Assembly: GCA_030272155.1 (NCBI GenBank)
Contig: CP126196.1
Coordinates: forward strand, 3,968,001-4,032,000
Direction of reading: 5' to 3'
Source of the DNA: Tetradesmus obliquus
Lineage: Eukaryota > Chlorophyta > Chlorophyceae > Sphaeropleales > Scenedesmaceae
Length of the DNA stretch: 64,000 bases
Position 1 is the stretch's first letter; each line of letters starts with the position of its first letter. The notes below the pieces were generated by a model that saw only the letters and a program-made list of their open reading frames with translations, did not search any database and had not been told where the DNA came from. The position numbers and the translations under genes were made by a program. Positions 1 to 64,000 of this stretch are shown here, one piece after another.

Positions 1-3000
1 CTGCTGCTGCTGCTGCTGCGGCTGCTGGTTGGGCAGTGTGAGGTGCGGTAGCTGTGGGACACCTGTCGGCCCCTCTGAAGCTGCGGTAGGTGTGGCGGCA
101 GCTACTTCTGCCTCCAGTGAAGGCAGAAAGGACTCATCTGCTGCTGCCGCCTGGCTGCTGCCCGACGGCCCAGTTGCACCATCGTTGTTGCTGCTGCTGC
201 TGCTGCTGCTGCCGTCAGGGCCTTGACCATTTTCCGCAGCATTGTTGCCGCTGCTGCCGCTACCGCTGCTGCTGCTGCCCCCAGGGCCTGCATTGCCGCC
301 AGCAGCACCGTCCGTTGCATCGTCACTTCTTCTGCCAGCTGCTGGTGGGTCTGCTGCCATGGTTGGCACTGCTGCTCCGTCTATGCCATGCCTCAGGAAA
401 TGCTTGATCACCTGCGGATGGCATCAGCAGCATCAGCAGCAGCAGCAGATACAAGCGGAAGTTGGACGAACAACGGCCCACAGCCCCACATACCTGCAGC
501 ATTTCTGGCTCTGGGCTCTGGGCTGGTTGCAGCTGGTTGCCTGCAACCAAAAAGCCATTGCCAAATCCACCATCCATGGCTGCTTGAACTGTGGCCACCC
601 TCGCAACACCCAGGACTGCATGGGGTGCTGACACACTTGCAAGCTCGGCAAACCATGTCAAAATGACAGACAACCGCACAGCAGGGCCACTCCAACGTCA
701 CTTTGTTCACCCAATAACCACACAAACAACATTGTATTAGGCACATCTGCTTTGGAGTAGCTCCTGATAATATCCAGTGCACAGTGTTTTCAAACACCCT
801 TGATATTTTCTGCCCACCTGCAGCATGGCAGCGTTCATCTGCCCACCCGCCTCCAGCACCCGCCTGCTGCACTCAGCCTGCCGTCACCATCCGGTGTAGC
901 GCTAGCGGCCCACAACAATGAACGGCAGCAGAACTGCAACCCATATACGCTATGGCGGCATTCACAGACCACACGGACCACCGACTCTGTCACAAATGCT
1001 GCTGAAACAAGAGACACTCCCACCTGCAGCATGGCAGCGTTCATCTGCCCGCCAGCCTCCAGCACCCGCCTGCTGCACTCAGCCTGGCCCGCATCCAGCC
1101 TGCCAACATCTTTCAAAGTAGTCCAGATCTTCTGCAGCACCAGTGGCTCATCAAACTCGACATGGAACTGGCTGGCAAGTATGTTGGGCCCCCAGCTCCA
1201 CAGCTCATTTGCAGCTGTGGGGGATGAGGCCAGCAGCACCGCACCGGGCGGCAGCTGCAGCACCTGGCCGTGGTGGTGGTAGGGAGTGAGAGAGGCGGCA
1301 TGTGGGTATGCAAAGCAGTGCAGGCAGTAGGGTTAGTTAAAAGGTGCAGATGACAGAGCAGCATACTAGAATGCGGATGGATGCCAGCTGGAACCCAGCT
1401 CCACAGCTCATTTGGGGCCGTGAGGGATGAAGCCAGCAGCACCGCACCCGGCGGCAGATGCAGCACCTGGTGAAAGGCAGGCAGGTGGTGGCGGAAGAGC
1501 AACGCAGCACGGCAAGTGCGTCTGTTGCAGGCCCAGCTAAACAAACAGCAGTTGACACAGGGGCTGCAGCAGGATGACTGCAACCTTGCTGCTTTGTGCT
1601 GGGGTTCTGCTGGCTCGAATGTTATGACCCCACACTGCAGTTCGCAGCTGAATGATGGTTTGCTGCATTGATGTTGTCACACAAGCATGGATGTTGAGCA
1701 ACATAAATGCTCAGCTATGCTCAGTTACTGTCCTGCCCTCACCTGATCACCATGCGACTCAATCAGCCGGAAGCAGCCGAAACTTGCAGCAGCAGCAGCT
1801 GCGCTACTGCCCGCCACAGCTCCTGTCAACGCTGCATGTACGGCTGCAACACTGTCACTCCCTGCACTGTCATTGTTGCTGTTGTTGTTGTCGGCAGTTG
1901 AAGCAATACTCACACTCTCAAGCACATCCGCAACTGTACCAGCGTCGGTATCATTTGCCTTCTCCGCTGCTGATTGCTGCACTGCATCCGCACCGCTGCT
2001 GCTGCCTGTGGCTCCTGCAGCAGCCACGCTGCTGCTGCCGCCCCGTGCTGCTTCAGCTGCCAGTGCCTGCTGCACTGCAGCCTGCAGCTGGGTGAACTGC
2101 TGTAGCTGCAGAGTTGGCTGGATTTGTTCAATGGTGAGCACAAAGTCCCCGTCAGGGTTTGGGCCCACTGAACCGCCGAGTGCCCGGGCAAGGATCTGCA
2201 GGCGTCACACAAAGGTAGCACAAGGATTGTTTGACATCTGGTTGTAGCTTGGTCAAATCACTCGTTTCAGGGGTAGCCGGCCGCGCTGCACTGACTTTTG
2301 CCCTGTTGACACTGAGCTCTTGGTTACTGCTGCTGTCCCCTGCACCAAAACCCTAGCTGCGCAGAGTACACACCATCACCCTGTGCTACAGCCCGGCTGC
2401 TGCCCTTACAGGTAACACACTACTCCAGAACAAAACAGGATAGGATAGAGGGGGTTACATGCTGTGTGGAACAAACACTCCATCACGAAAACATGCTGTG
2501 TGGAACAAACACTCCATCACGAAAACAGCACGGATCAGCTTATACTTCACAACAGCTAACGCTGCTGCATGGTAGACGAAGGCATGCACCAACCCCCTGC
2601 TGCATGTTTGCTGTAGCTGTACACACGCACCTGACAGCCGAAGCAGCACCCATACATGCGTGTGCCTTGTCCTGCAAGCTTCCTCAGTAGGTCCATCAGC
2701 TGGTCGATCCATTCGTGCTGCTCATAGACGCTGTAGTGGCTGCCTGCAATGATAATGGCATCAAACTGTGCTGCTGCTTCTGCAGTCGGCAGCTCCCCTG
2801 CACAAGCCTGTCGCAACGGCCAAACACGCGGCAGAAGCGCTCGATGCAATAAACATCAAGATATCAATGAGACGCGCGGCTACTTACGGCGATCTGCTAG
2901 CTGCATGGGCAGAACAGGGTAGACAGCAGTAGCACCCCCACCTTGTACAGGGTCCACTCGTCGCCGGGCTCTAACAGTGCTTCCTTCCACAGCTGCAACA

Positions 3001-3153
3001 CCAATAGAGATGACTTATATTAATCATAAGGTCTTAAGACAGAACACTACGAGCAAAAATGAGCCATCAACACACCGATTCAGTGTAGCCCTCCCACTTC
3101 TTAGCATCTTCGCACTCAAAGCAAGCAATTTGACGAACTTTTGAATTTTTCAT
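1..3153 (-). CDS. Gamma-glutamyl-peptidase-like class I glutamine amidotransferase (3' end outside window)
   Basis: Minus-strand gene with exons 3153-3076, 2992-2942, 2807-2631, 2195-1743, 1263-1024 and 411-<1; all junctions are GT/AG and in phase 0. It starts at an ATG reading MKNSKVRQIACFECED. The class I glutaminase nucleophile elbow is GCCFGCQ (Cys about 98), and the His-Glu pair is in ASQFHVEFDEP (about His287, Glu289). ILARALGGSVG and LIESHGDQ are also typical of this fold. In plants this family (GGP) trims gamma-glutamyl residues from glutathione conjugates in the cytosol; other class I amidotransferases with the same fold remain possible. A Gly/Ala/Ser-rich insert of about 90 residues sits before LIESHGDQ. 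After VIKHFLRHGID, where the family normally ends, the frame continues as a low-complexity Gly/Ser/Gln tail off the window. Fold confidence is high; exact substrate is inferred. Confidence 0.85.
815..881 (-). repeat. Ghost copy of the 3' edge of amidotransferase exon 5
   Basis: About 66 bp nearly identical to 1021-1086, including the exon end (..NAAMLQ) and its GTGGG donor. It lies in the intron downstream of the exon it copies, in the same orientation. Confidence 0.85.
1396..1466 (-). repeat. Ghost copy of the 5' edge of amidotransferase exon 5
   Basis: Reads LHLPPGAVLLASSLTAPNEL, against LQLPPGAVLLASSPTAANEL in the real exon at 1263. The acceptor CAG is retained. The copy stops after the Trp-Ser-Trp and lacks the His-Glu catalytic half, so it cannot replace the real exon. 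Confidence 0.85.
2458..2525. repeat. 34-bp perfect tandem repeat, two units
   Basis: Two adjacent identical 34-bp units (2458-2491 and 2492-2525) in the intron between amidotransferase exons 3 and 4. No coding or splice signal is evident in the unit. Confidence 0.9.
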
Positions 3154-3937
3154 GTCCTAAGAAACTTTCACGAAGCTCGTCAGCCTGGCAACGTAGTGAT
3201 CACTGCCACCGCTCAGCCGTATGCGCTCCAGTGTTGATATTTTAGAAGGTCGCAGAAGTCGACTTCCGTATTGGAAACGTGCGACTCACCAGCGGACCCG
3301 GATACCGTCCCCAGCGACAGTTTGTGTTACATTGGATAACTGGTCCGACGGAGGTTGCCCCCAACCGCAGCAGCCCTGCGGTGTAAGAAGCTGCGACAGC
3401 TGTGGCGCTTCCTATGCCATTGCTGCAGAATCATGCCCTGTTCAGCTGTCTGTCGGACTTTTGTCTTGAAAGCAGCAGCAGAGAGCAAACGTTGGCCGGC
3501 ATCGCGCGTGATCGTGTCAACGCATCGTTGCCGCAGCACCTTCCCCAGGTGAAGCAAAGGGAACGGCGTTTGTTTCAATTTGAAATCATCAATCGCATGC
3601 GTATGTTCTTGCTGTACTGTCAGCAGCAGCTGTTCTGCTCACCAGTGCTGGCAAAGAACATCTTGGGAACTCCAGCAACTGTATAGGATTGCAAGCCACT
3701 CAGCATTTTCTGCACTCGTGCTATGACTGGAACGCTGCTTTGCATGGTTTGCTCCACCTTCTGCCTGTGACTCATTTCCTGCTTTGACACTTGGCGGCAG
3801 CGCAGCTTAGGTTGGTGACAGCAGCCACAAGCAGAAGCAGAAGCAGCAGCTGCAGCTGACCTGAATCTGCCACTCAGGAACACCTCCCCGTTCTTATTCA
3901 GCTCCAGCACACAGCTGTCGAGCAAGTTCTCATCAGC
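3154..3937. promoter_or_regulatory. Divergent intergenic region, presumed bidirectional promoter
   Basis: 784 bp between the start codons of two divergently transcribed genes, the amidotransferase (minus) and the CotH-like gene (plus). It must hold both 5' UTRs and core promoters. I saw no clear TATA box or other named element, and the ORFs here show no protein-like sequence. Confidence 0.4.
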
Positions 3938-13768
<9,831 letters not shown>

Positions 13769-13792
13769 CGATGAGGTACATGACTTCCTGGT

Positions 13793-13796
<4 letters not shown>

Positions 13797-13843
<47 letters not shown>

Positions 13844-13890
13844 CGCCGCCAGGACTGCTGCTAGGTGGCGACAGTGGGTCGCCCGGAGCC
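13797..13890 (+). repeat. CAG microsatellite and ghost fragment of the last CotH-like exon
   Basis: A (CAG)n/(AGC)n run of about 45 bp, then CAGGCGCCGCCAGGACTGCT, which copies the VPPGLLPDGGSG codons at 13679-13720. It lies in the 3' flank just after the stop codon. Confidence 0.75.
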
Positions 13891-15336
13891 CGCTCCAGTC
13901 GGGCACTGGGCTGATGGCAATGTTGCTATGGCTAAATATATTAATGACATAATACTTGCTATGGCTGAGGTGGCAACATGCTGATGCCACCCAGTGAGTG
14001 GGCCAGCTGCATGACGGGGGCGAACAGGGTGCAACAGCCCAGCTGTTGTGATGATGCTGCGCACGGATACTTCTACCAGGGGTAGCAGCGTTATGGGGTT
14101 ACTTTTACAGGGAGGTACAGACTTCTATATATTTGTTTAAAAAGGTAGAGGCCTGATTGGCAGCAGGCACTTGCAGGGCGTATTCAGCAGCGCAAGGAGC
14201 AGCGGCTGTCGTTGGCTAACCGTACGGTACTAGTGAGATAGCTGAGGCAGCTGTTGGCATTGCAGGCGGGGGATTTCCATAGTTTGCAGACATTGAATAG
14301 TCAGCATTGCACTTTGCAAGCCAGCACTGCAGTACCAGGGGCATCCAAGGCTAAGTGGACTTGTTACTTGCAAGGACAGTGGCACTCTTAATGTAGTGGG
14401 TTTGGCACCATCTGAGTGCATGTATGCCTGTACATGCCGCAGCTGCAGTACTGCAGTGCACAGCAGCAAATAACACTCGTGACATGTAAGCGTGTTGCCT
14501 GAAATGTTGGAGAGTCAACGGCAGGCTCAATAGGCACTGCATGCAACAGTGGACTCACATGCCTTTTGCTGTTGACGACGTCTAATTATAATTCCTGATC
14601 TCACACAGGCATTGCCGCCGCAGTGAAAGCAGACCCACACGCACCACAGCCCACACCGCCTGACCACGCCATGTGATGTTGTTGTGCACCATATTGAAAA
14701 CTTCAGCACTGCACATATTTCGTAAGGCATTCACATTGTGTTGCCACAATCTGCATGACATACACCCACAAAACATATGTAACTGAAACCCTACACCCAA
14801 ACCCTTGTGCCTAAACAGCTATGGCTATACTGTACCCCTAGCAACCCCTAAAAGCAGCCACTGGGAGCTCTGCTAGTAACAGCAAATTTTTCTGCAGCAC
14901 AGCTGAGCTGTGCACCACCATGCGATGCTTTTGAAAGTGCCCAAAAGCCTTGAAACCAAACCACCGCTGCCAAGCAACAACAGCACTGAACAAACAGCGT
15001 TGTGCACAGAGTGGGCGGCCAACTTGCACGCTACGACACTGTGTGTGACCTAAACCCTGCACAACGACAGGCTCTCTGTCTCCCTGACATGACCTAGACT
15101 GCACATGCCTCCTACGTCCCTGAACCCTAACCCTGTTGCCTCAAAACGCCAGCTGCACCTGGCACAACGCCATCTATCTGAGGGCTGCAACACTACAGTT
15201 GTGTTGGCAAACGTGTTGCTGCACAACTCTGACGCTTCTGCTGCAGGCAGCCAAGCACTGAACCCTACGATTCTTCACCCACATAACAACAACAAGCTAC
15301 ACTGACAGATGGGGCATGGGTAGTCACTGTACCACA

Positions 15337-15735
15337 CTCTGCATGTGATGTATTGTGTTGACTGAATGCTCTGTGTGTGTGAGTACCTGAGGGAGAACCA
15401 GAGTGAGTACTTAAGCACCTGTGGCTCGTCCTATGCTACTGCCTGACTACCAGTCTGCACAGCCACCGCAAAGCCGTGAGACACACCTGCAGCTAGTACC
15501 AGCTTTTGGTGCAACACACCATCAACTAGTCCCAGATGCTGACCACAGCTCCGCCGCACTCTGCATTTGATGCGTGATGTGTTATGTTTGTGAGTACCTG
15601 TGGCTCATCCTATGCTGCCTCACCACCAGTCTGCATAGGCACCACAAATTGGTGGGACACACCTTCAGCTAGCACCAGCTGCTGGTGGCCACGATGGGAC
15701 ACACCATCAACTAGTCCCATCTACGGGCGGGACAC
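15337..15735. repeat. Imperfect tandem duplication, unit about 170-190 bp
   Basis: Two units share CACTCTGCAT, GTGAGTACCTG, CTGTGGCTC(A/G)TCCTATGCT, CCAGTCTGCA and ACACCATCAACTAGTCCCA in the same order. The copies differ by substitutions and small indels. No coding potential is evident. Confidence 0.75.
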
Positions 15736-16259
15736 ACCCAGCAGCCACACAGACACAGACATCTTCCAGAGCACAACACACCTGCATAAGTGAGGCTGCC
15801 TTCTGACCCACTACGCGCTAGCACATACTGTTGTGGTTGTGGTGAGGTTGACTGTACAACAGCAGCCCTGATGGGGACTATGGTGATGTGATCAGCACAG
15901 CTGTATGGTGCACACCCGCGCAGCTGCATCTCTTGCATCCTCTACCTGCTCCTGCTGTGCCCTGCTGATTGCAGTTCACTGCTGATTGTAGCAGCAGTGC
16001 ACCACTGCAAAGACGCGCCTGCAACCCACCACGCTATGTATGGTGACATGCACCACACTGTGCGCACAGCAAGGCTGCCTAACAACCTGCATGTGATGCT
16101 GAGGCAGCAAACCGCCAGCAAAGGTGACTCTTGGCCTAAACCTCAAGATCCAAACATCTGTCGAGAGTGGACCGACTGCAACACCACGCCACACTGGCAC
16201 AGCATGCCGCGGCCCGAAACTGTGAGTCTGACTCAAACTGACTCAAACCACAAAACAAC

Positions 16260-16525
16260 ACTGCTACCTACACCTTCGGCTACCTGCACCGCATGCTGCC
16301 GCACCACACCACCATTGGATCAGCAGATGCAGGCCCTCTGCTGACAGGGTGGCAGTCAAACAGCCCCAGAACACAGCACAGCACCCAGTACAGAACCGGA
16401 CGGCGGTTGTATCTGACCGCAAAACCATGCTAATGGCACAATGCTACCTAAACCTTGCTCCACCTGCACAGCATGCAGTGTGTGGTGCAAAGGCTCCACA
16501 TAACCATCAGAAGCAGGCCCTCTGC
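16260..16525. repeat. Imperfect duplication, unit about 180 bp
   Basis: GCTACCTACACCTTCGGC and GCTACCTAAACCTTGC, each followed by a TGCACxGCATGC block, and later CAG(A/T)(T/A)GCAGGCCCTCTGC, occur in the same order near 16262 and 16443. Confidence 0.6.
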
Positions 16526-17981
16526 AGTTGGTCAGCAGCAAAGCAGCACCGCAGCACAGCCCAGATGGCAGTGCAGAAGCAGCAGCACCTGCAGCGCTGC
16601 CACACACGCCGCGATTATTAATGGCAGCTACTTGGCGGCCCCATGCAGCATGCTCGTAGGGTGGCCGAACACTATGCGTATGGGCACAGCTGCGTGACAA
16701 ACATGTTAAACAGCCGACTGGTCAGTTTGACAGCTGCACTGCCTCATACACGCCAACAAGGAGCAAACATTTCGCTGCGTTCAGCAGCTGTAACAGGTCG
16801 CCGGCCCATTTGCATTGCTCCTGCATCACACCTGATACCAATACCACTAACGTTGGGAAGGCACGGAACTGCCATGGAAACAAGACTAACCAGCTGTCAC
16901 AGCAGCATCCAATGTTTTGAATGCTCAGATCAGACAGCCATCACTTAAAGGGATGCAGCACTGACAGCATTCAGGACAATGCTCGCCGCGCCAAAAAAGG
17001 TACTGTCATATACACGGTCATATGCTACAAGCAGGCCTGTTCTGCATGTACACTGCAGCGCAAGCTAGGCACGCTCCAGCAGCTGCTGAAAAGCGATCAG
17101 CAGCGACACTAGCTTTCGTCACATGCCTGCTGCTGAACAGCACTGTCATACGCCTGCAGCTGCAGCCCTGAGGCGGTGCTAGGGTGTGCTGTGGTGAGCA
17201 GCTGCAGCTGTAACATGTTACAAGCTGGGCGCTGCAAGCACCCACACACTGGCAAGGCTCTCAGTCCAGAGATCCAGAGCCACAAGCAGGATGTGCAGCA
17301 TGCATGCCATGCAACCGGGCTACGAGTACTCTGCTGCCGTTCCCAATCCAGGGAGCCACAAACAAGACGCGCAGCAGGATTGGTTGCATGCATGCAGCAG
17401 CACGGCGCACGAGTCATACTGCATTGCATGTGTCGTATACGCAGCAGCATAGCATACAATCCAGTACACATGCCACCGCGCGCTGCCTTCACAACCAGAC
17501 ACTCCTCCTGCTGCAAGTGCTGCCAACTGCTGCACCTGCACACGCTACAATCCAGTGTGTTGTGCGGTGTGGCAGCACACTGCCTACAAAATCTCACTTT
17601 TTTCAATGTTCTAGCACAAGAAGCCAAATGCACAGCCACAAAGCATTGTGTGGATATGTCCAGATATTGCATAGCAGACAGCTAGCAGGCAGCTGCATAG
17701 CAGGCAGCTGCAACAGAGCATCTGCAAGCCCATCAGAACCGTCAGCAGCACATGCTGCATGGTTATCAAAACATGGAGCAGGGACGGCGTTTTGGAAACT
17801 TGCCAAGCGCAAGCATGTACAATGCAGGTTTAATGCACGCCGCGCCTCAAACCCCGCAACACCTGCAACATTTGCACAGCAACAAACATAGAGCCTAGGC
17901 TGCGACGTGAAGAACATGGACAGGCGGTGGGCGGCTGTGTAGGCTGCTCGGCGCGCCTGCTGCTGCCATGCGCCCAGGCTG

Positions 17982-20900
17982 CTATGCGCAGAACATGTAC
18001 AGGCTGTTTGCTGCTGCGCAGGCGATGACGTGTGCCTCTGGGTGCCATGCCATGTGCAGCAGCTTACTGCTGCAGTCGACCTGGCCTTCCAGCTGCTGCT
18101 GCTGCTGCTGCTGCTCATTGGCGGCCTGCAGGAACAATGCATAAACAGTAGCAGACATCAGACGGAGCATGGCTTACTAATGCAGCAAATACCTCAGCAG
18201 GCACGTGGCCGACACCAACAACAAACAATTGAAGTCCTCCAAGCTGGCTACAAAGCACACAAGCTTGTGCGCGACAGACCATAAGCACTGCAGCACCTCT
18301 GCAAAAGCATTCAGCCATGGCCTGCTTGTGCATTGCGGTTGCAGCTGCAAGAGCATGTGGCCAACAACTGCACACGATTGGCGTGTTCGAAGCTGGAGAC
18401 AACTGACACCACCCTGCACAAGATGGCCAACAGCTGCACCGCAGTGAGCAGCACTCACGCCTGGGCTGGCTGCGCGCAGCGGCTGCAGGCGGCGCCGCAT
18501 TGGGTCCCTGGAAGCCTCCAGTGCAGTGCCAGATGGCTTGGAGGGCCACGGCAGCACATACTCCTGCGGCTGCTGCTGCTGCATCATGCTGCTGCAGTCA
18601 AACACCTGCAGAAGCAGGACGAGCAGCGCGCGCAGATGTTGCATGAAAGCTGCATGGTTGTGATTCATTGCTGTCTAAAACACAAAGAATCACAGCATTG
18701 ATGGTGCAAAACTGCGGCTGTGTTGATGCAGTGGCGCAGCAAGGTGGCTTGGCAGCTGTAGTATCCACCACACATGTCCAGGTGCATTACAAGCCACTGT
18801 GTACCACTGTCCACACAGCACGAATGCCACCATGAGCAGGGCAGCGCGCAGCTTAGTTGGCGCCTTTTGCTGTGTACCGCTCCACACAGAGCACAGCAGC
18901 ATCTCAAGTGCAGCACCCACCTTGAGGCTGTTGCTGTAGGTGCCGCTGGCACTGGCCAGCATGAGTGTGTACAACAGGTATTCTTGTTACGAAGTTGTAC
19001 ATGCGTGTCGAGAACAAGTCAGCTTGTCAGTTCAGTGCAGTGCCAGATGACTTCACCGCTGCAGCACCTACCTTGAGGCTGTTGCTGTAGGTGCCGCTGG
19101 CGAAGCAGGTGGCGGGGCCGTTCATGCAGCAGCCAAACTTGTCAAAGATGCAGTCGTTCTCATAGAGCTCACTCAGCTGCATCAACACCAGCAGCAGGAG
19201 CAGCAGCAGCAGCAGCAGGCAAAATTGTCAAACATGCATTTGTTCTCGCACAGCTTGCGCAGCTGCAGCAATGCAGGCAGCAGCAGAGCAGCAGCAGGGA
19301 GGGCAGCCCCAGCTGGCTCAGAATAGGTGATGAAGAGACGGCAGCAAGCAGGGTGAATGCGACACAAGCTACACAAGGAACACTGCTGCAGGCCACTTGT
19401 TGATTTCTGTCACATCCTTGGCTTGAAAGAAACAAGAGGATGGTGCATGCAGGCGATACATGCACGCCTTTCAGAAGCAGGAAAGTGGAGACGACCAAAC
19501 GGGATGTCATAAGGCCAAAAATTGACCAAATCAATGACACAGACCACCATAACTAGTCCAGAGTGCTTACTTATCTGTGGCCACACTTCCGCGTGCACTG
19601 CCAGGCTGGCCACTCGTCCTCTTTCCATGGCCAGGCCCCATAGCTTGAGGCTCATGAAGTCAGCACATCCACTATATATATGTTATTTACATGTCTGACA
19701 TCAATTCCATTTACTGAATTACTGAGTGCAGTACTGAATTGGTCACTCACTCATGGCCGCACTTCTTCATGAACTGCCAGGCAATTGGCCGTGCCTCCAT
19801 GGCCAGGTCCCAGCTTTGAGGCTCATGATGGCATTATATTAGCTATAGATGACTTTGTCACTAGCATGTTTCAGGTGTAACTTCTATCTATCTATAGTTA
19901 TTTTGGTCACTCACCTGTGGCCGCACTTCTTTATGCACTGGCAGGCTGGCAATTGGCCGTGCCTCCATGGCCAGGTCCCACAGCTTGAGGCTCATGAATT
20001 GAACACATATATATGTTACTTACATGTCTAAGATCAATTCCAGGTACTGAATTACTGAGTGCAGTAGTGAGGTGGACACTCACCCGTGGCCGCACTTCCT
20101 CGTGCACCGCCAGGCTGGCAATGGGCCGTGCCTCCATGGCCAGGTCCCACAGCTTGAGGCTCATGAAGTCACGAGCCAGCATGTAGCGCCCGCAGGCGCT
20201 GAAGCGCAGGCTGCTGGTGGACGCGATGATCTCGGAGAACCAGTCGCGCCCTGCCTGCGGGAGCAACAACAGCCAAGCACATATGCAGTTGAGGGTGTTT
20301 GTGACATGTTATGTGCAGCCCGCAGCCGCTGAAGCGCAGGCTGTTTGTGGATGCTATAAATTCGGAGAACCAGTCACGCTCCGCCTGCAGGCGCAGAAGA
20401 AAAGCAGTGCTTACTTATCTCATGGTTGCAAGTTGTGACGGTGCTGACCAAAGCTACAGAAAGAATGCATTAGCAATCATCACTCAAGCGCTTGCAATTG
20501 TTCAGACTCTCAGAAGGCTTCAAAAGTCCCGTCTCTCACCTCATTTCAACTTCCTGACACATCTCAGCACTCCTGTTGCACAGCACTGTGCAATCAGACA
20601 TACTGTTGCATGCCGCTACATGGCTTCTGTCTCACCTCAGGTTCCACTTCTTGGTATGTCTTGGCGCTCCTGTCGCACAGCGCGGCACAGCGCAGGTCCC
20701 CTAGCCGTATGCACCCCTTGCTGCTGCTGTAGGCGAACAGGCTGCAGTGGCCGGGGTGGAAGTCAGCACAGGTGATGACCTGCAGAGGAGCGCCACAAGC
20801 GGTCAAAGACAACATAAATGGGTCAAACACAGCAGTTACGAGGCAACGCAATCAAGCCAGCACAACAGCAACCAGAAGTGTTGGCTGTGGGTGCCGTTTG

Positions 20901-23900
20901 GGAGCCGCAAACCCAGCTGGTCAGGAGAATGTATGGATTGCAGCATTGCCCGGAAGAAGAAACCTCAGTGCCTCCACACCCACAGGCGCTGCTGCACGTC
21001 ATCATCGCGCAATGCCAGCACCACACGACATGGTTCAATTCAAATGCAAAGTCAAACCACGTCTGATAGTTGCTCCTTGTTGGTGGGCTCAACGTCACAA
21101 TTTTGAAGCAGCGGTTGGGCAACTCCAAGCTCCACAGGTTCATGTATGTCACCGCCACATGTTGCCGGCATCCGGCAAAAGTAACAATGTTCAAACATAA
21201 AAGTAACACAATTCAAACACACCTCTGACAGCTGCTCCATGTTGGCGGGCTTGATGTCCACCACGTTGAAGCAGCGGTTGGGCACCTCCAGGCTCCACAG
21301 GTTGATGCGCAGGTCGTCTGCCGACAGGAACGTGGCCTGGTCGCTGCTGGCGCCGATGCTGTTGATATGGTAGGTGTGCGCGTTGGAGAAGATGCGCTTG
21401 GCGCGAGACACCATGCGCACCTCGTGCGGCACCACCTGCAACGCCACATGAAGACGAGTATGTCATTGAAGTGTTTCTACAGGTGCAAGACACATGAGTC
21501 AAAGCAATGGATGTGCACAGGGATGTGCACATGCTTTGTGTTGGCAGCGCGCAAGCTGGAGATGCCGCGGTACTGCAGCCGATGTGGTGGATGTGGCGCT
21601 AGCGTGCGTGCTGCAAGAGAAGCCTGGGCTACAGACGAGGGGACCAACCTCTAACAAGGAAAGGGCAAGTGCAAGCTACGCTGTTCTCCTACCACTGCTG
21701 ATACATTTGCTGATGCCTTTCTGCTGATACGTTTCCACCCTATCCCACCCTATCCTTCAACACTGCTTATACGTATGCTGCTACGTTTCGGCTGACACGT
21801 TTCCGCAGGAAGCAGTGTGCGCTTGGTGCGGCTTGCAGTTTCTGAACCTGGTGTGCAGTATAGCAGCCAAGCTCACCGTGGGTATTCTCAGGCGGCCGAT
21901 GCTGTAGGGCTGTGCACCACCCAGGCCGCCCAGCAGGGCAGGAGCAGCAGCCACACCCCTGGACATAGCAAGACACACAACAGGTATGCGCCACCATACG
22001 CTGAGCAATGTTGAGTGCGGATGTAGATTGCATCCATATTGCCGGAGGTCCCCATCCCATCCACAGTCGCTGTGCTGACATGTGCGCCTAAACCTGCAAA
22101 AGACATAGAGAAACCAACTGCATCGCTGCGCTTGGTCCAAACAACATACAGCAGCCGCTGAATACGCATTGGCTGGCATAACAGCTGGCGCACGCGTGCC
22201 TATACTCACCCCGGCCGCTCCACATTCCAGCCAGTCACGATGTGCGTCTTCTTGCCATACACCTGCAGCAGCAACAGCGCAGTAAGTTGATGGGTTGCGC
22301 TCTTAGAGCTGCCTTGAATACGCTACAACATGTGCCAAGCACAAGCTGAGGATCACACCAGCAGCACATATGCTTGAGAGTCTTAACAGAGTTGGAAACA
22401 CTGGGTGACTGGTACACCAACAAGTCATGATCAGTTTAGTAACACGTGTTATTGAGCAAAAGTACAGTGTAACAGAAAAAGCTGTGCAGACCCCTCACCT
22501 TCCAGAGCTTGATGGTCTTGTCATTTGTTGACAGGATGTGCTTGGCGCCGCTGCTGCTGCTGCTCACCCACTTGACCTGCAGCACATGAACAGCAGCATG
22601 AACATTCAGAACAGTGCCGCACTACCAGCAAAGCCACATCGTCAAAAGCCGCAGCCACAGCCGCCCCAACTGTTTCGGGTCCTCTGTGTAGAGAAGGCGG
22701 CCGTATGTATGCCAGGTTCAGGGCAAGTCTTAGGCTGAACCCCAATAATACCAACCCACCTGGTTCAGGCCCTCCTCAATCTCCACGCTCTTGAGGTAGT
22801 CAAACTCGGGCTCGTGACTCTGGAACTCGGTGAGGTAGCGGAACTCAAAGCCGGGGCCCCACGGAACAGGCGCACGCTGCTCTGGACCCACAGCAAAGCG
22901 CTGCAGCGGCAAAAGCAACAGGCAAGCAGCAGTGCGGTGAGATGGGAGGTGATGGTGTATCAAGAACTGTATGGTGTGGTGCAGCCGGGCCCCAGGGCAC
23001 GTTGGGCGCGCTATTCTGGACCCACAGCAAAGCGCTGCGGCAGCAGAACACACAATCAAACACACTTATGGGTTGTCAGAGTACATGTGCTGACTGGAAC
23101 AGTTTGTCGTGAGTGACGCTGCGCAGAATGTGCTGCGCTGCATGGCACTGGTGCACTGCGTGGCTGCAGGGTGAGGTAGTTCCTAACGATGCGCTGGACC
23201 AGGTGTTCACACATGGCCTGCTGCTGCTAATCATGTGCTGCAGCATCTACAGCTGGCTGCTGCTGCTGATGCGGCCGCGCATGCTTTGCAGTCCCACACA
23301 TAGTACATTCTGCTGCTGCTGCCGCTGCTGCTGCGACGGCAGCTGCGCATGCTGTGCAGTTTGCATACAGCTGACTGCTGCGGCTGCGCTCACCGCCTGG
23401 CTGCTGGCGCCCTATTCAAGCAGCACCTGGTGCATGCCGAGCTGTTGCTGCTGTTGCTTGTGGCTGTGCAGTCCGTCACTGCTGCTGCTGCTGCTCTGCT
23501 GCGCGTTATTGCACTTACCGCCTGGCTGGCGACCTTTTCAAACAGCACCACGCGGCCCCCCTTGTCCCCGGTGGCCAGGTAGGAGCCGTCAGCGTTGAAC
23601 TCCACAGCAGAGATGACGTCAGCTGCATTTGAATAATAGGTAGTAAAAGTAAGGCACACAGCAGACAGCAGAGCAATTGCATCAGTGGCCAGGTAGGAGC
23701 CGTCAGCGTTGAACTCCACGGCAGAGATGACGTCAGCTGCATCAAATCATAGAGTGTGCAGCACAGCAGACAGCGGAGCAGTTCACAAGGCGGACGGGAG
23801 GTCCTACTTACAAAAATGAATGTAGGTAGGCAAATCTGCGGTGAGTCGAGGCTGGTGACAGTTGCCCCACATGCTACCTGCTTGAACCAGACAGAGACCG

Positions 23901-24119
23901 CAAGTACCTGCACCCAGCACTAAGTTGAAAGCTGCACGACTCTCTCAAGCCCCACATACATGCCCAAACAGCAGGCATTGCAGCAGCAGCAGCAGCAGCA
24001 GGCCCACCTTCGTGCACCTCCTCCCCCTCCTGCCGCTCCCCAAAGCACTGCAGGAACTGCCACTCGCCCGGCGGCTGCTGCGGCTTGGGAGCCTGCAAAC
24101 AGCAGCGCAGCCGTTCCAT
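17982..24119 (-). CDS. PPP2R2: Protein phosphatase 2A regulatory subunit B (B55/PR55), WD40
   Basis: Twelve exons, 5' to 3': 24119-24008, 23622-23519, 22900-22760, 22576-22499, 22262-22210, 21958-21877, 21435-21223, 20779-20636, 20254-20084, 19176-19072, 18605-18459, 18125-17982. Phase closes to TAG (497 aa). Hallmarks are [159 protein letters not shown] and [21 protein letters not shown]55 is a seven-blade propeller that targets PP2A to substrates in cytosol and nucleus. The GCIRLGDLR segment has Gly where relatives have Ile. Short polyQ and Ala/Ser inserts lie in loops. The start ATG at 24119 is provisional because an upstream exon cannot be excluded. Five of the 12 exons have ghost copies. 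Confidence 0.95.
18921..18960 (-). repeat. Ghost copy of the 3' edge of PP2A-B exon 10
   Basis: Copies the exon end SGTYSNSLK with a GTGGGT donor; the real end is at 19072. Confidence 0.85.
19219..19262 (-). repeat. Diverged ghost copy of the 5' part of PP2A-B exon 10
   Basis: Reads [15 protein letters not shown], against [15 protein letters not shown] in the real exon starting at 19176. It sits just upstream of the exon behind a CAG-type acceptor. Confidence 0.7.
19571..19998 (-). repeat. Three ghost copies of the 3' half of PP2A-B exon 9
   Basis: Copies near 19571-19659, 19751-19830 and 19915-19998 repeat the [20 protein letters not shown] region and its donor side; the real exon ends at 20084. 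Spacing is about 165-180 bp, and flanking intron containing ATATATGTTA and AATTACTGAGTGCAGTA motifs is repeated with them. Confidence 0.92.
20319..20384 (-). repeat. Ghost copy of the 5' part of PP2A-B exon 9
   Basis: Reproduces the region encoding [18 protein letters not shown] in degraded form, upstream of the real exon start (20254), so the exon has copies on both sides. Confidence 0.85.
21064..21146 (-). repeat. Ghost copy of the 3' part of PP2A-B exon 7
   Basis: Reads [20 protein letters not shown], matching [20 protein letters not shown] of the real exon, which ends at 21223. Confidence 0.88.
22985..23038 (-). repeat. Ghost copy of the 5' edge of PP2A-B exon 3 with an in-frame stop
   Basis: Copies [17 protein letters not shown], but the Gln codon is TAG and the frame shifts afterwards. 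The real exon starts at 22900. Confidence 0.85.
23685..23736 (-). repeat. Ghost copy of the 5' edge of PP2A-B exon 2
   Basis: Copies [18 protein letters not shown] after a CAG acceptor. It stops before the [10 protein letters not shown] half. The real exon starts at 23622. Confidence 0.88.
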
Positions 24120-24493
24120 TTATGAGGATTGATCCTGGAACCAACCGTTAACAGCTCATGCTGACAATCGCAGGAATACGGTCCAAGCCCATTTGGCAAC
24201 CATGCTTCAAGCAGAAAAGCGCTGCACAGATGTTGTTTGATACAACACAGGGACTGCTGCGGCAGCCAGGGTTGCTCACCAAGCCGCGGTTCCCTGCTGG
24301 TGGTAAGCATGGTGCCTGCCGGGCCAGCAGGTCCAGCCCTGTTATATAACAAAATAGGATAACAGCAGCAAGCAGCACGAAAGGACATAGCATCAGTACG
24401 TATGTCGTCGAAGGTTGAATGATGCAGGTTGCATCAGCCACTTACAAAATCCTGGCACATTCAAACCGTACAAGCAGGGCTGAGATATTCCTA

Positions 24494-27400
24494 CTAAGAT
24501 CCTGCAGGCAATGACAACATATTCCTGCAAGCGAACTGCAAGCCTTCCTGCAAGTGCTGTTCCTGCGGCCAGGTTCCTGCAAGCAGCCGTCAGCCTGTTT
24601 TGAGGCTCGTACCTGCAGGCAGCTGCTGCTGCTGCTGCTGCTGCTGGCTGTCACCGGCGCCCTGCTGCTGCACGCCAGCCCCGCAGCTTGCAGCATAACC
24701 TGCACAACGGTACCACAGGCACATTGTGTGTCACCACGAAGCAGCAGTATGCAGAATTCTAGGGTGTACAGGGGTTCAACGAAGCAACCCGCATGCCAAT
24801 GCTACACAATGGCTTTAGCACCAAGCCTGCAGCTGATGCAATGATGCGTTAAGCACATGCATCAACAGCGACAAAGCTGCTGATGCACAGCCGCTGGGCC
24901 CCAAGGCCATGAGTACGTCTCTCAGGGCTCTGACAGTGTCCCACCTGGCAGTTTGTTTCATCCAACAAGAACTTGCAGCATATCTGACTTTCAATTCCAT
25001 TTCAAATGTATCAGCTGTGCGGCATCAGAAACAAAAGTCTCACCTGGCAGTTCTGTGTCGTCCAGGAACAGCCCGCAGCAGCGCCAACCGCCCAGATCAA
25101 AAGTATGGGATGCTGGAACAGAACACACAGGGCAGCTCAACCCCTAAAGCCATGCGCAAATGAAGAAGCTAGAGCCTCACCTGGCAGTTTTGTCTCGTCC
25201 AGGAACAGCCCCCAGCAGCGCTTGATAAAATCTTAAAGCCGCAAGTCCATGCTGCTGAAACCCAAGAGAAAGAACACCACTCAGATCCTAGAGCCACAAG
25301 CATCCAGCTCACCTGGCAGCTCTGTGTCGTCCAGGAACAGCCCGCAGCAGCGCTGCCCGCAGTCACTCCGCAGCGCAGCCAGCAGGCAGCCCACGCTGCG
25401 CTGCTGCAGCGGGCAGCCCGCCAGGTACTGCGCCAGGCCTGAAGGCCCTGAAGCTGCTGACCCAGCCGCTAACACAACTGGGCCTGAAGGTCCAGCAGCA
25501 GCAGCAGCAGCAGTAGTACTAGCAGCGGTACCAGGTCCAGCAGCAGCAGCGGTACTGGTAGAGCTGTTGCCATTAGGCTGGCTGCAGGCAGCTGCAGTGC
25601 CGGGCTGGCCTGACAGCTGCGGTCCTGACACAGCTGCAGTGCCAGGCTGGCCTGACAGCTGCGGTCCTGACAGCCTGGCCTGGCAGCCTGGGCCATGTAG
25701 GCCTGAGAGCTCCTGGTGCCCTAGGCACCAGGCTGAGACAGCCAGCACGCTGCTGCTGCTGCTGTCAGGAGCGGCAGCACCGGCGGTAGTTGCTGCTGCT
25801 TGTGAGGGGCTGCAGGCTGCTGCATGCTCCAGCAGCAGCGCCTCCATGGCAGCCTCGCCAGCACACCTGCAGCAGCAGCAGCATCACATTGTAAGCATCA
25901 GACAGGAGAAGCAGCCTCCCACCTGAAAAGACACTAGATAATATGATGCATACAGATGTCTGGCGATGCACACGCAAGGGAACTGGTGCTTGCTGCTGCC
26001 GCGCATCAATTGCTGCGCCTCGCAGCCCAAAGCAGCCTAAAGCAGCACCCCTCCTGGCCCGGAGGTCCGCCCCCAAACGCGTGAAAGTAACACGACATAA
26101 TGCATAACATGACAAACAACATGATGCAAATGGCACACCGAAGTCTGACGGTGCACAGAGAAGTAACAAATATTGCTGCTGCTTCTTGCCTCACCTGCGA
26201 CGCCTTGCAGCCCAGCCCAGGGCGGCTCCCCTCCTGGCGCGGGGTCCTCCCCATCATGTCGAAAAGTAAACATACCGTAATGCATAACACAACGCAACAT
26301 ACATGACATAGCAGTGCCTCACCTGCGACGCCTTGCCGCCCAGCCCAGTGCAGCTCCCCTCCTGGCGCATGGGTCAGCCCCATGCAGCAGCAGCAGCTTG
26401 GCCATTGCCAGCCGGCTCTGCCCCAGCAGGGCCGCCAGCTCCAGGGCAACATCTAACTGCTGCTGCTGCTGCTGCTGCTGCTGGGAGTGCTGCTGCTGCT
26501 TGAGGGCGTTGTTTGAGGCTGCCAGCAGCCTCTGCAGGCCTGCCAAATTGCCAGCAGCAACAGCAGCAAACAGGTCACCCTCTGGCCCCAGTACTGCCTC
26601 CAGTTCCTGCAGAGAATCTGCTCTTATTATGCTGGGGACATCCTCTGCCAGATCTAGCCACAGACTGCTGCTGCTGCTGCCGCTGCCGGCAGCAGCGTGA
26701 GCATCAGCAGCGCGGATGGTCTCACACTGCTGCTGCTGCTGCAAGTGCTGCACGGCTTCCTTGAGAGACAGCAGGGCCTGATCACAAGCAGGTGCCAAGC
26801 CACAGTGACCCGTCTGCTGCTGCTGCTGCGGCTGCTGCACACTGGCTTGTGCGCTGCTGCTGTTGAGTTGCTGCAGGCGCTGAATGCTGAGGCCCCTCCA
26901 GCTGCTGCTGCCCTCACAAGGCAGGCCATGGGCGGCACTCCACTGCTCAAGCAGCTGCAAAGGCGCACAGAAACATAGCAAGAACGTCAGCGACTCGTCA
27001 AAAAACACAAAGAAAAGTGCCGCTGAAGATACCTGGCAGGGAATACAAGAGTGCAGGGTTCAGAGTGAAGCAGGGTTCAATGCAGCATATGACAAACATC
27101 AACACATGTGGCAGGCACTTGTTGATGCTGTAGGTGTGTGCACCTCCTTGCTGCTGCATTGACTGCCAAAAAAGCTACAGCAGAGCACACAATCACAGCA
27201 TCGCGCACATCACACCAAAGTCAGCGCTGATAGAGCACACACCTGAACTACTGCCGCATCCCCGTTCATGTGGGCCAGCAGCAGCAGCGTCACCTGCTGC
27301 CCTGTCAGCAGCCCCGCCCAAGCCACACGCTGCTGTGCCACCAGCACCTGCTGCACACTGGGCCACACCACACCCTTGCTGCTGCTGCTGCTGCTACTGC

Positions 27401-29269
27401 TGATGGCTGCAGGTGCACAACCAACTGCTGCTGCTGCTGCGCTGTCCTGCTGCAGCTGCTGCAGCAGCCAGGTAACAGCAGCTAGCTTCCGCTGCGAGAT
27501 GCACACCGCCAGAGCATTGTAGGCTGCCATTGCACGCAGCGACGTCACACGCAGTGCATCAAATGCACCTGCTGCTGCTGTAGACTTTTGGCTGGCTGGC
27601 TCTGCTGCTGCTGCTGCTGCAGGAGCATGCTCCTCAACCTCCATAGGATCAGCAGGGGACAGCTCTGCACTGCACTGAGTCTGCTGCTGCTGCTGCTGCC
27701 GCTGGCAGCCTGCCCTGGCCTTCCCCCTGTACATTGCTCCAGCACTTGTTCCAGCGCTGCCGCAGTCCCAGGTGACTGAAGCATCATCTGCCATCACACC
27801 TGCCAGCAACCGCAGCAGCTTGTGCTGCGGCTGCAGCAGCAGCGTGTGCAGCCAGGACAGCAGCGGCAGGCCGACTGGGCCGGCGATCCTGCAAGGCGGG
27901 CAGCAGCAGCAGCAACAGCAGCAGCAGGAACAGCAGCATTAGCAAGTTGTGAGTGTCACAATGTAGGTGAGAGGATGCCAGTGCCCGGCTGTGTTGAGGC
28001 TGCATTTGCGTGAATGCACGGCAACTGCCGCAAGTGTGCAGTGTGCCTGTGCAAGCCTCTGGCTTTGTGGGTTTCGCCATTGTTTCTCACAGTGCCATCC
28101 GCTCATATCTCCCAGCAGTTAGAGACAATTCTAACACAATTTCAACACACTCAGCAGAATGAAGAACGCTGTGAACACCCATCAGCAACGTAAACATAAC
28201 ACATCTCGTAACTCACATATCATTCAGGTCATTTGCCACCTGCTCACTGCACGGCAGCAGCAGCACTGCCTGGCTGCCGCTGACATAGTACTGCTGCGTT
28301 GCTAGTGACAGCAGCAGCACACCAGGCTGACTCAGCAAATGTCCTGGCAGCTCCACACTGTAGCATCCTGATCCTGCTGCTGCTGCTGCTGGCAGCAGCG
28401 GCAGGCTGTGCAGCTGCCGACCCTGCTTGACCAGCAGCGTATGCTGCTGCAGGTGAACATTGCTGCACTGCAGCTGTAGCACGATACTGCTTGCACTGCA
28501 GTCTGCTGCTGCTACTGGTAAGATGCGGCTGCTGACTGTGTGGAGCGCAGGGGCATCAGGGGACCCTGGGGTTAGGTACACACCGACACCCTGCTGCTGC
28601 TGCTGCTGCTGCTGGGTGCAGCAGACGGCCACCACACCGCCATCAGCAGCCGCTGCAACAACCCTGCTGCTGCTGCTGCTGGCAGGTGTGCTGGGCACAG
28701 CTGGCATCCTAGCATCTGCTGTGGTGCTGGCGCATGCTGCCTCATCAAGCCTGCCTGCTGCTGCTGCAGCAGCGTACTGAAACGCCCAGCTGTAGACCTG
28801 CATGGGAGCCACCACACTGCTGCTGCTGCTGCTGCGGGCACAGCCGCCAGCAGCAGCAGCAGCAGCAGATACCAGCCCCTGGCCTGCGCTGAGTGCTGCC
28901 ACGGTCCTGATGCAGCCGTGTGTCACTGCCACATCTTCACGGTCAAGTTCAAGGTCAAGGTCCAGGAAGTCCAGTGTGAAGTTCTCGGCGGCTGTGAGGA
29001 TGTCGGGGCCTGGAACATCAGGGAAGGTGGCTGTGAAGTTCACAGCAGCCGACACCTGGCTCAACAGGCCGCCGCCAAAGAGATCCTGCAAGTTTGCAGG
29101 AAACATCGGTTGCAGGAAAAGGGTGTTGATCAAACATGATAATGTTATAGAGGCAGCATGTGGAAAACAGGCAGCTGTGTTTCAGAGCGGCACTGCAAAG
29201 CAGCACGCTCACAAGTAGATCACATCAACACATGTGGCGAGCAAGTATACTATAAGGATCTGTGAGTGA

Positions 29270-29331
<62 letters not shown>

Positions 29332-30351
29332 AGGAGCCCATACCTGGGAGTCACAGCTGCCAGAGAAAGAGAACAGTTCAGTGCTTGTGGAGGCATTGGG
29401 TGACTGCAGCTGCAGCTCCTGCTGCTGCCACTCCATCATATCCATCATGGTTGGCCCCTGAAGCAGCAGGCCATGCTGCTGCTGCTGCTGTGTGGCAGTA
29501 GTGGAGCCCTGTGCTAGCAGCTCGCCTGTCTGCTGCTGCTCTGGCTGCCATAGTGTTGTACCTGCTGCTGCTGCTGCTGCTTTTGACACCTCCTGCTGCT
29601 GCATCTCTGCCAGGCCACCAGCAACAGCACCAACCGCCGTCCACTGCCGCTGCACTGGCGGCCCGACAGCAGCACCAGCTACTGCTTGCTGCATGCCTGC
29701 AGACCAGCCACCTATGCTGCATCCAAAGGCTGCTGTTGCACCGGCTGTAGCTTGGTCAGGCGCTGCTGCTGCTGCTGCCACAAGGCCTTGGTGCTGCAAC
29801 TGCTGCTGCTGCTCCTGCTCCTGCTGTTCCCCTGTACCGAGCCCCAGCCAGGTGCCTGCGCCTGCTGCAGGGTTGACGTCTAGCCCTGCTGCTGGCGCAG
29901 GCATACACTGTACAGGTTGCTGCACTGCCAGGGGGTTCAGCAGCAGCGGTACTGCACTGACATTGCTCAACCCCACATCCTGCAAAGCTGCAGCCAGCAG
30001 CGCAGGTGGTGTGGCTTGCAACTCGAGCTGCTGCTGGGCCTGATGTGCTGCCCTGCGCGCCTTTCGTAGCCTCTTCTCGAAGGCGTTGCAGTGCAGCTTG
30101 CTGCTGCCTCCCTTGCAGGGGCAGAGCAGGCTGCTGCTGTTGGTGCAGCAGTGGTAGCACTCGAGCAGGGTCAGGGGCTCGCCCGCTTCAGGCAGCCGGC
30201 CTGCGGTGTGCTTCCTCATCCTTTTCGCGCATGATGCGAGGAATTTAGTGCCGCAGCGGTCTGCTGTGTCACTGCTTGAGCTAGCCCCGGAGCAGACCAC
30301 CGTTTCCACCCTCGGCTTGCACAGCCCGGATCCACACTTGCTGCAGGACAT
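24494..30351 (-). CDS. Large Cys-rich/ankyrin-repeat protein, SBP-factor-like layout
   Basis: Seven exons: 30351-29344, 29085-28217, 27888-27243, 26954-26323, 25866-25313, 24699-24613, 24576-24494; phase closes to TAG (about 1292 aa). The last two small exons are the least certain. The N-terminus (1-105) is Cys-rich (CSKCGSGLC, ECYHCC, CPC) followed by a basic helix (EKRLRKARRAAHQ), suggesting a zinc-binding, possibly nucleic-acid-binding unit. The middle is Gln/Ala-rich, then a predicted beta-rich domain (HTLLVKQGRQLHSLPLLPAA, PGVLLLSLATQQYY, EQVANDLND). Degenerate ankyrin repeats follow (DLFAAVAAGNLAGLQRLLAA, AMAKLLLLHGADPCARRGAA, AAMEALLLEHAAA). This order recalls algal SBP-domain regulators such as CRR1, but I cannot see a canonical SBP zinc signature, so the function is unassigned. 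An in-frame stop precedes the start ATG. Confidence 0.6.
24945..25221 (-). repeat. Three ghost copies of the 3' edge of ankyrin-gene exon 5
   Basis: Copies ending at donor positions about 25181, 25044 and 24945 repeat RCCGLFLDDTELPG (real end 25313). The nearest read CWGLFLDETKLPG and CCGLFLDDTELPG; the farthest reads CCKFLLDETNCQ. All keep GTGAG or GTGGG donors. Similarity falls with distance from the exon. Confidence 0.9.
26015..26252 (-). repeat. Two ghost copies of the 3' edge of ankyrin-gene exon 4
   Basis: About 26195-26252 and 26015-26074 repeat the GADPCARRGAALGWAARR segment (real end 26323). The nearer copy keeps the GTGAGG donor. The intron between, with an ATGCATAACA block, is duplicated too. 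Confidence 0.87.
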
Positions 30352-31994
30352 GTGGCCGGGTATCAGAGGAGCGCCATGGGATCAGCTGCGGGGCACCCAC
30401 GGCGGGTGGTTGGTCCTTACTGGAGCCAGGGAGAGTGTTGGTCCAATGAGATGGCGGTTTGCAGGCAAGGGAAGAGTTTGAGAGGCTGTGTGATGCGCCG
30501 ATCCGCGGCTCTAGGGGCAACAGCGCGAGGCTCACCTGTCGGTGCTTGCGGTCCCACCCTGCCAGAAACACTTTCAAATGCTGTTAAATGCCAGCGACCG
30601 TCCCATCCACGCAAAGCATTTTCACAAACACAAATAAAGGTGAATCGAGCTTACATACCGCTCCTGCTGAAGCATCTGTTTTCGGCAGGTCGGATGGCAG
30701 GTCGGCAGCAAACAGTACACTTTTCGGGTCCGCTCAAGTGTACAGCTTTGGAAAAATGGAACATGCTGAACCAATTATTAATCATTATATTTTGCGTTGC
30801 TGGGCCATCTTCAGCAGTGTCACCAGCTGACTGGCAGCAGCATGAGTCCTGCAAAGGTGTAGTGATCTCACCATTATGGGTGACGTCTCTGACTCGAATG
30901 ACGTTTGTACTTGTCATTTACATTTACCAAGTTACGTCAGCCCCGCCGACAACCTTTTCCTGCAGCGTTTGGGCCCCAACTCAGCTGCGGCTGGCAGGAA
31001 GAACCAGAGCAGGCGGGCATTCAATGCCCGGCAATGCCCGGCATTGCGTCTGTCTGCACATTCCTGTACCGGTACATGCAGGTATGAGACACCCACTGCT
31101 ACAACCAAAACTTCAAAATCCTGTTAGCCATATCATCATGTTACCTTTGAAGCTTAGTAAACCAGCTGTTTGATCAAAGCACGCGCACTGAGCTCAGCAG
31201 GCTTGCAGGCTGCTACAAACCAGCCTCTGACAAACCAGCCTTTCATCATCACTGCTTGAAGAAATGTTGATATTCCACAGCACACAGCATGCTGCTGCAT
31301 GAATGGCTGGTTGCACAGCAGCTGTTGCATCCATTTGGAAACGAGGAATAGGACAGCAGAGCATCAGCTGACAAAAAATAAATCCTGCCAAGACCTGCAC
31401 AGGCCAAACAACCAGCCTTTGACAGCTGTGTGAAACACTTGAATACTTCAGCATAGGCATGAACAAATGCCCAGCTTGCGGCAGCTTGCAAGCACATCGC
31501 CATGTGACCACACATTGCCTGCTCTTCATCTCATGCTCTGAACATACGTCCGAGTGCTGACCATACGCCCAATCCACGCTGTGCTGACAGCTACACAGCT
31601 GCCAGCACATAGCAGCATACTGCAGGCGGGCCACGTTTCCAGGCACCAAACACACAACACTGCAACAGAATCGTGTTCTGGCCAAAAACTTGCCCAGGGA
31701 GCTGATTCTCTGCTGATACGGGTGCCATTCCTCACAATCACACCCATGAGATCCTTGACACCTAGTGCTGAACTTTGATGGTGAAAGTCTGTGCTGAGCT
31801 TTCAGCAAAATCTACTCCATGGCCGCCTGGAGAACTGATTCTCTTTGCAGCTACCGCCTGTCACTCCTGCGGCTGCAGCACAGACCTTGCCAGCTGTTCA
31901 TGGGCTGGCAGTTGCATTCTCCTGCCAATCATACAGATACAAAGGTGCCAGCCAAAGCCTGCTGCTGCCTGATATATCTGCTGCTGGCCGCCAC

Positions 31995-32031
<37 letters not shown>

Positions 32032-32139
32032 GACGGTACTTGTGACACTTGACACGTGGCACCCTCCACGGTGCTTGCCTTGGTGCTGACGCAGGTACGA
32101 ACCCTGCTGTTTTCATGGTACCATATGTCCATCCGGATC
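30352..32139. other. Interval without recognised genes
   Basis: Upstream region of the ankyrin gene (minus) and downstream region of the small Cys-rich ORF (minus). Open frames such as 31194-31808 (minus) and 30352-31173 (plus) show no domain, no splice chain and no repeat support, so I do not call them genes. Short direct repeats (AACCAGCCT(C/T)TGACA near 31217 and 31411) are present. Confidence 0.45.
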
Positions 32140-32271
32140 TCATTCTTCGCTGGCTGTTTTGGGGCAGCCACAGCAGCATCTGCAGGGGCAGCAGAAGACC
32201 ACCACCAGGCAGTCGCAGAGGTTCCTGACCAGCTTGCACGGCAGGCAGAAGACGTCACTGAGGCAGCCCAT
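32140..32271 (-). CDS. Small Cys-rich protein with Met-Gly-Cys N-terminus, function unknown
   Basis: A complete 43-codon ORF too short for usual ORF calling. It begins MGCLSDVFCLPC and continues through LCDCLVVVFCCPCRCCCGCP to TGA. An in-frame TAA lies nine bases before the ATG, so the start is well bounded. Twelve of 43 residues are Cys, flanking a short hydrophobic core (CLVVVF). Gly2-Cys3 suits N-myristoylation plus palmitoylation, and the CC-rich tail loosely resembles CYSTM or other palmitoylated micro-proteins, so membrane attachment is an inference. I know no close family. It could also be the coding part of a longer transcript. Confidence 0.45.
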   Translation of the reverse strand: MGCLSDVFCLPCKLVRNLCDCLVVVFCCPCRCCCGCPKTASEE

Positions 32272-33233
32272 GTTGCTTTAACGTGGTGAAGCTCAAGTCG
32301 AGCGGGGTGCAGCCGTGATCAAATGCCGGATGCTCGCGAGCCGAAACGAGGAAATGCGGCAAAGTAAACAAGCAGACTCGTCAAACAAAGTTGAAAAAAG
32401 CTTTGGACACACACTTACAGGGGCGGGCAGACCTGAGAACTGCTGTATATCCGTTAGCAAATCCGATGTTATGGCAGGCAGCAGATGCCCGCAGCTACTG
32501 CTGTTGACGCTACGGACAACACGAGCAATGCATATCTGACACATACTGTTGATTTGGTCTCGCAATGTCATCGGCATAAGACGCCCAGTGCAGTCTGTGT
32601 GCAGGCACTGCTGCTGAATGTCATGATGCAGAAATGCTGCCAGAGCCAAGGTGGCAGTGATGCCCACTTCACAGCAGTTTGCACCTGCAGCTGCATTGGT
32701 CATGGATGAGCGGACTCAGATGCCGCACTGTTGCAAATCCACTTGACTTCTGGCCAGACCTGCGTGCAGCACAGCACACAGCACACACAATCAGCTACAC
32801 AAGCGGCAAACCCTAGTTCAGTTGGGGTTCTTGAGACACCCACAGACGCATTACGCAACTGACCCGCTGCTTTGCCCTCTACCCACAGCGTTGATTGCTG
32901 CAAGCCATGTGTAGCATGCACGACGGGAACACGGCCCGTTTTTGAGCAAATGACTCATTCTGTGGCAGGCTCATGCATTCAGCGTGGTGCACAATCTGTC
33001 CAACGCGTGACACTAGGACATGCCAGGCCATGCGCTACACCTGGAAGGTGGCGGGACGATGCAATGTGGGTGACAGGATGGCGTAGTAACTGTACTGTTG
33101 TGATGTGCTGTGCCAGAGTGTAACACAACAACCTATAGCACTCCCTGCAACCCAGACTATCCCGCACCAGCTCTACAAAGTGAACATCACTTCTATTCAG
33201 CGATGCAAGCAAGCAGTACCTCAGCATGCCCAC
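32272..33233. other. Interval with the unresolved 3' end of the S26 gene
   Basis: Should contain the last exon of the S26-type gene. Candidates near 33010-33095 are an exon after CAACAG or TACAG, or read-through of exon 33332-33234 to the stop near 32979. A frame at about 33020-33060 reads IVPPPSRC, reminiscent of the family's C-terminal WPPSR, but no acceptor places it in phase. Nothing else is recognised. Confidence 0.35.
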
Positions 33234-33912
33234 CTGTGCCACCACCCTGCCCTGCAGCATGGCCATCGGCAGCAGGCCATACTCCCGCGAGGCAGGCGCA
33301 TCACCCTTGACCCACATATAGCCAGGCGGCACCTGTGGCAGCAAGACAAAACATGAGGATAAGTGATGATGATTCGTGCAAGCAGCTGCGCCGCAGCAGG
33401 CTAGTGATGGCAAAAACAAAATGCAGCGAGGCGCCACCTGCAATAGCAGGGCAGTGTGCTGGCTTGCAGCAAGGTGAGGAGGGAAAGACTGTACGTACGA
33501 TTGTGCATGCATACATGAATGGCAGGCGCATCACCCTTCACCCACATGTAGCCAGGCGGCACCTGCAGCAGCAAGGTGAAAGAACTGGGTAAGGGTTGGT
33601 ATTGTAACGAGAATGTGTGTGCAAGCAGCTGTGCCACAACGAACTGGGCTAAGGGTGAAATGCAATGCAGCAAGGCGGCACCTGCAGTAGTATGGTAGAG
33701 AGTGAAGGGGGCAACCTTACGCATAATCCAGAAGCATACGTAACAGCAAACACAGGTATGGTTCTTCTTTGTGCTGCGTGCCCACCTGGTAGTGTGATGG
33801 CTTGCTGCCTGGCGTCTGCTCTATTTGTACGTGCTGCCCCGGCACAGCGCGCAGCCTGCTGATGATGGTGCTGTGCGGGTCAATGGGGCTGCTGCACACC
33901 ACGATGTCGCCT

Positions 33913-33986
<74 letters not shown>

Positions 33987-34080
33987 GATGGTGTGTCTGG
34001 CGCAAACAGCAGCCTGCTGATGATGGTGCTGTGGGGGTCAATGGCGCTGCTGCACACTACGATATCACCTGCAGGCAGCA

Positions 34081-34111
<31 letters not shown>

Positions 34112-34193
34112 TGGTGTGTGTGCTGCAAACAGCAGCCTGCTGATGATGCTACTGTGGGGGTCAATGGGGCGGCTGCAGACCACAGTAACACCT

Positions 34194-34256
<63 letters not shown>

Positions 34257-34818
34257 CCAGCAGCAGCAGCAGTGGCAACAGCAGCAGCAGCAATAGCACC
34301 AGCACACGTGCCTGAATGCAGGCAGCATGTTCAACAATCTTCATCTGTTGCAGCAGCACATGACAAACAACACATCCGCAGTGAGCATCAACCACCATGC
34401 ATACGCATGCCCTACACGTCACTTACAATCATTGTCTTCAATTGTCGTACATGCTGCTTCACCTGGCTGCGCAGTGTCCATCATGCCAGGCAGCCACTCC
34501 ACCAGCAGAAACACAACAGCCTACACACGGAAATGAAGGACAGACTCCAACAGCCACACTGCTGCTTCACTTGGCTGTGCCCTGTGCATCATGCCAGGCA
34601 GCCGCTTCACTAGCAGCAACAGTAAAGACTTAGAAACATTAATTATGGCATGTTTCATACATCTAACCTTTTACTTATGAAGGAAAGGCGCCAGCTGCAC
34701 CAAATTCAGTGAGTTTGGGCTCACCTGGCTGTGCCCTGCCCATCATGCCAGGCAGCCGCTCCACCAGCAGCACTTCACCATTGCCAGGGAAGGTGGGCTC
34801 CATGGCTAGGCCCATGAT
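33234..34818 (-). CDS. S26 signal-peptidase family (mitochondrial inner membrane protease-like), catalytic residues replaced; ends unresolved
   Basis: Three consecutive in-phase exons: 34818-34725 (IMGLAMEPTFPGNGEVLLVE), 33910-33786 (GDIVVCSSPIDPHSTIISRL, VPGQHVQIEQTPGSKP) and 33332-33234 (VPPGYMWVKGDAPASREYGL, LPMAMLQGRVVAQ). Order and motifs match IMP1/IMP2 proteases, which mature inter-membrane-space proteins with a Ser-Lys dyad. Here the nucleophile motif G-x-S-M-x-P-T reads G-L-A-M-E-P-T, and the K-R of the general-base motif reads S-R, so both catalytic residues are missing. A non-catalytic homologue is inferred. The 5' exons with the membrane anchor are not resolved; an ATG exon at 35964-35859 is a weak candidate whose phase does not fit directly. 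Confidence 0.7.
33423..33682 (-). repeat. Ghost copies of the 5' edge of the S26 exon starting at 33332
   Basis: 33521-33562 reads VPPGYMWVKGDAPA after CAG and then diverges. Shorter acceptor-side remnants are at about 33423-33441 and 33662-33682. Confidence 0.85.
33914..33985. repeat. (CAG)24 microsatellite, reads (CTG)n into a minus-strand acceptor
   Basis: Twenty-four CAG units ending four bases from the S26 exon start at 33910. On the coding strand this is a CTG tract just before the acceptor TAG. Confidence 0.95.
34011..34191 (-). repeat. Two ghost copies of the 5' half of the S26 exon starting at 33910
   Basis: 34011-34068 reads GDIVVCSSAIDPHSTIISRL and 34133-34191 reads GVTVVCSRPIDPHSSIISRL. 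Both already have Ser at the catalytic-Lys position, so that substitution predates the duplications. Confidence 0.9.
34467..34612 (-). repeat. Two ghost copies of the 3' edge of the S26 exon 34818-34725
   Basis: 34467-34505 reads LLVEWLPGMMDTAQP and 34574-34612 reads LLVKRLPGMMHRAQP, copying LLVERLPGMMGRAQP. Confidence 0.85.
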
Positions 34819-34883
34819 CTGGCGGCAGCAGCAGCAGTGGTGGCAGCAGCATTCGTGTCATCAGAGTTGGCGGCTTTACCGGC

Positions 34884-34935
34884 AGCACCTAACAATTGCC
34901 AGGGAAGGTGGGCTCCATGGCTGGGCCCATGATCT
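34884..34935 (-). repeat. Ghost copy of the 5' edge of the S26 exon 34818-34725
   Basis: Reads IMGPAMEPTFPGN after an acceptor-like CAG. It keeps the usual Gly-Pro but also has Ala at the nucleophile position. Confidence 0.88.
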
Positions 34936-36189
34936 GGCAGCAGCAGCAGCAGTGGTGGTGGGAGAGCAGACGCAACAGCAGGTGCTGGCAGCCCAGCTGA
35001 GCTTTAACTGGCCAAAAGGCTGAGTTGCGCCACAATCCAATGCATCTGTAGGCTTCCTCAGGCAGTACACGTACTTGGGTTGCTTGACCGCATGCAGAAC
35101 TGCAGTGCAGCCGTGGTCGAAACACACCCACAGCCTGCTGTATCCACCCACAGCTGCACAGTGCATATCTGCTGTATTTGTATCTCTGCACTGTGCGTGT
35201 GTGCTACGAGATAGTGTGGCATGCTCACTATGTTTGGGTATCCAACATAGTGGTAGCACAGCAGAGCAGCAGCAGACGCCTTGGCTACGCGCCTTGCCAG
35301 GCGTGCTGCACTCTTGGCATGCTCCAGGGTTGGGCCCATGGCACTGCCAGTGCACAGCTAGCAGCCCAGTGGCCTGTAACCGACTATTTGGTAACCACTG
35401 TAGCCGGCAGCTACTGCTGCTGTGATGCTGGATCACTTGCTGACTGTACTGCAGCTGTTGCTTGCACCGTATCAGCAGCTGACGATGCCTGCTATTCACC
35501 AGCGGAGCTGGGAAAAGGGTACTAGCAGCAGCAGGAACAGCAGTATTGCTCTCAAGCTGTGAAAGATCCAGGCATGTGTTGGTCCAGTGTATGTGCAACT
35601 GTTGACTGTGGAACAAGGTTGGAATGCCTGCTGAGTTGCACTTGTTGCTTTTGAGCGCAAAGTGCAGATGCAGCTGTGGCGACACAATGGGGCTGTTCCA
35701 GAGGTACACAAGCTTCAGTAGCACGATAGTAGCACTGCAGGCACCATCAAACCCCTGACATGTAGCACATGCACAGCACCAGGCTTTGTTCAAAGCAGAT
35801 GTATCTGCTGTCACCAGCAAAGACCAGAACCTCAGCTGACAACTGTCACCTGTGTCACCTGGGGCGAGCAGCTGCATGCTCAGCTTGTTGTGTAGCTTGT
35901 ACCAATTCAAGGCGCAGACGAAGGTCTTATGACGGGTATAAAGTTGCTCTGCGGTTGACGGCATTCAACAGCTCGGCAAGTTGCTCTCCGAGTCTCGGTG
36001 TTGTTCCACGGCACCCGATCTGCAAAGCCACACATACAAAACTACCTGCTTTCAAAGTTTCTTTTGTATCATCTACGCAGACACGAAGAACGCGTTCAAA
36101 CACTGCAGACCTGTGCAGCAGTGCAGGGCAGCAGCAAGGGCAGCTGCTGCTGGTGTAGCTGGGACCTGCTGCTGCCTTGATCAGGCAGC
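34936..36189. other. Interval between S26 exons and PCID2
   Basis: Holds the presumed 5' part of the S26 gene and the upstream region of PCID2. A long minus-strand frame (34876-35964) spans it but looks compositional rather than protein-like. Its first segment, 35964-35859 (MPSTAEQLYTRHKTFVCALN, ending at a GTGACA donor), is the only piece resembling a first exon. Confidence 0.35.
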
Positions 36190-37017
36190 ATGGCAGCTTT
36201 AGGCCAAGTGAACAAGTACTTTGAGGAGCTTAGCAACGCCATATCCAGCGGGCAGGGTAAGTAAGCTACAGCAACGTGTAAAACTGTTGGCACATCAGCT
36301 GCAGCATCCATCAGCTATAAGCGCCTCGCAAGCGGATGTCAAATAAACAGCAGCGCGTGTTTCTGCCGCCGCAGCCGCTCGTGTGAAGCCGCTGCTGCGC
36401 CCCGACCACCCCACAGCACAGCAGGCCCTCTTCAACCTGACCTCAGTTAGTACAGCACAGCTGCAAGGCGCAGCAAAGCGCTGGCTAGACCAGCCATGGG
36501 CGAGCATTGCAGCACAGCACCTGCTGGCCCTATCCAAGCGCAGCAGTGGCAGGCCTGACCAGGCATTTGCGCTGTATACAGCAGCAGAAGGGCCTGCGAA
36601 AGGGGCGCTGAATGCGCTTGCAGAGCAGCCGCAGGATTTGTGGGTTGCTGCTGCCATGGAGCAGACTGCGAGTAATGCGGTGGTGCTGGCGAGGGAAGCG
36701 GATGCACAGCTCATGCTGGAAGGTGACAGCAGCAAGGTGCGTTCTTGGGGTCTTTCGTATGATGTCTTGCTGTGGTGTGTCAGGGCAGCTTCTGCAGTTG
36801 ATGCAATGTTACTGGCGAGGGAAGCGGATGCGCAGGTGATGCTGGGAGGTGACAGCAGCAAGGCGAGTGTTGTGTGCAGTAGAGGGGGTCTCAAGGGTCT
36901 AGCAGCAACAAACTGGTGGTGCTCGAAGTAACGTGGCTGTTTCTTTTCAGCAGTGCGCAGCTGTGCACGCACCTGTGCACGCAGCTGTGCAGCTGTGCAC
37001 GCAGCTTGCAGCCTTGT

Positions 37018-37061
<44 letters not shown>

Positions 37062-37690
37062 CGATCACTGCCTGATTCCTCGAACCCAGCTGCAGCTCAC
37101 AGATCCACTGCCTGCTGCTGCCTGCTGCCTGCTTGCTGCTGCTGCTGCTGCTGCTGCAGAGCAAGGCTGTGGGCGGCTTCCTGCAGCAGTGCATCAGCGC
37201 ATTGGGCCCTGCGCGGCGGCCTGAGGAGTCAGCGCGGCGGCGAGGCAACCTGACGCTGCTCATCCTGCTCACAAGGGTAAGTGGCATAAAGTTTCGAGGT
37301 TGGTACCTCTGCTGCTGCTGTCTATCAATGTTGGTGTGGGCGTTGCGTAAGAATCCTGACACTGCCTATCCCGCTGACACGGGTAGGTGGCTAGGGGTGC
37401 TGCTTTGTGCCTCCTGGAAGTGCCACATGCATAAAGCACATGCATTGAGCATGCCCTGGGGCTTTGCGCGGCAGCCTGAGGAGCCAACACGGCGGCGAGG
37501 CAGCCTGACGCTACTCATCCTGCTCACACGGGTAGCTACCTATATGTGGCCTGCAGTCTTGCTTTGTGCCTCTGCTGTGGCGTTTATGTGCCTTTGATTT
37601 TGCATGTGAAGTAACAAGGTACTGCTGGTCCTTACGCCATTGGTAGGGGCTTGGTTGTGTAGCCAGGTGTTTGCTGTGTATTGAGCCTTC

Positions 37691-37742
<52 letters not shown>

Positions 37743-40691
37743 CTGCAGGTGTACATGCGGCTGAACAACGTGCAGGGCTGCAGCCAGGTGCTCAAAAACT
37801 TCAAGCAGAACTACTCGGGCGAGGTGCTGCAGGTGCGGCCTTGTGCTGTGTGCTGTGTCGTGATGTGCTGCGCTGTGCTGCGCTGAGCCGTTCATACCAC
37901 TGAATCGTGCGTCCTTTCATTGCATCGATCCTGCAGCTCTGACTGCAATTTGGCCTGCATCTGTTCGCTCTGCTATAAACAAGCATCAATCAGTTCTATC
38001 ATTTGCCTGAACCCTGCAGAGAGTGCCAGCAGCATACCGCGTGGCTGCTTACTACTACCTGGGCCGCACCGAGCTCAACAGCGACAACATTGCAGGAGGC
38101 ATTCAAATGCTGCAGGTGGGCTGCTGAGCTGATTCCCAGCTATCCTGTTTTTTTCACTTATAGTTGCTGCAATGCTTGCAAGCACAATGCAGCGCTTGTC
38201 CCGGTTGTCATGGGTATGATAATAGACATGCTGATGCTGACATGATGTTGTTGTGTTGATGCTGCAGGCGGCCTTCAAGGAGTGCAAGGCGGACAGCGAG
38301 AACGTGAAGCACATCCTGCGCGCGCTGGTGCCGGTGAGCGGCCAGTACAGTGTTGCACGCTTTGAATTCGTTGTGAACTTTTGTTGCGAGCTTCCTGCAG
38401 TGAAACCCTGCAGCACATCCTACGCGTTCTGGTGCCGGTGAGCGGCCAGTACAGCGTTAAACGCTTTGAATTGCTGATAACCTTTGTCGACAGCTCCCTG
38501 CAGCAAAACCGTGAAGCGCAACCTGCGCGCTCTGATGAGTGACCATCCAGCAGCCTGAAAACATGGCGCGCCCTATTGCATGCCCTATCGTGCTACCCCA
38601 AAAATTTGCCACCTGCCGCACCTGAGTGTGCCGCATGATCAGCGCAGCTGCATGCTTGCTTGTTCTCCAACCAGCTGTCTGCTTTCCTGCCGCTTGGCAC
38701 CACCATGCTGTGTGTATGCCGCAGCTGAAGATGCTGCACGGGGAGCTGCCCACCGTGCTGCTGCTGCAGCGGGTATGAACCTTGGATATACAACTGACCT
38801 GCCTGCACATTTGCACTCCTGCCACAACTGCCGCAGCTGAAGATGCTGCACGGGGAGCTGCCCACCGCACTGCTGCTGCAGCGCCACGCGCTGCAGGAGT
38901 ACGAGCCCTTCCGGGAGGCCATTGCTACCGGGGATGTGGGCCTGTTTGAGCGCAGCATGCAGGCCAACCAGTACCGGCTGATTGCCAACGGCACGTACTT
39001 GCTGCTGGAGAAGCTGCGCTTCAGCGTGTACCGCAGGTGAGCTTTGGAGAGTAGCGGGAAAGAGTGATTTCAGGCAAGCATCAGTCACTAGAAGTGTGAT
39101 GCCAGCAACCCCGTGCTGGAGAAACTGCCTTCAGCGTGTACAGGGGGTTGTGTTGATGTGGAAGAGAGGTGATGGTGGCAGGCGATTTGGGGGAGTGTGG
39201 TCCTGTTTGCGCAGCATGCAGGCCAGCCAGTACCGGCTGATTGTAAACGGCACCTACGTGCTGCTGGAGAAGCTGCGCTTCAGCGTGTACAGGGAGGTGA
39301 GGGGAAGTGAAAACATTGGTGTGGTGTTTGAGGGGACAAAATTGTGAGGTGGACGCTTGCACCTACCTTTACCTGGTGCTAGGGAAGCTGCAGTTCACTC
39401 CTGCTCCCTGCGTGGGGTAATCAACCACACCATTGCGCAAAGGCCACTGTGTGGCGTTCGCCTGCAATGTTTGCCTGCAATGTTTGCATGCAATTATTGT
39501 GAAGCGCTGCGTGGGCGTAGCCAAGCAGCACCCGGGGCGCGACTGGCAGGAGCACCACCTGCACCTGGAGGTGCTGTAACATACAATTACACAAAAATGC
39601 ATTTGTCATTCGACAAAATGTTCCACTCTCTGCAGCCTCCCTTTTAGCATGTGCTGTATGCGCCCGCTACAAAAGATACATGCGTTATTTGCATCGTCGC
39701 ACTGCTTGCAGGCTTGTGAAGCGCTGTGTGGGCATCGCCAAGCAGCACCCGGGGCGCGACTGGCAGGAGCACCACCTGCACCTGGAGGTGGTGCAACAAC
39801 TGTCCACTCCTATGCATGTGTGCTAACAAAGCCATTTCCCGCAACAGACCTCCAGGGTTGTGCTGGTTGCAGCCACCTCAATGAACACGTGCGCTGTTTA
39901 CTTGTGTTCGCGCATGCTGCAGGCTGGTCAAGCGCTGTGTCGGCATTGCCAAGCAGCACCCGGGGCGCGACTGGCAGGAGCACCACCTGCACCTGGAGGT
40001 GGTGCTGGGCGTGCTGCAGCAGCAGGGCGTGCCCACTGACATGGATGAGCTGGAATGCATGCTCAGCAACTGCATCGTGCGCAGGTGAGGTGCACGGTAG
40101 CAGGTGCCGCTGTGCCCTGCTGGGTCAGAAGTAGATGTGTCTGAAGGATGCCGATAAAGCAGCAGAAAGTAAGAAGGCTTTGGAGCCAATGACATGCTCA
40201 TTGCGCAACCACTAACCCATGAACTGGCAATCATCCGCCAACCACCTGCCAAGCGCAAACAGCCGAAAGCTCCCAACCTTGCAGGTACATCGTTGAAGGG
40301 CTACATCAGCACGTGCTTGAGGCTCTGGTGCTGGCCAGACCCTCCAAGCATCATGATTGATCTTGCTTTACGCCTGCTTGCCTTGCTTGCTGCAACCGCC
40401 ATATTGCCGCAGGTACGTGAAGGGCGACATCAGTATCAAGCTCAAAGCTTTGATCAATCAATTACCAAGATGAATTCTTTGGGAAATGACAACGATTAGA
40501 CTGTTGTTGTTGATGTTTGTATTGTTGTATTGTTGTAATATATATTGATATTGTTCATGTGTGCCTGCTGCAGGTACGTGAAGGGCTACATCAGCAACAA
40601 GCTCAAGGTGCTGGTGCTGGCCAAGGACGAGCCCTTCCCGGCACCCTGCGAGGAGTGGTGGAGGGAGCCGCACTTCGTGGGCAGCGCGTGA
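36190..40691 (+). CDS. PCID2: PCI-domain protein PCID2/Thp1 (TREX-2 mRNA export)
   Basis: Nine exons: 36190-36256, 36375-36736, 37160-37276, 37749-37832, 38020-38115, 38268-38333, 38837-39036, 39923-40084, 40574-40691. Phase closes to TGA (423 aa; animal PCID2 is about 400). It starts MAALGQVNKYFEELSNAISS. Family matches include RRRGNLTLLILLTR-VYMRLNN, AYYYLGRTELNSDNI, QEYEPFREAIATGDVGLFER, NGTYLLLEKLRFSVYR, DMDELECMLSNCIV and RYVKGYISNKLKVLVLAKDE. The C-terminal half is the PCI winged-helix domain. PCID2/Thp1 binds Sac3/GANP and DSS1 in TREX-2 at the nuclear pore. A polyQ-like stretch at 37018-37060 lies inside intron 2 and must be spliced out, because its frame does not join exon 3. Nearly every exon has ghost copies. 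Confidence 0.93.
36787..36861 (+). repeat. Ghost copy of the 3' edge of PCID2 exon 2
   Basis: Repeats VLAREADAQLMLEGDSSK as LLAREADAQVMLGGDSSK; the GT donor has mutated to GC. Confidence 0.9.
37459..37530 (+). repeat. Ghost copy of the 3' edge of PCID2 exon 3
   Basis: Reads ARQPEEPTRRRGSLTLLILL followed by TR and GTAGCT, against ARRPEESARRRGNLTLLILL. A smaller remnant lies at about 37346-37384. Confidence 0.9.
38400..38535 (+). repeat. Two ghost copies of the 3' edge of PCID2 exon 6
   Basis: HILRVLVP plus GTGAGC at about 38413-38438, and a weaker VKRNLRALM plus GTGACC at about 38507-38532; the real exon ends at 38333 (HILRALVP). Flanking GGCCAGTACAG(T/C)GTT is repeated as well. Confidence 0.85.
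38725..38772 (+). repeat. Intact ghost copy of the 5' edge of PCID2 exon 7
   Basis: GCAG acceptor, 16 open codons (LKMLHGELPTVLLLQR) and a GTATGA donor. It is nearly identical to the start of the real exon at 38837 and is phase-compatible with splicing, so it could act as a small alternative exon. Confidence 0.85.
39203..39296 (+). repeat. Ghost copy of the 3' half of PCID2 exon 7
   Basis: Repeats SMQANQYRLIANGTYLLLEK as SMQASQYRLIVNGTYVLLEK, followed by LRFSVYR. A short additional remnant lies near 39113-39145. Confidence 0.9.
39495..39788 (+). repeat. Two ghost copies of the 5' half of PCID2 exon 8
   Basis: 39495-39577 and 39711-39788 repeat LVKRCVGIAKQHPGRDWQEH (real exon from 39923). 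Both are open through EHHLHLEV; the second keeps an AG acceptor. Confidence 0.92.
40286..40455 (+). repeat. Two ghost copies of the 5' edge of PCID2 exon 9
   Basis: GCAG|GTACATCG...GGCTACATCAGCA at 40286 and GCAG|GTACGTGAAGGGCGACATC at 40413, copying the real start at 40574 (YVKGYISNKLK). Confidence 0.87.
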
Positions 40692-40740
40692 ATCGGCTTG
40701 TGTGCTACTCTGCGGCAAAAGCAACCGCTCTATTGCGAGC

Positions 40741-41270
40741 AGCACCTGAGGAGTGGCGGAGGGAGCCGCACTTTGTGGGCAGCGCCTGATGGCACTTGAT
40801 TGCTGCAGCATTCTGTGTGTGAAGCAACGGCCCTTTCCGGCGCCCTGCGAGGAGTGATGGAGGGAGCCGCACTTCGTGGTCAGCGCGTGATGTATCACTT
40901 GATGAAGCACAATGCTTGTTGCGTCATATGAGTGGCGGAGCAGCTGCACTTCTGTTGGCAGGGCTTGAGGAGGGGTGGAGGGAGTTGCATGCGACCCGCA
41001 AAGTGCGCGCTTTGTGGGCAGCGCATAGTATGGCAGGCCACCAGTGAAGGTAGTGGCAAAGGCAGCCGCCAGTTGTGTGCAGCACCTAGTGAAGCTTCCG
41101 GCGCCCTGCGAGAAGAGGTGGTAGGAGCCACACTTGATGGGCAGTGCATGTTGCATCACCCCGTGCATGGCAACGTGTTAAGCAACGCATGAGTGTTGGA
41201 AGCTGCCGCATGTATTGGACAACAGCCAAGGATTGGTGCAAGGAGCCGCCCTTTGTTGCCAGCGCCTGAT
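40741..41270 (+). repeat. Array of five decaying copies of the 3' end of the last PCID2 exon
   Basis: Copies of PCEEWWREPHFVGSA-stop lie at about 40741-40789, 40838-40891, 40968-41027, 41098-41150 and 41223-41270, spacing about 100-130 bp, all downstream of the real stop (40691). The first reads PEEWRREPHFVGSA-stop; the others have indels. Confidence 0.9.
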
Positions 41271-42055
41271 GCATCCATCACCTGCCAGGTGCGCCAGGCT
41301 GGTGCATAGCAAACTGGCAGCAAAAATTTGCACACTCGCAGTCGATGGTGCAAAATGGTGAAGCCAGTGAACAGCTGATCGTGCTTTGAAGAAACAGCGC
41401 ACATCACACATAGCTCAACAGCAGAGGGCGGCAGCAGCGGCAGTACTACGTTTGAAATGCACATGAGGCATGCGATGTACAGGTCCCTGTACTTCACATC
41501 ACATGCTGTACATGTACAGCGGAACAACATGGTCTGACCAGCGAGCAAAGGAAGCCTCACGTTAAACCATGTTTGAGCAAATTTTAAACACAATCACCAC
41601 TACACGTAACACGTGATTTCCTACCGAGGCCAATGAGGGAGCAGCTGTGCCGCTGCTCGCTAAGCGCTATACCTCATGTACATATGCCGAAATGTATCAT
41701 TTATTATCGCACTTAATTATCTCATCGTATAACGTTCGTAATCTCAGGCCAAGAGTGTCCGAGGTTTGTTTCCGCCGGAGGTGGCCTTGAGAAGGTTGCG
41801 CTGAGTGGGCTTCCAGTAGGCTGCAGCCCGGCAGTAGCAGCGCCGGAAAGAGCCGGAGCTCGGCTTGAGTCGCGTTCCCTTTCACTTCAGTTCTCCACCA
41901 TCAAGCAAGCATATTGGTGAAGTAAAAGGCTTCATTGTGAAGCTTCCAGGGATTTTACTCAGCCACAGCTGCGCACGCAGCCACCCAGCCACAGCCGCTG
42001 CCGCCGCGCAGTGCGCATTCTCTCCTGCGTCTGTGCCGCCGCCTCAGCATGCTTA
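41271..42055. other. Convergent interval between PCID2 and VTC
   Basis: No gene recognised. It lies between converging 3' ends and presumably holds their 3' UTRs. A palindrome-like CATGCTGTACATGTACAGC is at about 41503-41521. Confidence 0.45.
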
Positions 42056-42250
42056 GAGCAGCCGCAGCTGCGCAAATAAACGGCCAGATGCTGCTGCTGC
42101 TGCTGCTGCCGCATTCTCTGTGCCGCCGCCGTCATCGTTATCGTCATCATGAGCATGCTTCGCCTGCCACTTGAACAGCAGCACCAGGTCCGCAATGTTG
42201 ACCAGCAGCGCTGCCACAAACACGGCAGCCATGGTGGCTGTGGCATGCGT
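42056..42250 (-). pseudogene. Downstream near-complete copy of the terminal VTC exon
   Basis: Open from MAAVFVAALLVNIADLVLLF to a stop after LFAQLRLL, paralleling the real last exon (42478-42259). The DDQVGPILMT start is missing. It could serve as an alternative last exon only if an acceptor exists near 42245; none is clear. Confidence 0.75.
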
Positions 42251-42258
42251 CGACACAC

Positions 42259-45200
42259 TCACAGCAGCCGCAGCTGCGAGACAAAGCGGCCAGCTGCTGC
42301 GCCTGCTGCTGCCGCATTCTCTGTGCCGCCGCCGTCATCGTCATCGTCGTCATGAGCGTGCTTTGCCTGCCACTTAAGCAGCAGCACCAGGTCCGCAATG
42401 TTGACGAGCAGCGCTGCTGTCATGGCTGCCACAAACACGGCAGTCATCAGGATGGGGCCCACCTGGTCGTCGACGCGCCTGCAGGGAATTGCAAATAGGC
42501 ACAAACAAAGTAACAAATTTTCAAATGTAAGTAACAGCACCAACACGGCCGTCATCAGGATGGGGCCCACCTGGTCATCAAAACGCCTACAGGCAGTTGA
42601 ATAAAGGGCAAAGACAAAACAACACACTATGAGAAACAGGAGCCACAAACACGGCAGTTTCGAGGATGGGGCCCACCTGGTCATCAACGCGCCTGCAGGC
42701 AGTTGAAAAAGGGGCACAAGTAAAGTAGCAGAAATAAGAATGTAAGTAACACCACCAACGTGGCGGTCATGAGGATGGGGCCCACCTAGTCATCAACACG
42801 CCTGCGGGAAAGTTGAAAAGGGCCCGAGAACACGTAACAGATTGTGGAAATATCAGTCACAACACCAACACGGCACTCATCAATAGGAGGCCCGCACCTG
42901 AGGGTGACGGCTTGCAGAGACAGAGCACACCATGCAACGCAGTTTGCTGAGCATGAGCAGGGCAGTGGTACGAAGCTCTGAAGTTGGCAAGTTTGCAGTG
43001 CAGAAACGGCAGGCGTGGCACGTCGTGAACCGGCTTCATGCCGCAGCACCTCTGGCGTGCAAACGTGCAGCTAAGTAAGTGCACATTAAATCTCTACACA
43101 TGCATGCTCAGCACATGCCGCGTCAGCTGTTGCAGCTGCTGCATCACAAACAGCACTCTGCAGCAACTCCGCGGCGACACTCATTGCAACATCGCTTTTT
43201 CATCACGCACCTGTAGCGCATCGAGTGCAGCCGCTTGCTGCGCCACACCTACCCACATTGCACAGACAGCCACCACGCAGCATGAGTGCAAGACAAAACA
43301 TAATACATTAAACCAGCTCATAGAACTGGATGGCTCTTGCGCTGCAGCTTCCACAGGTAGCATTTGCTGCAGCTGCTGCGGCCAACACACAGCTGAGCAA
43401 AACCTGGATGGGCGGCAGCAGCAACACGCACCTGTAGCGCATCGAGTGCAGCCGCTTGCTGCGCCACACATACACGCGGATGGCATACCCAGCCACCACA
43501 CAGCTTGCCGGCAGCAGCAGCAGGCTGATCATCTCAGCCACGTGCAGCACGGGCCGCTTCAGAGGGTTTACATACGCCATGGCGCTGAACCCTAGCAGCA
43601 GCACTGCCACACTGGCCATGGTGATGGCAACACGCAGCCAGTCCAGGAAGATTGCTTCTGAATAAAAGAACTCCCGGCACTCCAAAAGCTGCACCGGGTG
43701 ACCCCAGCGGCGGGCACGCCAGCCGCGCAATGGGCTGCGGGGTTTGGACAGGAATGGCAGGTTTAGCGCAGAGGAGGCAGCAGGGCAGTTGAGAACTGTC
43801 AGGGAGCAGAGGAGAAGTGAAGCTGAGGGGTAGTGGAAGGTGCAGGAGTGTGGGATTCATGAGCAAGTGTGCATGTTTGCCATACTTGCGGTGCACATGA
43901 GCTGTCGAGCAGCATCCTCTGGCGTCTTCCAAGCCGCTCAGCATGCTACATGTGTGCACCACAGACTGTGCTGAAAGTCATAATCTAGTAACAGAAACAG
44001 CAAGCTCACCTCCTGCCTTCTGGCCTGAACAGCGGAGGATGCTTCTTGCGCCGCCGCACAAGGCTGCTGATGCTGCGCAGCAGCTGCTGCCCTGCAGCTA
44101 CAGCAACCCCAGCTGCACCTGCACTCTCAACAGCAGCACTGCTGCTGGCTCCAGCTGTGCTGCTTCTGGGGGTGGATGCAGCAGAGAAGCTACTGCCATT
44201 GAGCTGCTGCTGCTGCTGCTGCTGGTGCGGTGTCAGCAGGTGCTGCGTAGATGCTGCATCACTCTGGTCAGAGAAGACACTTGCATTTGAGAAGCGCACA
44301 CTCCGCAACTGCGGCACCGGAGGCCCCCCTGCTGTTGCTGCTGCTGCATCAAGGGCAGTCAGCTGTGCTACACCTCCACTGCTGCTGCTGTGCCGCAGCC
44401 TACTGCCTAGGCTGCGCTGCCGGAACAGCTGCTGTGAGTGGATGCCGCTACCACAGGACGACACAGAATGCAGCAGCTGCCGGGTTGGCGACCCTGGCTG
44501 CTGCTGCTGCTGCTGCTGGTGGTGGTGCATTGAAGGTGGCAGCAGCAATGATGCTGCCCCGGCACCCTGGCTGCTGCTGCCAGCGAGGCCGCCGTCACTG
44601 CTGCTCACACCAGTGGAGGAAGTTCTGGCAAACCTCTCGCTGAAGTTCACAGTACTGTGTTGCTGCTGCACTGTGAAGTTCGCAGCGGGAGCTGCGGGCG
44701 GCCCACCAGGAATCAGTGAATTCACACCGCTTGCGAGCCTAGCAAGCAGCGTAGGTCCAGTGCCGCCACCACTGCTGCTGCCCTCTCTGATGCTCCCTGC
44801 TGCACCTGCTGCCGACCCTGCTGATAGCTGCCTAGAGAGGGGACTCTTGCTACCCTGCTGCTGCTGCTGCGGTTTGCTGGCTGCTGCTGCTGCCCGTGCT
44901 TGTGCAGCCGCCGCAATCGCAGCTCGCCGCAGCACTTCTTCCCTCATGGTCACCGCTGCCTCTACTTCTGATTGTATTGCCTGTACTGAAAGATCTACCA
45001 TTGGATCGTCGATCCAGTACGGTACCGCCCGTACCGCCTCTGGCAGCAGTACAGCACAGCCGTGTACGAACTTACTCCAGTCCTCCACAGGCTGTAGCAT
45101 CTCACTATCCATCAGCTGCTGCAGCCAACCGGGGGTGCTCTGCCCAGCTGGAAGCGACAGTGAAACTTTCAGCAGTGCATATGGCATGTGGTACGTCAGC

Positions 45201-45326
45201 TGCCTGCTGCTGCTGCTGCTGCCAGCAGAGAATATGGCTTCCCATGTGTCATAGGACCTGTCTTCTGCTGCCAGAGTTGCGGCATCAAACTGTGGAGGTG
45301 CAGGGAATATGCCACTGCTGCTTGTG

Positions 45327-45377
<51 letters not shown>

Positions 45378-46428
45378 TGGTCATTTGCTGTTGCCGCGCT
45401 GTTGTAGTGGTACAAGCTACTGCTATCCTGCGCTGCAGGCACTGCTGCTGCTGCTGCTCCCTGTGACGCACTGCCCTGCTGCTGCTGCTGCTGCTGCTGT
45501 AAGTCATACAATGCAGCTGAGCTGCTGTGCCTGGATCCTGCTGCTGCTGCTGCTGCTGGTTCAGGGTCTGACAGCATGGGCTCCTGCAGCAACTGATAGT
45601 GAGCCTGCAACACCAAAAAAACAGAGCAGAACTCTGATAAGCGACAAGCACCGTCGGCGTGCATGACGATACATCTACACATGCAAACACTCGGCGTGCA
45701 AACATATAAACACTAGCGTGCAATCTTGCAAACAAGGAAGCACTCGCCGTGCATGATCAGCATGCTATTTTCAAAATAGGTTAACAAAGATAGGTCCCCG
45801 CACCATGTGCAGCACAACCGCAACAGCATCAGCAAAGCCAAGGTGCAATAGTAGCACAGTGCAGCGCAACAGACTTGGCAGCCATTGGTCAATGCTGCTG
45901 GAGTTATAGACACATACTTCACTGGTGGCTGCAACCAACCAAATCCCACACTGCGCACTCACCACGGCAGAGATCGCTACATCACTGCCCAGTGCTATCT
46001 TCACGCGCTCGTCAAACGGCATCACAAACAGCATGCGCTGCAGCACGCAGTGCAGCATGCGTGCTAGCATCGACTTGAACACGATGCAACAGCAATGATA
46101 CCGCCACAGCGTTCCGGTACAGCACAGTGGCCGTCTTGAAAGACAATGCTGCTGGAGTGTTGTAAAGACACATTAGAGTGCCTGCTACAAGCAACCAAGC
46201 ACTTGTACTTCTTCTCGAACAGAGCACTCACCACTGCAGAGATCGCTACATCCGTGTCCAGTGTTATCTTCACCCGCTCGTCAAACGGCATCGCAAACAG
46301 CATGCGCTGCAGCACGCAGTGCAGCACCGGCTGCAGCCGCTTGCGCCCAGTGAGCCGCTGCACCTCACTGAACAGGGACAGCTGGTCACTGCTGGGCATA
46401 GGAGGGTCCAAGTACGCATCTTCGTACC

Positions 46429-46459
<31 letters not shown>

Positions 46460-46646
46460 TGGACCGAGACTTGAAGCTGACAAATCGCTGTCAGATACGC
46501 CCGTCTGTCGCTGCTGCTGCTGCTGCTGCTGCAGCTGATTGGTGGTGTAGGGGATTGTGCTGCTGCTGCTGCCGCCGAACTGCACATCTTCGTCCTCTGA
46601 ATCGTCATCTTCGCTGCCAGATGAATCATCAGCAAAACCAGCAGTG

Positions 46647-46690
<44 letters not shown>

Positions 46691-46814
46691 AGGGCGCTGC
46701 AGCTGCGCACTCAGCTGAGACGGCCCTAGCCCTGAGCTACGCTGCTGCTGCTGTTGCACCTGCTGCTGCGCCACATCAGGTGACCAATGCACATGGTTGC
46801 CTGTGGTGTTACTT

Positions 46815-46858
<44 letters not shown>

Positions 46859-46950
46859 TGAAATGTATTCGCCCTCCTGTTGGCTACTGCTGCCGAGGAT
46901 GCTGCTGCCATGGCTGTAGCTGAAGCTTGGTGCATTGCCTTGCTGTTGCA

Positions 46951-46985
<35 letters not shown>

Positions 46986-48050
46986 AACAAGCAGCCGTAT
47001 TCCTGCTGGTTGTTGCTGCTGCTGCCGAGGATGCTGCTGCCATGGCTGTAGCTGAAGCTAGATCCCAGCACCACCCCTTGTGGAACACGAATGCCAGCAG
47101 CAGCAACAACCCCAGCTACCTCTGCATCAGCCGCAGCAGCAGCAGCAGCTGCTGCTGCTGCAGGGGCTGGTGTGTCAGATTGACTGGGAGCTGTGTCTGC
47201 AGCAGCTGCAGCTGCAAAGGGCGACAGCTGCATCAGCTGCTGCTGCCGCTGCTGTGCTGCCTGCCGCTGCTGCCGCCGCTGCTGCAGGTGGCCCAAGGTT
47301 TGCTGCAGCGTCTGCTGCAGAGCTGGCAGCTCATACAGCTGAGACAGCGCATCTCCGAGGCAGTAGGTGCCCACTAGGTATGATGGCAGCACATCGCCAG
47401 CGATGAGCAGCGAGTCTTTTGCATTGCGCTCGCCTGAGGGCAGCAGGGGATGTGCGGCAGCATTTTGACAGTGGCAATGGGTGCAGTGTGAGTGTTGAGT
47501 GAGGGTAAAGCTGATCAGATCAGAGAAGGGGGTGGAGTAGGGCAAGTGGTCAACACAAGCTGTGCACCTCTGCACTGTGCACTGCTGCACCAGGCAGGAG
47601 CTGCACAAGCCTGCTGCCTGCTAATTGCTGCTGCAGAAGCCTGCTGCTGCTGCCTAGTGCCTGCTGCTGCCTGCTGCTGCTCAAGCACAAGCCTGCTGCA
47701 CAAGCCTGCTGCTCTCCTGTTGACTGTCAGCATATGCCAGCTCAGTGCATGGCTTGGATAGAAAACACAGATAGCTGATAAATGATGCTACCGCTTTTTG
47801 ATCCTATTACAGTTCAGCTGACACCACAGCCCACCTTTCCATCCCTCCTTGTAAATCTTGCGTTCCAGAACAACCCTAGCAGGCGCCCAGGCGCCGTCAT
47901 TGTGCCCGATCCAGCGCGCTTTTAGGGTTTGGGTGTTAGGCCTGAGGTATAGCCGCCCGTGGTACAGCTCTAAACCCTTATTGTCAAAGTACACTGTGTG
48001 CAAAGTGGTGGCAAACCCTGCAAATTCCTGCAGTCTTTGCTGCCGCCTGT

Positions 48051-48085
<35 letters not shown>

Positions 48086-48890
48086 AGGTAAACTGCTGCT
48101 GCTGATGCTGCTGCTGGCTGCTGCTGCTGCTGCTGCCATTGAGTGCCAAAGCCAGCTTGCTGCTGCTTCGACCTGCTACTGTTGCTGCTGCTGCTGCTGG
48201 CGCTGTGTGCCGTGCTTGGCAGCAGCGGCATGTGCTGCAAGATGCGGTACATCACTGCTGACACATCTTCCTGTGCCACCCAGAACTTCCTGGTCAACCT
48301 CACAGTGGGAACTTGATCAAGAATTCCCTGCTGCTGCTGCTGACTTGTGCCTGCTACAATGCCAGAAGATGCTGCTGCTGCTGCAGCGCCTGCTACAGCT
48401 GTAGCCGCACCGGCTACAGCCGTTGCTGCGCCTGCTACAGCTGTAGCAGCACCAGCCACTGCGGCTGTAGCAGCACTAGCAGCACCTGCTACAGCTGACC
48501 CCAAGCCAGGCAGGAAGCCCTTGGAAGGCCTAGCTGCGTCATCTAACAAAGCAGCAGCAGCAGCAGAGAAAGATGCGCGCCTGCTGGGCGCAGCTCTGCT
48601 GCTGCTGCTGCTGCTGCAATTGCTGATGCTGCTGCTGGCCACATCTTCACGCCCACCTAACACCTGCTGCTGCTGCAGCAGGGTACTGCTGCTCCCCTTG
48701 CCAGCTCGACCACTGCTGCGGCCAGCGCTGCTGATGCTGCTGCTGCTGCCTGCCAGGACGCCTGCGTGCAGGTGGTAGTAGCAGCTGCTGAGTGCCGCCC
48801 ACAGGTACTGCCGCTGCTGCTCCTGCAGCCATGGTGTGCGCTGCAGGTGGTGCAGGTACAGGTGCCACATGGGGCTGTCAGGCAGGCACT

Positions 48891-48931
<41 letters not shown>

Positions 48932-51041
48932 GTCGAACCGTCAGAATCAGCAGTAGTCACAAACTCAGAGCACTGTTACCCTGTCTCACTGGATGTTTTG
49001 TTCAAATATGTGCAGTACGTGTAATGCAAGCGGGAGTAATAGCAGCTGAGTGCCGGATCCTGCAGTGGCGTCCCATCGCAACAAAAGTAGATGCAACATG
49101 CTTTTTAGAACACTGTTACTTTTTTGGTTCAAAAACTCAACACAAACCACCCACCTTGTCGTGCTTCTTGACGATCTTTACAAACCCGGTCTGGTTGAGG
49201 TGAATGAACTGCTCCAACGCCAGCAGCTGCTGCCCCAGCTGCTGCGCCTGTGCCTCAAGCTGCCGCCAATCCTGTTGCGCTAGCTGCGGCGCTGCTGCTG
49301 CCAGCGCCTCAAGCGATGCCGACAGCACAGCTGCATGTGCGTGAATGAAGTCGCGCACCTGCAACAGCGGCAACAGCAGCAGACGAAGACAATGCTGTTG
49401 ATGTTGTTGTATGCAGCGCATTGAACGTAATGAAGTGATCCACAGTTGAATGAAGTGATGCTGAGAAAACCACACATTCTGTGCCAGATGTAGCCGTCAT
49501 TCACACCACCAAAGGCGCAACTTGATGAGCAGCCATTCAGCCGCCCACCTTGGCCAGGTCCTGCTGACTGAGATTTACATAAGTCCTGGCACCATCTTGG
49601 ATGGTATGAGCCACAACAGGTTGAACACGAGGTCTGAGACCAGAAACGGAGAGTGAGCAACGTAAAACACAATGCACACCCTTGAACAATTCGTTTACAT
49701 TTGATTGCTGTAGCCGTCATATATAACAATCATGACATGTAAAGCAGCCAGCCGCCCACCTTGGCCAGGTCCTGCTGACTGAAATATTCTCTTACAATGA
49801 ATTGCTGTAGCCATCATTTATAACATACAATATAACAAACATGACATCTAAAGCAGCCAGCCGCCCACCTTGGCCAGGTCCTGCTGACTGAATTATAAAT
49901 ATTCTCTTACAAAGAATTGCTGTAGCACTCATCTTTAACATACAATATAACAAACATGACATGTAAAGCAGCCAGCCTCCCACCTTGGCCAGGTCCTGCT
50001 GCAGCATCTGCAGGAACTGCTCCTGAGCAGTGCCAAAGGGGGCCAGCCCGTACGCAGAGAAAAACTGTGGCTGCTGCTGCTGCTGCTGCTGCCGCTGCTG
50101 CTGCTGCGGAACACTGCTGCTATCGTGCTGCTGGACACTGCTGCTTTGTTGCTGCTGCTGGACTTCATCAAGCTCCTGATCCTGCTGCTGCTGCTGCTGC
50201 TGCATAGTGGTGCTGCTGCCCAGTTGTCCTGGGTGTCTGGGCGAGCCTGTGGCTAGTGCCCGGGCAATAGACAGGCTGGTGGTCTGAGGGGTGGCTGCAA
50301 GGAAGTCCATTTCATCTTCGCCAGCAGCTTGCGCCTGAACACAAAGCAGTAGCAGGGAAGATGTTGATATCAGATGCATGCTTCAGCAAGTCTGAGAAGT
50401 GCAGCATCCTTCCTGTGCAGCAAACGACACAAATCAAAGCTGCTAAGGAGGCGTTGCTGCGCCTCACGCTGGGCACACCTGCTTGAGCTGTTTCCTCCGG
50501 AGCGCCTTGCAATGTGATCAACTCGTCTTCGTCTTCAACTTCAACTTTGATATTTGAGCTGGCATACGCTTACATTCTTGCATCTCCACTCATGCGCAAC
50601 TGCTTGAGCTGCTTTTTCAGCCTTGTAACATGCAACAGCATCCACAAGAAGCAGGTGTTGCCACAGCCAAGCTGCCCCTGCCGCACCTCTTGAGCTTCTT
50701 GCCTGGAAGTGCAGGTCTAACAAAATCTTGTCCAGTTCAACTTTCTAATTTCAATGTCACGGGCGCCTTGAAGTGTGATCAAGTGTGATCTTAAAAGCAA
50801 AGTTCGCCGCCCCAGCCGCACCTGCTTGAGCTTCATTTTCAGCGCCTTGTAGTCCAGGTAGTGCTGCCGCAGCTGCCACAAGCATGCAGATGCATACTGT
50901 TGTTCAAACATAGGCGGTGCTGCCACAGCCCAGCTGCCAAAGCCATACCTGCTTGAGCTTCTTTTTCAGCGCCTTGTAGTCTAGATAGTGCTGCCGCCAC
51001 TGCGGGGCCATGGCTGCCTCCAGCTGGTTGGAGAACTTCAT
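42259..51041 (-). CDS. VTC4: SPX-VTC polyphosphate polymerase (vacuolar transporter chaperone)
   Basis: Eight exons: 51041-50949, 50334-49984, 49358-49155, 48888-47835, 47433-46232, 45604-44010, 43734-43432, 42478-42259. Phase closes to TGA (1673 aa, about twice the yeast Vtc4 length because of polyQ/polyA/polyS inserts). SPX domain: MKFSNQLEAAMAPQWRQHYL, YKALKKKLKQ, then LNQTGFVKIVKKHDK, whose Lys surface binds inositol pyrophosphates. The polymerase tunnel is split by inserts: LTRKFWV, TVYFDNKGLELYHGRLYL, LKARWIG, VLERKIYKEGWK, LQPVLHCVLQRMLFAMPFDE, RVKITLDTDVAI, MPYALLKVSLSLPAG and WSKFVHGCAVLLPE. Three C-terminal membrane helices follow (WLRVAITMASVAVLLLGFSA, MISLLLLPASCVVAGYAIRV, ILMTAVFVAAMTAALLVNIA). 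The protein makes polyP from ATP and moves it into vacuoles or acidocalcisomes. One tunnel Arg position reads Lys. The symbol is by domain match, not proven activity. Confidence 0.93.
42540..42900 (-). repeat. Four ghost copies of the 5' edge of the terminal VTC exon
   Basis: About 42540-42595, 42648-42703, 42758-42808 and 42868-42900 repeat RRVDDQVGPILMTAVFV. The third has an in-frame TAG at the Gln codon and the fourth is barely recognisable. Spacing is about 110 bp and decay increases away from the real exon start (42478). Confidence 0.9.
43207..43250 (-). repeat. Ghost copy of the 3' edge of VTC exon 7
   Basis: Repeats WRSKRLHSMRYR with a GTGCGT donor; the real end is at 43432. Confidence 0.88.
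45969..46075 (-). repeat. Ghost copy of the 3' edge of VTC exon 5
   Basis: Reads LHCVLQRMLFVMPFDERVKI-ALGSDVAISAV plus GTGAGT, against LHCVLQRMLFAMPFDERVKI-TLDTDVAISAV in the real exon (end 46232). Confidence 0.9.
49545..49895 (-). repeat. Three ghost copies of the 3' edge of VTC exon 2
   Basis: Copies ending at donors near 49870, 49760 and 49552 repeat QQDLAK plus GTGGGCGGCTGGCTGC, with flanking intron (CTGTAGC and ATATAACAAACATGACAT blocks). The real exon ends at 49984. Confidence 0.9.
50476..50882 (-). repeat. Ghost copies of the 3' edge of VTC exon 1
   Basis: About 50821-50880 reads LRQHYLDYKALKMKLKQ plus GTGCGG. Weaker copies lie near 50588-50625 (CYKAEKAAQ) and 50478-50505 (ALRRKQLKQ). 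The real exon ends at 50949. Confidence 0.82.
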
Positions 51042-51061
51042 GGTGCCGCCGCCGCTGCTGC

Positions 51062-51107
<46 letters not shown>

Positions 51108-52521
51108 ATCTATACCAATGTCCCTGTGACAATGTGCCGCTGCATGTTATTGTGCTTATTGGGTGTGCACAACTGGCAGGAGTGCACGACTGGCAGGAGA
51201 AAGTATGGCCTGGATTTGATCAGGTGAGTGGCTGCTGGTTGCTGAAGGAAAGAGGGCAGTAACAGTGACTGGTTGCTGCTGCTGCTGCTGCTGCTGTTGG
51301 CTGGAGTTCTGCTTGCTGAAAGAAAGAGGGCAGTAACAGTGACTGGTTGCTTCTGCTGCTGCTTCAAGGTTCGGCAGGTTTTGCTGTGCAGGGGGTGCTG
51401 CTGTGGGCACAAGCTGCAGATGCATGTTCCTGCAAGCCTTTGGCCCGTTGCTGATCCATGAGGGGCGACATCTGCAGCAGTTGAACCAGTTCCATGGATG
51501 TGATATGGCAGGTGAAGACAGTAAGGCTCTGTTTGACCCATTGCATGGGTTGCATGTGCTGCAGGCTCTTGTTACTGCCGGCATGAGATGCTGTCAGGCT
51601 GCGGGGTGTGGCAGCTGCTTGACTGTGAGCTAGCACGGCAGCTGCAGGTACAACAGCCCGCAGAGCCCGTCAACGACGACATCGAATGTCGTTCACAGAA
51701 GAGGGGAAAGAGGCCCTCGTGCTGCTCAACTGGACCGCAGGCAGTAGCACACCTGCAACTCCTGCAGCAGAAGCACTTCACTAGAAAACAAGTGCAAGAC
51801 AACCTGACTATAGACGAACTTGAAATGCCCTCAGAACATTGTTTTTAATGGTATACAAATGTGGCGAAGCACTAGCGGCACTAGGTGTGGAACTGTGGAT
51901 TCGAACAGTGCCACGGTGTCCAGGCAGTTTAAATTGCTGGACTCTAAACCATGCATATAGCCGAGATCGACCGTCCCACAGTGACGGTTTTGCCTGTGAG
52001 GTAAGCAGCTGAGGCTTGCTGCTGTCAGTAGCACAGAAAGATTCGTTTAGTCATCCAGCAAGCTCTAACGCGACCATGAAAATTTTTGCTTCAGCCAAAG
52101 TTTTCTTTCAAGTACTTAGCTTTGGTAAAATCGTTTCGATCAAACCGCAGGCATCAAGCAATAACACTCACACTGTCACTGGACAAAGAACAGCGCCCAT
52201 CCGAAAGAGAACGACCACAGGCACGCTTCGAGCAGTTCAGGAATGCACATCTTCGCCTTGCCAGCTACTTTGCGCTCCACTCACTCACCCTACTTCATCC
52301 TCCATCTTCCACACTCTTGTTCTACTCTCCTACTCGACGCATTTGAACTGCGTGCGCTTCAAAGACCCTACAAATACACAGTTTTGGTCATCGCGTGCTT
52401 TGAAGACGGGCTGAACGCCCTATCTAAGGCAGGCACCGCCACAAATGGCTTGCGGTGATGACAGTACGCATGGTGCCCCAGCCGAGTGAAGGGCTCTCAA
52501 CAGGCGCTTGACAACGTCAAT
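51042..52521. promoter_or_regulatory. Divergent intergenic region between VTC and ABCG genes
   Basis: About 1.5 kb with the 5' ends of two divergent genes. It contains a CTG tract (51061-51103), a 37-bp direct repeat (about 51239-51275 and 51310-51346: GGCAGTAACAGTGACTGGTTG), and plus-strand open stretches near 51403-51633 without a recognisable domain. Core promoter elements are not visible to me. Confidence 0.4.
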
Positions 52522-54220
52522 ATGACGGAAACACAGCTGGTTGTGCACATAGATGCAAACGGGCTGTCCTGCAGCACATCTAGCAGCTCGACTTTCGACA
52601 GCCCTGCGGGATCCAAGCGCAACCGAGGACTGCTGGTCTGCTTCCAAGTACGTGACTGCTGATGTGATTGAGCAGCAGCGTAAGTCTGGCTTGGTGCACG
52701 CACTGCGCAGTTGGCGTGCCACGTGCTTGCTGCCCCGCCAGTGCTGGAGTCCGCGTTCAGCCATCTCGCCATTTCAGCGCGATGATGTTGCGCTGTCATC
52801 TTCCACGCACCTGCTTGTATCTAAAAACTTGCTTGCACTTCTTGCAGGATGTCGCGTACAGCATACCAGCCAAGGCTGGTGCAAAGCACACCATCATCAC
52901 AGGCATCACTGGCTACTTCGAGGCCGGCAAGATGACAGCAGTGGTGCGGCCTACGTACAGGTTTCATCTAAAGCATTTGTCAGGCTGCAGTGTGGGTGCT
53001 TGCGCAGTGGCAACAGGGTCCAGGCTAGCAGCTGACAGTAAACAGGACTGCCGTCTGTGCCCCCCGGGGCTTGTGTCCCACACCTCAGTGCTGTTCCTGC
53101 AAGCATCCTGCAAAGTTTCACTGTTTTTTTCCGGCTGCTATCTGGCTGTTGTCACCTTCTGCTGCGCAGATGGGGCCCAGCGGCAGCGGCAAAACCACCT
53201 TCCTGGATGTGTTAGCAGGCCGCAAGAACAGCGGCAGCCTCTCCGGCACCATCCGCTATGGCGGGCTGCCACCCTCGCGCAGCCTGCTGCGCAGAGCCAC
53301 AGGCTATGTTGAGCAGTTTGACACGCTGGTCGACTGCCTCAGCTGCCATGAGATGCTGCTGTACACAGCACAGCTCAAGCGCCCGCGCAGCGAGAGCATT
53401 GCAGCGAAGCAAGCGGCAGTTTCACAGCTGCTGGGCAAGCTTGGCCTTGCTGGGTGTGCTAGCAGCCTGATCGGCAATACCTTAAAGCGCGGGATCAGCG
53501 GCGGCCAGGCCAAGCGGCTAAACATTGGAATCGCACTGATCACAGATCCGCGCGTGCTGTTCCTGGACGAGCCAACCTCGGGATTGGACAGCTTCACAGC
53601 AAACGAGGTCATGCGCGTGGTGGCAGGGCTTGCAGCAGACGGCACCACTATTGCTACAACCATCCACAGCCCGAGCAGCTACTGCTATGGCCTTTTTGAC
53701 AGGCTGCTGCTGCTGCTGGGAGGCAAGCTAGTGTACCTCGGAGGAGCTGGAGAGGATGCGATTGCATACTTCACAGCGACGTGCAGTGCAAGGCAGCCGC
53801 AGGTCGGAGATAACTTGGCAGAGTGGATGCTGGAGGCAGTCACGCAGGCTGGCAGGGACGGCAGCGATGGCAGCTTGGCGCAGGCCTACCACAAGAGCCA
53901 GCAGTACCGGGTGAGCGGCTGTGGCTGGTATTAATACTATGTTGACTGCGCCAAACAAATGGCAGTCAGGACTAGGTGTAGCGGCAATTGCAGCGGCAGC
54001 TTGGCACTTGGGTACCCACAAGGAGCAGTGCACGGTGAGTGACATGCGAACTCTGCAGGATTTGGGCAGATGGCAATGGTGCCAGCCTGGTGGTAGCAAG
54101 CAGAGCTGCAAGCAACACCAGAAGCTGGTGCAACAACAACACGCAGAGCCGGGTGGATGGCTGTGCATTCAGCAAGAAGAAAGAAACTGCGACTGCTGAT
54201 GAACAAGCAATGCAGCTGCA

Positions 54221-54255
<35 letters not shown>

Positions 54256-56906
54256 ACAAGCAATGCTTCCTCTTCTCGGCAGTATTTTATCTCTACTTTC
54301 TGCACCTGCTGCCACAGGCCAACCTGGACCTGATGGTGGTGCTGTGCAAGAGGCAGTTTCAGCGGCTGATGCACAAGCAATGCAAGCAGTGCTGTCTCGT
54401 CTGCACCATGTGTCTCCTTTTCCTGTGCTGCCTGCAGGCCAACCTGGACCAAATGGTAGCATTGTGTGAGGAGCAGCTACAGCGGCGGGCCCGCAGCGCC
54501 ACCTTGCAGGAGCTGTCAGCACTCACAACAGCAGAAGCAGATGCAGCAGCAGCGCTGCAGACAATCAGCAGCAGCAGCAGCGGCAGTGGCAGCGGCAGCA
54601 ACGGCTACCGAGAGTGTGGCTGTGATGATGATGATGACGGGAGGCTGGGCAGCAGCAGCAGCTGCTTGGACTGCAACACGTATGTCACACCAGCCTGGTG
54701 GAGCCTCAAGGTGGGTGTGTCCCAGAGCAGTGTGTGTTGTGTCCCAGCGTGTCACAGTGGGTGTTGCTAGGAGGAAGCTGGGACACACCAGCCTGGTAGA
54801 GCCTCAAGGTGGGTGTGTCCCAGAGCAGTGTGTGTTGTATCCCAGCGTGTCACAGTGTGTGTTGCTAGGAGGAAGCTGGGACACACCAGCCTGGTGGAGC
54901 CTCAAGGTGGGTGTGTCCCACAGCAGTGCGTGATGTGTGTCGGGGTTTCACAGTGTGTGTTGCAGGTAGGCAGCTGGGACACACCAGCCTGGTGGAGCCT
55001 CAAGGTGGGTGTGTCCCAGAGCAATGGCTGCTGACGGCAGCAACAGCTGCAGCTGGCGTCTAAACTGTAGCTTGAATTGTCATTTAAAGCGCCTACAGAA
55101 ACTACGCTGCTGCTGCTGCTGCTGCTGTATGCAGGTGCTGCTGCAGTATCGCACGCTGCGCAACTACCGCACGCCGATGTATGTGCTGCCGCGGCTGCTG
55201 GAGAAGCTGCTGTTTGCTGCGGTGCTGCTGTCGCTGTACTGGGGCAAGGTGCGTTATATACATGAAGTAGGTTCACACTATGACAGGATGATCTGCATGG
55301 TGTGGTACCGCTGCTGCTGGAGATGCTGCTGTTTGCGGCAGTGCCGCCGCCGCTGTACTGGGGCAAAGTGAGCTATGGTGTTACAGCTATCATAGCAGGG
55401 TGTTGACCCTGAAGCTGTGGTACATGTTGCTGACACAGCTGCTGTTTGCGGCGGTGCTGCTGTCACTCTACTGGGGCAAGATAGGTTGCATATCAAACAA
55501 GCTGTAAGTTGACACTGTGCATAACAGGACTACCGTGAATCGAGAGGCTTGCGTGTGCTGCCGTGGCTGCTTGAAAAGCTGCTGTTTGCTGCGGTGCTGC
55601 TGTCGCCCTGTTGGGGCAGGGTGGGTTGCATGCCTGAAAGGCACCAGGTTCACACTGTGCAGAATAGGGTGATCTTTGGCAGTGTGCTGCAGAGGCTGCT
55701 GTTTTAGGCTGTGGTGATGTTATCTGTTTTCCTGCCGTGCAGGGCACAGACTTCAGCACGCTCAACATCCCGGTGCTGTCCAGCCTGCTGTTCCTGATGG
55801 TGCTGGCCCCCAATTGTGCAGCCATGATGTACCTGCCAAGCATCGGCACGGACACACCAAAACAGCACTTTTTAAACCAGAACCCTCAACCCTAAACCAT
55901 GTTGTTGTCCGATTTTCTGCCGTGCAGGGCACAGATTTCAGCACGCTCAACATCCCCGTGCTCTCCAGCCTGCTGTTCCTGACGGTGCTGGCCCCAATCT
56001 GCGCAGCCATGATGTACCTGCCAAGCATTGGCATGGAGCGAGCACTGTATATCCGGGAGCGCAACGACGGCCTGTACCGGCCTGTTACATACCTGTTATT
56101 CAAGCTGTTAGATGAGCTGCTGATGATGGCGCCAGTGACGGCAGGCACGACAGCAGCGGTGTTCTTCGCGTGCAAGCTGCAGGGGAGCTACCTGCTGTTT
56201 TGGTTGGTGCAGTATGCCACACTCGCAAACGGCACAGGTGTGTCAGATGTGCGGGATGTGTTGAACGTGTCACCTGCAACGTGTTTTTCACTGTGCTGGT
56301 GCGGTACGCTATGCTGGCAAATGGTGAAGCGCAAACATGTGTCTGGAAGTGCCCTTTCATTGAAAAATGGTGCGAAGGGCTTGCTGTCTTGGGTGATGTG
56401 TGGGTGCATGACTCTGCACAAGACCGACAATGCTGCAGGGGAGCTACCTGCTGTTCTGGCTGGTGCAGTACGCCACACTCGCAAACGGCACAGGTGCGTC
56501 GAATGTGCCCAAAGCTTGTGCAGTGCCTTGGACACACAATTGCATGCTAGTGCATAGGGCAGCCGCTAGGGCAGCTACCTGCTGTTGTGGCTGATGCAGT
56601 ACGCCACACTCGCAAACGGCACAGGTGCGTTACACTGTAACATGACGTGCTGGAATCTTGAGTAGTGTTGTTTTTGGATTGTCATGACACCTTTTGCATG
56701 CTAGTGCATAGGGCAGCAACCTGCTGTTCTGGCTGGTTTGATTACAGATGCAGGTATCAAATTCAGATAGGTTGGTGTCATCTGCCTGCCACTGAAGTCA
56801 TCTGCCATCAGCTGCTTCGGCACTGGTCGCATCATGCCTGCTTGTGCCAGCTCCTGAAACGGGCCTGCCCAATTGGTGACATGGTGCTGCCATGGCTGCC
56901 TTCAGC

Positions 56907-56951
<45 letters not shown>

Positions 56952-57568
56952 GCTTTCATAACTGCTGCTGCTGCTGCTGCTGCTGCAGCTCTGGCGTACT
57001 TCCTTGCGAGCATCAGCCCCGGGCTGATGGTGGCGATGCCGCTGCTGTCATTCGTGCTCATCGTGAGCCTGGTGTGCTGCGGCTTCATGATCCGCGTGGC
57101 AGTCATGCCGGTGTACTGGTGAGTGCCCTCATAATTAACCAGTACGAAGGCCACAAGCAGTGCCTCTGACAGCCTTGCTGCTGCTGCCACTTGCTGCCAA
57201 ATCAATTGAACAGGTCCTGGGTTATGAGGGCCAACAAGGAGTTACTTGCAGCTGCACATCTGGATGCCCGCACACAGGTCTCACACTTGTTGTCTTTTCA
57301 ATCTGCTGCTGCCGCTGTCTCTTGCTGTTGCAATCGCAGGTCCTGGGCAGTAAAAGCCAACGTGGTGCACTACAGCTGGGGTGCCCTCATGATCAACCAG
57401 TACGAGGGCCACAAGCAGTCCCGCCTGGGCAGCATGAATGTGCTGTCCTACTTTGGCTATGCTGCTGGCGATGCTTGGATGCACCTGGCAATTGTGGTGG
57501 GCTTCTTCTTTGGCTGGTCCTTCCTGACATGGCTGGCCCTGGCCTACGCACGCAATTACAAGCGCTGA
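52522..57568 (+). CDS. ABCG-family half-transporter
   Basis: Eight exons: 52522-52647, 52848-52943, 53170-53910, 54438-54710, 55135-55248, 55928-56237, 56989-57118, 57340-57568. Phase closes to TGA (672 aa). Nucleotide-binding domain: Walker A GPSGSGKTT (about 76-84), signature ISGGQAKRLNIG (about 183), Walker B RVLFLDEPTSGLDS (about 202-215), H-loop TIHSP. It precedes the membrane domain, the reversed order typical of ABCG/White. Membrane segments include LSSLLFLTVLAPICAAMMYL, VTYLLFKLLDELLMMAPVTA, LMVAMPLLSFVLIVSLVCCG and LAIVVGFFFGWSFLTWLALA, with NYKR at the C-terminus. Half-transporters dimerise to export lipids or hydrophobic compounds; the substrate is not predictable. The linker in exon 4 is Ser/Gly/Asp-rich. 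The exon 4 donor is chosen as the first of four tandem copies. Confidence 0.93.
54319..54385 (+). repeat. Ghost copy of the 5' edge of ABCG exon 4
   Basis: CACAG|GCCAACCTGGACCTGATGG reads ANLDLMVVLCKRQFQRLMHK, against ANLDQMVALCEEQLQRRARS in the real exon at 54438. Confidence 0.9.
54687..55023 (+). repeat. 98-bp tandem repeat spanning the ABCG exon 4 donor
   Basis: Units start at 54687, 54785, 54883 and 54981 (exact 98-bp spacing; last unit partial). Each holds the exon end (PAWWSLK codons) followed by GTGGGTGTGTCCCA, so four equivalent donors precede one acceptor at 55135. Units are about 95% identical by eye. Confidence 0.93.
55303..55622 (+). repeat. Three ghost copies of the 3' edge of ABCG exon 5
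   Basis: About 55303-55370, 55431-55482 and 55548-55620 repeat LLEKLLFAAVLLSLYWGK. Donors are GTGAGC, ATAGGT (lost) and GTGGGT. Confidence 0.9.
55742..55856 (+). repeat. Ghost copy of the 5' third of ABCG exon 6
   Basis: GCAG|GGCACAGACTTCAGCACG... copies GTDFSTLNIPVLSSLLFLTV; a one-base insertion after LAPN breaks the frame. The real exon starts at 55928. Confidence 0.92.
56284..56745 (+). repeat. Four ghost copies of the 3' edge of ABCG exon 6
   Basis: About 56284-56325, 56436-56492, 56564-56624 and 56710-56747 repeat SYLLFWLVQYATLANGT. The two best keep GTGCGT donors; the last has an in-frame TGA. Confidence 0.88.
57128..57262 (+). repeat. Ghost fragments of ABCG exon 8 within the preceding intron
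   Basis: 57128-57158 repeats the MINQYEGHKQ codons; 57213-57262 repeats CAG|GTCCTGGG... (SWAVKANVV). The real exon starts at 57340. Confidence 0.8.
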
Positions 57569-57654
57569 GCTGCAGCACAATGGCGCACTTCTCCTCAAGT
57601 GTGTGACAAGTGCAACAGCAGCAGTGCCAGCAGCGGTTCCAGCATTGTCCTTTT

Positions 57655-58130
57655 TGGCATGGCTGGGCCTGCCTACGCACGCAACTACAAGCGCTGAGCG
57701 GGACAGGGCGTTGGCGCAGATCTAGTCAAGTGTATGACAGGTGCAACAGCAGCAGTACCAGCAGCGGTTGCGGCACTGGTGCTGGGCTAGGTGTGCAACT
57801 ACAAGCGCTGAGCAGTTGACGCCAATGTCGTGCTGGTGCAAACGCGGCAGCTGTAGCCGTGTTGCTGGTACTGGCGCTGGCTTATGCGCGCAACAACACC
57901 TGATGGGCTGGACTGCAGTGCGGCGGCCACCACAGCTTACGAATCAGCACTTCAGCAGCAGCATACGCAACTGTGATGGCGCTGGCATGCGTGCGCTGGC
58001 TGGTCCGTCCTGCAAGTACAAGCGCTATGTTGAATTGTGATATTCACAATGATACGGTGAAGGTCACACCAAGAGCAGCGGCAGCAGTGACGGCTGTGGT
58101 GCTACTCGCGCAACTGCAAGCGCCAATAGG
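57655..58130 (+). repeat. Array of decaying copies of the 3' end of the last ABCG exon
   Basis: Copies of LALAYARNYKR-stop occur at about 57655-57698, 57768-57812, 57868-57903, 57986-58030 and 58098-58129 (spacing about 110 bp), with a GTGCAACAGCAGCAGT(G/A)CCAGCAG block repeated between the first ones. All lie after the stop (57568). Confidence 0.87.
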
Positions 58131-58302
58131 AACTTCACCATGACTGCCACAACAGCGTCGCAGTGACAGTGGCTTTACCAGCAGGATTAGGGGAGGGGCC
58201 GGCAGCAGGCAGTAACTTTGCTGTTCTTGGCGCGTCAGCATATGCCCCTACAAGCGCTGCGCTGGCGGCACTGTGGCAGTACAGCGGCATTGCGACAGTG
58301 AC

Positions 58303-58348
<46 letters not shown>

Positions 58349-60489
58349 CAGTGATTGTGATGTATTATAGTTTGTGGGTGGCGGCTGGCCCCATCATGCC
58401 CTCTCTTACTTTTCTCTTGCATATTGTTCAAAGCAACAAATGGCTGTGACGCCTGGGCGCTAGTATTAGATGTCTCTGGCAAGACGCGGTTGCAACATGT
58501 TGGCACATGTGGCAATCTACTTGGTGGCCAGCCTCAGCATACGCTCTGTCTGCTGGCGCATGCTGGAGCGGTCTTATTGGCAGTGATGGGTGCTTGCTGG
58601 CTGACTCAGTCTACAGTGTAGATTGCACAATTGATTGGCATGCTGACACTGGCCGCCAGCTGGCAGCGCATGCACAGGGTTGTTCACTGCTGCGCTGGCA
58701 AGCAGCACAGTCCTTACATCAGATTGGTGTCGGTTGACCCGGGCTGTAACAGCAATGGGAGCTACTGCTCAGGCTGTAGCAGCAGCAGCATTATGAATGC
58801 TTGATACATTGATGACCAATGCACATATATGGTTCTTTGATGGCTTTGAACTCAACTCTACAGCAAGGACCCAAGTTGGTCAGCCACCGCATCAGCAGCT
58901 CAGCCTGCATACCATGCATGGTTTGCAGTACAGTTGAACATGCAGTCTAGTTGCACATGCAGTGTGATTGCATATGCTGCGTAGTCGTACCGTGCAGTCA
59001 CTTGTGCATGCTGTGCAGCATTGTACAGCTGTATTGCTGTACCGGCATCACGCCGTTGCTACATGGAGGCTTTGCAGATGGCCGTGTGTGCAGCTGCCCC
59101 CAAGGGTACATCGCCCCCGACGAGCACCTCCCTGTGACAGGTGTTCTTGCAGTGCAACTACGCAACATGCTGCATTGTGCTGTTGCAGATAGTGTTGCTT
59201 GCAGCTCTATGTACTGCTCAGCAGGCCTCATGCTTGAACTGCAGCTGCAGCTGTTCAGTGGCTTGGCCAGCAGCAGCCCGCTGATGAGCAGTTTTCAGGC
59301 CATACAGCGCCCTGGAATGATGCGGTTGCTGCACTCATACTGGAAAGCGCCTGCTTCTGAAACCTCGGCTGCAGGATAACACGACCTGATTGGCTTTTGC
59401 AGAGCACTTTTGTGACAGCTTGGCAGATGCCATCCAGCCTCAAAGCTTGAAAGGGAAAGCTTGAAACTTTCAATCCGTACAGCTGATGCACAGCAGTGCT
59501 CAGCAGTGCTGTAGCAGAGTCAAGGTCCAAGACTGTCAGCTTAATCACGTTTGATCGAGGTCAGTACCGTAACCTGTGCTGCCTTGCACTTCTCGGTATG
59601 AGCTGTCCTGCAAGGCGCACCTCCACGCCGCTGCCGTCAAGCAATCAGCCACTGCCGCAGTGCGGCACAATGGAGCAGTAGCAGCAGCAGCTGACAGTGT
59701 ATAGCCATGCCAACCTCTCGCACGGTTCGCTTGCAGCCTTTATCTCGAGATTAGTGTTATCAAAGCTTCCAGTACCTGCTGCTGCTCGAGATATGCACGA
59801 AGCCAAGTGTTTCAACCTACAGCCTCCGCTAGCCTGACCATCAGGCCCGGACTGCCGTAGCATCTCCAGCCCTGAAGTGCCACAGTTACATCGATGAAAC
59901 CGGAACTCATTATTTAATGAAAAGCCAAGCCCAGAAGATTCGCTCCCTACAAGCGCTTGACGCTGGGGCAGGAACCTTCCAACGACAGTGCTGCACAGGC
60001 GCTGCGGACCGCCCCACGCTTGACTCAAAGAGTTTTATGGCAGCGTTTGTATTACTTTGCGGCTGTCCGAAGGGCCTGTGTTCCTGCCGTGCTACATGCT
60101 GTTGGTTCTGTGGTATTTTCCTTCTCCTAACACAGTAGCATGTGGCAGCATATAGACGCCGCGCTGCGTACGTTCAAGCTATCCTGGTGCTTAGTGCAGC
60201 TGCACACAGTTAAATAGCTCTTGATCACTCCACGCAGCTGTAGTACGTGGTCCACCCCCCAGGTGCGTAGAGAGAACCCCTCACGACGCATTCAACGTAT
60301 CCTAGCATCAGCCTCGTAGAAAGATGTCTTTCGATGGTTCATTAGCTGTTTTCGTGCGCAGCGCAGCCGTCATGTGCAGAATGTCGTCAACATGTTGTGG
60401 TGCCTGGTACAACACTACTGGCTGATCAGCAGCAGCACGGCCACTACACCATCTCACGACTGCTTTGCTCAACGCAGACACGGACACTG
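58131..60489. other. Interval without recognised genes
   Basis: 2.4 kb between the ABCG 3' array and the secreted repeat protein. It contains a (CAG)n run at about 58310-58347 and short direct repeats near 59445-59510. No exon chain, RNA gene or domain was recognised; the end should contain the promoter of the next gene. Confidence 0.45.
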
Positions 60490-62770
60490 ATGTCCAAGTT
60501 CATCCTCGCAGCTGTGCTGCTGGTCAGCGTGCTGCTGTCTGCAGACGCATCCAACCCGATCAGGTAAGCAGCGTTCAGCGCGGACCATGAGGAATAAAGC
60601 AGTAATTTTGTTCTTCATTTTGCGATGGATAACAGAAAGAGTCACCCGGCAGCGGTGGTCGAGTTACACTGCTTTGACGGGCCAGTAGCACACGTGCCAG
60701 GAAACAGAAGCCTGTGTAGCTTGCGTAAAATTTGTATCAGTAGATTGTATGCTGGTGACGTCGGTGTGTTCCAGAGTTCGCTGAAATTCAGCTCGATCCA
60801 GTCAACGCACGGGTGACACTCGGCAGAACCGGGTGACACCACGTTGTGCTGCGATCCTACTGCCTGATCAGCGCTCTGTCCTACTAAACTTCCACGATGT
60901 GAATGGCTAATTTCCACCATGCAAGCTTCAAACAGAACAGGAACACGCATGGTCTTCATGCCACTTGCCACCAACGCTGCTGCTGCTGCTGCTGCTGCTG
61001 CTCTGTGCAGGGGTCTGTTCTCCAAGGGCGCCCGCAAGCTGCAGCAGGCATCCGCAACAGCCTTCGGCAACATCGACGCCAACTACGCCTTCAGCACAAA
61101 CAACGTGCTGTGGTCCTCCCAGACAGTCATCACCAAGGATGGTGTAACCCGTAAGATCAGCCCCATGGTGAAGGGCAAGTCCAAGAGCGGCCGCAAGCTG
61201 ATGCAGCCCGCGGGCACCATCGACATCGACTACGGCTGGTCCACCAACAACCTGCTGTACACCTGGCAGTACAAGCTGGACGGCACAGGCTCCACACAGG
61301 TGCGGCGCGTTCACTGTTGATGCTGCTGCTTGCCGACAGATGTGCAGCACAAAGGCATGGTGCTTGTTGACAGGGGCAGCTGGCACAGTGCATTGGCTTC
61401 CAGGCTGATGCAGAGGACAGTGAAAAGTACATTGTGTGTGTTGAAATGACGCTAGCGTACGCACAAATTCAATCACGCGCGACGTTTTCAGCGCCCTGAA
61501 TGTTGTGTAGTGGTGCACGGGGAATACTTGCAGGAGCTTGTCTTCCTCAGCTTGAAAGAACTGGGAAGGGCTGTCTTTTACCACAGGGGTTTACTGCTAC
61601 GTGCATGTTTTCTTCTGCTGCTGACTGTTAGCAGTAGATCATGCACCCATGATTGTTGCCACCAGCCAAACAGGGATAGTGTTGAACCCTGCACGCAGCC
61701 GACCGCACCATGCGCGCTGCTCACAACCAAAGCTGCAGGTTCAGACCACGGATGGGAGTACCCAACCACATTCCTCGCCCTCCCCAAAACACATTGCAAG
61801 AACAGCTGATCAAAACACGCACAAACACTGCTGCTGTTCCATACATAGGTGTTGCATGCAACTGGGTTGCTGGCTGGGTACTGTTAATGCCAGCAGTGCC
61901 TCTGCGGCTGACGGCACCAGGCCTATAGCGCAGTATGTTGCATTGTGCTTGTGTGACCTGCATATACTTCGAAACTCTTTATACCAGGCCTTGATATAGC
62001 TTGTCAATGGCAGACAGTTGCCCAGCTAGCTGGTGTTGGCAACAGCACACCCAAAACCATATGTCCAGGGTACTCAAATCTGTCCTGCCGTGCCTGTTCT
62101 GCTGCATGCTTGCAGAAAGTGTCCCCCATGGTGAAGGGCAAGTCCAAGTCCAAGAGCGGCCGCAAGCTGATGCAGCCCGCAGGCACCATCGACATCGACT
62201 ACGGCTGGTCCACCAACAACCTGCTGTACACCTGGCAGTACAAGCTGGACGGCACAGGCTCCACACAGGTGAAACACACAGGGCATGTGGCTGCTGCTGT
62301 TGCTGCTGCTATGCTGCTGCTGCTTGCCCAGCAGCTTACAGAGGGCGTAGAGGGCTCACATCCGTGTTTTCACTTGGCATTCACTTCGACATACACTGGT
62401 CATATAGGAAGCTGCTAGCAGCTCAGCTCAGGCTGTCAGTCACAGGTTCAAACCAAGGGTCACCTCTGTGTGCAGCTGACATACAGTGCTTGTCACGGAT
62501 TGGTGCGGTCTTTTGCAAAGCAAGAGCACATGCTGTTGAAAGCATATCGTTACTCAGTAGCATGCTGAACAGCCCAACCTTCTGCTGCAGTAGTTGCACT
62601 CATTGCTGCTTCACGCTTCATGGTGTAGCAAATGGTCTGCAAGTGCTGGCGGCTTTTTCCTGCAAGTGCAGCCCCACTGTCAACTCACAACGTATTATCT
62701 GCCTGCTGCTGCCGCTCTGCAGAAAGTGTCACCCATGGTGAAGAGCAAGTCCAAGTCCAAGAGCGGTTAG
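60490..62770 (+). CDS. Small secreted basic protein built from duplicated exons, unknown function
   Basis: Four exons: 60490-60563, 61011-61299, 62116-62268, 62723-62770, in phase to TAG (187 aa). The N-terminal MSKFILAAVLLVSVLLSADA is a clear signal peptide. Exon 2 encodes an N-terminal unit (FGNIDANYAFSTNNVLWSSQ) and a second unit, KISPMVKGKSKSGRKLMQPA then GTIDIDYGWSTNNLLYTWQY-KLDGTGSTQ. Exon 3 repeats the second unit almost perfectly (KVSPMVKGKSKSKSGRKLMQ, then the same GTIDIDYGWSTNN block). Exon 4 is a 15-residue partial copy (KVSPMVKSKSKSKSG) ending in TAG. The shared core D-x-x-Y-x-x-S-T-N-N-x-L-Y/W suggests three related modules joined by Lys/Ser linkers. I recognise no family. It may be a cell-wall or extracellular protein. 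If exon 3 or 4 is skipped, shorter in-phase forms result. Confidence 0.7.
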
Positions 62771-64000
62771 AGCCCCAAAATGCAGCAACACAAGCTGCAG
62801 CGTGAGCTTGTGTATGCGTCATCCCTCTGAGGCTGCTCATTGAGTGGGCGGCAGCTGCTCAATGCTGGACTGTGTGTGGCAGCAACCAACTTGGACACTA
62901 GGGTTCGGCAGTTCTGACAGCTGTGTAAACTGCTGTTGTGCACTGTTGCAAGCAGCAGCAGCAGCAGCCCCGTCCTCAGATGTACTGCGTAATACTTACT
63001 GCCTTTGCTCTTATAGCAGCTGCATGCGTGCTGTGCGCCACTGCACTGCGTGCAGCCTGCGTGTTCAGCTGTGGCAAAGGTAAATGACACTTGCAGGATG
63101 CGGCCCTGTGGCTGTGGCTGTAGCATTACTGAGACAACAGCAGCCCTGTGGCATTGCTGTATGCATGTGCAACTGCTGCATGCTTTCCACGCTATGTACA
63201 GTTGTGCATGCACATACTACAGACACTGGTATGTTTGTGCAAGTGCCCATGCCGTAAAGTAATCTTTTTCCCTTGCGAGCCAGTTCAAATGATCCCTGCA
63301 TACCTGCTGTGCTGCAAGGCAACTGCAGCTTGCTGACTTACATCTGTAGCTGCCTTCATACATCGCTGCTCTTTGATTCGGAACGATCCTGAGATGGTTG
63401 GTTCTCTCCCGGCTGAGTCTAGTGCTTCAGAGACTGAGTACTCTGAGCTTGTTGAGGTCTCCGACGCTTGGTGTCTGTGTTTCTGTTTTGTGCTTTCTGG
63501 ACCCTATGAGCCTTGTCTGGCTCCTTAGTGGGTGGGCTTGTGGCCCTACTTTGGTAACTGGTAACTGGTAACACACAAATGGTTGCTGTGACATGTGCCA
63601 GGTGCACCCACCCCCATGCATTGCCAGTGGCAATGCACTATACATTGTGGGGTTTCATTTCATTGCTTTTCTCGCATCCTGCAAGCAGCATGCCACAGTG
63701 CATGCTGTGCATGCGGTACAGGCTGCGCTGTGTGATATGAAGGGAACGAGAGTGCTGTACGGACTGAGCGTGTGTGATGATGGAGGATGTCCCAGTTGTG
63801 TGTGCGTGAGCAGACATGCACCATGTCTGCGATTTGTGGTGGCACCAAAGCAATGTAAAGGCAGGAGCTGCTATGGATGGTTATTCAAGAGCCTAGTGTG
63901 CCCTGCTGCTTTATGTTGAAATTTCGCAACGCAAGCAATGTTCGTAAGACCCACTAGTTGCTGTCAGGCAGCACCAGACAGGGTACCACTGCAACTTTGT
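62771..64000. other. Right-end interval without recognised genes
   Basis: 3' flank of the secreted protein gene plus 1.2 kb of unassigned sequence. It contains the second copy of the dispersed repeat. The frame at 63593-63919 (plus) has no domain or splice support. Confidence 0.45.
63498..63571 (+). repeat. Dispersed repeat, copy 2
   Basis: Matches 10486-10560 with only a few substitutions over about 65 bp (GAGCCTTGTCTGGCTCCTT, GTGGCCCTACTTTGGTAACT) and ends in tandem GGTAACT units. Same orientation, unrelated flanks. Confidence 0.78.

Follow-up and report, generated by a model that had tools for sequence, protein, structure and literature searches.

Tandem exon duplication with alternative splicing is known to place duplicated exon sequence in an intron, and an earlier study reportedly traced intron sequence to internal duplications that enter the gene structure. 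We describe here a 64,000-nucleotide stretch of DNA from the green alga Tetradesmus obliquus (the window), in which introns and 3' flanks carry partial copies of the neighbouring exon ends. Unlike tandem exon duplications, the algal families examined copy one exon edge only and show no use in the tested gene; unlike the internal duplications, the exon-edge fragments stay outside the mRNA, as far as tested. Among the edge families of three genes, each of which covers one edge, no whole-exon copy with both splice sites and an open frame was found. In the potato RdRp gene, passages of the published report describe a local direct duplication across an intron–exon boundary that made a new, used intron, as well as an intronic tandem duplication of 83 bp (PMC4974935). 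The algal copies resemble the potato case, so far as those passages describe it, as local direct duplications crossing an intron–exon boundary. However, the potato intron is used while the algal inner copies were skipped in the single transcript-derived protein checked, and the algal process is repeated, affecting 23 of the 56 edges of three genes and extending to stop codons. Small tandem duplications arising from fill-in at staggered breaks, with insertions of <100 bp, have been described in part of a study of CST–Pol alpha-primase (PMC8355091). These are likewise direct, local and short, and an element is not needed, but the passages concerned draw no link to exon edges, unlike the algal copies. 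Introners, in the part of the source used here, stand for mass generation of intron sequence (PMC9860276), whereas no dispersed family was found in the algal searches.

The window was compared with itself by blastn with period-3 repeats filtered out. This comparison yielded 95 direct pairs and 6 inverted ones, of which 93 direct and 4 inverted pairs had their members <1 kb apart; the 93 direct pairs (at least 42 bits) covered 20.4% of the window. Three order-3 Markov shuffles of the window contained no direct pairs, and 0, 0 and 2 inverted ones, and these shuffles, together with the rotation test described below, speak against simple chance as the source of the repeats. The pattern is widespread: similar repeats were present in 19 of 25 10-kb samples, with 168 direct and 4 inverted pairs <1 kb apart (direct, 168/172). 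The copies were 60–100% identical and were found across 17 contigs of 3–11 Mb. Pair distances were mostly 90–380 bp with a mode at ∼125 bp and a second peak at ∼250 bp, as expected of tandem arrays from which members have been lost; two satellite-like stretches (L019, and L007 below 950) were omitted from this distribution, from the tandem count and from the difference-clustering test. Short pairs and tandem pairs had the same preferred spacing. Near-perfect young arrays spanned intron and exon edge (units of 137 bp in stretch L021, 129 bp in L017, 244 bp in L016 and 98 bp at window position 54686, the last reported by TRF as 98 bp × 3.4). A few arrays consisted of many near-identical head-to-tail units in the manner of minisatellites, and most families had few, diverged members. 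In 173 of 240 pairs (the window and the first 20 stretches) the copies were not contiguous at detectable homology, with short cores and flanks unrelated in register. The flanks of several short pairs (L011, L014 and window 45955) were homologous once shifted, which undoes sharp borders as a general proof of insertion without a tandem step. The preliminary description had proposed recurrent local tandem duplication, entirely in direct orientation and at a spacing of 100–350 bp. The self-alignment that it called for, the unit and spacing peaks and the young arrays agree with this proposal, and the measured spacing is close to the one claimed; 'entirely' becomes 'nearly' on account of the few inverted pairs, and the duplication stands as local, while an intact tandem structure is lacking in 173 of the 240 pairs.

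Three genes, a PP2A B55-like, a PCID2-like and an ABC half-transporter gene for which we assume the subfamily label ABCG, were given in-frame models with 28 exons and 56 edges. The B55-like model was 97% identical to P0019 of Tetradesmus obliquus, and the T. obliquus model of this gene runs further upstream, to ∼29439 (tblastn of P0019). The genes and their copies, together with copies at two other loci, are as follows; the gene holding the copies at 5550..5860 is presumably CotH/lamin-tail-like.

813..880, minus strand: donor-side copy (97%), exon end at 1019-1086
5550..5860, plus strand: three copies with a 122-bp unit, source the exon end near 5476
17982..24092, minus strand: PP2A regulatory subunit B55-like gene, modelled in frame with 12 spliced exons and GT..AG introns
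17893..17944, minus strand: stop-codon end copy, B55-like gene
18909..18950, minus strand: donor-side copy (41/42 bases), end of exon 19072-19176
19212..19297, minus strand: acceptor-side copy, start of exon 19072-19176
19569..19998, minus strand: three donor-side copies, end of live exon 20084-20254, unit ∼169 bp
20318..20395, minus strand: acceptor-side copy, start of exon 20084-20254
20534..20584, minus strand: weak donor-side copy, end of exon 20636-20779
21049..21144, minus strand: donor-side copy, end of exon 21223-21435
22983..23048, minus strand: acceptor-side copy, start of exon 22760-22900
23385..23427, minus strand: weak donor-side copy, end of exon 23519-23622
23685..23783, minus strand: acceptor-side copy, start of exon 23519-23622; intron part aligns with indels
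25027..25222, minus strand: copies of an exon end, live copy ∼25308-25354, upstream part of the B55-like gene
26187..26254, minus strand: exon-end copy (90%), source 26315-26383, upstream part of the B55-like gene
36190..40691, plus strand: PCID2/THP1-like gene, complete in-frame model of 9 exons running from ATG to stop
36801..36863, plus strand: copy, final 62 bases of exon 36375-36736
37459..37534, plus strand: donor-side copy, end of exon 37160-37276
38398..38537, plus strand: donor-side copies with a 104-bp unit, end of exon 38268-38333
38717..38771, plus strand: acceptor-side copy (96%), start of exon 38837-39036, sharp borders
39114..39312, plus strand: two donor-side copies, end of exon 38837-39036
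39497..39794, plus strand: two acceptor-side copies, start of exon 39923-40084, unit ∼215 bp
40280..40445, plus strand: two acceptor-side copies, start of exon 40574-40691
40748..41275, plus strand: several stop-codon end copies in the 3' flank of the PCID2-like gene
52848..57568, plus strand: ABCG-type half-transporter gene, modelled as 7 exons that do not include the start (Pfam ABC_tran, ABC2_membrane)
54307..54366, plus strand: acceptor-side copy, start of exon 54438-54710
54784..55026, plus strand: donor-side copies, end of exon 54438-54710, 98-bp unit, ∼92% identical
55301..55713, plus strand: three donor-side copies, end of exon 55135-55248
55715..55852, plus strand: acceptor-side copy (89%), start of exon 55928-56237
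56432..56737, plus strand: donor-side copies, end of exon 55928-56237
57647..57813, plus strand: stop-codon end copies, ABCG gene

At a lower threshold the three modelled genes contained 54 direct and 6 inverted pairs, compared with shuffle means per gene of 0.0 direct and 0.2–0.6 inverted. The edge counts and the outer-copy rule that follow rest on these three genes, a convenience sample from one window. Pairs overlapping an edge numbered 32, against 18.8 ± 3.6 after rotation, with 0 of 2000 rotations reaching 32, and 23 of the 56 edges were struck, against 16.6 ± 2.9 under rotation (P = 0.03). The 28 copy families comprised 23 at an edge, 2 with an exon-interior source and 3 without exon sequence. 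With the exon-interior families omitted, the edge share was 23/26 when 39% was expected (P = 3e-7), and P was still 5e-4 with the detection weight of edges doubled. Part of this excess is expected, since a copy of a constrained exon is recognisable for longer; slower fading of exon-derived DNA would explain part of the edge bias. The outer copy was the live one at 23/23 edges and in 31/31 pair-edge cases. In 3/3 genes stop-codon copies lay downstream of the stop, and because stop codons carry copies too, the common factor is the coding-sequence edge and not the splice junction. Among 28 borders beyond an edge, 46% retained 15 bases or fewer. In a separate count of splice motifs, a donor motif occurred at core ends in 24% versus 3% (short pairs of at least 90% identity); the acceptor motif at core ends was too loose for any inference. 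Decay rose with distance in 4 of the 6 multi-copy arrays that were comparable, one ghost (dead copy) of the 10301 array being unplaced and one flank of the 39923 array empty. The excess at junctions over random placement that had been predicted was therefore observed, as were the copies past the stop, but the focus on splice junctions was too narrow, given that stop codons behave in the same way. The view that each copy includes a donor or acceptor with some intron held in part, the short borders being the exception, and the increase of decay with distance did not extend to the remaining arrays.

Evidence on splicing came from the PCID2-like gene, the single gene checked. Its model agreed at 422/423 residues with P0001, a close relative's spliced protein (longest P0001 contig, 2159 bp), whose source label 'lgn' we take to mean assembled public reads. 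P0001 was consistent with the outer splice sites only, and the copies were skipped. The claim that splice sites are multiplied is thus correct for the addition of splice-like sites, but only the outer ones are used in this protein. The Rogers model of intron gain by tandem duplication involves a duplicated exon segment with AGGT and a new spliced intron. Neither feature describes the copies here: 23/28 families overlapped an existing edge, and in the PCID2-like gene P0001 fitted outer sites only.

We lean towards an explanation in which tandem duplications of ∼125 bp recur, are tolerated where they span a coding-block edge, and leave an inner copy that then dies. Small tandem duplications with this preferred unit would be frequent in the genome. 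One that straddles a single edge (donor, acceptor or stop codon) would leave the protein unaltered, because the outer copy, that is the first donor or stop or the last acceptor, would still be used. The inner copy would be dead at once and would drift within the intron or 3' flank, where deletions and indels would wear away its intron-derived half faster than its exon-derived half, so that the visible remnant would be an exon edge with a few splice-site bases. We infer that most copies started as complete tandem duplications; as to the molecular cause, our guess would be strand slippage, or staggered breaks that are filled in and end-joined. Alignable flanks in 7/15 nearest short pairs with a core of at least 93% favour a tandem origin. 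The copies changed near-neutrally: N/S was 2.08 for ghost–ghost differences and 1.62 for ghost-unique ones, compared with 2.57 for random mutation, which weighs against coding-sequence constraint on the copies. Relative to the live exon, two ghosts shared 1 N and 7 S changes, against 19 and 16 in simulation. The residue dating, which uses several ghost–live comparisons per site, does not give independent counts.

Forward simulation, with hand-chosen parameters and mutation uniform in type, indicated where such an account falls short. With uniform placement, the edge:intron pair ratio was at most 1.14 in 36 runs (observed 3.5, 28:8), the short-to-tandem ratio at most 2.50 (observed 3.6), and borders ≤15 bases from the edge made up 12–23% (observed 46%). 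Plain neutral tandem duplication placed uniformly therefore fails as a full account on edge ratio and borders, and adding selection to uniform placement reproduces neither the edge bias nor the disappearance of homology directly beyond the edge. Young cores (at least 88%) gave 10 intact tandem to 44 nearest short pairs, against 81 to 34 in the edge-only simulation, and short pairs with a core of 88–93% had alignable flanks in 4/29 cases, against 11/22 simulated. The third-position share of differences was 0.519 (95% 0.459–0.578), above the 0.391 of the neutral simulation. It fits a threefold slower change of the ghosts (0.521), a puzzling result that we count against tandem duplication tolerated at edges.

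Coding edges may themselves be duplication hot spots in this lineage, a reading that we regard as possible but rather unlikely. Breaks or template switches would favour transcribed exon edges, and a process tied to transcription or splicing would copy ∼60 bp of the edge into the adjacent intron. From birth the copied block would end at the splice site or stop, or shortly beyond it, with no intron-bearing tandem intermediate; if true, introns would for the most part be dated relics of their own exons. The edge share of the families fits such copying, as do sharp borders at 96–98% core identity (L013 591, L032 6093, window 813 and 38717) and the position of near-perfect arrays, ∼9 at exon edges and 1 intronic (read by eye, not blind). 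The edge-only tandem simulation, moreover, matched the edge ratio and not the borders or the short-to-tandem ratio. Against it stand the shifted flank homology in some of the sharp pairs, the complete young tandem arrays that cross edges, and the spacing shared by short and tandem pairs. Unequal exchange between diverged alleles, which we consider improbable, would bring in copies from another haplotype whose exon part differs at silent sites only at birth and whose intron part is perhaps already unalignable. Coding-like cores of 90–95% identity had 63% of their differences at third positions (37/59), compared with 39–40% below 85%, and in L016 the segments 6882-6997 and 7105-7219 differed by silent changes and one indel. 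However, the age trend was weak in curated exons (24/37 at third positions for identities of 90 and above, 29/54 for 85–90 and 66/123 below 85), and beyond these exons, as in the random stretches, the frames are inferred and become poorer with age.

Similar cores with unrelated flanks would also fit gene conversion by the live exon, which would hold old ghosts close to their source in the exon part as the introns drift apart, and differences over whole cores were indeed clustered in short pairs (mean z 0.80, n = 152; simulated −0.06, n = 223). Exonic columns showed no excess clustering (z 0.15 in a small set, n = 34; simulated 0.12), and conversion should not, by our reasoning, lower N/S, yet this was 1.10 compared with 2.32 in the neutral simulation; both results weaken conversion as the main cause and make it very unlikely. 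We give still less credence to copies acting as functional alternative exon ends or regulatory decoys under selection. Several retain a donor-like GT and the exon parts are slow to fade, but gaps were mostly not multiples of three (10% of 81 were, exon and intron parts counted), some copies contain premature stops, ghost–ghost N/S is near-neutral, and all were omitted from the near-identical spliced protein of one gene. Misassembly can yield local repeats and introners do create introns, but an origin of the copies in assembly error or a mobile intron-making element is hardly credible. The range of identities and the spread over 17 contigs speak against assembly error, and in PCID2 intron 39037-39922 donor copies come first and acceptor copies last, an order unlike that of joined haplotypes. 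Across the whole genome, a PCID2 exon had no matches beyond itself and two local copies, and genome searches for dispersed relatives of two spacers and one flank from two-copy pairs, including the spacer and flank of the 813..880 copy, found no other place. The search under-reports close repeats, since a query placed within a local array likewise found a single location. These searches weigh against a dispersed element and agree with the initial view that ordinary transposition is inadequate.

Gene finders may take such copies for exons, and annotation should be read with this in mind. Each dead copy preserves a former state of the adjacent live exon, so that silent and intron rates can be compared within one gene. 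The copies also offer natural tests of how the spliceosome selects the correct site when several similar donors lie 125 bp from one another, and of a link between duplication and exon edges. If the pattern is genome-wide, a large part of this alga's intron and 3' flank sequence would be debris of local duplication, turned over within the age of a genus.

Self-comparison of the window yielded 95 direct and 6 inverted repeat pairs, with 93 of the direct pairs lying less than 1 kb apart, and no direct pairs were detected in three Markov shuffles. These 93 pairs, each of at least 42 bits, covered 20.4% of the window. The preliminary description had claimed direct, local copies of exon edges and proposed self-alignment as a check; the copies were present far beyond shuffled sequence, and such pairs were also observed in 19 of 25 sampled 10-kb stretches elsewhere in the same genome (168 direct vs 4 inverted). 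Copies were most often spaced 110-140 bp apart, with a secondary maximum at 240-270 bp. No direct repeat under 1 kb was found at the threshold used in the other six (L004, L005, L006, L010, L020 and L031), among which L005 (65% GC) and L006 (49% GC) lie at the extremes of the sample. Longer satellite-like arrays at L019 1-5670 and L007 1-940 (units about 274-345 and 191 bp) were excluded from several counts. An exon-sized block at window 61161-61302 recurs at 62124-62271 (95% identical, 963 bp apart), exceeding the edge copies in size and separation. At L028 8894-9712, in another sampled stretch, one intron is flanked by a donor-like and an acceptor-like copy; judging by a motif, this gene is a putative 3-oxoacyl-ACP synthase.

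The 64-kb window belongs to a contig of chromosome size, and the assembly totals 104.7 Mb in 17 contigs, each 3.1-11.1 Mb long. GC across the window is mostly 52-60%, and a tandem-repeat scan returned 78 rows, overlaps counted, many of period 3. CAG/CTG runs were abundant, the long ones including, with many more:
window 4276-4373, long CTG/CAG run
window 9909-10053, long CTG/CAG run
window 34194-34304, long CTG/CAG run

In-frame models were built for a PP2A B55-like gene (minus strand, 12 exons, upstream exons omitted), a PCID2-like gene (plus strand, 9 exons, start to stop) and an ABCG half-transporter (plus strand, 7 exons, start omitted). The introns separating modelled exons begin with GT and finish with AG, and Pfam supported WD40 repeats and ABC transporter domains in the modelled proteins. 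The PCID2 family label was assigned because named relatives match, Pfam giving only a TPR match below the cut-off. The PCID2-like model differed at 1 of 423 residues from the database protein P0001, whose source is a very close relative or a different strain and need not be the sequenced one. Since its longest contig, at 2159 bp, could not span the 4.5-kb gene, P0001 was read as spliced RNA, and the intron and flank copies of PCID2 are absent from it. The B55-like protein is 97% identical to its annotated T. obliquus counterpart, a gene prediction that picks the same exons. That protein, P0019 (848 aa), links the gene to upstream exons up to 29439 (window 17982-29439); the gene may encode a protein with a long N-terminal extension, or the annotation may fuse two genes.

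In these three genes a lower threshold gave 54 direct and 6 inverted pairs, with a shuffle mean of 0.0 direct. An excess of copies at junctions over random placement, which the preliminary description had proposed to measure, was borne out: 32 direct pairs included an edge, vs 18.8 ± 3.6 under rotation, and 0 of 2000 rotations reached 32. Intron-only pairs numbered 12 (23.1 expected) and exon-only pairs 10 (12.2 expected). The 28 copy families comprised 23 edge families (14 donor or stop, 9 acceptor), 2 with an exon-interior source and 3 without exon. Uniform placement of tolerated duplications predicts 39% edge families, vs 23 of 26 observed with the exon-interior families set aside (P = 3e-7), and the excess persisted (P = 5e-4) when edge weight was doubled for slower decay. 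Stop-codon copies occurred in all three genes. At 23/23 edges (31/31 pair-edge cases) the live donor or stop preceded its copies along the gene and the live acceptor followed them, as is expected if the outer site must remain used.

Recurrent local tandem duplication, the origin claimed earlier, stood in part. Near-perfect arrays containing intron and edge together exist, but in 173 of 240 direct pairs (window plus the first 20 stretches) the aligned core was shorter than 0.8 of the distance, and the flanks of such short pairs, compared in register, were scarcely if at all homologous, even where the cores were 95% identical. Insertion was first drawn from these unrelated flanks; as a general reading it is countered by shifted homology beside several cores. 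Local search detected flank homology of 84% shifted by 41 bases in L011, 75% shifted by 6 in L014 (both sampled stretches) and 74% shifted by 15 in the window 45955 pair. It was present in 7 of the 15 nearest short pairs with cores of at least 93%, vs only 4 of 29 with cores of 88-93%. One array combines related and unrelated spacers:
window 19569-20167, B55-like array; spacers alternate, one kind repeated at 13-14% divergence, the other without clear relation to it
Three of its cores differ by 8-9% and a fourth by 15-20%; at 19577-20167 each spacer kind is 87 bp long within the first two units, and the exon cores remain alike. Some copies were born as tandem duplications, and we infer the same birth for most.

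We simulated neutral tandem duplication in the three genes (unit 125 ± 25, uniform placement); substitutions, indels and deletions also occurred, and the live exon was kept under purifying selection. The observed values were 41 pairs, short:tandem 32:9 and edge:intron 28:8, and of 28 borders 46% lay no more than 15 bases from an edge. Over 36 uniform runs, edge/intron did not exceed 1.14 nor short/tandem 2.50; uniform placement put 12-23% of borders that close. Slowing exon-derived ghost DNA to 0.2-0.4 times raised the borders to 39-46%, and at 0.2 short/tandem reached 1.30-3.62, bringing the observed value within reach; the edge ratio (0.26-1.82) still fell short. Edge-only duplication matched the edge ratio but neither the borders nor short/tandem.

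Between copy and live exon, 137 of 264 differences fell at third positions (0.519; N/S 1.10). N/S was 2.08 (54:26) between copies and 1.62 (26:16) for changes unique to one copy, vs 2.57 for random mutation; changes common to two copies against the live exon split 1 N : 7 S, where simulation gave 19:16. Therefore the live exon is under constraint and its copies change nearly as dead DNA. The silent-site excess independently fits ghosts changing at about 0.3 times the expected rate, for which a rate difference, allele-derived copies and direct copying of exon edges are candidates. Gene conversion had no support within exonic columns (n = 34). Proteins of Scenedesmus sp. NREL 46B-D3 match window-encoded ones at 82% and 90%; with the 97% T. 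obliquus match, they put the window beside these two algae. Where the live exon differs from this strain, copies had the live state 57 times, the other state 5 times and something else 14 times, in a tally built from overlapping comparisons; judged from these sites, most copies look younger than the split. A few agree with T. obliquus and not with the live exon (B55-like residue 302, and residue 349 in one copy).

A duplicated AG|GT junction could be skipped or removed by two-step splicing, giving the same mRNA either way; such tolerance is suggested because several modelled exons end in CAG or AAG and several start with GT. T. obliquus introns average 462 bp and its coding share is 15.7%, respectively longer and lower than in the four other green algae tabulated in 2018 (PMC5966456). 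The open-access literature searched, most subscription papers being outside its scope, yielded no lineage with such debris at a large share of exon edges. In potato a single duplication crossing an intron-exon boundary is described as producing a new intron (PMC4974935), tandem duplication is treated as an accepted source of introns (PMC3443670), and a mechanism for small tandem duplications at staggered breaks has been worked out (PMC8355091). Boundary-crossing and tandem duplication are thus known, and we regard what this genome presents, with an edge bias beyond that of uniform placement, as a variant of them.
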